A DNA stretch of 64,000 nt from assembly GCA_030765065.1 (NCBI GenBank), contig CM060985.1, forward strand, positions 4,712,001-4,776,000, given 5' to 3'. Under the pieces are notes generated by a model. It saw only the letters and a program-made list of their open reading frames with translations. It did not search any database and was not told where the DNA came from. This document shows positions 1 to 64,000 of the stretch, piece after piece. Source of the DNA: Deroplatys truncata. Its lineage: Eukaryota; Arthropoda; Insecta; Mantodea; Mantidae. Numbering within the stretch: position 1 is the first letter of the stretch; the number at the start of each line of letters is the position of its first letter. A program made the translations under genes and the position numbers.

Positions 1-485
1 TGTGTGTGTCTGTGTGTGTGTGTCTGTGAACAGCATAACTCCAAAACTAACAGTCGGATAAACACCAAACTTGGTATTTAGGTTCAGTATCTTCCAGAGA
101 TGCGACACGAAGGTTTTCAAGAAAATCCCCCCACCCCAGACTACCCTTTACATGGAAGATTTTTCGAAAATTTTAATTTTCTCAAAAATGGCTCTAACGA
201 TTTTGATGAAAACATCATATGTTTAAGATAATGTCATGAGAAATGAAATGTATATCTTGAATTTTCTGGGAATGTCTCCAAAAGTATTCTTCATTGTGAA
301 CGACTTTTGCATAACTGGTAAACCATAAGAGATAGACAAAATTTTACTACACAAAAAATGTAGATCGCGTTAAAATACACAACTTACGTCATATACATTT
401 CTTTTGTTGAGTGAACCGTTTTCGAGATATTGCTTGTTATTTCCTTAAATTTTCCAATACTTATACTTTTTCTCAAATTCGTTAT
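1..485 (+). repeat. Unclassified 0.8-kb interspersed repeat, copy 1 (core, cut by window start)
   Basis: The copy opens in a TG-rich microsatellite (1-27), followed by landmarks that recur in the other copies: 'cataactcc', 'ccaaacttggtattta', 'gatgcgacac', 'ctctaacgattttgat', 'aaatgtatatcttgaa', 'cataactggtaaacc' and 'gagatatt'. The same order is seen at 2331-3125 and, reversed, at 3866-4705. The far left end is outside the window. I see no open frame that aligns with a transposase or polymerase and no clear terminal repeats, so the class stays open (a non-autonomous element or an untranslated part of a larger one). Confidence 0.8.
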
Positions 486-1465
486 TCATTTTTTTTGTCT
501 TGGATATGCAAAGAGTTATAATCTGTGGCAAAGGGAATGGTGCTGCACCTAGCAACCAGCTATTAACAGATATGTATGTGCTTAAAGGCTACTGTTTTTC
601 TATATTGCCCTTGTAAATATATATTCCCCTTACATCTACAAGAAAATTAGCAATAAGATAGGGTCTGCAGATGTTTATCTCGATTAACATGAACTAGATG
701 GAGAATAAGCGTTTGTATAAATAGTTTGTACAAGAGTAGAGAAAGTCATGTGAGTGTAACACATCAGATTTTTTTATGTCCTGAACATGCAAAGAGAATG
801 GAATTCGCCACATAGCAACCAGCGTTAAAATATTTGACTATCGCTTAAAAGCTACCATATTCCCCTTGCATCTACAAGAAAATTACCAATAAGATTGACA
901 TCTCGATATCTCGATTAACATGAAGCATATGGAGAATAGGCGTTTGTAAAATTAGATTGTACAAGAGTAGAGAAAGTTATGTGAGTGTAACACATCAGAT
1001 TTTTTTTTATGTCCTGGACATGCAAAGAGAATGGAATGCGCCACATAGCAACCAGCGTTAAAATATTTGACTATCGCTTATAACCTACCATATTCCCCTT
1101 GCATCTACAAGAAAATTAGCAATAAGATTGACATCTCGATATCTCGATTAACATGAAGCATATGGAGAATAAACGTTTGTAAAAATAGTTTGTACAACAG
1201 TAGAGAAAGTCATGTGAGTGTAACACAACAGATTTTTTATATCCTGGACATGCAAAGAGAATGGAATGCGCCACATAGCAACCAGCGTTAAAATATTTGA
1301 CTATCGCTTAAAAGCTACCATATTCCCCTTGCATCTACAAGAAAATTACCAATAAGATTGACATCTCGATATCTCGATTAACATGAAGCATATGGAGAAT
1401 AGGCGTTTGTAAAAATAGATTGTACAAGAGTAGAGAAAGTCATGTGAGTGTAACACATCAGATTT
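486..1465 (+). repeat. Tandemly amplified 231-bp tail of the 0.8-kb repeat (about 4 copies)
   Basis: The tail module runs from 'atgtcctggacatgcaaag' through 'ccacatagcaaccagcg', 'catctacaagaaaatta' and 'ctcgattaacatgaa' to 'gagaaagtcatgtgag'. The landmark 'gaaagt(c/t)atgtgagtg' falls at 741, 972, 1205 and 1435, a spacing of 230-233 bp. The first copy (486-770) is the most diverged and the next three are close to each other. Elsewhere in the window this module appears once per element, so the tandem state is specific to this copy. Confidence 0.85.
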
Positions 1466-1466
1466 T

Positions 1467-1813
1467 TTGTATATTGCCTCAAGTACCCTAATAATCTGTC
1501 CTGACAAACCCTTTGCCCGTAATTTCACCCAGAGTGCTTGCCTTTCCACACAGTCGAAAATCTATAAAATCACAATGTAGTGTTCCCCTCTTTGCTTCAC
1601 TCTAACACTATCTAATATAAATATATTGTCTACCGTGCTGAACCCCGCTTGAAATACGGATAATAATTTATTGTTTTCGTTGATCTATTGTCTCAACCGC
1701 TCATATCAAATCTTACAGTAAATTTTGCTCATTACTGAAAGAAGCGCTACCCTCCCCTATAGTTGTCCGGAATTTTTGTGTTTCTCTTTTTATATATTGC
1801 CGTCGTCCATTCA
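1467..1813 (-). pseudogene. Relic of a LINE (non-LTR) reverse transcriptase
   Basis: Read on the minus strand, this stretch holds in order the landmarks of the N-terminal half of a non-LTR reverse transcriptase: EWTTAIYKK, PDNYRG, KIYCKI, YERLRQ, KLLSVFQAGF, STVDNIFIL, then FDCVERQALWVKLRAKGLSG and QIIRVLEAIY. In intact relatives the QAGF block is followed by a short basic stretch before STVDNIF, and FDCV is preceded by a longer FxDFxKA block; both are shortened here. Reading these landmarks needs several frame changes and passes stop codons, so it is a dead 5'- and 3'-truncated fragment of about 115 codons. The catalytic YxDD region is absent. It lies between two copies of the 0.8-kb repeat. 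The fragment is too short to assign a clade. Confidence 0.75.
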
Positions 1814-1814
1814 T

Positions 1815-2330
1815 ACCGCCTACAATAGCAGGTAGAGCAAGTAGTATACTCAAAAACTGAAATTTACCCGCAAATACTGTTCTCAAGTTCCCTGATAATT
1901 TCCGTGTGTGTCTGTGAACAGAAGCTCAGCAAAGGAAAGTGATTAAATACCAAACTTGGTCTTGCAAGCATGCGACACCAACATTTTCCATCCTTTGCAT
2001 GAAATATGTTGGATATATTTGTTTTCTCAACAACAAAAAGAAGCTCTTGACAATTTGGTTTAAGACATTTACATAAAAAATAAAATGTATATCTTAAATT
2101 TTGTGGTAATATCCTACAGTAACTGATAAATCCTGAGTTGGACAAGAGTGTACCACACAAAAAAAATAGACCTCGTTAAAACCTACGTCACTTTGCAAGA
2201 TATTCCTTTGTTTTTTCCAATATTTTAAAGCACCGTTCCTTTGTTTCTCGTAGTGTAATACAGAGGGCATGGAATAATTTCAAACCCAGCATATAACGAC
2301 CCATTTTTACTTTCTCTACTACGTATAGCA
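1815..2330 (+). repeat. 0.8-kb interspersed repeat, copy 2 (diverged)
   Basis: It starts with a head 'caatagcaggtagagcaagta' like the one at 2331, then 'ccgtgtgtgtctgtgaacag', 'taccaaacttggt', 'gcgacacca', 'aaaatgtatatctta', 'cctcgttaaaacc' and 'gatattcctttg'. Order and orientation match the other plus-strand copies but substitutions and gaps are frequent, and the 231-bp tail is reduced. It is probably an older copy than the one that follows. Confidence 0.65.
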
Positions 2331-3125
2331 GGTAGGGGAACTATTGCATTCCACCCCAAAATTCGATACCCAGATTTCGCCGGAAATACATGTTTTGAGG
2401 TGCCCTGAATACAAATAAAGCATTTTTGGAAACATGTCCGTGTGTGTGTCAATTAACAGCAACACTCAAAAAGGAAAGGTCTTGGTATGTAAGTTTAGTA
2501 TCTTCCAAGGACGCGACACAAACATTTTCAAGAAAATCCCCCACCCCGAACTACCCTTTACAAGGACATTTTTCTAAAATTTTGATTTCCTCAAAAATGC
2601 CTCTAACGATTTTGATTAAAATATCATATGTTTAAGATATTTTCACGATAAATGAAATGTATATCTTGAACTTTCTAGGAATATCCCCAAAGTCCTCTTC
2701 ATTATGAACGGCTTTTGCATAACTGGTAAACCGTAAGAGATAGACAAAAGTTTACTATACAAAATATGTAGATCTCGTTAAAACACACAATTTATGTCAT
2801 ACATTTTTTGTGGAGTCAACCATTTCCGAGATATTCCTTGTTATTTGTTTGAATTTTCCAATACTTGTACTTTTTCTCAAATGGGAATCCGTTATTCGTT
2901 TTTTTATGTCCTGGACGTACAAAGAGAATGGAATACTCCACATAGCAACCAGTTCTTAAAACATTTGACTATCGCTTAAAGCCTACCAATTCCCCTTTCA
3001 TCTACAAGAAAATTAGCAATAAGATAGTTTCTGCAAACGTTTATCTCGATTAACATTAAGTAGATAGAAAAATAAACTTTGGTAAGAATAGTTTGTAGAA
3101 GAATGCGTAAAGAAAGTCATGTTTT
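2331..3125 (+). repeat. 0.8-kb interspersed repeat, copy 3 (most complete)
   Basis: This is the best reference copy in the window. It has the head 'agcaggtaggggaac', a segment ending in 'ggaaacatgtccgtgtgtg', the core landmarks ('gcgacacaaacattttcaag', 'ctctaacgattttgat', 'ggcttttgcataactgg', 'ccgagatattccttg'), and a single tail module (about 2905-3125) ending 'gaaagtcatg'. Its head-to-tail order defines the family. I see no coding potential and no target-site duplication I can defend. Confidence 0.8.
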
Positions 3126-3865
3126 GTTTCTGATCTTGAATTCTAGTATTTATGTATATCCAAGTTAGCAGAAAAGTCGGATATTTACGTTGAGCACGTT
3201 TGAAGGACATTTTGATAACTAATGAAATGTGGCGACTAGAACTGCCAGAAACGTCAGTAAAATAAACACTGATTAGCTAGCTAGTTGGGGAATACTCTTA
3301 ACCTTTGTGGTACAGCATTAAAAATTTTATCCAAAGCACTACATAATTATACTGAATTTTGGTCTAGTTTAATTTGTAATATATCAATTTAAACAATTTT
3401 GAGTGGACTATTTATGTATATTTAACCAAACTTTGAAACTATTTAAATTCTCTTTAACATATAAGACGCAGTTGAGCACCCAAGCGAGGCCTACAGTGGT
3501 GTATATAATCAACTCCACAAATTAATGTACGAGCCTTTTTTTACAAAATAAAAGTCTTAGTTGCTAAAGCATAAATACCTTGCATGAGCAAAAGAGACCG
3601 TATCACTCCAAATTGTTAACATAGATAGTGCTGTGTGATCAGTCACCATCCTATATCTCAAACAGAAGATCCACAATCACTGTTAATGTGAGTGTTTTTC
3701 CTTTGTTAATACTTAAATTGTTGACGTAAACCAATCTTTAATAATGCATGTCGTTTGGTTCTTAGTATGTTTTCATTTTTATCATATAAAATAATAACTA
3801 GATGAAGTGCATATAGATAAGAAGTTACATTTACATCACATTATACAAATAACAAACTTAAAAAT
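3126..3865. other. AT-rich spacer, nothing recognised
   Basis: AT-rich sequence without a supported gene, RNA or repeat. It separates the plus-strand copy at 2331-3125 from the inverted copy at 3866-4705. Confidence 0.5.
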
Positions 3866-4705
3866 CTGATGTGTTACACTCACATGACTTTCTCTACTCT
3901 TGCATAAACTATTTTTACAAACGCTCATTCTCCATATGCTTCATGTTAATCGAGATATCGAGATGTCAATCTTATTGGTTATTTTCTTGTAGATGCAAGG
4001 GGAATTGGTAGGCTTTAAGCGACAGTCAAATATTTTAAGAGCTGGTTGCTATGTGGAGTATTCCAATCTCGTTGCATTACCAGGACAAAAAAAATGAATA
4101 ACGAATTTGAGAAAAAGTATAAGTATTGGAAAATTTAAGGGAATAACAAGTAATATCTCGAAAATGGTTCACCCAACAAAAAAATGTATATGACATAAAT
4201 TGTGTATTTTAACGCGATCTACATTTTTTGTGTAGTAAAATTTTGTCTATCTCTTATGGTTTACTGGTTATGCTAAAGTCGTTCACAAGGAAAAATACTT
4301 TTGGAGACATTCCCAGAAAATTCAAGATATACATTTCATTTGTCATAAAAATATCTTAAACATATGATATTTTAATCAAAATCGTTAGAGCCATTTTTGA
4401 GAACATTAAAATTTTCGAAAAATGTTCCATGTAGAGTGTAATCTGGGGTGGGGTGATTTTCTTGAAAACCTTCGTGTCGCATCTCTGGAAGATACTGAAC
4501 CTAAATACCAAGTTTGGTATTTATCCGACTGTTCGTTTCTGAGTTATGTTGTTCACAGACACACAGACACACGGACACATAGACACACACACATACGGAC
4601 ATGTTTCCAAAAATGCTTTTTTTGGATTCAGAGGGTCTCAAAGCATGTATTTCCGGTGATATCTCGGTATGGAATTTTTGGGTGGAATACAATACTTCCC
4701 CTACT
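3866..4705 (-). repeat. 0.8-kb interspersed repeat, copy 4 (inverted)
   Basis: It reads as the reverse complement of copy 3. The tail comes first ('cacatgactttctctactc', 'cttcatgttaatcgagat', 'ttggttattttcttgtagat'), then the core ('ctcttatggtttactggtta', 'atatacatttcatttg', 'atcaaaatcgttagagcc', 'cttcgtgtcgcatctctgg', 'ccaagtttggtatttatcc'). Next come a CA-rich run (about 4555-4601) and the head ('ggaatttttgggtggaatac', 'cttcccctactta'). The element looks full length. With copy 3 it makes an inverted pair. Confidence 0.8.
4555..4601. repeat. CA-rich microsatellite inside the inverted repeat copy
   Basis: A run of imperfect ACACAGACAC-type units, complementary to the TG-rich run at the head of the plus-strand copies (for example 1-27 and about 2434-2450). 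It is therefore an internal part of the element and not an independent microsatellite. Confidence 0.8.
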
Positions 4706-4867
4706 TACTAACAGTAGTGTTAATTGTTGACTTGCACATTGTCGGTTCGAAACCGTACGTAGTTGATACAGCCGATTTTCAGTTTGTCACAGGATTAGCA
4801 GACAAAGGCCCCGCCGAGCTTGTGCTGTAACGTCTACCGCAAATGTAGATATGTGTCGAGCATCCTC

Positions 4868-5312
4868 ATTCCCCCACCCCAAACCACCCTTTAATTTGAT
4901 TTCCTCAAAACATTTTGATAAAAATACCATACGTTTAGAACATTTACATGACAAATAAAATGTATATCTTGAATTTTCTAGGAACGGCCTGTGAAGTGCT
5001 CTTTTGTAAACCGTTAAACCGCACAGTTTATATCATATACCTGGTTAACCATTTCCACTTTACAATTCAAAATACTTATAGTCTTCTCAATGGGAAGCCG
5101 TTATTCGTTTTTTCTTTTTCTCTCTTTCTTGATCATACAAAGAAAACGGAATTTCATATCCACTATATAGTGACCAACTCTTAAAACATTTGAATATCGC
5201 TTAAGCCTACCGTATGTAATAAAATAATTTTTGCAAATGTTTATATCGATTAGAAGAATAAGGGTTTATACAACTGAGTAGAGAAAATGATGTGAATGCA
5301 GCACATAAGATT
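4868..5312 (+). repeat. 0.8-kb interspersed repeat, copy 5 (5'-truncated)
   Basis: The copy begins at the 'cccccaccccaaaccaccc' part of the core and continues with 'aaatgtatatcttgaatttt', 'ctcaatgggaagccgttatt' and the tail ('cttaaaacatttgaatatcg', 'gagtagagaaaatgatgtg'). The head and the TG-rich part are missing. Divergence from copy 3 is moderate. Confidence 0.7.
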
Positions 5313-5890
5313 TTTAGCATGACTCAAAACCGAAGTCGGTTAAATACAAAACCTCCCAAGGATGCGACACTAACATTTGAAGAAAATGGGTGTAACTATT
5401 TTGACAAAGTACCACACATTAAATATATTTACACGACAAATAAAATATATATCTTGGATTTTCTGGGAAGGGTCCGTGAACCTTTCTTCATTCAGAAGAA
5501 TTTTTTTAATAATCATGTATAACTGGTAAATATTAAACAGTAGACGAAAAGTACTTCACAAAAAATGCACATCTCTTTAAAACAACAATTTATTTCAAAT
5601 AATTTGTTCTAACATAAACGATTTCCCAGATATCATTATTAATAGCTCGAATTGTTCAATAATTTGTCCTTTGTTTAAAGCGCTGTCGACTTTCAGTTGT
5701 TTCTCGTGATGTCATGGCCAGCATATAGCGTCCAGTTGGTAAACATTTGACTATCGCTGTTCTCTTTGTATCCATAACTAAATGTGTAATGTAGCCGTTT
5801 CTGTAAAGGCTTGTCTCGATTAAAATGAAGTAGACAGGAAATAAGTTTGTATACCGATTAATATAAAGGATAGAGATAGTACCACATTCA
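5313..5890 (+). repeat. 0.8-kb interspersed repeat, copy 6 (diverged)
   Basis: It follows directly on copy 5 and repeats the core order: 'gatgcgacactaac', 'acgacaaataaaatatat', 'cttggattttctgggaa', 'cataactggtaaa'-like, 'gatttcccagatat', then a degraded tail ('aacatttgactatcgct', 'gtctcgattaaaatgaagta'). It is one of the more decayed copies. The abutting arrangement suggests head-to-tail duplication or repeated insertion at the same place. Confidence 0.6.
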
Positions 5891-7050
5891 TTATTAAATA
5901 ATAACCGGTCGGATGAGGGATTTAGAATGTGTGCTGGTTGTTTCACATTATTATAAAGATCTCAGGGAGTCAGAAATATGTAAACGTGAGGAAAGCTATC
6001 ATTAGAACGAGCACATGTGAAAAGTCTCCCCTAACAATATAGGGATTTGTTTTAAAAGCCAAGCCAAAAATAAGGTCAGCGTGTTTTAGTTTAACAACTG
6101 TAATATTTTTCCAAAGAAGTGAAAACACACGTACCTGGAAGTGGATAATATATTCGTGACGATAACTCCTTACAACTCTGCAACCAAACCAACACTGTGA
6201 CCGTGAAGTTGTCTCCGTTGTGTGCGTGTCTAACCGGCGCATGCGCCCTGGCACCTTCTACCTTGTACATTCAAACTTCTGCTGAACCTTGTACACGAGA
6301 AACGCGTTACATTATTACTAGCTGTCCCTCTAAAACACGAATGGTGATTTATTACATTTAACCCCCCTCTCTTTATGAAATAAATGCACAATGATCTACA
6401 AGATTGAATGCTCAATCCTGCTTTTTACATATTGAACTATTAATGTGACCTCAAAAACATCCTTTTCCGATTACAGAATTATCTAAGTAGTCCTGAAATG
6501 TTCAGATAATCACAGCAGATGAAAGTTCAAACTTTGGTCCAGTAGTTACTTAATAAATAAACACTACACAGTTTTCACGTTTGGGGAAAGTATAACAGCC
6601 CGAAATCAACATTCAACGAACGTGGCAAGGAACTTAGAGCTTTCACACATAGTGCCTAACTAATTTCAGCTGTTAATTGTGGGTATAGCCTGTTTCTACT
6701 TGCGGCCGGAAGCTCCTGTGAATTATAACCACATACAAGATGCCCTCACAGCTCTCAACATGAGCATGTAAATAAAACCATGCGTGTCAACACTAACATT
6801 ATCCAACTCCACAATCACATTACCGCAATCACGGTTACCTTATAGGATTTTCATATCAAACGTTTAGTGCCACTCAAAGCCGACGTTTGCGAAATTCGTG
6901 CGCGAGTTATCTCCGAAATTTCTTTGGACCTCGTTCTAGTTTACTGCGGTGATTTCATTGAGCGAGCTTTTCCCCTGTAAGAACAGCTCAATTTGTTATC
7001 TAGAATACAACCTGGTTCCCTGAATATATACACAACATTACGATGTGAGG
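5891..7050. other. Low-copy sequence, no feature recognised
   Basis: About 1.2 kb of mixed composition between the interspersed repeats and satellite I. Short open frames occur on both strands, but none shows a recognisable domain, a splice-consistent structure or a compositional change. I see no tRNA, rRNA or repeat unit here. Confidence 0.45.
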
Positions 7051-8385
7051 CGCACAAACAGGAGGGCATCTGTCTCACTTGTTCACAAGAGTTTGTTGTC
7101 ACACAGGAATCATACATGAAGATTCTGTGTGCTGACATTATAACAGCAGGGAATCTGACTCACTTCTCTACAAAGGTTTGTTGTCACATAGGAATCATAC
7201 ATGAAGATTCTGTGTGTTGCTATAATAACAGCAGGGAATCTGTCTCACTTCTCTACAAGAGTTTGTTGTCACATAGGAATCATACATGAAGATTCTGTGT
7301 GCTGGCATTATAACAGCAGGGAATCTGTCTCACTTCTCTACAAGAGTTTGTTGTCACATAGGAATCATACACGAAGATTCTGTGTGTTGGCATTATAACA
7401 GCAGGGAATCTGTCTCGCTTCTCTATAAGAGTTTATTGTCACATAGGAATCATACATGAACATTCTGTGTGCTGGCATTATAATAGCAGGGAATCTGTCT
7501 CTCTTCTCTACAAGAGTTTGTTGTCACATAGGAATCATACATGAAGATTCTGTATGCTGGCATTATAATAGCAGGGAATCTGTCTCACTTCTCTACAAGA
7601 GTTTGTTGTCACATAGGAATCATACATGAAGATTCTGTGTGCTGGCATTATAACAGCAGGGAATCTGTCTCACTTCTCTACAAGAGTTTGTTGTCACATA
7701 GGAATCATACACGAAGATTCTGTGTGTTGGCATTATAACAGCAGGGAATCTGTCTCTCTTCTCTACAAGAGTTTGTTGTCACATAGGAATCATACATGCA
7801 GATTCTGTGTGTTGGCATTATAACAGCAGGGAATCTGTCTCGCTTCTCTACAAGAGTTTATTGTCACATAGGAATCATACATGAACATTCTGTGTGCTGG
7901 CATTATAACAGCAGGGAATCTGTCTCGCTTCTCTACAAGAGTTTATTGTCACATAGGAATCATACATGAACATTCTGTGTGCTGGCATTATAACAGCAGG
8001 GAATCTGTCTCTCTTCTCTACAAGAGTTTGTTGTCACATAGGAATCATACACGAAGATTCTGTGTGTTGGTATTATAACAGCAGGGAATCTGTCTCACTT
8101 CTCTACAAGAGTTTGTTGTCATATAGCAATCATACATGAAGATTCTTTGTGCTGGCATTATAACAGCAGGGAATCTGTCTCACTTCTCTACAAGAGTTTG
8201 TTGTCACATAGGAATCATACACGAAGATTCTGTGTGTTGATATTATAACAGCAGGGAATCTGTCTCACTTCTCTACAAGAGTTTGTTGTCATATAGCAAT
8301 CATACATGAAGATTCTGTGTGCTGGCATTATAACACCAGGGAATCTGTCTCACTTCTCTACAAGAGTTTGTTGTCACATAGGAAT

Positions 8386-9230
8386 CATACATGAACATTC
8401 TGTGTGCTGGCATTATAATAGCAGGGAATCTGTCTCTCTTCTCTACAAGAGTTTGCTGTCACAGGAATCATACATGAAGATTCCGTGTGCTGGCATTATA
8501 ACATCAGGGAATCTGTCTCACTTCTCTACAAGAGTTTCTTGTTACATAGGAATCATACACGAAGATTCTGTGTGCTGACATTATAACATCAGGGAATCTG
8601 TCTCACTTCTCTACAAGAGTTTGTTGTCAGATAGGAATCATACATGAAGATTCCGTGTGTTGGCATTATAACATCAGGGAATCTGTCTCACTTCTCTACA
8701 AGAGTTTGTTGTCACATAGGAATCATACACGAAGATTCTGTGTGCTGGCATTATAACAGCAGAGAATCTGTCTCACTTCTCTACAAGAGTTTGTTGTCAC
8801 ATAGGAATCATACATGAAGATTGTGTGTGCTGACATTATAACAGCAGGGAATCTGTCTCACTTCCCTACAAGAGTTTGTTGTCACATAGGAATCATACAT
8901 GAAGATTCCGTGTGCTGGCATTATAACATCAGGGAATGTCTCACTTCTCTACAAGAGTTTGTTGTCACATAGGAATCATACATGAAGATTGTGTGTGCTG
9001 ACATTATAACAGCAGGGAATCTGTCTCTCTTCTCTACAAGAGTTTGTTGTCACAGGAATCATACATGAAGATTCTGTGTGCTGACATTATAATAGCAGGG
9101 AATCTGTCTCACTTCTCCACAAGAGTTTATTGTCACATAGGAATCATACACGAAGATTCTGTGTGCTGGCATTCTAACAGCAGGGAATCTGTCTCACTTC
9201 TCTACAAGAGTTTGTTGTCACATAGGAATC
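8386..9230. repeat. Block of about 10 units duplicated within satellite I (copy 1)
   Basis: The order of variant units here reappears at about 10748-11593, an offset of about 2363 bp. Shared rare markers are 'cataggaatca' shortened to 'caggaatca' at matching places, the 'gtcagatagg' unit, the 'gcagagaatctg' unit, 'gaagattgtgtgtg', and the 'ctccacaagagtttattg' plus 'ggcattctaacag' pair. A few single-base differences separate the two copies. Confidence 0.85.
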
Positions 9231-10747
9231 ATACAAGAAGATTCTGTGTGCTGGCATTATAACAGCAGGGAATCTGTCTCACTTCTCTACAAGAGTTTGT
9301 TGTCACATAGGAATCATACATGAAGATTCTGTATGCTGGCATTATAACAGCAGGGAATCTGTCTCACTTCTCTACAAGAGTTTGTTGTCACATAGGAATC
9401 ATACACGAAGATTCTGTGTGTTGGTATTATAACAGCAGGGAATCTGTCTCACTTCTCTACAAGAGTTTGTTGTCATATAGCAATCATACATGAAGATTCT
9501 TTGTGCTGGCATTATAACAGCAGGGAATCTGTCTCACTTCTCTACAAGAGTTTGTGTCACATAGGAATCATACACGAAGATTCTGTGTGTTGATATTATG
9601 ACAGCAGGGAATCTGTCTCTCTTCTCTACAAGAGTTTGTTGTCATATAGCAATCATACATGAAGATTCTGTGTGCTGGCATTATAACAGCAGGGAATCTG
9701 TCTCACTTCTCTACAAGAGTTTGCTGTCACAGAAATCATACATGAAGATTCCGTGTGCTGGCATTATAACATCAGGGAATCTGTCTCACTTCCCTACAAG
9801 AGTTTGTTGTCACATAGGAATCATACACGAAGATTCTGTGTGCTGACATTATAACATCAGGGAATCTGTCTCACTTCTCTACAAGAGTTTGTTGTCACAT
9901 AGGAATCATACATGAAGATTCTGTGTGCTGACATTATAACAGCAGGGAATCTGTCTCACTTCTCTACAAGAGTTTGTTGTCACATAGGAATCATACATGA
10001 AGATTCCGTGTGCTGGCATTATAACATCAGGGAATGTCTCACTTCTCTACAAGAGTTTGTTGTCACATAGGAATCATACATGAAGATTCTGTATGCTGGC
10101 ATTATAACAGCAGGGAATCTGTCTCACTTCTCTACAAGAGTTTGTTGTCACATAGGAATCATACACGAAGATTCTGTGTGTTGGTATTATAACAGCAGGG
10201 AATCTGTCTCACTTCTCTACAAGAGTTTGTTGTCATATAGCAATCATACATGAAGATTCTTTGTGCTGGCATTATAACAGCAGGGAATCTGTCTCACTTC
10301 TCTACAAGAGTTTGTTGTCACATAGGAATCATACACGAAGATTCTGTGTGTTGATATTATAACAGCAGGGAATCTGTCTCACTTCTCTACAAGAGTTTGT
10401 TGTCATATAGCAATCATACATGAAGATTCTGTGTGCTGGCATTATAACAGCAGGGAATCTGTCTCACTTCTCTACAAGAGTTTGTTGTCACATAGGAATC
10501 ATACATGAAGATTGTGTGTGCTGACATTATAATAGCAGGGAATCTGTGTCTCTTCTCTACAAGAGTTTGCTGTCACAGGAATCATACATGAAGATTCCGT
10601 GTGCTGGCATTATAACATCAGGGAATCTGTCTCACTTCTCTACAAGAGTTTGCTGTCACAGGAATCATACATGAAGATTCTGTGTGCTGGCATTATAACA
10701 GCAGGGAATCTGTCTCTCTTCTCTACAAGAGTTTGCTGTCACAGGAG

Positions 10748-11593
10748 TCATACATGAACATTCTGTGTGCTGGCATTATAATAGCAGGGAATCTGTCTCT
10801 CTTCTCTACAAGAGTTTGCTGTCACAGGAATCATACATGAAGATTCCGTGTGCTGGCATTATAACATCAGGGAATCTGTCTCACTTCTCTACAAGAGTTT
10901 GTTGTCATATAGGAATCATACACGAAGATTCTGTGTGCTGACATTATAACATCAGGGAATCTGTCTCACTTCTCTACAAGAGTTTGTTGTCAGATAGGAA
11001 TCATACATGAAGATTCCGTGTGTTGGCATTATAACAGCAGGGAATCTGTTTCACTTCTCTACAAGAGTTTGTTGTCACATAGGAATCATACACGAAGATT
11101 CTGTGTGCTGGCATTATAACAGCAGAGAATCTGTCTCACTTCTCTACAAGAGTTTGTTGTCACATAGGAATCATACATGAAGATTGTGTGTGCTGACATT
11201 ATAACAGCAGGGAATCTGTCTCACTTCTCTACAAGAGTTTGTTGTCACATAGGAATCATACATGAAGATTCCGTGTGCTGGCATTATAACATCAGGGAAT
11301 GTCTCACTTCTCTACAAGAGTTTGTTGTCACATAGGAATCATACATGAAGATTGTGTGTGCTGACATTATAACAGCAGGGAATCTGTCTCTCTTCTCTAC
11401 AAGAGTTTGTTGTCACAGGAATCATACATGAAGATTCTGTGTGCTGACATTATAATAGCAGGGAATCTGTCTCACTTCTCCACAAGAGTTTATTGTCACA
11501 TAGGAATCATACACGAAGATTCTGTGTGCTGGCATTCTAACAGCAGGGAATCTGTCTCACTTCTCTACAAGAGTTTGTTGTCACATAGGAATC
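10748..11593. repeat. Block of about 10 units duplicated within satellite I (copy 2)
   Basis: Second copy of the block at 8386-9230, in the same orientation. It carries a few private changes, such as 'gtcatatagg' where the first copy has 'gttacatagg'. Confidence 0.85.
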
Positions 11594-12054
11594 ATACATG
11601 AAGATTCTGTGTGCTGACATTATAACAGCAGGGAATCTGTCTCACTTCTCTACAAGAGTTTGTTGTCACACAGGAATCATACATGAAGATTCTGTGTGCT
11701 AGCATTATAACAGCAGAGAATCTGTCTCACTTCTCTACAAGAGTTTGTTGTCACATAGGAATCATACATGAAGATTGTGTGTGCTGACATTATAACAGCA
11801 GGGAATCTGTCTCACTTCTCTACAAGAGTTTGTTGTCACATAGGAATCATACTTGAAGATTCTGTGTGCTGGCATTATAACAGCAGGGAATCTGTCTCAC
11901 TTCTCTACAAGAGTTTGTTGTCACATAGGAATCATACTTGAAGATTCTGTGTGCTGGCATTATAACAGCAGGGAATCTGTTTCACTTCTCTACAAGAGTT
12001 TGTTGTCACATAAGAATCATACATGAACATTCTGTGGGCTGCTATTATAACAGC

Positions 12055-12324
12055 AGACGCTACAGTCCACTGCCCCTGAACACGATTGCTGAATACCTCC
12101 CTCATGTAACAAATGGTATGTCCACCACCAGGATCTCCAGCTACCACTATTAGCCACTGCTAAAGCAGACGCTACAGTCCACTGCCCCTGAACACGATTG
12201 CTGAACAGCTCCCTCATGTAACAAATGGTATGTCCACCACCAGGATCTCCAGCTACCACTATTAGCAACTGCTAAAGCAGACGCTACAGTCCACTGCTCG
12301 TCAACACGATTCCTGAATATCGCC
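12055..12324. repeat. 112-bp tandem repeat, 2.4 copies
   Basis: The landmark 'agacgctacagtccactgc' occurs at 12055, 12167 and 12279, exactly 112 bp apart. The first two units are almost identical ('acacgattgctgaa', 'ccctcatgtaacaaatgg', 'ccaccaccaggatctccag') and the third stops after about 45 bp. The first unit starts inside the 'cagcag' of the last satellite I unit, so the two arrays are fused without a spacer. 112 is not divisible by 3, so the minus-strand open frames here shift frame at each unit and are unlikely to be coding. Confidence 0.9.
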
Positions 12325-12404
12325 CGAAGAAAAACAAAGTAAAAAAGAATACATAACTGACATCTAACTTTACAATTAATCAACAGGTTCCTTACCAGTT
12401 ACAC

Positions 12405-12760
12405 CGAGCGAGATGGCTGCGCCGTAACGCGTAAGGCTCGCATTCGGGAGGTCCTGGGTTCCATTTCCGATGACCGTTCATACTGAGGTTTGGTTTTTCG
12501 TGGTTTTCTCTGGTTGACAAAGGCATATGAAGAAGTGGTGTATCGTTCCACGAGGTTCCTTCCTCCCCCATTTCCTCTCATTTCATGTTGACTCCGGAGC
12601 TGTGGTTCGGTCGGTGTCGCGCAGGTCTCCGAGCGACCGGGTGGTCAAGCCTGGGACTGTTAGGGATCTCTGCGCGTCTCTCTCGCCCAGGTGGGTCAAG
12701 TGGTTATACATGTACAACAAAGTGGCTCCTAGCAACATAAACTGCACTCTGGGCATCCCT
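12405..12760 (+). mobile_element. tRNA-derived SINE
   Basis: A pol III promoter-like head is visible: A-box-like 'tggctgcgccg' at 12414-12424 and B-box-like 'ggttccatttcc' at 12457-12468, 43 bp apart, the spacing of a tRNA gene. The sequence before the A box ('accgagcgag') and the body after the head ('ggtttttcgtggttttctct', 'ttccttcctcccccatttcc') resemble a widespread class of insect tRNA-derived SINEs. The 3' end is uncertain; a second GC-rich part continues to about 12760. I could not define a target-site duplication. Being non-autonomous, it would depend on a LINE for movement. Confidence 0.75.
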
Positions 12761-14401
12761 TAGAGCTTCTTCAGTTTATTTATGTCCAAGACAACCCCCC
12801 ACAAACGACAAATGTATGTACTTCATTAAAATAATTACTCTGATTTACGTTTTAGTAGCAGATACAGGAGATTAACGAGGGCGTTACATTTTTCAGTCAA
12901 TATTATTCTAATGTGTTGTAGCATGAATGGGTATACTGCTGCGTGTCTTGGATTAAAGATGAACGAGTTAAATATCGATCACGCTTCACCTAGTCATGTG
13001 CACAGCAAAGAACAAACGAGACGTGTTCCTGTGCAACATCTTGTTGCTTAAATGACACCGGCACTGGACCGGTGCAGGCTTAAAAATAAGGAGAGGGCTC
13101 ATTTGTTGAAATCCTAACTGGTTTAGTAACGTAAGTTTCGTCCGCATTGGTGAAACAGTGACAAGAGGCTGATTATGCAAGTTGTAGGTATTCTGGTTGA
13201 CCAAGTTTAAAATAAAGTAAGGGTGGCTTATACAAATTTCGAGTAGGTGCTATATAATTGTAAATAAGGATTAGCACACTTGATATTGTCACTTATGGCA
13301 TAAACAGCGCACATTTCTACGTACGCTAGGGTTGTAATAATTCTAAGTGTGGTACGAAGTTTCAGCCAGAACATAAGTTTTTACAATAATCCAAACGTAC
13401 CCACCCCGTTATGTCAAAATCATACCGAAAATATTACTTGATAAAATTCCAGTGATATGCGGTGATACAAAGCATATACAACCCTTCTAAAATAATTAAA
13501 TTTCAAAACCTTTTAACCCTCTCCTCTGGGCTAGAAGTCATTAACAACTCGCCATATTTGCAATAGAACGCCAAAAGGAGCCTCTCATATCATACTCAAG
13601 AAAAAGCGATTGAAATTTGGTAACACGAACATGAAAAAGAAACCCCTAAACCACCAGTTTTCAACATTCTGGAAACATTGTATAGCCTGTGACCATCTGG
13701 AAGAGCAGAGTTTTCAGTGGTTAAACAATTACCAAAGTCGGTCCTGTGGTTTTCACATTACCCTACATACACCCACATCAATTTTCTGTTTTCTAATATT
13801 AGTACGAACTAAAAGGCGCTTTCATGGAAACAAAAATATAAAATTGAGGAATTATCAGAGTTCTAATCTCATTAGCGCGCAAGTTGGTCAGTGACATTCT
13901 CAGCAAGATACGTCAAGCAATTTTCGAAAACTAATACACACTCACATAAAAGGAGACAATTTGTGTGGGAATTTCAAACACCAAGTAATCGATTTTCATG
14001 GTTCTTCTACCAATTCCGCATTGGCTATGTATTTTCAAAACATCTAAAATTGGGTGTTTTGCATTTGTTAATTCTTCACACTCATTTCATGAATATTAGC
14101 TGTAACTTTTTGCTTTTATTGGAGATCTAGCAGATATTTAATTATTTTCACCCCGATAGAGCGAATGGGAAGACTTAAAATGCAGTGGCCACTCTGCTTC
14201 TGGAGGATCCAGAACTTTTCTCCACAAAGTTAACAAGCGATCTCAGCAGTTAGCCTTTGTGGTCCTCATTTTTGCGTTCCTGTTCCTCCGTTACATCCTT
14301 CTTAAACGGCGAATTGCTCTATATTTGAGACTGTGTTCCTTTATTTCTCCTCTGTCCAGTTGGCTGTACCTTCGGAGAAAGACGAATTTCCCTTGCGGAC
14401 A
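12761..14401. other. Low-copy sequence between SINE and 45-bp satellite, no feature recognised
   Basis: About 1.6 kb with ordinary AT-rich composition. Open frames of 70-95 codons occur (for example around 13610-14130) but none has a recognisable motif, and neighbouring frames do not connect. The last 240 bp before the array are less AT-rich and free of the 45-bp unit; I could not identify them. Confidence 0.45.
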
Positions 14402-14929
14402 GGTTGGAAACTCCTAGCTTCTAGTTTGGTGTAGAGGGGGTTGTCATGTTGGAAACTCCTAGCTTCTAGTTTGGTGTAGAGGGGGTTGTCATGTTGGAAA
14501 CCCCTAGCTTCTAGTTTGGTGTAGAGGGGGTTGTCATGTTGGAAACTCCTAGCTTCTAGTTTGGTGTAGAGGGGGTTGTCATGTTGGAAACTCCTAGCTT
14601 CTAGTTTGGTGTAGAGGGGATTGTCATGTTGGAAACTCCTAGCTTCTAGTTTGGTGTAGAGGAGTTTGTCATGTTGGAAACTCCTAGCTTCTAGTTTGGT
14701 GTAGAGGGGGTTGTCATGTTGGAAACTCGTAGCTTCTAGTTTGGTGTAGAGGAGTTTGTCATGTTGGAAACTCCTAGCTTCTAGTTTGGTGTAGAGGGGG
14801 TTGTCATGTTGGAAACTCCTAGCTTCTAGTTTGGTGCAGAGGGGGTTGTCATGTTGGAAACTCCTAGCTTCTAGTTTGGTGTAGAGGGGGTTGTCATGTT
14901 GGAAACTCCTAGCTTCTAGTATGGTGTAG

Positions 14930-17900
14930 AGGGGGTTGTCATGTTGGAAACTCCTAGCTTCTAGTTTGGTGTAGCGGGGGTTGTCGTGTTGGAAACTCCT
15001 AGCTTCTAGTTTGGTGTAGAGGGGGTTGTCATGTTGGAAACTCCTAGCTTCTAGTTTGGTGTAGAGGGGGTTGTCATGTTGGAAATTCCTAGCTTCTTGT
15101 TTGGTGTAGAGGAGTTTGTCATGTTGGAAACTCCTAGCTTCTTGTTTGGTGTACAGGAGTTTGTCATGTTGGAAACTCCTAGCTTCTTGTTTGGTGTAGA
15201 AGAGTTTGTCATGTTGGAAACTCCTAGCTTCTTGTTTGGTGTAGAGGAGTTTGTCATGTTGGAAACTCCTAGCTTCTTGTTTGGTGTAGAGGAGTTTGTC
15301 ATGTTGGAAACTCCTAGCTTCTTGTTTGGTGTAGAGAAGTTTGTCATGTTGGAAACTCCTAGCTTCTAGTTTGGTGTAGAGGGGGTTGTCATGTTGGAAA
15401 CTCCTAGCTTCTAGTTTGGTGTAGAGGGGGTTGTCATGTTGGAAACTCCTAGCTTCTAGTATGGTGTAAAGGGGTTTGTCATGTTGGAAACTCCTAGCTT
15501 CTAGTATGGTGTAGAGGGGGTTGTCATGTTGGAAACTCCTAGCTTCTAATTTGGTGTAGAGGGGGTTGTCATGTTGGAAACTCCTAGCTTCTAGGTTGGT
15601 GTAGAGGAGTTTGTCATGTTGGAAACTCCTAGCTTCTAGTTTGGTGTAAAGGGGGTTGTCATGTTGGAAACTCCTAGCGTCTAGTATGGTGTAGAGGGGG
15701 TTGTCATGTTGGAACCTCCTAGCTTCTAGTATGGTGTAGAGGGGGTTGTCATGTTGGAAACTCCTAGCTTCTAATTTGGTGTAGAGGGGGTTGTCATGTT
15801 GGAAACTCCTAGCTTCTAGGTTGGTGTAGAGGAGTTTGTCATGTTGGAAACTCCTAGCTTCTAGTTTGGTGTAAAGGGGGTTGTCATGTTGGAAACTCCT
15901 AGCGTCTAGTATGGTGTAGAGGGGGTTGTCATGTTGGAACCTCCTAGCTTCTAGTTTGGCGTAGAGGGGGTTGTCATGTTGGAACCTCCTAGCTTCTAAT
16001 TTGGTGTAGACGGGGTTGTCATGTTGGAAACTCCTAGCTTCTAGTTTGGTGTAGAGGGGGTTGTCATGTTGGAAACTCCTAGATATAGTTTGGTGTAGAG
16101 GGGGTTGTCATGTTGGAAACTCCTAGCTTCTAGTTTGGTGTAGAGAGGGTTGTCATGTTGGAAACTCCTAGCTTCTAGTTTGGTGTAGAAGAGTTTGTCA
16201 TGTTGGAAACTCGTAGCTTCTGGTTTGGTGTAGAGGGGGTTGTTATGTAGAAAACTCGTAGCTTCTGGTTTGGTGTAGAGGGGGTTTGTCAAGTAGGAAA
16301 CTCCTAGCGTCTAGTTTGGTGTAGAGGGGGTTGTCACGCTGGAAACTCCTAGCTTCTAGTTTGGTGTAGAGGGGGTTGTCATGTTGGAAACTCCTAGCTT
16401 CTAGGTTGGTGTAAAGGGGGTTGTCATGTTGGAAACTCCTAGCTTCTAATTTGGTGTAGAGGGGGTTGTCATGTTGGAAACTCCTAGCTTCTAGTTTGGT
16501 GTAGAGGGGGTTGTAATGTTGGAAACTCCTAGCCTCTAGTTTGGTGTAGAGGGGGTTGTCATGTAGGAAACTCCTAGCTTCTAGTTTGGTGTAGAGGGGG
16601 TTGTCATGTTGGAAACTCCTAGCTTCTAGTTTGGTGTAGAGGGGGTTGTCATGTTGGAAACTCCTAGCTTCTAGTTTAGTGTAGAGGGGGTTGTCATGTT
16701 GGAAACTCCTAGCTTCTAGTTTGGTGTAGAGGGGGTTGTCATGTTGGAAACTCCTAGCTTCTAGTTTGGTGTAGAGGGGGTTGTCATGTAGGAAACTCCT
16801 AGCTTCTAGTTTGGTGTAGAGGGGGTTGTCATGTTGGAAACTCCTAGCTTCTAGTTTGGTGTAGAGGGGGTTGTCATGTAGGAAACTCCTAGGTTCTAGT
16901 TTGGTGTAGAGGGGGTTGTCATGTTGGAAACTCCTAGCTTCTAGTTTGGTGTAGAGGGGGTTGTCATGTTGGAAACTCCTAGCTTCTAGGTTGGTGTAAA
17001 GGGGGTTGTCATGTTGGAACCTCCTAGCTTCTAATTTGGTGTAGAGCGGGTTGTCATGTTGGAAACTCCTAGCTTCTAGTCTGGTGTAGAGGGGGTTGTC
17101 ATGTTGGAAACTCCTAGGTTCTAGTTTGGTGTAGACGGGGTTGTCATGTTGGAAACTCCTAGCTTCTAGTTTGGTGTAGAGGGGGTTGTCATGTTGGAAA
17201 CTCCTAGCTTCTAGTTTGGTGTAGAGGAGTTTGTCATGTTGGAAACTCCTAGCTTCTAGTTTGGTGTAGAGGGGGTTGTCATGTTGGAAACTCCTAGCTT
17301 CTAGTTTGGTGTAGAGGGGGTTGTCATGTTGGAAACTCCTAGCTTCTAGTTTGGTGAAGAGGGGGTTGTCATGTTGGAAACTCCTAGCTTCTAGTTTGGT
17401 GTAGAGGGGGTTGTCATGTTGGAAACTCCTAGCCTCTAGTTTGGTGTAGAGGGGGTTGTCATGTTGGAAACTCCTAGCTTCAGGGTTGGTGTAAAGGGGG
17501 TTGTCATGTTGGAACCTCCTAGCCTCTAATTTGGTGTAGAGGTGGTTGTCATGTTGGAAACTCCTAGCTTCTAGTTTGGTGTAGAGGGGGTTGTCATGTT
17601 GGAAACTCCTAGCTTCTACTTTGGTGTAGAGGGGTTTGTCATTTTGGAAACTCCTAGCTTCTAGTTTGGTGTAGAGGGGTTTGTCATGTTGGAAACTCCT
17701 AGCTTCTAGTTTGGTGTAGAGGGGGTTGTCATGTTGGAAACTCCTAGCTTCTAGTTTGGTGTAGAGGGGGTTGTCATGTTGGAAACTCCTAGCTTCTAGT
17801 TTGGTGTAGAGGGGGTTGTCATGTTGGAAACTCCTAGCTTCTAGTTTGATGTAGAGGGGTTTGTCATGTTGGAAACTCCTAGCTTCTAGTATGGTGTAGA

Positions 17901-17977
17901 GGGGTTTGTCATGTTGGAAACTCCTAGCTTCTAGTTTGGTGTAAAGGGGGTTTTCATGTTGGAAACTCCTAGCTTCT
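14930..17977. repeat. 3.05-kb block of satellite A, first copy
   Basis: All units from about 14930 to 17977 recur in the same order at about 18350-21397, an offset of 3420 bp (76 units). Rare markers match one for one, for example 'gtagcggggg ttgtcgtgtt' (14971/18391), 'tagatatagtttgg' (about 16081/19501), 'cttcagggttgg' (17477/20897) and 'gggggttttcatg' (17945/21365). I found no difference in the lines I compared by eye. Confidence 0.9.
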
Positions 17978-18384
17978 TGTTTGGTGTAGAAGAGTTTGTC
18001 ATGTTGGAAACTCCTAGCTTCTTGTTTGGTGTAGAGGAGTTTGTCATGTTGGAAACTCCTAGCTTCTTGTTTGGTGTAGAGGAGTTTGTCATGTTGGAAA
18101 CTCCTAGCTTCTTGTTTGGTGTAGAGAAGTTTGTCATGTTGGAAACTCCTAGCTTCTAGTTTGGTGTAGAGGGGGTTGTCATGTTGGAAACTCCTAGCTT
18201 CTAGTTTGGTGTAGAGGGGGTTGTCATGTTGGAAACTCCTAGCTTCTAGTATGGTGTAAAGGGGTTTGTCATGTTGGAAACTCCTAGCTTCTAGTATGGT
18301 GTAGAGGGGGTTGTCATGTTGGAAACTCCTAGCTTCTAATTTGGTGTAGAGGGGGTTGTCATGTTGGAAACTCCTAGCTTCTAG
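17971..18384. repeat. Bridging block of satellite A copied from the 15181 region
   Basis: These units match 15181-15594 at an offset of 2790 bp (62 units), including the run of 'cttcttgtttgg' units and the following 'agtatggtgtaaagggg' unit. The same units appear a third time from 18601. Sequence order switches from the 2790-bp to the 3420-bp offset near 18380, so at least two separate exchange events are recorded here. Confidence 0.85.
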
Positions 18385-21300
18385 TTTGGTGTAGCGGGGG
18401 TTGTCGTGTTGGAAACTCCTAGCTTCTAGTTTGGTGTAGAGGGGGTTGTCATGTTGGAAACTCCTAGCTTCTAGTTTGGTGTAGAGGGGGTTGTCATGTT
18501 GGAAATTCCTAGCTTCTTGTTTGGTGTAGAGGAGTTTGTCATGTTGGAAACTCCTAGCTTCTTGTTTGGTGTACAGGAGTTTGTCATGTTGGAAACTCCT
18601 AGCTTCTTGTTTGGTGTAGAAGAGTTTGTCATGTTGGAAACTCCTAGCTTCTTGTTTGGTGTAGAGGAGTTTGTCATGTTGGAAACTCCTAGCTTCTTGT
18701 TTGGTGTAGAGGAGTTTGTCATGTTGGAAACTCCTAGCTTCTTGTTTGGTGTAGAGAAGTTTGTCATGTTGGAAACTCCTAGCTTCTAGTTTGGTGTAGA
18801 GGGGGTTGTCATGTTGGAAACTCCTAGCTTCTAGTTTGGTGTAGAGGGGGTTGTCATGTTGGAAACTCCTAGCTTCTAGTATGGTGTAAAGGGGTTTGTC
18901 ATGTTGGAAACTCCTAGCTTCTAGTATGGTGTAGAGGGGGTTGTCATGTTGGAAACTCCTAGCTTCTAATTTGGTGTAGAGGGGGTTGTCATGTTGGAAA
19001 CTCCTAGCTTCTAGGTTGGTGTAGAGGAGTTTGTCATGTTGGAAACTCCTAGCTTCTAGTTTGGTGTAAAGGGGGTTGTCATGTTGGAAACTCCTAGCGT
19101 CTAGTATGGTGTAGAGGGGGTTGTCATGTTGGAACCTCCTAGCTTCTAGTATGGTGTAGAGGGGGTTGTCATGTTGGAAACTCCTAGCTTCTAATTTGGT
19201 GTAGAGGGGGTTGTCATGTTGGAAACTCCTAGCTTCTAGGTTGGTGTAGAGGAGTTTGTCATGTTGGAAACTCCTAGCTTCTAGTTTGGTGTAAAGGGGG
19301 TTGTCATGTTGGAAACTCCTAGCGTCTAGTATGGTGTAGAGGGGGTTGTCATGTTGGAACCTCCTAGCTTCTAGTTTGGCGTAGAGGGGGTTGTCATGTT
19401 GGAACCTCCTAGCTTCTAATTTGGTGTAGACGGGGTTGTCATGTTGGAAACTCCTAGCTTCTAGTTTGGTGTAGAGGGGGTTGTCATGTTGGAAACTCCT
19501 AGATATAGTTTGGTGTAGAGGGGGTTGTCATGTTGGAAACTCCTAGCTTCTAGTTTGGTGTAGAGAGGGTTGTCATGTTGGAAACTCCTAGCTTCTAGTT
19601 TGGTGTAGAAGAGTTTGTCATGTTGGAAACTCGTAGCTTCTGGTTTGGTGTAGAGGGGGTTGTTATGTAGAAAACTCGTAGCTTCTGGTTTGGTGTAGAG
19701 GGGGTTTGTCAAGTAGGAAACTCCTAGCGTCTAGTTTGGTGTAGAGGGGGTTGTCACGCTGGAAACTCCTAGCTTCTAGTTTGGTGTAGAGGGGGTTGTC
19801 ATGTTGGAAACTCCTAGCTTCTAGGTTGGTGTAAAGGGGGTTGTCATGTTGGAAACTCCTAGCTTCTAATTTGGTGTAGAGGGGGTTGTCATGTTGGAAA
19901 CTCCTAGCTTCTAGTTTGGTGTAGAGGGGGTTGTAATGTTGGAAACTCCTAGCCTCTAGTTTGGTGTAGAGGGGGTTGTCATGTAGGAAACTCCTAGCTT
20001 CTAGTTTGGTGTAGAGGGGGTTGTCATGTTGGAAACTCCTAGCTTCTAGTTTGGTGTAGAGGGGGTTGTCATGTTGGAAACTCCTAGCTTCTAGTTTAGT
20101 GTAGAGGGGGTTGTCATGTTGGAAACTCCTAGCTTCTAGTTTGGTGTAGAGGGGGTTGTCATGTTGGAAACTCCTAGCTTCTAGTTTGGTGTAGAGGGGG
20201 TTGTCATGTAGGAAACTCCTAGCTTCTAGTTTGGTGTAGAGGGGGTTGTCATGTTGGAAACTCCTAGCTTCTAGTTTGGTGTAGAGGGGGTTGTCATGTA
20301 GGAAACTCCTAGGTTCTAGTTTGGTGTAGAGGGGGTTGTCATGTTGGAAACTCCTAGCTTCTAGTTTGGTGTAGAGGGGGTTGTCATGTTGGAAACTCCT
20401 AGCTTCTAGGTTGGTGTAAAGGGGGTTGTCATGTTGGAACCTCCTAGCTTCTAATTTGGTGTAGAGCGGGTTGTCATGTTGGAAACTCCTAGCTTCTAGT
20501 CTGGTGTAGAGGGGGTTGTCATGTTGGAAACTCCTAGGTTCTAGTTTGGTGTAGACGGGGTTGTCATGTTGGAAACTCCTAGCTTCTAGTTTGGTGTAGA
20601 GGGGGTTGTCATGTTGGAAACTCCTAGCTTCTAGTTTGGTGTAGAGGAGTTTGTCATGTTGGAAACTCCTAGCTTCTAGTTTGGTGTAGAGGGGGTTGTC
20701 ATGTTGGAAACTCCTAGCTTCTAGTTTGGTGTAGAGGGGGTTGTCATGTTGGAAACTCCTAGCTTCTAGTTTGGTGAAGAGGGGGTTGTCATGTTGGAAA
20801 CTCCTAGCTTCTAGTTTGGTGTAGAGGGGGTTGTCATGTTGGAAACTCCTAGCCTCTAGTTTGGTGTAGAGGGGGTTGTCATGTTGGAAACTCCTAGCTT
20901 CAGGGTTGGTGTAAAGGGGGTTGTCATGTTGGAACCTCCTAGCCTCTAATTTGGTGTAGAGGTGGTTGTCATGTTGGAAACTCCTAGCTTCTAGTTTGGT
21001 GTAGAGGGGGTTGTCATGTTGGAAACTCCTAGCTTCTACTTTGGTGTAGAGGGGTTTGTCATTTTGGAAACTCCTAGCTTCTAGTTTGGTGTAGAGGGGT
21101 TTGTCATGTTGGAAACTCCTAGCTTCTAGTTTGGTGTAGAGGGGGTTGTCATGTTGGAAACTCCTAGCTTCTAGTTTGGTGTAGAGGGGGTTGTCATGTT
21201 GGAAACTCCTAGCTTCTAGTTTGGTGTAGAGGGGGTTGTCATGTTGGAAACTCCTAGCTTCTAGTTTGATGTAGAGGGGTTTGTCATGTTGGAAACTCCT

Positions 21301-21397
21301 AGCTTCTAGTATGGTGTAGAGGGGTTTGTCATGTTGGAAACTCCTAGCTTCTAGTTTGGTGTAAAGGGGGTTTTCATGTTGGAAACTCCTAGCTTCT
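18350..21397. repeat. 3.05-kb block of satellite A, second copy
   Basis: Second copy of the block at 14930-17977. It ends where the first copy continues with 'cttcttgtttgg' units and this one continues with 'ctagtttgatgtag'. Confidence 0.9.
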
Positions 21398-22188
21398 AGT
21401 TTGATGTAGAGGGGGTTGTCATATTGGAAACTTCTAGCTTCTAGTTTGGTGTAGAGAGGGTTGTCATGTTGGAAACTCCTAGCTTCTAGTTTGGTGTAGA
21501 GGGGTTTGTCATGTTGGAAACTCCTAGCTTCTAGTTTGGTGTAGAGGGGGTTGTCATGTTGGAAACTCCTAGCTTCTAGTATGGTGTAGAGGAGTTTGTC
21601 ATTTTGGAAACTCCCAGCTTCTAATTTGGTGTAGAGGGGGTTGTTATGTTGGAAAATCCTAGCTTCTAGTATGGTGTAGAGGGGGTTGTCATGTTGGAAC
21701 CTCCTAGCTTCTAGTTTGGTGTAGAGGGGGTTGTCATGTTGGAAACTCCTAGCTTCTAGTTTGGTGTAGAGGGGTTTGTCATGTTCGAAACTCCTAGCTT
21801 CTAGTTTGGTGTAGAGGGGGTTGTCATGTTGGAAACTCCTAGCTTCTAGTTTGGTGTAGAGGGGGTTGTCATGTTGGAAACTCCTAGCTTCTAGTTTGGT
21901 GTAGAGGGGGTTGTCATGTTGGAAACTCCTGGCTTCTAGTTTGGTGTAGATGGGGTTGTCAAGTTGGAAACTCCTAGCTTCTAGTATGGTGTAGAGGGGG
22001 TTGTCATGTTGGAACCTCCTAGCTTCTAGTTTGGTGTAGAGGAGTTTGTCATGTTGGAAACTCGTAGCTTCTGGTTTGGTGTAGAGGGGGTTGTCATGTA
22101 GAAAACTTGTAGCTTCTGGTTTGGTGTAGAGGGGGTTTGTCAAGTAGGAAACACCTAGCGTCCAGTTTGGTGTAGAGGGGGTTGTCAC
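19663..22188 (-). other. 841-codon satellite reading frame, not called a gene
   Basis: This is the longest open frame of the window: about 55 repeats of a 15-residue unit close to DNPLYTKLEARSFQH. It opens with a GTG codon at a satellite unit and not with an ATG in unique sequence. It has no signal peptide or non-repetitive domain, and ends simply where unit phase changes. The frame persists because the 45-bp unit has no stop in it and the units keep exact length. Much of the same DNA exists as an identical block at 14930-17977. I take it as a by-product of the satellite. A repetitive structural protein is the alternative and would need transcript evidence. Confidence 0.75.
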
Positions 22189-22474
22189 GTTGGAAACTCC
22201 TAGATATAGTTTGGTGTAGAGGGGGTTGGCAAGTTGGAAACTCCTAGCTTCTAGTTTGGTGTAGAGGGGGTTGTCATGTACGAAACTCGTAGCGTCTAGT
22301 TTGGTGTAGAGGGGTTGTCATGTAGGAAACTCCAAGCTTCTAGTTTGGTGTAGAGGGGGTTGTCATTTAATGAACTCCTAGCTTCTTGTTTGATGTAGAG
22401 GCGTTTGTAATGTAGGAAACTCCTAGCTTTTAGTTTGGTGTAGAGGGGTTTGTCATGCAGGAATCTCCAAGCTT

Positions 22475-22740
22475 CTGGTTTGATGTGGTGGGAGTTATCG
22501 TATTCGAAGGTCCTAGCTTCTAGTTTGGTGAGGTGGGAGTTATCATTTTGGAAGGTCCTGGCTTCAGGTTTGGTGTGGTGGGAGTTATCATATTGGAAGC
22601 TCCTAGCTTCTAGTTTGGTGTAGAGGGGTTGTCATGTAGGAATCTCCAAGCTTCAGGTTTGGTGTGGTGGGAGTTATCATATTGGAAGGTCCTGGATTCT
22701 GGTTTGTTGTGGTGGGAGTTATCATATTGGAAGGTCCTAG
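22475..22740. repeat. Islands of subfamily B units inside satellite A
   Basis: Units with the subfamily B signature ('gtggtgggagttatc', 'atattggaaggtcctgg') lie at about 22475-22605 and 22660-22740, separated by A-type units ('ggtgtagaggggtt'). Unit phase is continuous across the switches. Confidence 0.85.
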
Positions 22741-25700
22741 CTTCTAGTTTGGTGTAGAGGGGTTTGTCATGTAGGAAACTCTTAGCTTCTAGGTTGGTGT
22801 AGAGGAGTTTGTCATGTTGGAAACTCCTAGCTTCTAGTTTGGTGTAAAGGGGGTTGTCATGTTGGAAACTCCTAGCTTCTAGTTTGGTGTAGAGGGGGTT
22901 GTCATGTTGGAAACTCCTAGCTTCTAGTATGGTGTAGAGGGGGTTGTCATGTTGGAAACTCCTAGCTTCTAGTTTGGCGTAGAGGGGGTTGTCATGTTGG
23001 AACCTCCTAGCTTCTAATTTGGTGTAGAGGGGGTTGTCATGTTGGAAACTCCTAGCTTCTAGTTTGGTGTAAAGGGGGTTGTCATGTTGGAAACTCCTAG
23101 CTTCTAGTTTGGTGTAGAGGGGGTTGTCATGTTGGAAACTCCTAGCATCGTTTGGTGTAGAGGAGTTTGTCATGTTGGAAACTCGTAGCTTCTGGTTTGG
23201 TGTAGAGGGGGTTGTCATGTAGACAACTCGTAGCTTCTGGTTTGGTGTAGAGGGGGCTTGTCAAGTAGGAAACTCCTAGCGTCTAGTTTGGTGTAGAGGG
23301 GGTTGTCACGTTGGAAACTCCTAGCTTCTAGTTTGGTGTAGAGGGGGTTGTCATGTTGGATACTCCTAGCTTCTAGGTTGGTGTAAAGGGCTTGTCATGT
23401 TGGAACCTCCTAGCTTCTAATTTGGTGTAGAGGGGGGTGTCATGTTGGAAACTCATAGCTTCTAGTTTGGTGTAGAGGGGGTTGTCATGATGGAAACTCC
23501 TAGCTTCTAGTTTGGTGTAGAGGGGGTTGTAATGTAGGAAACTCCTAGCTTCTAGTTTGGTGTAGAGGGGCTTGTCATGTTGGAAACTCCTAGCTTCTAG
23601 TTTGGTGTAGAGGAGGTTGTCATGTAGGAAACTCCTAGCTTCTAGTTTGGTGTAGAGGGGGTTGTCATGTTGGAAACTCCTAGCTTCTAGTTTGGTGTAG
23701 AGGGGGTTGTCATGTTGGAAACTCCTAGCTTCTAGTTTGGTGTAGAGGGGGTTGTCATGTTGGAAACTCCTAGCTTCTAGTTTGGTGTAGAAGGGGTTGT
23801 CATGTTGGAAACTCCTAGATTCTAGTTTGGTGTAGAGGGGGTTGTCATGTTGGAAACTCCTAGCTTCTAGATTGGTGTAGAGGGTGTTGTATGTTGGAAA
23901 CTCCTAGCCTCTAGTTTGGTGTAGAGGGGATTGTCATGTTGGAAACTCCTAGCTTCTAGGTTGGTGTAAAGGGGGTTGTCATGTTGGAACCTCCTAGCTT
24001 CTAATTTGGTGTAGAGGGGGTTGTCATTTTGGAAACTCCTAGCTTCTAGTTTGGTGTAGAGGGGGTTGTCATGTTGGAAACTCCTAGCCTCTTCTTTGGT
24101 GTAGAGGGGTTTGTCATGTTGGAAACTCCTAGCTTCTGGTTTGGTGTAGAGGGGTTTGTCATGTTGGAAACTCCTAGCTTCTAGTTTGGTGTAGAGGGGG
24201 TTGTCATGTTGGAAACTCCTAGCTTCTAGTTTGGTGTAGCGGGGGTTGTCATGTTGGAAACTCCTAGCTTCTAGTTTGGTGTAGAGGGGGTTGTCATGTT
24301 GGAAACTCCTAGCTTCTAGTTTGATGTAGAGGGGTTTGTCATGTTGGAAACTCTTAGCTTCTAGTATGGTGTAGAGGGGTTTGTCATGTTGGAAACTCCT
24401 AGCTTCTAGTTTGGTGTAAAGGGGGTTTTCATGTTGGAAACTCCTAGCTTCTAGTTTGATGTAGAGGGGGTTGTCATATTGGAAACTTCTAGTTTCTAGT
24501 TTGGTGTAGAGGGGGTTGTCATATTGGAAACTCCTAGCTTCTAGTTTGGTGTAGAGGGGTTTGTCATGTTGGAAACTCCTAGCTCCTAGTTTGGTGTAGA
24601 GGGGGTTGTCATGTTGGAAACTCCTAGATTCTAGTATGGTGTAGAGGGGGTTGTCATGTTGGAACCTCCTAGCTTCTAATTTGGTGTAGAGGGGGTTGTT
24701 ATGTTGGAAACTCCTAGCTTCTAGTTTGGTGTAGAGGGGGTTGTAATGTTGGAACCTCCTAGCTTCTAGTTTGGTGTAGAGGGGGTTGTCATGTTGGAAA
24801 CTCCTAGCTTCTAGTTTGGTGTAGAGGGGTTTGTCGTGTTGGAAACTCCTAGCTTCTAGTTTGATGTAGAAGGGTTTGTCATGTTGGAAACTCCTAGCTT
24901 CTAGTTTGGTTTAGAGGGGTTTGTCATGTTCGAAACTCCTAGCTTCTAGTTTGGTGTAGAAGGGTTTGTCATGTTGGAAACTCCTAGCTTCTAGTTTGGT
25001 GTAGAGGGGGTTGTCATGTTGGAAACTCCTGGCTTCTAGTTTGGTGTAGAGGGGGTTGTCAAGTTGGAAACTCCTAGCTTCTAGTAGGGTGTAGAGGGGG
25101 TTGTCATGTTGGAACCTCCTAGCTTCTAGTTTGGTGTAGAGGAGTTTGTCATGTTGGAAACTCGTAGCTTCTGGTTTGGTGTAGAGGGGGTTGTCATGTA
25201 GAAAACTCGTAGCTTCTGGTTTGGTGTAGAGGGGGTTTGTCAAGTAGGAAACTCCTAGCGTCTAGATTGGTGTAGAGAGGGTTGTCACGTTGGAAACTCC
25301 TAGATATAGTTTGGTGTAAAGGGGGTTGTCAAGTTGGACACTCCTAGCTTCTAGTTTGGTGTAGAGGGGGTTGTCATGTACGAAACTCGTAGCGTCTAGT
25401 TTGGTGCAGAGGGGTTGTCATGTAGGAAAGTCCAAGCTTCTAGTTTGGTGTAGAGGGGGTTGTCATGTAATGAACTCCTAGTCTCTTGTTTGATGTAGAG
25501 GCGTTTGTAATGAAGGAAAGTCCTAGCTTCTAGTTTGGTGTAGAGGGGTTTGTCATGTAGGAATCTCCAGGATTCTGGTTTTATGTGGTGGGAGTAATCA
25601 TATTAGAAGGTTCTGGCTTCTGGTTTGGTGTGGTGGGAGTAATCGTATTAGAAGGTCCTGGCTTCTGTTTCGGTGTGGTGGGAGTTATCATATTGGAAGG

Positions 25701-26465
25701 TCCTGGCTTCTGGTTTGGTGTGGTGGGAGTTATCATATTGGAAGGTCCTGGCTTCTGGTTTGGTGTGGTGGGAGTTATCATATTGGAAGGTCCTGGCTTC
25801 TGGTTTGGTGTGGTGGGAGTAATCATATTGGAAGGTCCTGGCTTCTAGTTATTTGTGGTGGGAGTAATCATATTATAAGGTCCTGGCTTCTGGTTTGGTG
25901 TGGTGGGAGTAATCATATTGGAAGGTCCTGGCTTCTAGTTTGGTGTGGTGGGTTTTGTCATATTTGAAGGTCCTGGCTTCTAGTTTGGTGTGGTGGGAGT
26001 AATCATATTAGAAGGTCCTGGCTTCTGGTTTGGTGTGGTGGGAGTTATCATATTAGAAGGTTCTGGCTTTTGGTTTGGTGTGGTGGGAGTTATCATATTG
26101 GAAGGTCCTGGATTCTGGTTTGGTGTGGTGGAAGTTATCGTATTAGAAGGTCCTGGCTTCTGGTTTGGTGTGGTGGGAGTTATTTTATTGGAATCTCCAG
26201 GCATCTGGTTTGGTGTGGTGGGAGTTGTTATATTGGAATTTCCAAGCTTCTTGTTTGGTGTGGTGGGAGTTATCATATTGGAAGGTCCTGGCTTCTGGTT
26301 TGGTGTGGTGGGAGTTATCATATTAGAAGTTCCTGGCTTCTGGTTTGGTGTGGTGGGAGTTATTTTATTCGAATCTCCAAGCTTCTGGTTTGGTGTGGTG
26401 AGAGTTATCATATTGGAAGTTCCTGGCTTCTGGTTTGGTGTGCTGGGAGTTATCATATTGGACGG

Positions 26466-26737
26466 TCTAGCTTCTAGTTTGGTGTAGAGGGGTTTGTCAT
26501 GTAGGAAACTCCTAGCTTCTGGTTTGATGTAGAGGGGGTTGTCATGTAGGAAACTCGTAGCGTCTAGTTTGCTGTAGAGGGGTTGTCATGTAGGAAACTC
26601 CAAGCTTCTAGTTTGGTGTAGAGGGGGTTGTCATGTCAGAACTCCTAGCTTCTTGATTGATGTAGAGGCGTTTGTAATGTAGGAAACTCCTAGCTTCTAG
26701 TTTGGTGTAGAGGGGTTTGTCATGTAGGAATCTCCAA
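26466..26737. repeat. Island of subfamily A units inside satellite B
   Basis: About six A-type units interrupt B. They carry the same rare variants, in the same order, as 25380-25570 ('actcgtagcgtctag', 'ggaaactccaagcttc', 'gatgtagaggcgtttgtaat', 'tctccaagattctgg'), and the same B units follow ('gttttatgtggtggga'). The two stretches are offset by about 1167 bp, so this is a duplicated junction. A similar series is seen at 22281-22480. Confidence 0.85.
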
Positions 26738-28285
26738 GATTCTGGTTTTATGTGGTGGGAGTAATCATATTAGAAGGTTCTGGCTTCTTGTTTGGTGTGG
26801 TGGGAGTAATCATATTAGAAGGTCCTGGCTTCTGGTTCGGTGTGGTGGGAGTTATCATATTGGAAGGTCCTGGCTTCTGGTTTGGTGTGGTGGGAGTTAT
26901 CATATTAGAAGGTCCTGGCTTCTGGTTTGGTGTGGTGGGAGTTATCATATTGGAAGGTCCTGGCTTCTGGTTTGGTGTGGTGGGAGTTATCATATTGGAA
27001 GGTCCTGGCTTCTGGTTTGGTGTGGTGGGAGTTATCATATTGGAAGGTCCTGGCTTCTGGTTTGGTGTGGTGGGAGTTATCATATTAGAAGGTCCTGGCT
27101 TCTGGTTTGGTGTGGTGGGAGTTATCATATTGGAAGGTCCTGGCTTCTGGTTTGGTGTGGTGGGAGTTATCATATTGGAAGGTCCTGGCTTCTGGTTTGG
27201 TGTGGTGGGAGTTATCATATTGGAAGGTGCTGGCTTCTGGTTTTGTGTGTTAGGAGTTATCATATTAGAAGGTCCTGGCTTCTGGTTTGGTGTGGTGGAA
27301 GTTATTATATTAGAAGGTCCTGGGTTCTGGTTTGGTGTGGTGGGAGTTATCGTATTGGAAGGTCTTGGCTTTTGGTTTGGTGTGGTGGGAGTTATCGCAT
27401 TGGAAGGTCCTGGCTTCTGGTTTGGTGTGGTGGGAGTTATTATATTAGAAGGTCCTGGCTTCTGGTTTGGTGTGGTGGGAGTTATCGTATTGGAAGTTCC
27501 TGGCTTCTGGTTTGGTGTGGTGGGAGTTATCGTATGGAAGGTCCTGGCTTCTGGTTTTGTGTGGTGGGAGTTATCGTATTAGAAGGTCCTGGCTTCTGGT
27601 TTGGTGTGGTGGGAGTTACCGTATTGGAAGGTCCTGGCTTCTGGTTTGGTGTGGTGGGAGTTATCGTATTGGAAGGTCCTGGCTTCTGGTTTGGTGTGGT
27701 GGGAGTTATTATATTAGAAGGTCCTGGCTTCTGGTTTGGTGTGGTGGGAGTTATCGTATTGGAAGGTCCTGGCTTCTGGTTTGGTGTGGTGGGAGTTACC
27801 GCATTGGAAGGTCCTGGCTTCTGGTTTGGTGTGGTGGGAGTTATTATATTAGAAGGTCCTGGCTTCTAGTTTGGTGTGGTGGGAGTTATTATATTAGAAG
27901 GTCCTGGCTTCTGGTTTGGTGTGGTGGGAGTTATTATATTAGAAGGTCCTGGCTTCTAGTTTGGTGTGGTGGGAGTTATCGTATTGGAAGATCCTGGCTT
28001 CTGGTTTGGTGTGGTGGGAGTTATTATATTAGAAGGTCCTGGCTTCTAGTTTGGTGTGGTGGGAGTTATCATATTGGAAGGTCCTGGCTTCTAGTTTGGT
28101 GTGGTGGGAGTAATCATATTGGAAGGTCCTGGTTTCTGGTTTGGTGTGGTGGGAGTTATCATATTGGAAGGTCCTGGCTTCTAGTTTGGTGTGGTGGGAG
28201 TAATCATATTGGAAGGTCCTGGCTTCTGGTTTGGTGTGGTGGGAGTTATCATATTAGAAGGTCCTGGCTTCTGGTTTGGTGTGGT

Positions 28286-28555
28286 GGGAGTTATCATTTT
28301 AGAAGGTCCTGGCTTCTGGTTTGGTGTGGTGTGAGTTATCATATTGGAAGGTCCTGGCTTCTGGTTTGGTGTGGTGGGAGTTATCATTTTAGAAGGTCCT
28401 GGCTTCTGGTTTGGTGTGGTGGGAGTTATCATATTGGAAGGTCCTGGCTTCTGGTTTGGTGTGGTGGGAGTTATCATTTTAGAAGGTCCTGGCTTCTGGT
28501 TTGGTGTGGTGGGAGTTATCATATTGGAAGGTCCTGGCTTCTGGTTTGGTGTGGT
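28286..28555. repeat. 90-bp dimeric higher-order repeat within satellite B
   Basis: Six successive units alternate between 'atcattttagaagg' and 'atcatattggaagg', giving three 90-bp dimers. Similar alternation of 'cttctagtttgg' and 'cttctggtttgg' is seen at about 27840-28200. Confidence 0.75.
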
Positions 28556-29020
28556 GGGAATTATCATATTGGAAGGTCCTGGCTTCTGGTTTGGTGTGGT
28601 GGGAGTTATCATATTGGAAGGTCCTGGCTTCTGGTTTGGTGTGGTGGGAGTTATCATTTTAGAAGGTCCTGGCTTCTGGTTTGGTGTGGTGGGAGTTATC
28701 ATATTAGAAGGTCCTGGCTTCTGGTTTGGTGTGGTGGGAGTTGTTATATAAAAGGTCCTGGCTTCTGGTTCGGTGTGGTGGGAGTAATCATTTTGGAAGG
28801 TCCTGGCTTCTGGTTTGGTGTGGTGTGAGTAATCAGTTTGGTAGGTCCTGGCTTCTGGTTTTGTGTGCTGGGAGTAATCATTTTGGAAGGTCCTGGCTTC
28901 TGGTTTGGTGTGGTGGGAGTTATCATATTGGAGGGTCCTGGCTTCTGGTTTGTTGTGGTGGGAGTTATCAGCCAGCTAACTCTGTTCACTCTTTATTGTT
29001 TTCAGTGGCCATTTTCTTGT

Positions 29021-29310
29021 GACGGCACCGTGGCTGAATGGTTAGACCGCTCGCATGTCACGAAAGCGGTCCTGGATAGATCCCCGGGACCCGCATGTGG
29101 GACTTGTGGACAAAGCGGTGTCTGGGCGGATTTTCTCTGGTTTTCTTTGCCATTCGTTCCACCAAGTCCTCCAATCATCCACTTTCTTTTCGTACATTTC
29201 ATCATCCTTTCATATCACCTACTTGTTTGCTCTCATACAAGGCATCGGGCTGATCACCCATCCCGGATATTCTGTCTGATGCTGTGACCCAGGCACGAGT
29301 AAAATGCTCG
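29021..29310 (+). mobile_element. Second tRNA-derived SINE
   Basis: The head has an A box 'tggctgaatgg' (29031-29041) that fits the pol III consensus and a B-box-like 'ggatagatccc' (29074-29084), 43 bp apart. The body carries 'ttttctctggttttctttg' and C/T-rich stretches ('accaagtcctccaatcatcc', 'atcatcctttcatatcacc'), the same kind of central core as in the SINE at 12405, while the heads differ. The 3' end near 'aaaatgctcgcc' is a guess. It starts only 50 bp after the 45-bp satellite ends. Confidence 0.7.
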
Positions 29311-29589
29311 CCATTGAAAACTTCGTGTTATACCAGGGGTGTAACAACTTCTGAACTGTTGATGTGAAACCTGCGCGCTCTTGACAAAATGCTTCTAAAG
29401 GTCGGAAAGGTCAAGTGTATGCACGTAACCTATCCCATAGCGTGAAAGAGGAAGTCTGAGAGAGTGCACGAGCTCTTTATAACCACATTGTCTTCGTGTG
29501 AAAGTGAAGAGAGCATCAGAAATCGGTTGTTATTAGCAGCTACCTTAACGCGTGGAGATTGTCACTGAAATATCTTACCCGCACACGGA
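29311..29589. other. Short low-copy stretch, no feature recognised
   Basis: About 280 bp between the SINE and the next interspersed repeat copy, with no gene, RNA or repeat unit I can support. Confidence 0.4.
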
Positions 29590-30010
29590 AAACTTTGATT
29601 TCTCAAAAATGGCATTTGTTTAAGATATTTACATGAGAAATAAAATGATATCTGTGAAGCCCTCTTCGTTCTGAGAGACTTGTGATAAAGCGCAACACAA
29701 ATCAGATGTAGATCACTTTAAAGTAGAACATTTATGAGACGTTAAACTACTCTTTGTTATTGGTTTGAATTTTCAAATGGGTATACCTTCCTGAAGTGTT
29801 AAGTCACTATTGGTTTGTACTGATAGACATACAAACGGCACGGAATTTCAAATATATGACTATCACTTTAGCCTACTGTGTTCTTCTTATAGCCACTACG
29901 AAACCTTATCTGAATTAACAAGAAGTAGAGAGAAGAATAAGATTTTGTAACAATAGTGTTTGAGTAGAGAAAGGCATATGAATGGAACGCATCAAGTTTT
30001 TTTGGGGGGG
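29590..30010 (+). repeat. 0.8-kb interspersed repeat, copy 7 (5'-truncated, diverged)
   Basis: Recognisable core and tail landmarks are 'gatttctcaaaaatggc', 'gtttaagatatttacatg', 'gccctcttcgttctgag', 'gaattttcaaatgggtat', 'tgactatcacttt', 'gagtagagaaaggcatatg'. It ends near 'cgcatcaagtttttttgg', as the tail does at 765 and 1000. It shows that the family is dispersed on both sides of the satellites. Confidence 0.65.
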
Positions 30011-30358
30011 GTGCAAAAACCAAAGAAGAATGTTAATAGGAGAAATTTGAGAATGAAAGTCAATATTTTGGATTCAATGCCTTAGTTTTACATTTAACAT
30101 TTGTGAGAGGCTGATGCAATGAGCTTTGAACAAGAAAGATACTCGCGACACATTCCTTGAAAATAAGTCATTCATTCAACTTTATCAGAAAAATGTTTGA
30201 AACAGCAACGTGGTTATGTATTATCTTGGGCAAAAATACTCTAGTCCACTGTTACTTTCTCTAACGCACAGCTGTTCATATACACACGTTTTGAAAGCAA
30301 TGCTAGAAATTGCTGCGCCTGTGTGTGAACTAGGAAAATATTTTTCAAAGGTAACGTA
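30011..30358. other. Low-copy stretch, no feature recognised
   Basis: A short G run (about 30004-30011) is followed by AT-rich sequence without a supported feature. A 67-codon open frame (30210-30413) has no recognisable motif and overlaps the tRNA-like scrap that follows. Confidence 0.4.
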
Positions 30359-30403
30359 CAATGCTCGAACACGTGGCCCCGGACTCTCACCGCTACGCTA
30401 CAA
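30359..30403 (-). repeat. Possible tRNA-like SINE scrap
   Basis: On the minus strand 'tagcgtagcgg' (30400-30390) fits an A box and 'tgttcgagcat' (30371-30361) is close to a B box. They are 29 bp apart instead of the 43-44 expected, so if this is tRNA-derived it has lost about 15 bp. It cannot be an intact tRNA gene. Confidence 0.3.
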
Positions 30404-30439
30404 TTTCAGTTAATATTTCAAGTTTTTAGTTTAGACGAC

Positions 30440-30875
30440 ATCAGTAATAAAACACATCTCTTTACACTTAACTCCTCCCTTTCTGCATGCTCCTAAACAA
30501 AATGATATATATCGAGTTACATTCACATGCCTTTCTCTACCCACCATACTTTATTTTATATAGATACTCACAAAAGCTCTTTTTTGTATGTACAAGACAA
30601 AGCTTAAAAGTAATAGCATCATTGCATTTGCTATGTTAAACAAAATGGATGGACGTATTTTTGAGAAAATAAAAAGCAACGAAACGTTTCCATCTAAACC
30701 TGAGTGACATTTTCCTAAACATCCTCGTGTTGCATCTTTGCAAGGTGCTCAACTTATACATCCACCATATGCACCAGACTTTTCGTTTTTAGGTTATCCT
30801 GTATACAGACACACACCGGTAAAATCCGGTACAGAATTTTTGGGTGCAATGAAATGGGTTCCCTACCCACTAGGT
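30440..30875 (-). repeat. 0.8-kb interspersed repeat, copy 8 (inverted, diverged)
   Basis: The reversed landmarks are 'cacatgcctttctctac', 'gtatgtacaagacaaagc', 'tttgagaaaataaaa', 'catcctcgtgttgcatctt', 'cttttcgtttttaggttat', 'cagacacacac', 'cagaatttttgggtgcaat' and 'gttccctaccca'. Much of the middle core is deleted. Together with copy 7 it forms a second, weaker inverted pair. Confidence 0.65.
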
Positions 30876-31427
30876 AGGAAGAAGCAAAAGTAAAACTAAA
30901 AAAAGAACAGCTTAGCACTTAACGTTTTCGAAAACATTACATCGCCTAGAATACGGCCGACTTTCCTTTAGCTTTTCGCAAAATAATATATGTGAGGTCT
31001 CCGAGCGTTTTGAAAATAGTCTTACATATAGCAATATTGGTATCTGCAGTTATTTAATTAGTTCGACGGGAGGGCAGATTCTTGTGAACATGTCCGCGAG
31101 TTAAGCTCTTGTTGCGTACACACGGACACACAAAGTTTTGTCCCGGTCCTGATATCGCATTACTGAGCTAATTTGACATTAACTGGCAACCCTCCTGACA
31201 AACAAATTACTAGCAGGAATCACGCGAACCAAGGACTCTCGGATGTAATTAATGTGCTGACTTTACTGTACAAGGGAGAGACAGATCAGAGATAACAGTT
31301 GCGTGACCTCGATTTGTCACGCGACAGGATCGGAAGGTGGACAACCCTGCACTGTCATCAGACAGGGTTAGTAAACAAATCTCCATGCATGCCACACACT
31401 TACCCCTGCACGACACTGCGAGACATT
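30876..31427. other. Low-copy flank of satellite II, no feature recognised
   Basis: About 550 bp of mixed sequence. 'acacacggacacacaaag' near 31117 may be another scrap of the interspersed family. The change into satellite II at about 31428 is abrupt. Confidence 0.4.
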
Positions 31428-34400
31428 CGTACTGTCCCTCTTTCCAGTTACAATACAGAGAGTACGTTGTGTTACAATACAACAGTAACAAGTATGTGAA
31501 TGATTTCAGACCCTGGTACTGTCGCTGCTTCTAGTTACAACAGAGATTATGTTGTGTTAAAATACAACAGTTACTAGTATGTGTATAATGTAGACCTTGG
31601 TACTGCCCCTACTTCTAGTTACAACAGCGAGTATGTTGCGTTATAATACAACAGTTACTAGTATGTGTATAATGTAGACCTTGGTACTGTCCCTGCTTCT
31701 AGTTACAACAGAGAGAATGTTGTGTTATAATACAACAGTTACTAGTATGTGTATAATGTAGACCTTGGTACTGCCCCTACCTCTAGATACAACAGCGAGT
31801 ATGTTGCGTTATAATACAACAGTTACTAGTATGTGTATAATGTAGACCTTGGTACTGCCCCTACTTCTAGTTACAACAGCGAGTATGTTGCGTTATAATA
31901 CAACAGTTACTAGTATGTGTATAATGTAGACCTTGGTACTGCCCCTACTTCTAGTTACAACAGAGATTATGTTGTGTTAAAATACAACAGTTACTAGTAT
32001 GTGTATAATGTAGACCTTGGTACTGCCTCTACTTCTAGTTACAACAGAGATTATGTTGTGTTACAATACAACAGTAACAAGTATGTGAATGATTTCAGAC
32101 CCTGGTACTGTAGCTCCTTCTAGTTACAACAGAGATTATGTTGTGTTAAAATACAACAGTTACTAGTATGTGTATAATGTAGACCTTGGTACTGCCTCTA
32201 CTTCTAGTTACAACAGAGATTATGTTGTGTTACAATACAACAGTAACAAGTATGTGAATGATTTCAGACCCTGGTACTGTCGCTCCTTCTAGTTACAACA
32301 GAGATTATGTTGTGTTAAAATACAACAGTTACTAGTATGTGTATAATGTAGACCTTGGTACTGTCCCTGCTTCTAGTTACAACAGCGAGTATGTTGCGTT
32401 ATAATACAACAGTTACTAGTATGTGTATAATGTAGACCTTGGTACTGTCCCTGCTTCTAGTTACAACAGCGAGTATGTTGTGTTATAATACAACAGTTAC
32501 TAGTATGTGTATAATGTAGACCTTGGTACTGTCCCTGCTTCTAGTTACAACAGCGAGTATGTTGCGTTATAATACAACAGTTACTAGTATGTGTATAATG
32601 TAGACCTTGGTACTGTCGCTCCTTCTAGTTACAACAGAGAGAATGTTGCGTTATAATACAACAGTTACTAGTATGTGTATAATGTAGACCTTGGTACTGT
32701 CCCTGCTTCTAGTTACAACAGCGAGTATGTTGCGTTATAATACAACAGTTACTAGTATGTGTATAATGTAGACCTTGGTACTGCCCCTACTTCTAGTTAC
32801 AACAGAGAGAATGTTGCGTTATAATACAACAGTTACTAGTATGTGTATAATGTAGACCCTGGTACTGTCCCTGCTTCTAGTTACAACAGCGAGTATGTTG
32901 CGTTATAATACAACAGTTACTAGTATGTGTATAATGTAGACCCTGGTACTGTCCCTGCTTCTAGTTACAACAGCGAGTATGTTGTGTTATAATACAACAG
33001 TTACTAGTATGTGTATAATGTAGACCCTGGTACTGTCCCTGCTTCTAGTTACAACAGCGAGTATGTTGCCTTATAATACAACAGTTACTAGTATGTGTAT
33101 AATGTAGACCCTGGTACTGTCCCTGCTTCTAGTTACAACAGCGAGTATGTTGTGTTATAATACAACAGTTACTAGTATGTGTATAATGTAGACCCTGGTA
33201 CTGTCCCTGCTTCTAGTTACAACAGCGAGTATGTTGTGTTATAATACAACAGTTACTAGTATGTGTATAATGTAGACCCTGGTACTGTCCCTGCTTCTAG
33301 TTACAACAGCGAGTATGTTGCGTTATAATACAACAGTTACTAGTATGTGTATAATGTAGACCCTGGTACTGTCCCCACTTCTAGTTACAACAGCGAGTAT
33401 GTTGCGTTTTAATACAACAGTTACTAGTATGTGTATAATGTAGACCTTGGTACTGCCCCTACTTCTAGTTACAACAGCGAGTATGTTGTGTTAAAATACA
33501 ACAGTTACTGGTATGTGTATAATGTAGACCTTGGTACTGTCCCTGCTTCTAGTTACAACAGCGAGTATGTTGCGTTATAATACAACAGTTACTAGTATGT
33601 GTATAATGTAGACATTGGTACTGTCCCCACTTCTAGTTACAACAGAGAGAATGTTGCGTTATAATACAACAGTTACCAGTATGTGCATAATGTAGACATT
33701 GGTACTGTCCCCACTTCTAGTTACAACAGAGAGAATGTTGCGTTATAATACAACAGTTACCAGTATGTGTATAATGTAGACCTTGGTACTGTCCCTGCTT
33801 CTAGTTACAACAGAGAGAATGTTGTGTTATAATACAACAGTTACCAGTATGTGTATAATGTAGACATTGGTACTGTCCCTGCTTCTAGTTACAACAGAGA
33901 GAATGTTGTGCTATAATACAACAGTTACCAGTATGTGTATAATGTAGACAATGGTACTGTCCCTGCTTCTAGTTACAACAGAGAGAATGTTGCGTTATAA
34001 TACAACAGTTACCAGTATGTGTATAATGTAGACATTGGTACTGTCCCTGCTTCTAGTTACAACAGAGAGAATGTTGTGTTATAATACAACAGTTACCAGT
34101 ATGTGTATAATGTAGACCTTGGTACTGTCCCCACTTCTAGTTACAACAGAGAGAATGTTGCGTTATAATACAACAGTTACCAGTATGTGTATAATGTAGA
34201 CATTGGTACTGTCCCCACTTCTAGTTACAACAGAGAGAATGTTGCGTTATAATACAACAGTTACCAGTATGTGTATAATGTAGACCTTGGTACTGTCCCT
34301 GCTTCTAGTTACAACAGAGAGAATGTTGTGTTATAATACAACAGTTATCAGTATGTGAATGATTTCAGACCCTGGTACTGTCGCTGCTTCTAGTTACAAC

Positions 34401-35029
34401 AGAGATTATGTTGTGTTACAATACAACAGTTACTAGTATGTGTATAATGTAGACCTTGGTACTGTCCCTGCTTCTAGTTACAACAGCGAGTATGTTGCGT
34501 TATAATACAACAGTTACTAGTATGTGTATAATGTAGACCCTGGTACTGTCCCCACTTCTAGTTACAACAGAGAGAATGTTGCGTTACAATACAACAGTTA
34601 CTAGTATGTGTATAATGTAGACCTTGGTACTGCCCCTACTTCTAGTTACAACAGAGAGAACGTTGCGTTATAATACAACAGTTATCAGTATGTGAATGAT
34701 GTCAGACCTTGGTACTGTCCCTGCTTCTAGTTACAACAGAGAGAACGTTGCGTTATAATACAACAGTTATCAGTATGTGAATGATGTCAGACCTTGGTAC
34801 TGTCCCTGCTTCTAGTTACAACAGAGATTATGTTGTGTTACAATACAACAGTTATCAGTATGTGAATGATGTCAGACCTTGGTACTGTCCCTACTTCTAG
34901 TTACAACAGAGAGAACGTTGCGTTATAATACAACAGATATCAGTATGTGAATGATGACAGACCTTGGTACTGTCGCTGCTTCTAGTTACAACAGAGATTA
35001 TGTTGTGTTACAATACAACAGTTACTAGT

Positions 35030-38000
35030 ATGTGTATAATGTAGACCTTGGTACTGTCCCTGCTTCTAGTTACAACAGCGAGTATGTTGCGTTATAATAC
35101 AACAGTTACTAGTATGTGTATAATGTAGACCCTGGTACTGTCCCCACTTCTAGTTACAACAGAGAGAATGTTGCGTTACAATACAACAGTTACTAGTATG
35201 TGTATAATGTAGACCTTGGTACTGCCCCTACTTCTAGTTACAACAGCGAGTATGTTGCGTTATAATACAACAGTTACTAGTATGTGTATAATGTAGACCT
35301 TGGTACTGCCCCTACTTCTAGTTACAACAGCGAGTATGTTGTGTTACAATACAACAGTTACTAGTATGTGTATAATGTAGACCTTGGTACTGTCCCTACT
35401 TCTAGTTACAACAGCGAGTATGTTGCGTTATAATACAACAGTTACTAGTATGTGTATAATGTAGACCTTGGTAGTGCCCCTACTTCTAGTTACAACAGCG
35501 AGTATGTTGTGTTACAATACAACAGTTACTAGTATGTGTATAATGTAGACCATGGTACTGCCCCTACTTCTAGTTACAACAGCGAGTATGTTGCGTTATA
35601 ATACCACAGTTACCAGTATGTGTATAATGTAGACCTTGGTACTGCCCCTACTTCTAGTTACAACAGCGAGTATGTTGCGTTATAATACAACAGTTACTAG
35701 TATGTGTATAATGTAGACCTTGGTAGTGCCCCTACTTCTAGTTACAACAGAGAGAATGTTGTGTTACAATACAACAGTTACTAGTATGTGTATAATGTAG
35801 ACCTTGGTACTGCCCCTACTTCTAGTTACAACAGCGAGTATGTTGTGTTAAAATACAACAGTTACTAGTATGTGTATAATGTAGACCTTGGTACTGTCCC
35901 TACTTCTAGTTACAACAGCGAGTATGTTGCGTTATAATACAACAGTTACTAGTATGTGTATAATGTAGACCTTGGTACTGTCCCTGCTTCTAGTTACAAC
36001 AGCGAGTATGTTGTGTTATAATACAACAGTTATCAGTATGTGAATGTCAGTCCTTGGTACTGTCGCTGCTTCTAGTTACAACACAGATTATGTTGTGTTA
36101 CAATACAACAGTTACTAGTATGTGTATAATGTAGAACTTGGTACTGTCCCTGCTTCTAGTTACAACAGAGAGAACGTTGCGTTATAATACAACAGTTATC
36201 AGTATGTGAATGATGTCAGACCTTGGTACTGTCCCTGCTTCTAGTTACAACAGAGAGAATGTTGCGTTATAATACAACAGTTATCAGTATGTGAATGATG
36301 TCAGACCTTGGTACTGTCCCTACTTCTAGTTACAACAGAGAGAACGTTGCGTTATAATACAACAGTTATCAGTATGTGAATGATGTCAGACCTTGGTACT
36401 GTCGCTGCTTCTAGTTACAACAGAGATTATGTTGTGTTACAATACAACAGTTACTAGTATGTGTATAATGTAGACCTTGGTACTGTCCCTGCTTCTAGTT
36501 ACAACAGAGAGAACGTTGCGTTATAATACAACAGTTATCAGTATGTGAATGATGTCAGACCTTGGTACTGTCCTTGCTTCTAGTTACAACAGAGAGAACG
36601 TTGCGTTATAATACAACAGTTATCAGTATGTGAATGTCAGTCCTTGGTAAGGTCGCTGCTTCTAGTTACAACAGAGATTATGTTGTGTTACAATACAACA
36701 GTTACTAGTATGTGTATAATGTAGACCTTGGTACTGTCCCTGCTTCTAGTTACAACAGAGATCATGTTGCGTTATAATACAACAGTTATCAGTATGTGAA
36801 TGATGTCAGACCTTGGTACTGTCCCTGCTTCTAGTTACAACAGAGAGAACGTTGCGTTATAATACAACAGTTATCAGTATGTGAATGATGTCAGACCTTG
36901 GTACTGTCGCTGCTTCTAGTTACAACAGAGATTATGTTGCATTATAATACAACAGTTACCAGTATGTGAATGATGTCAGACCTTGGTACTGTCGCTGCTT
37001 CTAGTTACAACAGAGATCATGTTGCGTTATAATACAACAGTTATCAGTATGTGAATGATGTCAGAACTTGGTACTGTCCCTGCTTCTAGTTACAACACAG
37101 ATTATGTTGTGTTACAATACAACAGTTACTAGTATGTGTATAATGTAGACCTTGGTACTGTCCCTGCTTCTAGTTACAACAGAGAGAATGTTGCGTTATA
37201 ATACAACAGTTATCAGTATGTGAATGATGTCAGACCTTGGTACTGTCCCTGCTTCTAGTTACAACAGAGAGAACGTTGCGTTATAATACAACAGTTATCA
37301 GTATGTGAATGATGTCAGACCTTGGTACTGTCCCTACTTCTAGTTACAACAGAGAGAACGTTGCGTTATAATACAACAGTTATCAGTATGTGAATGATGT
37401 CAGACCTTGGTACTGTCACTTCTTCTAGTTCCAACAGAGAGTATGTTGCGTTATAATACAACAGTTATCAGTATGTGAATGATGTCAGACCTTGGTACTG
37501 TCGCTGCTTCTAGTTACAACAGAGATTATGTTGCATTATAATACAACAGTTATCAGTATGTGAATGATGTCAGACCTTGGTACTGTCGCTGCTTCTAGTT
37601 ACAACAGAGATTATGTTGCATTATAATACAACAGTTACCAGTATGTGAATGATGTCAGACCTTGGAACTGTCGCTGCTTCTAGTTACAACAGAGATCATG
37701 TTGCGTTATAATACAACAGTTATCAGTATGTGAATGATGTCAGACCTTGGTACTGTCCCTGCTTCTAGTTACAACAGAGAGAACGTTGCGTTATAATACA
37801 ACAGTTATCAGTATGTGAATGATGTCAGACCTTGGTACTGTCCCTGCTTCTAGTTACAACAGAGAGAACGTTGCGTTATAATACAACAGTTATCAGTATG
37901 TGAATGATGTCAGACCTTGGTACTGTCGCTGCTTCTAGTTACAACAGAGATCATGTTGCGTTATAATACAACAGTTATCAGTATGTGAATGATGTCAGAC

Positions 38001-41000
38001 CTTGGTACTGTCACTGCTTCTAGTTACAACAGAGAGAACGTTGCGTTATAATACAACAGTTATCAGTATGTGAATGATGTCAGACCTTGGTACTGTCGCT
38101 GCTTCTAGTTACAACAGAGATTATGTTGCATTATAATACAACAGTTACCAGTATGTGAATGATGTCAGACCTTGGTACTGTCGCTACTTCTAGTTACAAC
38201 AGAGATTATGTTGCATTATAATACAACAGTGACCAGTATGTGAATGTCAGTCCTTGGTACTGTCGCTACTTCTAGTTACAACAGAGATCATGTTGCGTTA
38301 TAATACAACAGTTACCAGTATGTGAATGATGTCAGACCTTGGTACTGTCGCTGCTTCTAGTTACAACAGAGATCATGTTGCGTTACAATACAACAGTTAC
38401 CAGTATGTGAATGTCAGTCCTTGGTACTGTCGCTGCTTCTAGTTACAACAGAGATTATGTTGTGTTACAATACAACAGTTACTAGTATGTGAATGATGTC
38501 AGACCTTGGTACTGTCGCTGCTTCTAGTTACAACAGAGATTATGTTGTGTTACAATACAACAGTTACTAGTATGTGATTGTCAGTCCTTGGTACTGTCGC
38601 TGCTTCTAGTTACAACAGAGATTATGTTGTGTTACAATACAACAGTTACTAGTATGTGAATGATGTCAGACCTTGGTACTGTCGCTGCTTCTAGTTACAA
38701 CAGAGATTATGTTGTGTTACAATACAACAGTTACCAGTATGTGAATGTCAGTCCTTGGTACTGTCGCTGCTTCTAGTTACAACAGAGATTATGTTGTGTT
38801 ACAATACAACAGTTACTAGTATGTGAATGATGTCAGACCTTGGTACTGTCGCTGCTTCTAGTTACAACAGAGATTATGTTGTGTTACAATACAACAGTTA
38901 CCAGTATGTGAATGTCAGTCCTTGGTACTGTCGCTGCTTCTAGTTACAACAGAGATTATGTTGTGTTACAATACAACAGTTACTAGTATGTGAATGATGT
39001 CAGACCTTGGTACTGTCGCTGCTTCTAGTTACAACACAGATTATGTTGTGTTACAATACAACAGTTACTAGTATGTGAATGATGTCAGTCCTTGGTACTG
39101 TCGCTGCTTCTAGTTACAACAGAGATCATGTTGCGTTATAATACAACAGTTATCAGTATGTGAATGATGTCAGACCTTGGTACTGTCGCTGCTTCTAGTT
39201 ACAACAGAGATTATGTTGTGTTACAATACAACAGTTACTAGTATGTGTATAATGTAGACCTTGGTACTGTCCCTGCTACTAGTTACAACAGAGAGAACGT
39301 TGCGTTATAATACAACAGTTATCAGTATGTGAATGATGTCAGACCTTGGTACTGTCCCTACTTCTAGTTACAACAGAGAGTATGTTGCGTTACAATACAA
39401 CAGTTACTAGTATGTGTATAATGTAGACCTTGGTACTGTCCCTGCTTCTAGTTACAACAGAGAGAATGTTGCGTTATAATACAACAGTTATCAGTATGTG
39501 AATGATGTCAGACCTTGGTACTGTCCCTATTTCTAGTTACAACAGAGAGAACGTTGCGTTATAATACAACAGTTATCAGTATGTGAATGATGTCAGACCT
39601 TGGTACTGTCCCTACTGCTAGTTACAACAGAGAGTATGTTGCGTTACAATACAACAGTTACTAGTATGTGTATAATGTAGACCTTGGTACTGTCCCTGCT
39701 TCTAGTTACAACAGAGAGAATGTTGCGTTATAATACAACAGTTATCAGTATGTGAATGATGTCAGACCTTGGTACTGTCCCTGCTTCTAGTTACAACAGA
39801 GAGAACGTTGCGTTATAATACAACAGTTATCAGTATGTGAATGATGTCAGACCTTGGTACTGTCGCTGCTTCTAGTTACAACAGAGAGTATGTTGCGTTA
39901 CAATACAACAGTTATCAGTATGTGAATGATGTCAGACCTTGGTACTGTCGCTGCTTCTAGTTACAACAGAGATTATGTTGCGTTATAATACAACAGTTAT
40001 CAGTATGTGAATGATGTCAGACCTTGGTACTGTCGCTGCTTCTAGTTACAACAGAGATTATGTTGTGTTACAATACAACAGTTATCAGTATGTGAATGAT
40101 GTCAGACCTTGGTACTGTCGCTGCTTCTAGTTACAACAGGGATTATGTTGCATTATAATACAACAGTTACCAGTAGGTGAATGATGTCAGACCTTGGTAC
40201 TGTCGCTGCTTCTAGTTACAACAGAGATTATGTTGCATTATAATACAACAGTTACCAGTATGTGAATGATGTCAGACCTTGGTACTGTCGCTGCTTCTAG
40301 TTACAACAGAGATTATGTCGCATTATAATACAACAGTTACCAGTATGTGAATGATGTCAGACCTTGGTACTGTCGCTGCTTCTAGTTACAACAGAGATTA
40401 TGTTGCATTATAATACAACAGTTACCAGTATGTGAATGATGTCAGACCTTGGTACTGTCGCTGCTTCTAGTTACAACAGAGATTATGTTGCATTATAATA
40501 CAACAGTTACCAGTATGTGAATGATGTCAGACCTTGGTACTGTCGCTACTTCTAGTTACAACAGAGATTATGTTGCATTATAATACAACAGTTATCAGTA
40601 TGTGAATGTCAGTCCTTGGTACTGTCCCTTCTTCTAGTTACAACAGAGATTATGTTGCATTATAATACAACAGTTACCAGTATGTGAATGATGTCAGACC
40701 TTGGTACTGTCGCTGCTTCTAGTTACAACAGAGAGTATGTTGCGTTACAATACAACAGTTATCAGTATGTGAATGATCAAAGACCTTGGTACTGTCGCTG
40801 CTTCTAGTTACAACAGAGATCATGTTGCGTTATAATACAACAGTTACCAGTATGTGAATGTCAGTCCTTGGTACTGTCGCTACTTCTAGTTACAACAGAG
40901 AGTATGTTGCGTTACAATACAACAGTTACCAGTATTTGAATGATCAAAGACCTTGGTACTGTCGCTGCTTCTAGTTACATCAGAGATTACGTTGCGTTAT

Positions 41001-42337
41001 AACACAACAGTTACCAGTATGTGAATGATCTCAGACTCTGGTACTGTCGCTTCTTATAGTTACAACAGAGATTACGTTGCGTTACAATACAACAGTTCTC
41101 AGTATGTGTATATCAGACCGTGGTACTGCCCCCACTTATAGTTACAACAGAGAGTATGTTGCGTTACAATACAACAGTTCTCAGTATGTGTATATCAGAC
41201 CTTGGTACTGTCGCTTCTTCTAGTTACAACAGCGAGTACGTTGTGTTACAATACAACAGATACCAGTATGTGTATATCAGACCTTGGTACTGTCCCTGCT
41301 TATAGTTACAACAGAGAGTATGTTGTGTTACAATACAACAGTTATCAGTACGCGTATATCAGACCTTGGTACTGTCCCTGCTTCTAGTAAAAACAGCGAG
41401 TACGTTGTGTTACAATACAACAGTTATCAGTATGTGTATATCAGACCTTGGAACTGTCGCTGTTTCTAGTTACAACAGAGAGTATTTTGTGTTACAATAC
41501 AACAGATGCCAGTATGTGTATATCAGACCTTGGTACTGTCCCTTCTTCTAGTTACAACAGAGCGAAAGTTTCGTTATATTACAACAGTTAACAGTATGCG
41601 TATATCAGACCTTGGTACTGTCCCTGCTTCTAGTTACAACAGAGAGTATGTTGTGTTACAATACACCAGTTACCAGTATGTGTATATCAAACCTTGGGAC
41701 TGTCCCTTCTTCTAGTTACAAAAGAGCGTAAGTTTCGTTACAATATAACAGCTACATGTATGTGTATATCAGACCTTGGTACTGTCCCTGCTTCAAGTTA
41801 CAACAGAGAGTATGTTGTGTTAGAATACAACAGTTACCAGTATGTGTATATCAGACCTTAGTACTGTCCCTTCTTCTAGTTACAACAGAGCGTAAGTTAC
41901 GTTACAATACAACAGTTACCAGTATGTGTATATAAGTAATCGGTACTGTCCCTTTTTCTAGTTACAACAGAGCGTAAGTTTCTTTACAATACAACAGTTA
42001 CCAGTATGTGTATCTCAGACCTCGGTACTGTACCTTCTTCTAGTTACTACAGAGCGTAAGTTGTGTTACAATACAACACTTACCAGTATGTGAATGATCT
42101 CAGACCCTGGTACTGTCCCTGCTTCTAGTTACAACAGAGAGTATGTTTTGTTACAATACCAGAGTTAGTAGTGTGAATGTTCTCAGAACATGGTACTGTC
42201 GCTGCTTCTAGATACAACAGAGAGTATGTTGTGTTAGAATACAACAGTTACCAGTATGTGTATATCAGACCTTAGTACTGTCCCTTCTTCTAGTTACAAC
42301 AGAGCGTAAGTTTCGTTACAATACAACAGATACCAGT
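35030..42337. repeat. Satellite II super-unit 1 (7308 bp)
   Basis: The sequence from about 35030 starts again at 42338, an offset of 7308 bp. Matching rare markers are 'taataccacagttacc' (35603/42911 at the 'accacag'), 'ccttggtaaggtcgc' (36646/43954 at 'ggtaagg') and 'tactgtcacttcttctag' (37411/44719). The copies differ by a few substitutions up to about 38120, where super-unit 2 has about 680 bp (8 units) not present here. The super-unit ends inside a gtgtatatcagacc domain that is cut short at 42337. Confidence 0.88.
41005..42337. repeat. gtgtatatcagacc-type domain of satellite II, copy 1 (truncated)
   Basis: A run of 82-bp units with the joint 'gtgtatatcagacc', many private variants ('agagcgtaagtttcg', 'cagtacgcgtatatc', 'ccagagttagtagtgtg'), and more divergence between neighbouring units than in the rest of the array. 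It matches 50850-52180 and 60940-62265 with about three differences seen over 1.2 kb, and is cut off at 42337. Confidence 0.88.
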
Positions 42338-45300
42338 ATGTGTATAATGTAGACCTTGGTACTGTCCCTGCTTCTAGTTACAACAGCGAGTATGTTGCGT
42401 TATAATACAACAGTTACTAGTATGTGTATAATGTAGACCCTGGTACTGTCCCCACTTCTAGTTACAACAGAGAGAATGTTGCGTTACAATACAACAGTTA
42501 CTAGTATGTGTATAATGTAGACCTTGGTACTGCCCCTACTTCTAGTTACAACAGCGAGTATGTTGCGTTATAATACAACAGTTACTAGTATGTGTATAAT
42601 GTAGACCTTGGTACTGCCCCTACTTCTAGTTACAACAGCGAGTATGTTGTGTTACAATACAACAGTTACTAGTATGTGTATAATGTAGACCTTGGTACTG
42701 TCCCTACTTCTAGTTACAACAGCGAGTATGTTGCGTTATAATACAACAGTTACTAGTATGTGTATAATGTAGACCTTGGTAGTGCCCCTACTTCTAGTTA
42801 CAACAGCGAGTATGTTGTGTTACAATACAACAGTTACTAGTATGTGTATAATGTAGACCATGGTACTGCCCCTACTTCTAGTTACAACAGCGAGTATGTT
42901 GCGTTATAATACCACAGTTACCAGTATGTGTATAATGTAGACCTTGGTACTGCCCCTACTTCTAGTTACAACAGCGAGTATGTTGTGTTACAATACAACA
43001 GTTACTAGTATGTGTATAATGTAGACCTTGGTACTGCCCCTACTTCTAGTTACAACAGAGAGAATGTTGTGTTACAATACAACAGTTACTAGTATGTGTA
43101 TAATGTAGACCTTGGTACTGCCCCTACTTCTAGTTACAACAGCGAGTATGTTGTGTTAAAATACAACAGTTACTAGTATGTGTATAATGTAGACCTTGGT
43201 ACTGTCCCTACTTCTAGTTACAACAGCGAGTATGTTGCGTTATAATACAACAGTTACTAGTATGTGTATAATGTAGACCTTGGTACTGTCCCTGCTTCTA
43301 GTTACAACAGCGAGTATGTTGTGTTATAATACAACAGTTATCAGTATGTGAATGTCAGTCCTTGGTACTGTCGCTGCTTCTAGTTACAACACAGATTATG
43401 TTGTGTTACAATACAACAGTTACTAGTATGTGTATAATGTAGAACTTGGTACTGTCCCTGCTTCTAGTTACAACAGAGAGAACGTTGCGTTATAATACAA
43501 CAGTTATCAGTATGTGAATGATGTCAGACCTTGGTACTGTCCCTGCTTCTAGTTACAACAGAGAGAATGTTGCGTTATAATACAACAGTTATCAGTATGT
43601 GAATGATGTCAGACCTTGGTACTGTCCCTACTTCTAGTTACAACAGAGAGAACGTTGCGTTATAATACAACAGTTATCAGTATGTGAATGATGTCAGACC
43701 TTGGTACTGTCGCTGCTTCTAGTTACAACAGAGATTATGTTGTGTTACAATACAACAGTTACTAGTATGTGTATAATGTAGACCTTGGTACTGTCCCTGC
43801 TTCTAGTTACAACAGAGAGAACGTTGCGTTATAATACAACAGTTATCAGTATGTGAATGATGTCAGACCTTGGTACTGTCCTTGCTTCTAGTTACAACAG
43901 AGAGAACGTTGCGTTATAATACAACAGTTATCAGTATGTGAATGTCAGTCCTTGGTAAGGTCGCTGCTTCTAGTTACAACAGAGATTATGTTGTGTTACA
44001 ATACAACAGTTACTAGTATGTGTATAATGTAGACCTTGGTACTGTCCCTGCTTCTAGTTACAACAGAGATCATGTTGCGTTATAATACAACAGTTATCAG
44101 TATGTGAATGATGTCAGACCTTGGTACTGTCCCTGCTTCTAGTTACAACACAGAGAACGTTGCGTTATAATACAACAGTTATCAGTATGTGAATGATGTC
44201 AGACCTTGGTACTGTCGCTGCTTCTAGTTACAACAGAGATTATGTTGCATTATAATACAACAGTTACCAGTATGTGAATGATGTCAGACCTTGGTACTGT
44301 CGCTGCTTCTAGTTACAACAGAGATCATGTTGCGTTATAATACAACAGTTATCAGTATGTGAATGATGTCAGACCTTGGTACTGTCCCTGCTTCTAGTTA
44401 CAACACAGATTATGTTGTGTTACAATACAACAGTTACTAGTATGTGTATAATGTAGACCTTGGTACTGTCCCTGCTTCTAGTTACAACAGAGAGAATGTT
44501 GCGTTATAATACAACAGTTATCAGTATGTGAATGATGTCAGACCTTGGTACTGTCCCTGCTTCTAGTTACAACAGAGAGAACGTTGCGTTATAATACAAC
44601 AGTTATCAGTATGTGAATGATGTCAGACCTTGGTACTGTCCCTACTTCTAGTTACAACAGAGAGAACGTTGCGTTATAATACAACAGTTATCAGTATGTG
44701 AATGATGTCAGACCTTGGTACTGTCACTTCTTCTAGTTCCAACAGAGAGTATGTTGCGTTATAATACAACAGTTATCAGTATGTGAATGATGTCAGACCT
44801 TGGTACTGTCGCTGCTTCTAGTTACAACAGAGATTATGTTGCATTATAATACAACAGTTATCAGTATGTGAATGATGTCAGACCTTGGTACTGTCGCTGC
44901 TTCTAGTTACAACAGAGATTATGTTGCATTATAATACAACAGTTACCAGTATGTGAATGATGTCAGACCTTGGAACTGTCGCTGCTTCTAGTTACAACAG
45001 AGATCATGTTGCGTTATAATACAACAGTTATCAGTATGTGAATGATGTCAGACCTTGGTACTGTCCCTGCTTCTAGTTACAACAGAGAGAACGTTGCGTT
45101 ATAATACAACAGTTATCAGTATGTGAATGATGTCAGACCTTGGTACTGTCCCTGCTTCTAGTTACAACAGAGAGAACGTTGCGTTATAATACAACAGTTA
45201 TCAGTATGTGAATGATGTCAGACCTTGGTACTGTCGCTGCTTCTAGTTACAACAGAGATCATGTTGCGTTATAATACAACAGTTATCAGTATGTGAATGA

Positions 45301-45964
45301 TGTCAGACCTTGGTACTGTCACTGCTTCTAGTTACAACAGAGAGAACGTTGCGTTATAATACAACAGTTATCAGTATGTGAATGATGTCAGACCTTGGTA
45401 CTGTCGCTGCTTCTAGTTACAACAGAGATTATGTTGCGTTATAATACAACAGTTACCAGTATGTGAATGATGTCAGACCTTGGTACTGTCGCTGCTTCTA
45501 GTTACAACAGAGAGTATGTTGCGTTACAATACAACAGTTACCAGTATGTGAATGATGTCAGACCTTGGTACTGTCGCTGCTTCTAGTTACAACAGAGATT
45601 ATGTTGCGTTATAATACAACAGTTACCAGTATGTGAATGATGTCAGACCTTGGTACTGTCGCTGCTTCTAGTTACAACAGAGATCATGTTGCGTTATAAT
45701 ACAACAGTTATCAGTATGTGAATGATGTCAGACCTTGGTACTGTCGCTGCTTCTAGTTACAACAGAGAGAACGTTGCGTTATAATACAACAGTTATCAGT
45801 ATGTGAATGATGTCAGACCTTGGTACTGTCCCTACTTCTTGTTACAACAGAGAGAACGTTGCGTTATAATACAACAGTTATCAGTATGTGAATGATGTCA
45901 GACCTTGGTACTGTCGTTTCTTCTAGTTCCAACAGAGAGAACGTTGCGTTATAATACAACATTT

Positions 45965-48900
45965 ACCAGTATGTGAATGATGTCAGACCTTGGTACTGTC
46001 GCTGCTTCTAGTTACAACAGAGATCATGTTGCGTTATAATACAACAGTTACCAGTATGTGAATGATGTCAGACCTTGGTACTGTCGCTGCTTCTAGTTAC
46101 AACAGAGATTATGTTGCATTATAATACAACAGTTACCAGTATGTGAATGATGTCAGACCTTGGTACTGTCGCTACTTCTAGTTACAACAGAGATTATGTT
46201 GCATTATAATACAACAGTGACCAGTATGTGAATGTCAGTCCTTGGTACTGTCGCTACTTCTAGTTACAACAGAGATCATGTTGCGTTATAATACAACAGT
46301 TACCAGTATGTGAATGATGTCAGACCTTGGTACTGTCGCTGCTTCTAGTTACAACAGAGATCATGTTGCGTTACAATACAACAGTTACCAGTATGTGAAT
46401 GTCAGTCCTTGGTACTGTCGCTGCTTCTAGTTACAACAGAGATTATGTTGTGTTACAATACAACAGTTACTAGTATGTGAATGATGTCAGACCTTGGTAC
46501 TGTCGCTGCTTCTAGTTACAACAGAGATTATGTTGTGTTACAATACAACAGTTACTAGTATGTGATTGTCAGTCCTTGGTACTGTCGCTGCTTCTAGTTA
46601 CAACAGAGATTATGTTGTGTTACAATACAACAGTTACTAGTATGTGAATGATGTCAGACCTTGGTACTGTCGCTGCTTCTAGTTACAACAGAGATTATGT
46701 TGTGTTACAATACAACAGTTACCAGTATGTGAATGTCAGTCCTTGGTACTGTCGCTGCTTCTAGTTACAACAGAGATTATGTTGTGTTACAATACAACAG
46801 TTACTAGTATGTGAATGATGTCAGACCTTGGTACTGTCGCTGCTTCTAGTTACAACAGAGATTATGTTGTGTTACAATACAACAGTTACCAGTATGTGAA
46901 TGTCAGTCCTTGGTACTGTCGCTGCTTCTAGTTACAACAGAGATTATGTTGTGTTACAATACAACAGTTACTAGTATGTGAATGATGTCAGACCTTGGTA
47001 CTGTCGCTGCTTCTAGTTACAACACAGATTATGTTGTGTTACAATACAACAGTTACTAGTATGTGAATGATGTCAGTCCTTGGTACTGTCGCTGCTTCTA
47101 GTTACAACAGAGATCATGTTGCGTTATAATACAACAGTTATCAGTATGTGAATGATGTCAGACCTTGGTACTGTCCCTGCTTCTAGTTACAACAGAGACA
47201 ACGTTGCGTTATAATACAACAGTTATCAGTATGTGAATGATGTCAGACCTTGGTACTGTCCCTACTTCTAGTTACAACAGAGAGAACGTTGCGTTATAAT
47301 ACAACAGTTATCAGTATGTGAATGATGTCAGACCTTGGTACTGTCCCTACTTCTAGTTACAACAGAGAGTATGTTGCGTTACAATACAACAGTTACTAGT
47401 ATGTGTATAATGTAGACCTTGGTACTGTCCCTGCTTCTAGTTACAACAGAGAGAATGTTGCGTTATAATACAACAGTTATCAGTATGTGAATGATGTCAG
47501 ACCTTGGTACTGTCCCTACTTCTAGTTACAACAGAGAGAACGTTGCGTTATAATACAACAGTTATCAGTATGTGAATGATGTCAGACCTTGGTACTGTCC
47601 CTACTGCTAGTTACAACAGAGAGTATGTTGCGTTACAATACAACAGTTACTAGTATGTGTATAATGTAGACCTTGGTACTGTCCCTGCTTCTAGTTACAA
47701 CAGAGAGAATGTTGCGTTATAATACAACAGTTATCAGTATGTGAATGATGTCAGACCTTGGTACTGTCCCTGCTTCTAGTTACAACAGAGAGAACGTTGC
47801 GTTATAATACAACAGTTATCAGTATGTGAATGATGTCAGACCTTGGTACTGTCGCTGCTTCTAGTTACAACAGAGATCATGTTGCGTTATAATACAACAG
47901 TTACCAGTATGTGAATGATGTCAGACCTTGGTACTGTCGCTGCTTCTAGTTACAACAGAGATTATGTTGCATTATAATACAACAGTTACCAGTATGTGAA
48001 TGATGTCAGACCTTGGTACTGTCGCTACTTCTAGTTACAACAGAGATTATGTTGCATTATAATACAACAGTGACCAGTATGTGAATGTCAGTCCTTGGTA
48101 CTGTCGCTACTTCTAGTTACAACAGAGATCATGTTGCGTTATAATACAACAGTTACCAGTATGTGAATGATGTCAGACCTTGGTACTGTCGCTGCTTCTA
48201 GTTACAACAGAGATCATGTTGCGTTACAATACAACAGTTACCAGTATGTGAATGTCAGTCCTTGGTACTGTCGCTGCTTCTAGTTACAACAGAGATTATG
48301 TTGTGTTACAATACAACAGTTACTAGTATGTGAATGATGTCAGACCTTGGTACTGTCGCTGCTTCTAGTTACAACAGAGATTATGTTGTGTTACAATACA
48401 ACAGTTACTAGTATGTGATTGTCAGTCCTTGGTACTGTCGCTGCTTCTAGTTACAACAGAGATTATGTTGTGTTACAATACAACAGTTACTAGTATGTGA
48501 ATGATGTCAGACCTTGGTACTGTCGCTGCTTCTAGTTACAACAGAGATTATGTTGTGTTACAATACAACAGTTACCAGTATGTGAATGTCAGTCCTTGGT
48601 ACTGTCGCTGCTTCTAGTTACAACAGAGATTATGTTGTGTTACAATACAACAGTTACTAGTATGTGAATGATGTCAGACCTTGGTACTGTCGCTGCTTCT
48701 AGTTACAACAGAGATTATGTTGTGTTACAATACAACAGTTACCAGTATGTGAATGTCAGTCCTTGGTACTGTCGCTGCTTCTAGTTACAACAGAGATTAT
48801 GTTGTGTTACAATACAACAGTTACTAGTATGTGAATGATGTCAGACCTTGGTACTGTCGCTGCTTCTAGTTACAACACAGATTATGTTGTGTTACAATAC

Positions 48901-49670
48901 AACAGTTACTAGTATGTGAATGATGTCAGTCCTTGGTACTGTCGCTGCTTCTAGTTACAACAGAGATCATGTTGCGTTATAATACAACAGTTATCAGTAT
49001 GTGAATGATGTCAGACCTTGGTACTGTCCCTGCTTCTAGTTACAACAGAGACAACGTTGCGTTATAATACAACAGTTATCAGTATGTGAATGATGTCAGA
49101 CCTTGGTACTGTCCCTACTTCTAGTTACAACAGAGAGAACGTTGCGTTATAATACAACAGTTATCAGTATGTGAATGATGTCAGACCTTGGTACTGTCCC
49201 TACTTCTAGTTACAACAGAGAGTATGTTGCGTTACAATACAACAGTTACTAGTATGTGTATAATGTAGACCTTGGTACTGTCCCTGCTTCTAGTTACAAC
49301 AGAGAGAATGTTGCGTTATAATACAACAGTTATCAGTATGTGAATGATGTCAGACCTTGGTACTGTCCCTACTTCTAGTTACAACAGAGAGAACGTTGCG
49401 TTATAATACAACAGTTATCAGTATGTGAATGATGTCAGACCTTGGTACTGTCCCTACTGCTAGTTACAACAGAGAGTATGTTGCGTTACAATACAACAGT
49501 TACTAGTATGTGTATAATGTAGACCTTGGTACTGTCCCTGCTTCTAGTTACAACAGAGAGAATGTTGCGTTATAATACAACAGTTATCAGTATGTGAATG
49601 ATGTCAGACCTTGGTACTGTCCCTGCTTCTAGTTACAACAGAGAGAACGTTGCGTTATAATACAACAGTT
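45965..49670. repeat. Local tandem duplication in satellite II, 1853-bp period, two copies
   Basis: 45965-47817 is repeated as 47818-49670. The shared marker 'cagtgaccagtatg' lies at 46219 and 48072 (at 'gaccag'), and the surrounding order of 82- and 85-bp units is the same. That is 22 units per copy. Confidence 0.85.
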
Positions 49671-50849
49671 ATCAGTATGTGAATGATGTCAGACCTTGGT
49701 ACTGTCGCTGCTTCTAGTTACAACAGAGAGTATGTTGCGTTACAATACAACAGTTATCAGTATGTGAATGATGTCAGACCTTGGTACTGTCGCTGCTTCT
49801 AGTTACAACAGAGATTATGTTGCGTTATAATACAACAGTTATCAGTATGTGAATGATGTCAGACCTTTGTACTGTCGCTGCTTCTAGTTACAACAGAGAT
49901 TATGTTGTGTTACAATACAACAGTTATCAGTATGTGAATGATGTCAGACCTTGGTACTGTCGCTGCTTCTAGTTACAACAGGGATTATGTTGCATTATAA
50001 TACAACAGTTACCAGTAGGTGAATGATGTCAGACCTTGGTACTGTCGCTGCTTCTAGTTACAACAGAGATTATGTTGCATTACAATACAACAGTTACCAG
50101 TATGTGAATGATGTCAGACCTTGGTACTGTCGCTGCTTCTAGTTACAACAAAGATTATGTTGCATTATAATACAACAGTTACCAGTATGTGAATGATGTC
50201 AGACCTTGGTACTGTCGCTGCTTCTAGTTACAACAGAGATTATGTTGCATTATAATACAACAGTTACCAGTATGTGAATGATGTCAGACCTTGGTACTGT
50301 CGCTGCTTCTAGTTACAACAGAGATTATGTTGCATTATAATACAACAGTTACCAGTATGTGAATGATGTCAGACCTTGGTACTGTCGCTACTTCTAGTTA
50401 CAACAGAGATTATGTTGCATTATAATACAACAGTTATCAGTATGTGAATGTCAGTCCTTGGTACTGTCCCTTCTTCTAGTTACAACAGAGATTATGTTGC
50501 ATTATAATACAACAGTTACCAGTATGTGAATGATGTCAGACCTTGGTACTGTCGCTGCTTCTAGTTACAACAGAGAGTATGTTGCGTTACAATACAACAG
50601 TTATCAGTATGTGAATGATCAAAGACCTTGGTACTGTCGCTGCTTCTAGTTACAACAGAGATCATGTTGCGTTATAATACAACAGTTACCAGTATGTGAA
50701 TGTCAGTCCTTGGTACTGTCGCTACTTCTAGTTACAACAGAGAGTATGTTGCGTTACAATACAACAGTTACCAGTATTTGAATGATCAAAGACCTTGGTA
50801 CTGTCGCTGCTTCTAGTTACATCAGAGATTACGTTGCGTTATAACACAA

Positions 50850-53454
50850 CAGTTACCAGTATGTGAATGATCTCAGACTCTGGTACTGTCGCTTCTTATA
50901 GTTACAACAGAGATTACGTTGCGTTACAATACAACAGTTCTCAGTATGTGTATATCAGACCGTGGTACTGCCCCTACTTATAGTTACAACAGAGAGTATG
51001 TTGCGTTACAATACAACAGTTCTCAGTATGTGTATATCAGACCTTGGTACTGTCGCTTCTTCTAGTTACAACAGCGAGTACGTTGTGTTACAATACAACA
51101 GATACCAGTATGTGTATATCAGACCTTGGTACTGTCCCTGCTTATAGTTACAACAGAGAGTATGTTGTGTTACAATACAACAGTTATCAGTACGCGTATA
51201 TCAGACCTTGGTACTGTCCCTGCTTCTAGTAAAAACAGCGAGTACGTTGTGTTACAATACAACAGTTATCAGTATGTGTATATCAGACCTTGGAACTGTC
51301 GCTGTTTCTAGTTACAACAGAGAGTATTTTGTGTTACAATACAACAGATGCCAGTATGTGTATATCAGACCTTGGTACTGTCCCTTCTTCTAGTTACAAC
51401 AGAGCGAAAGTTTCGTTATATTACAACAGTTAACAGTATGCGTATATCAGACCTTGGTACTGTCCCTGCTTCTAGTTACAACAGAGAGTATGTTGTGTTA
51501 CAATACACCAGTTACCAGTATGTGTATATCAAACCTTGGGACTGTCCCTTCTTCTAGTTACAAAAGAGCGTAAGTTTCGGTACAATATAACAGCTACATG
51601 TATGTGTATATCAGACCTTGGTACTGTCCCTGCTTCAAGTTACAACAGAGAGTATGTTGTGTTAGAATACAACAGTTACCAGTATGTGTATATCAGACCT
51701 TAGTACTGTCCCTTCTTCTAGTTACAACAGAGCGTAAGTTACGTTACAATACAACAGTTACCAGTATGTGTATATCAGTAATCGGTACTGTCCCTTTTTC
51801 TAGTTACAACAGAGCGTAAGTTTCTTTACAATACAACAGTTACCAGTATGTGTATCTCAGACCTCGGTACTGTACCTTCTTCTAGTTACTACAGAGCGTA
51901 AGTTGTGTTACAATACAACACTTACCAGTATGTGAATGATCTCAGACCCTGGTACTGTCCCTGCTTCTAGTTACAACAGAGAGTATGTTTTGTTACAATA
52001 CCAGAGTTAGTAGTGTGAATGTTCTCAGAACATGGTACTGTCGCTGCTTCTAGATACAACAGAGAGTATGTTGTGTTAGAATACAACAGTTACCAGTATG
52101 TGTATATCAGACCTTAGTACTGTCCCTTCTTCTAGTTACAACAGAGCGTAAGTTTCGTTACAATACAACAGATACCAGTATGTGTATATCAGACCTTGGT
52201 ACTGTCCCTGCTTCTAGTTACAACAGAGAGTATGTTGTGTTACAATACAACAGTTACCAGTATGTGTATATCAGACCTTGGAACTGTCGCTGTTTCTAGT
52301 TACAACAGAGAGTATTTTGTGTTACAATACAACAGTTACCAGTGTGTGTATATCAAACCTTGGTACTGTCGCTGCTTCTAGATACAACAGAGAGTATGTT
52401 GTGTTAGAATACAACAGTTACCAGTATGTGTATATCAGACCTTAGTACTGTCCCTTCTTCTAGTTACAGCAGAGCGTAAGTTTCGTTACAATACAACAGT
52501 TACCAGTATGTGTATATATGACCTTGGTACTGTCCCTTCTTCTAGGTACAACACAGAGTAAGTTTCGTTACAATACAACAGTTACAGTATGTGTATATCA
52601 GACCTCGGTACTGTCCCTTTTTCTAGTTACAACAGAGGGTAAGTTTCTTTACAATACAACAGTTACCAGTATGTGTATATCAGACTTCGGTACTGTCCTT
52701 TCTTCTAGTTACAACAGAGCGTAAGTTGTGTTACAATACAACAGTCACCAGCATGTGAATGATCTCAGAACTTGGTACTGTCGCTGCTTCTAGTTACAAC
52801 AGAGAGTATGTTTTGTTACAATACAACAGTTACTAGTATGTGAATGTTCTCAGACCCTGGTACTGTCGCTGCTTCTAGTTACATCAGAGGGTATGTTTTG
52901 TTACAATACAACAATTAACAGTATGTGTATGATGTCAGACCTTGGTACTGTCGCTGCTTCTAGTTACAGCAGAGATTATGTTGCGTTACAATACAACAGT
53001 TACCAGTATGTGAATGACCTCAGACCCTGGTACTGTTCCTGCTTCTAGTTATAACAGAGATTATGTTGCGTTACAATACAACAGTTATCAGTATGTGAAT
53101 GATGTCAGACGTTGGTACTGTCTCTTCTTCTACTTACAACAGAAATATGTTGCGTTACAATACAACAGTATTCAGTATGTGTATATCAGACCTTGGTACT
53201 GTCCCCGATTTTAGTTACAACAGTGAGTATGTTGTGCTACAATACAACAGTTACCAGTATGTGAACGATGTCAGACCTTGGTACTGTCCCTTCTTCTAGT
53301 TACAACAGAGAGTATGTTGTGTTACAATACAACAGTTATCTGTATGTGCATGATGTCAGACCTTAGTACTGTCCCTTCTTCTAGTTCCAACAGAGAGTAT
53401 GTTGCGTTACAATACAACAGTTATCAGTATGTGAATGATGTCAGACCTTGGTAT
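50850..53454. repeat. gtgtatatcagacc-type domain of satellite II, copy 2
   Basis: This is the complete domain, about 2.6 kb. It is internally heterogeneous, with 82-bp units and some 85-bp units near its right end. It is the counterpart of 60940-63542 at an offset of 10,088 bp. Confidence 0.88.
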
Positions 53455-54373
53455 TGTCCCGGCTTCTAGTTACAACAGAGAGAACGTTGCGTTATAATAC
53501 AACAGTTATCAGTATGTGAATGATGTCAGACCTTGGTACTGTCCTTGCTTCTAGTTACAACAGAGAGAACGTTGCGTTATAATACAACAGTTATCAGTAT
53601 GTGAATGTCAGTCCTTGGTAAGGTCGCTGCTTCTAGTTACAACAGAGATTATGTTGTGTTACAATACAACAGTTACTAGTATGTGTATAATGTAGACCTT
53701 GGTACTGTCCCTGCTTCTAGTTACAACAGAGATCATGTTGCGTTATAATACAACAGTTATCAGTATGTGAATGATGTCAGACCTTGGTACTGTCCCTGCT
53801 TCTAGTTACAACAGAGAGAACGTTGCGTTATAATACAACAGTTATCAGTATGTGAATGATGTCAGACCTTGGTACTGTCGCTGCTTCTAGTTACAACAGA
53901 GATTATGTTGCATTATAATACAACAGTTACCAGTATGTGAATGATGTCAGACCTTGGTACTGTCGCTGCTTCTAGTTACAACAGAGATCATGTTGCGTTA
54001 TAATACAACAGTTATCAGTATGTGAATGATGTCAGACCTTGGTACTGTCCCTGCTTCTAGTTACAACACAGATTATGTTGTGTTACAATACAACAGTTAC
54101 TAGTATGTGTATAATGTAGACCTTGGTACTGTCCCTGCTTCTAGTTACAACAGAGAGAATGTTGCGTTATAATACAACAGTTATCAGTATGTGAATGATG
54201 TCAGACCTTGGTACTGTCCCTGCTTCTAGTTACAACAGAGACAACGTTGCGTTATAATACAACAGTTATCAGTATGTGAATGATGTCAGACCTTGGTACT
54301 GTCCCTACTTCTAGTTACAACAGAGAGAACGTTGCGTTATAATACAACAGTTATCAGTATGTGAATGATGTCA

Positions 54374-57300
54374 GACCTTGGTACTGTCACTTCTTCTAGT
54401 TCCAACAGAGAGTATGTTGCGTTATAATACAACAGTTATCAGTATGTGAATGATGTCAGACCTTGGTACTGTCGCTGCTTCTAGTTACAACAGAGATTAT
54501 GTTGCATTATAATACAACAGTTATCAGTATGTGAATGATGTCAGACCTTGGTACTGTCGCTGCTTCTAGTTACAACAGAGATTATGTTGCATTATAATAC
54601 AACAGTTACCAGTATGTGAATGATGTCAGACCTTGGAACTGTCGCTGCTTCTAGTTACAACAGAGATCATGTTGCGTTATAATACAACAGTTATCAGTAT
54701 GTGAATGATGTCAGACCTTGGTACTGTCCCTGCTTCTAGTTACAACAGAGAGAACGTTGCGTTATAATACAACAGTTATCAGTATGTGAATGATGTCAGA
54801 CCTTGGTACTGTCCCTGCTTCTAGTTACAACAGAGAGAACGTTGCGTTAAAATACAACAGTTATCAGTATGTGAATGATGTCAGACCTTGGTACTGTCGC
54901 TGCTTCTAGTTACAACAGAGATCATGTTGCGTTATAATACAACAGTTATCAGTATGTGAATGATGTCAGACCTTGGTACTGTCACTGCTTCTAGTTACAA
55001 CAGAGAGAACGTTGCGTTATAATACAACAGTTATCAGTATGTGAATGATGTCAGACCTTGGTACTGTCGCTGCTTCTAGTTACAACAGAGATTATGTTGC
55101 GTTATAATACAACAGTTACCAGTATGTGAATGATGTCAGACCTTGGTACTGTCGCTGCTTCTAGTTACAACAGAGAGTATGTTGCGTTACAATACAACAG
55201 TTACCAGTATGTGAATGATGTCAGACCTTGGTACTGTCGCTGCTTCTAGTTACAACAGAGATTATGTTGCGTTATAATACAACAGTTACCAGTATGTGAA
55301 TGATGTCAGACCTTGGTACTGTCGCTGCTTCTAGTTACAACAGAGATCATGTTGCGTTATAATACAACAGTTATCAGTATGTGAATGATGTCAGACCTTG
55401 GTACTGTCGCTGCTTCTAGTTACAACAGAGAGAACGTTGCGTTATAATACAACAGTTATCAGTATGTGAATGATGTCAGACCTTGGTACTGTCCCTACTT
55501 CTTGTTACAACAGAGAGAACGTTGCGTTATAATACAACAGTTATCAGTATGTGAATGATGTCAGACCTTGGTACTGTCGTTTCTTCTAGTTCCAACAGAG
55601 AGAACGTTGCGTTATAATACAACATTTACCAGTATGTGAATGATGTCAGACCTTGGTACTGTCGCTGCTTCTAGTTACAACAGAGATCATGTTGCGTTAT
55701 AATACAACAGTTACCAGTATGTGAATGATGTCAGACCTTGGTACTGTCGCTGCTTCTAGTTACAACAGAGATTATGTTGCATTATAATACAACAGTTACC
55801 AGTATGTGAATGATGTCAGACCTTGGTACTGTCGCTACTTCTAGTTACAACAGAGATTATGTTGCATTATAATACAACAGTGACCAGTATGTGAATGTCA
55901 GTCCTTGGTTATCGCTACTTCTAGTTACAACAGAGATCATGTTGCGTTATAATACAACAGTTACCAGTATGTGAATGATGTCAGACCTTGGTACTGTCGC
56001 TGCTTCTAGTTACAACAGAGATCATGTTGCGTTACAATAAAACAGTTACCAGTATGTGAATGTCAGTCCTTGGTACTGTCGCTGCTTCTAGTTACAACAG
56101 AGATTATGTTGTGTTACAATACAACAGTTACTAGTATGTGAATGATGTCAGACCTTGGTACTGTCGCTGCTTCTAGTTACAACAGAGATTATGTTGTGTT
56201 ACAATACAACAGTTACTAGTATGTGATTGTCAGTCCTTGGTACTGTCGCTGCTTCTAGTTACAACAGAGATTATGTTGTGTTACAATACAACAGTTACTA
56301 GTATGTGAATGATGTCAGACCTTGGTACTGTCGCTGCTTCTAGTTACAACAGAGATTATGTTGTGTTACAATACAACAGTTACCAGTATGTGAATGTCAG
56401 TCCTTGGTACTGTCGCTGCTTCTAGTTACAACAGAGATTATGTTGTGTTACAATACAACAGTTACTAGTATGTGAATGATGTCAGACCTTGGTACTGTCG
56501 CTGCTTCTAGTTACAACAGAGATTATGTTGTGTTACAATACAACAGTTACCAGTATGTGAATGTCAGTCCTTGGTACTGTCGCTGCTTCTAGTTACAACA
56601 GAGATTATGTTGTGTTACAATACAACAGTTACTAGTATGTGAATGATGTCAGACCTTGGTACTGTCGCTGCTTCTAGTTACAACACAGATTATGTTGTGT
56701 TACAATACAACAGTTACTAGTATGTGAATGATGTCAGTCCTTGGTACTGTCGCTGCTTCTAGTTACAACAGAGATCATGTTGCGTTATAATACAACAGTT
56801 ATCAGTATGTGAATGATGTCAGACCTTGGTACTGTCCCTGCTTCTAGTTACAACAGAGACAACGTTGCGTTATAATACAACAGTTATCAGTATGTGAATG
56901 ATGTCAGACCTTGGTACTGTCCCTACTTCTAGTTACAACAGAGAGAACGTTGCGTTATAATACAACAGTTATCAGTATGTGAATGATGTCAGACCTTGGT
57001 ACTGTCACTTCTTCTAGTTCCAACAGAGAGTATGTTGCGTTATAATACAACAGTTATCAGTATGTGAATGATGTCAGACCTTGGTACTGTCGCTGCTTCT
57101 AGTTACAACAGAGATTATGTTGCATTATAATACAACAGTTATCAGTATGTGAATGATGTCAGACCTTGGTACTGTCGCTGCTTCTAGTTACAACAGAGAT
57201 TATGTTGCATTATAATACAACAGTTACCAGTATGTGAATGATGTCAGACCTTGGAACTGTCGCTGCTTCTAGTTACAACAGAGATCATGTTGCGTTATAA

Positions 57301-59456
57301 TACAACAGTTATCAGTATGTGAATGATGTCAGACCTTGGTACTGTCCCTGCTTCTAGTTACAACAGAGAGAACGTTGCGTTATAATACAACAGTTATCAG
57401 TATGTGAATGATGTCAGACCTTGGTACTGTCCCTGCTTCTAGTTACAACAGAGAGAACGTTGCGTTATAATACAACAGTTATCAGTATGTGAATGATGTC
57501 AGACCTTGGTACTGTCGCTGCTTCTAGTTACAACAGAGATCATGTTGCGTTATAATACAACAGTTATCAGTATGTGAATGATGTCAGACCTTGGTACTGT
57601 CACTGCTTCTAGTTACAACAGAGAGAACGTTGCGTTATAATACAACAGTTATCAGTATGTGAATGATGTCAGACCTTGGTACTGTCGCTGCTTCTAGTTA
57701 CAACAGAGATTATGTTGCGTTATAATACAACAGTTACCAGTATGTGAATGATGTCAGACCTTGGTACTGTCGCTGCTTCTAGTTACAACAGAGAGTATGT
57801 TGCGTTACAATACAACAGTTACCAGTATGTGAATGATGTCAGACCTTGGTACTGTCGCTGCTTCTAGTTACAACAGAGATTATGTTGCGTTATAATACAA
57901 CAGTTACCAGTATGTGAATGATGTCAGACCTTGGTACTGTCGCTGCTTCTAGTTACAACAGAGATCATGTTGCGTTATAATACAACAGTTATCAGTATGT
58001 GAATGATGTCAGACCTTGGTACTGTCGCTGCTTCTAGTTACAACAGAGAGAACGTTGCGTTATAATACAACAGTTATCAGTATGTGAATGATGTCAGACC
58101 TTGGTACTGTCCCTACTTCTTGTTACAACAGAGAGAACGTTGCGTTATAATACAACAGTTATCAGTATGTGAATGATGTCAGACCTTGGTACTGTCGTTT
58201 CTTCTAGTTCCAACAGAGAGAACGTTGCGTTATAATACAACATTTACCAGTATGTGAATGATGTCAGACCTTGGTACTGTCGCTGCTTCTAGTTACAACA
58301 GAGATCATGTTGCGTTATAATACAACAGTTACCAGTATGTGAATGATGTCAGACCTTGGTACTGTCGCTGCTTCTAGTTACAACAGAGATTAGGTTGCAT
58401 TATAATACAACAGTTACCAGTATGTGAATGATGTCAGACCTTGGTACTGTCGCTACTTCTAGTTACAACAGAGATTATGTTGCATTATAATACAACAGTG
58501 ACCAGTATGTGAATGTCAGTCCTTGGTACTGTCGCTACTTCTAGTTACAACAGAGATCATGTTGCGTTATAATACAACAGTTACCAGTATGTGAATGATG
58601 TCAGACCTTGGTACTGTCGCTGCTTCTAGTTACAACAGAGATCATGTTGCGTTACAATACAACAGTTACCAGTATGTGAATGTCAGTCCTTGGTACTGTC
58701 GCTGCTTCTAGTTACAACAGAGATTATGTTGTGTTACAATACAACAGTTACTAGTATGTGAATGATGTCAGACCTTGGTACTGTCGCTGCTTCTAGTTAC
58801 AACAGAGATTATGTTGTGTTACAATACAACAGTTACTAGTATGTGATTGTCAGTCCTTGGTACTGTCGCTGCTTCTAGTTACAACAGAGATTATGTTGTG
58901 TTACAATACAACAGTTACTAGTATGTGAATGATGTCAGACCTTGGTACTGTCGCTGCTTCTAGTTACAACAGAGATTATGTTGTGTTACAATACAACAGT
59001 TACCAGTATGTGAATGTCAGTCCTTGGTACTGTCGCTGCTTCTAGTTACAACAGAGATTATGTTGTGTTACAATACAACAGTTACTAGTATGTGAATGAT
59101 GTCAGACCTTGGTACTGTCGCTGCTTCTAGTTACAACAGAGATTATGTTGTGTTACAATACAACAGTTACTAGTATGTGAATGTCAGTCCTTGGTACTGT
59201 CGCTGCTTCTAGTTACAACAGAGATTATGTTGTGTTACAATACAACAGTTACTAGTATGTGAATGATGTCAGACCTTGGTACTGTCGCTGCTTCTAGTTA
59301 CAACACAGATTATGTTGTGTTACAATACAACAGTTACTAGTATGTGAATGATGTCAGTCTTTGGTACTGTCGCTGCTTCTAGTTACAACAGAGATCATGT
59401 TGCGTTATAATACAACAGTTATCAGTATGTGAATGATGTCAGACCTTGGTACTGTC
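54374..59456. repeat. Local tandem duplication in satellite II, 2618-bp period, two copies
   Basis: 54374-56991 is repeated from 56992 to about 59456. The markers are 'tactgtcacttcttctag' (54382/57000) and 'cagtgaccagtatg' (55882/58500). Private changes mark single copies: 'ccttggttatcgc' near 55905 and 'gattaggttgc' near 58390. The duplication is absent from super-unit 2, so it is younger than the super-unit. Confidence 0.85.
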
Positions 59457-60939
59457 GCTGCTTCTAGTTACAACAGAGATTATGTTGTGTTACAATACAA
59501 CAGTTACTAGTATGTGTATAATGTAGACCTTGGTACTGTCCCTGCTTCTAGTTACAACAGAGAGAACGTTGCGTTATAATACAACAGTTATCAGTATGTG
59601 AATGATGTCAGACCTTGGTACTGTCCCTACTTCTAGTTACAACAGAGAGTATGTTGCGTTACAATACAACAGCTACTAGTATGTGTATAATGTAGACCTT
59701 GGTACTGTCCCTGCTTCTAGTTACAACAGAGAGAATGTTGCGTTATAATACAACAGTTATCAGTATGTGAATGATGTCAGACCTTGGTACTGTCCCTGCT
59801 TCTAGTTACAACAGAGAGAACGTTGCGTTATAATACAACAGTTATCAGTATGTGAATGATGTCAGACCTTGGTACTGTCGCTGCTTCTAGTTATAACAGA
59901 GAGTATGTTGCGTTACAATACAACAGTTATCAGTATGTGAATGATGTCAGACCTTGGTACTGTCGCTGCTTCTAGTTACAACAGAGATTATGTTGTGTTA
60001 CAATACAACAGTTATCAGTATGTGAATGATGTCAGACCTTGGTACTGTCGCTGCTTCTAGTTACAACAGGGATTATGTTGCATTATAATACAACAGTTAC
60101 CAGTAGGTGAATGATGTCAGACCTTGGTACTGTCGCTGCTTCTAGTTACAACAGAGATTATGTTGCATTATAATACAACAGTTACCAGTATGTGAATGAT
60201 GTCAGACCTTGGTACTGTCGCTGCTTCTAGTTACAACAGAGATTATGTTGCATTACAATACAACAGTTACCAGTATGTGAATGATGTCAGACCTTGGTAC
60301 TGTCGCTGCTTCTAGTTACAACAGAGATTATGTTGCATTATAATACAACAGTTACCAGTATGTGAATGATGTCAGACCTTGGTACTGTCGCTGCTTCTAG
60401 TTACAACAGAGATTATGTTGCATTATAATACAACAGTTACCAGTATGTGAATGATGTCAGACCTTGGTACTGTTGCTACTTCTAGTTACAACAGAGATTA
60501 TGTTGCATTATAATACAACAGTTATCAGTATGTGAATGTCAGTCCTTGGTACTGTCCCTTCTTCTAGTTACAACAGAGATTATGTTGCATTATAATACAA
60601 CAGTTACCAGTATGTGAATGATGTCAGACCTTGGTACTGTCGCTGCTTCTAGTTACAACAGAGAGTATGTTGCGTTACAATACAACAGTTATCAGTATGT
60701 GAATGATCAAAGACCTTGGTACTGTCGCTGCTTCTAGTTACAACAGAGATCATGTTGCGTTATAATACAACAGTTACCAGTATGTGAATGTCAGTCCTTG
60801 GTACTGTCGCTACTTCTAGTTACAACAGAGAGTATGTTGCGTTACAATACAACAGTTACCAGTATTTGAATGATCAAAGACCTTGGTACTGTCGCTGCTT
60901 CTAGTTACATCAGAGATTACGTTGCGTTATAACACAACA

Positions 60940-63542
60940 GTTACCAGTATGTGAATGATCTCAGACTCTGGTACTGTCGCTTCTTATAGTTACAACAGAG
61001 ATTACGTTGCGTTACAATACAACAGTTCTCAGTATGTGTATATCAGACCGTGGTACTGCCCCTACTTATAGTTACAACAGAGAGTATGTTGCGTTACAAT
61101 ACAACAGTTCTCAGTATGTGTATATCAGACCTTGGTACTGTCGCTTCTTCTAGTTACAACAGCGAGTACGTTGTGTTACAATACAACAGATACCAGTATG
61201 TGTATATCAGACCTTGGTACTGTCCCTGCTTATAGTTACAACAGAGAGTATGTTGTGTTACAATACAACAGTTATCAGTACGCGTATATCAGACCTTGGT
61301 ACTGTCCCTGCTTCTAGTAAAAACAGCGAGTACGTTGTGTTACAATACAACAGTTATCAGTATGTGTATATCAGACCTTGGAACTGTCGCTGTTTCTAGT
61401 TACAACAGAGAGTATTTTGTGTTACAATACAACAGATGCCAGTATGTGTATATCAGACCTTGGTACTGTCCCTTCTTCTAGTTACAACAGAGCGAAAGTT
61501 TCGTTATATTACAACAGTTAACAGTATGCGTATATCAGACCTTGGTACTGTCCCTGCTTCTAGTTACAACAGAGAGTATGTTGTGTTACAATACACCAGT
61601 TACCAGTATGTGTATATCAAACCTTGGGACTGTCCCTTCTTCTAGTTACAAAAGAGCGTAAGTTTCGTTACAATATAACAGCTACATGTATGTGTATATC
61701 AGACCTTGGTACTGTCCCTGCTTCAAGTTACAACAGAGAGTATGTTGTGTTAGAATACAACAGTTACCAGTATGTGTATATCAGACCTTAGTACTGTCCC
61801 TTCTTCTAGTTACAACAGAGCGTAAGTTACGTTACAATACAACAGTTACCAGTATGTGTATATCAGTAATCGGTACTGTCCCTTTTTCTAGTTACAACAG
61901 AGCGTAAGTTTCTTTACAATACAACAGTTACCAGTATGTGTATCTCAGACCTCGGTACTGTACCTTCTTCTAGTTACTACAGAGCGTAAGTTGTGTTACA
62001 ATACAACACTTACCAGTATGTGAATGATCTCAGACCCCGGTACTGTCCCTGCTTCTAGTTACAACAGAGAGTATGTTTTGTTACAATACCAGAGTTAGTA
62101 GTGTGAATGTTCTCAGAACATGGTACTGTCGCTGCTTCTTGATACAACAGAGAGTATGTTGTGTTAGAATACAACAGTTACCAGTATGTGTATATCAGAC
62201 CTTAGTACTGTCCCTTCTTCTAGTTACAACAGAGCGTAAGTTTCGTTACAATACAACAGATACCAGTATGTGTATATCAGACCTTGGTACTGTCCCTGCT
62301 TCTAGTTACAACAGAGAGTATGTTGTGTTACAATACAACAGTTACCAGTATGTGTATATCAGACCTTGGAACTGTCGCTGTTTCTAGTTACAACAGAGAG
62401 TATTTTGTGTTACAATACAACAGTTACCAGTATGTGTATATCAAACCTTGGTACTGTCGCTGCTTCTAGATACAACAGAGAGTATGTTGTGTTAGAATAC
62501 AACAGTTACCAGTATGTGTATATCAGACCTTAGTACTGTCCCTTCTTCTAGTTACAGCAGAGCGTAAGTTTCGTTACAATACAACAGTTACCAGTATGTG
62601 TATATATGACCTTGGTACTGTCCCTTCTTCTAGGTACAACACAGAGTAAGTTTCGTTACAATACAACAGTTACAGTATGTGTATATCAGACCTCGGTACT
62701 GTCCCTTTTTCTAGTTACAACAGAGGGTAAGTTTCTTTACAATACAACAGTTACCAGTATGTGTATATCAGACTTCGGTACTGTCCTTTCTTCTAGTTAC
62801 AACAGAGCGTAAGTTGTGTTACAATACAACAGTCACCAGCATGTGAATGATCTCAGAACTTGGTACTGTCGCTGCTTCTAGTTACAACAGAGAGTATGTT
62901 TTGTTACAATACAACAGTTACTAGTATGTGAATGTTCTCAGACCCTGGTACTGTCGCTGCTTCTAGTTACATCAGAGGGTATGTTTTGTTACAATACAAC
63001 AATTAACAGTATGTGTATGATGTCAGACCTTGGTACTGTCGCTGCTTCTAGTTACAGCAGAGATTATGTTGCGTTACAATACAACAGTTACCAGTATGTG
63101 AATGACCTCAGACCCTGGTACTGTTCCTGCTTCTAGTTATAACAGAGATTATGTTGCGTTACAATACAACAGTTATCAGTATGTGAATGATGTCAGACGT
63201 TGGTACTGTCTCTTCTTCTACTTACAACAGAAATATGTTGCGTTACAATACAACAGTATTCAGTATGTGTATATCAGACCTTGGTACTGTCCCCGATTTT
63301 AGTTACAACAGTGAGTATGTTGTGCTACAATACAACAGTTACCAGTATGTGAACGATGTCAGACCTTGGTACTGTCCCTTCTTCTAGTTACAACAGAGAG
63401 TATGTTGTGTTACAATACAACAGTTATCTGTATGTGCATGATGTCAGACCTTAGTACTGTCCCTTCTTCTAGTTCCAACAGAGAGTATGTTGCGTTACAA
63501 TACAACAGTTATCAGTATGTGAATGATGTCAGACCTTGGTAT
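60940..63542. repeat. gtgtatatcagacc-type domain of satellite II, copy 3
   Basis: Complete copy of the domain at 50850-53454. Visible differences include 'gaccccgg' here for 'gaccctgg', and 'cttcttgatac' here for 'cttctagatac'. Confidence 0.88.
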
Positions 63543-64000
63543 TGTCCCTGCTTCTAGTTACAACAGAGAGAACGTTGCGTTATAATACAACAGTTATCAG
63601 TATGTGAATGATGTCAGACCTTGGTACTGTCCTTGCTTCTAGTTACAACAGAGAGAACGTTGCGTTATAATACAACAGTTATCAGTATGTGAATGTCAGT
63701 CCTTGGTAAGGTCGCTGCTTCTAGTTACAACAGAGATTATGTTGTGTTACAATACAACAGTTACTAGTATGTGTATAATGTAGACCTTGGTACTGTCCCT
63801 GCTTCTAGTTACAACAGAGATCATGTTGCGTTATAATACAACAGTTATCAGTATGTGAATGATGTCAGACCTTGGTACTGTCCCTGCTTCTAGTTACAAC
63901 AGAGAGAACGTTGCGTTATAATACAACAGTTATCAGTATGTGAATGATGTCAGACCTTGGTACTGTCGCTGCTTCTAGTTACAACAGAGATTATGTTGCA

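Follow-up and report, generated by a model that had tools for sequence, protein, structure and literature searches.

We found that positions 35007 to 71005 of a satellite array in Deroplatys truncata are occupied by four tandem super-units of 7340, 11135, 10088, and 7436 bp, and that these super-units are higher-order repeats (HORs) of the satellite. We put the probability that they arose by recent tandem duplication of multi-kilobase blocks at roughly 0.78, with unequal sister-chromatid exchange or break-induced replication as the most likely route. All coordinates are those of the window, the 64,000-nucleotide stretch of DNA that was analyzed, and all features are given on its + strand. According to TRF and k-mer coverage in the 4.29-Gb assembly, the array consists of 82/85-bp monomers and spans ~118 kb, from window coordinate 31421 to ~149383. 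The window holds its left part (31421 to 64000), and the array ends well beyond position 64000. We propose no function for it beyond being satellite DNA.

The super-units were delimited by an ungapped diagonal scan and a map of monomer strings. Super-unit 1 lies at 35007 to 42346 (87 monomers), super-unit 2 at 42347 to 53481 (133 monomers), and super-unit 3 at 53482 to 63569 (120 monomers); super-unit 4 (88 monomers) starts at 63570, fills the window to 64000, and ends outside it at 71005. The original prediction of nearly identical 7- to 11-kb super-units was thus right in kind but too short in extent, as they run on past 64000 to ~71005. The monomer strings showed the same monomer order in all four super-units, arranged head to tail and in phase, and dozens of distinct monomers retain their order and phase between copies. 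Up to 22 consecutive monomers were identical and in identical order, versus a maximum of 3 in 100 order shuffles. An HOR calls for at least two adjacent copies, and four were found at 35007 to 71005; the copies of the unit are far more alike than the monomers inside it and keep the same in-phase order. The period is not constant across the four, as their lengths attest. Super-unit 1 is without an 8-monomer (680-bp) stretch that is present in super-units 2 and 3 and, in varied form, in super-unit 4.

Adjoining monomers had a mean identity of 0.914, and 0.8% of such pairs were exact, whereas corresponding monomers in ten block pairs had identities of 0.996 to 0.999. It had been claimed that neighboring 82-bp units differ much more than the blocks do; the divergence was as described, but the monomer is mostly 85 bp long (277 of the 496 segments in 31421 to 73300, with 116 of 82 bp, 84 of 84 bp, and 19 of other lengths). 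The diagonal scan kept stretches of at least 98% identity over 300 bp and sees ungapped copies, not gapped ones. Its longest block copies (1.7 to 4.9 kb) were 99.1 to 99.8% identical, and include 35007 to 38246 against 42315 to 45554 (13 differences in 3240 bp), 43780 to 46246 against 53443 to 55909 (5 in 2467), and 49734 to 54666 against 59822 to 64754 (20 in 4933). In the longest of these pairs, 12 of the 20 differences are transitions; pooling five pairs gave 37 transitions against 32 transversions. Exact repeats in the array reach at most 1910 bp. With long copies differing by 0.2 to 0.9%, neighbors by ~9%, and order and phase kept, the claim that multi-kilobase blocks rather than single units have been copied is borne out. 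That the copying was recent holds in relative terms.

Rare markers follow the same pattern. The motif GGTAAGG, scanned on the + strand of the window, occurs at exactly the four predicted positions, 36646, 43954, 53617, and 63705. The resulting offsets of 7308, 9663, and 10088 bp, at which marker units had been said to recur, rank among those with the most shared 50- to 400-mers. A 61-base marker containing this motif has 4 copies genome-wide, all in this array.

Within the super-units, two smaller tandem duplications, both anticipated by the original prediction, were seen as ungapped copies, each doubled in one super-unit copy only. The 1853-bp duplication in super-unit 2 (45858 to 49867) pairs 45858 to 48014 with 47711 to 49867 (12 differences in 2157 bp) and has a switch tract at 47820 to 47876. 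The 2618-bp duplication in super-unit 3 (54121 to 58527) pairs 54121 to 55909 with 56739 to 58527 (5 differences in 1789 bp), with a switch tract at 56777 to 57006. A 2.6-kb domain rich in 82-bp monomers, the form typical of it, occupies 50850 to 53467, and its second full copy occupies 60938 to 63555. The two had been expected to differ by a handful of bases, with the copy starting near 60940; they differ at 5 of 2618. When one 61-mer from one monomer of this domain was sought genome-wide, its matches were confined to this array. In super-unit 1, the domain is cut short by the first junction.

Junction 1 (42335 to 42346) joins late monomer 64 to early monomer 5 through a 12-bp switch tract and has a single genome-wide copy at up to 2 mismatches. 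Junction 2 (53455 to 53481) joins a monomer resembling 85/87 to monomer 20 through a 27-bp tract, and junction 3 (63543 to 63569) is the same join 10088 bp further on, with a tract whose length is 20 or 27 bp according to which parent is taken. All five mapped junctions, including those of the two inner duplications, keep monomer phase, and the ends that they join share 12 to 230 bp of identical sequence. For random in-phase pairs, the switch tract had a median of 13 bp and a 90th percentile of 57 bp. In the 2618-bp duplication the tract is 230 bp, an exceptional length that 0.06% of such pairs reach. A preference for homology at junctions 1 to 3 was considered and found no support; because their tracts (12, 27, and 20 to 27 bp) do not exceed lengths that are common at random, it is phase alone that points to homology-driven exchange. 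Phase would be kept by any mechanism that uses the repeat itself.

The borders between the super-units and the older array are sharp on both sides. A 99% match at another place in the array exists for 90% of the 500-bp windows in the core (35007 to 71000), compared with 0.2% in the left shoulder (31421 to 35006), which consists of the same satellite, and 14% in the array to the right of the core. That right part contains older block duplications of 94 to 99% identity. A second array of the same satellite family, on C1, has super-units of its own with a repeated offset of 3600 bp (24 differences in 12260 bp). Since the C1 array has its own 3.6-kb super-units, block copying is both local and recurrent. 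Arrays of the family were located on C1 (at 316, 320, 322.6, and 324.6 Mb), C3, C9, and C11 (at 5.37 Mb).

We infer the following series of events. When sister chromatids were misaligned, or a broken end invaded again, pairing would have been shifted by one or more monomers, and the whole segment between the paired sites would then have been duplicated by exchange or by break-induced copying. Monomer 85/87 would have been joined to monomer 20 in one event of this sort; a duplicate carrying this join would have mispaired again to yield the third copy, which has the join as well, and a separate event would have joined monomer 64 to monomer 5. The shoulders would have retained older, unhomogenized monomers. 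Alternatively, the super-units could stem from one episode, in which an excised circle or stalled fork amplified the block by rolling-circle copying or repeated template switching and the concatemer entered the array in a single step. Rolling-circle copying should leave the same junction in successive copies, and junctions 2 and 3 are indeed the same join; unequal exchange gives the same result, and junction 1 is different. Across four copies of a 2481-bp stretch, all 18 of the 18 variable sites are singletons, with no 2:2 site, and among six copies in the C1 array the same is true of 15 of 17. The star-like variation of the four copies fits a single burst as well, which is a point against the favored reading. 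As proof of a burst, however, the star pattern was not borne out by neutral coalescent simulation: it is not significant, because such patterns arise with P values of 0.21 to 0.27 (n = 4) and 0.17 to 0.33 (n = 6). Moreover, since junction 1 is another join and the four blocks are unequal in length, more than one event is needed, which makes a single episode unlikely. The broader proposition, that arrays of this satellite grow by rare bursts adding several 7- to 11-kb blocks nearly simultaneously, independently on different chromosomes, and not by steady unequal exchange, is similarly unlikely; if it were true, the star-like differences in the two arrays would be its trace.

Satellite arrays are prone to assembly error, and an assembler might have placed the same block several times. 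We consider this unlikely, because the copies differ by substitutions (0.2 to 0.9% over ungapped stretches as long as 4933 bp) and also by doubled stretches, a missing stretch, and gains and losses of monomers. The 1910-bp limit on exact repeats and the single genome-wide occurrence of junction 1 argue likewise, as do the left flank, for which there is a single full-length match among the 40 of 4074 assembly candidates that were scored, and the 224 kb scanned, which contain 0 runs of N. Very unlikely, too, is the view that the blocks were duplicated long ago and that gene conversion between them, not recent copying, has kept them alike. Some clustered differences, such as those at 59819 to 59916, match other monomers of the array; this holds for 13 of 20 clustered singletons, several of which lie at the edges of blocks. 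A cruder test, over nine overlapping block pairs and with homologous block copies counted too, found both alleles elsewhere in the array for 65 of 103 differences (12/13, 11/19, 1/5, 6/8, 12/12, 3/5, 1/10, 6/13, and 13/18 per pair) versus 12 to 18% of random changes (121 to 175 of 1000). The idea that most differences are gene conversions was dropped once homologous block copies were excluded, as 17 of 40 singletons then matched other monomers; this strict test left 35 of 75 polarizable sites unused as non-singletons and dropped sites with tied allele counts, whose number was not kept. With homologous positions excluded, 4 of 20 isolated singletons matched other monomers, a share close to that of random changes (227 of 1500), and thus most isolated differences look like plain new mutations. 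Conversion would also have to hold four blocks at ~99% over 36 kb yet spare the shoulders.

The monomer of primate alpha satellite is 171 bp long, and HORs reportedly occur in satellites of the grasshopper Pyrgomorpha conica. The super-units described here are an HOR system of a known kind, with unusually many monomers per super-unit. As in primate alpha-satellite HORs (PMC11276891), inner monomers diverge strongly and unit copies hardly do (here ~9% versus 0.2 to 0.9%); the orangutan chromosome 13 59mer, there called the longest in primates, has monomers 22.4% divergent within the unit and 0.1% between copies. Variant copies with monomers gained or lost recall the cascading and variant HORs of primates (PMC11276891), but here the monomer is 82/85 bp, there are four copies only, and each unit holds 87 to 133 monomers rather than 59. 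Work on Vandiemenella grasshoppers (PMC7754599) likewise describes an insect satellite with HOR organization and proposes the same mechanisms, although those HORs came from dotplots of assembled read clusters, whereas here 36 kb of assembly with junctions is available. Tandem arrays of Drosophila melanogaster (PMC12400953) also have heterogeneous HORs, in which repeated rounds of amplification and deletion are attributed to unequal exchange; these concern R1 elements and histone clusters, whereas ours is a simple satellite in one assembly. Break-induced replication expands human centromeric arrays, an experiment-supported route to HOR copy-number change (PMC11034957), which draws on a human cell line where our case draws on sequence. 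Block copying of satellites is itself a textbook principle, of which this array is a clear but ordinary example. It is nonetheless well resolved: single duplication junctions and their later decay can be read, and the old shoulders provide a control from within the array. Paired with the C1 array, it could allow steady exchange to be distinguished from a burst, given a small number of additional copies or individuals.

No inverted repeats of at least 40 bp were found in 35000 to 64000. Unlike primate alpha satellite, the window has 0 exact matches to the CENP-B box core pattern. Elsewhere in the assembly, COX1 matches yielded no clean COX1 in the frames translated, and C16 exceeds 672 Mb, which suggests a large X chromosome like that of bush-crickets. 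TTAGG fills the terminal 10 kb of C11 (1996 counts), which points to an insect or another arthropod with TTAGG, and the starts of C11, C1, and C2 are without a TTAGG run.

We cut the 82/85-bp satellite, the main array of the region, into monomers at a fuzzy anchor from 31421 to 73300 (coordinates beyond 64000 lie downstream of the window on the same contig, C11). The 496 resulting segments were 85 bp (n = 277), 82 bp (n = 116), 84 bp (n = 84), or of other lengths (n = 19) and represented 172 distinct sequences, 85 of which occurred once. Read as strings of monomers, they form four multi-kb tandem super-units, or blocks: block 1 (35007-42346; 87 monomers), block 2 (42347-53481; 133 monomers), block 3 (53482-63569; 120 monomers), and block 4 (63570-71005; 88 monomers). 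Exact monomers recurred in identical order at two places over runs of up to 22; in 100 shuffles of monomer order, such runs never exceeded 3. Adjacent segments averaged 91.4% identity, with 0.8% exact, whereas matching segments in ten block pairs averaged 99.6 to 99.9%, which bears out the original prediction that neighboring units differ more than block copies do.

A diagonal scan of 31421-77000 (threshold of at least 98% over 300 bp, ungapped) returned 432 ungapped segments of at least 300 bp. The longest copy paired 49734-54666 with 59822-64754 (20 differences in 4933 bp), and further pairs were 49099-53518 with 66571-70990 (14 in 4420), 59796-63622 with 67180-71006 (18 in 3827), and 35007-38246 with 42315-45554 (13 in 3240). 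The 14 segments of at least 1686 bp, together with the next one (1632 bp, 99.26%), were 99.11 to 99.80% identical. The rare-unit marker GGTAAGG lay at all four predicted positions (36646, 43954, 53617, and 63705) and nowhere else on the plus strand of the window. Both predicted internal duplications were also present, that of 1853 bp (12 differences in 2157 bp) doubled solely in block 2 and that of 2618 bp (5 in 1789) solely in block 3; the 2618-bp domain at 50850, rich in 82-bp monomers, was indeed nearly identical to its copy at 60938, with 5 bases differing. One common end domain closes blocks 2, 3, and 4 and is truncated in block 1, where junction 1 (the join of blocks 1 and 2) goes back to the start of block 2. 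A stretch of 8 monomers (680 bp) occurs in blocks 2 and 3, in varied form in block 4, and is absent from block 1. To the right of 71005, the main array turns into older sequence.

For each junction, a switch from one parental stretch to another accounted for nearly all of the sequence: 900 of 901 bases at junction 1 (identity tract of 12 bp), 999 of 1001 at junction 2, between blocks 2 and 3 (27 bp), and 901 of 901 at junction 3, between blocks 3 and 4 (20 bp; a different parent gave 900 of 901 and 27 bp). Junctions 2 and 3 are the identical join. The junctions of the 1853-bp and 2618-bp duplications were explained at 1000 of 1001 bases (57 bp) and 1200 of 1201 bases (230 bp), respectively. 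Since the surrounding monomers measure 82 to 85 bp, phase was kept. Among 5000 random in-phase pairs, the median identity tract was 13 bp and the 90th percentile 57 bp, so the tracts at junctions 1 to 3 are unremarkable; we therefore claim that the junctions reflect repeat-guided pairing, and claim no requirement for long identity.

The evidence speaks against duplication of the blocks during assembly, because the copies differ from each other, monomers have been gained and lost between them, and the longest exact repeat in the main array is 1910 bp. In addition, junction 1 occurs once genome-wide (up to 2 mismatches), and the left flank has a single full-length match, and its remaining matches are partial and do not exceed 90% identity (40 scored of 4074 candidates). 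There were no N runs in the window plus 120 kb downstream and 40 kb upstream.

Growth could have come as a burst or by gradual exchange. Four copies of a 2481-bp stretch varied at 18 sites, every one a singleton. Six of these sites lie within 98 bp of block 3 (59819-59916), likely a patch of exchange with another monomer, because their 21-mers recur elsewhere in the main array. Six copies in an array on contig C1 had singletons at 15 of 17 sites, eight in one copy. A neutral coalescent yields such patterns at P values of 0.17 to 0.33, so a burst and gradual growth are each compatible with them. Alternatively, old blocks might have been kept alike by conversion. A cruder test, which found both alleles elsewhere for 65 of 103 differences and so hinted at much conversion, was rejected, as it counted in homologous block copies. 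With these excluded, 17 of 40 singleton differences matched other monomers. Among clustered differences, some of them at block edges, 13 of 20 did so; among isolated ones, 4 of 20 did, about the random rate (227 of 1500). Thus, some patches look exchanged, and new mutation seems to account for most of the isolated differences. This supports recent block copying, as originally proposed, over old blocks maintained by conversion.

The super-units seem to arise locally, since two of their 61-mers are private to the main array and a C1 array has a super-unit of its own. The 61-mer of the GGTAAGG marker (up to 1 mismatch) occurred 4 times genome-wide and a 61-mer from the 2.6-kb domain (up to 2 mismatches) 7 times (3 exact, 2 with one mismatch, and 2 with two), every time in the main array. 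With 901 bp of block 2 as the query, further arrays of this family turned up on C1, C3, C9, and C11 (5.37 Mb), at most 84% identical among the matches listed; the search passed over common words, and its counts are lower bounds. In 30 kb inspected of one C1 array, the super-unit is 3600 bp (319926363-319938622 with 319929963-319942222; 24 differences in 12260 bp).

Within the main array, which ends near 149383 and totals about 118 kb, 500-bp windows with an ungapped match of at least 99% elsewhere in the array made up 90% of 35007-71000, 0.2% of 31421-35006, and 14% of 71001-149383. The right part has its own block duplications, mostly older (114443-117084 with 126508-129149, 98.4%; 84131-85887 with 90992-92748, 97.2%), with one young pair (79498-80718 with 88743-89963, 99.3%). 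A young core thus adjoins older array, and one growth mode has acted at several ages. Monomers in the older right part, at about 78080-102470 (Tandem Repeats Finder [TRF] coordinates minus 40000, beyond the window), also carry inserted TA-dinucleotide runs of variable length.

The array has the defining features of a higher-order repeat (HOR); those of the constant-period HOR type were absent from the super-units. Insect HORs include dimers and trimers described in leaf beetles (PMC8122249) and others reported in PMC7754599. Unequal exchange is one of the common explanations (PMC12400953), and PMC11034957 describes experimental support for break-induced replication in human arrays. The largest primate HOR is said in PMC11276891 to hold 59 monomers, compared with 87 to 133 per super-unit here. 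This number of monomers, with the legible junctions, is what is unusual; the block-copied super-units are real, relatively recent, and ordinary in kind.

The assembly totals 4.29 Gb in 818 contigs; C11, of which the window covers positions 4712001-4776000, measures 200 Mb, and TTAGG fills 10 kb at its far end, which points to a probable insect. In TRF, satellites with units of 85 bp and 45 bp span 7057-12056 and 14403-28970, respectively, and the 82/85-bp satellite runs from 31421 onward. With an additional array of 47-bp units upstream of the window (C11:4672008-4688210), about 190 kb of C11 holds four different satellites. The first 85-bp satellite has block copies too (8385-9405 with 10748-11768, 98.8%). 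Within the 45-bp satellite, a block of 3420 bp (76 units) is duplicated in tandem at 14846-21397; its copies, with 3 differences in 3132 bp, are closer to each other than those of any long block pair of the main array. The consensus unit of this satellite shares CCT(A)GCTTCTAGTT with that of the 82/85-bp satellite, and their local alignment score was reached in 0.4% of 500 shuffles (1 of 12 comparisons, uncorrected); a common origin is possible. Window positions 1-4600 resemble a mobile element whose ends are long and inverted: a stretch near 30-1470 recurs inverted, by eye, near 3850-4560, and TRF reports 3.6 repeats of a 230-bp unit at 621-1468. On contig C16, there are clusters of nuclear COX1-like mitochondrial copies (e.g., 672.46-672.97, 611.23-611.36, and 638.0-638.3 Mb), some at similar spacings, as if tandemly duplicated.
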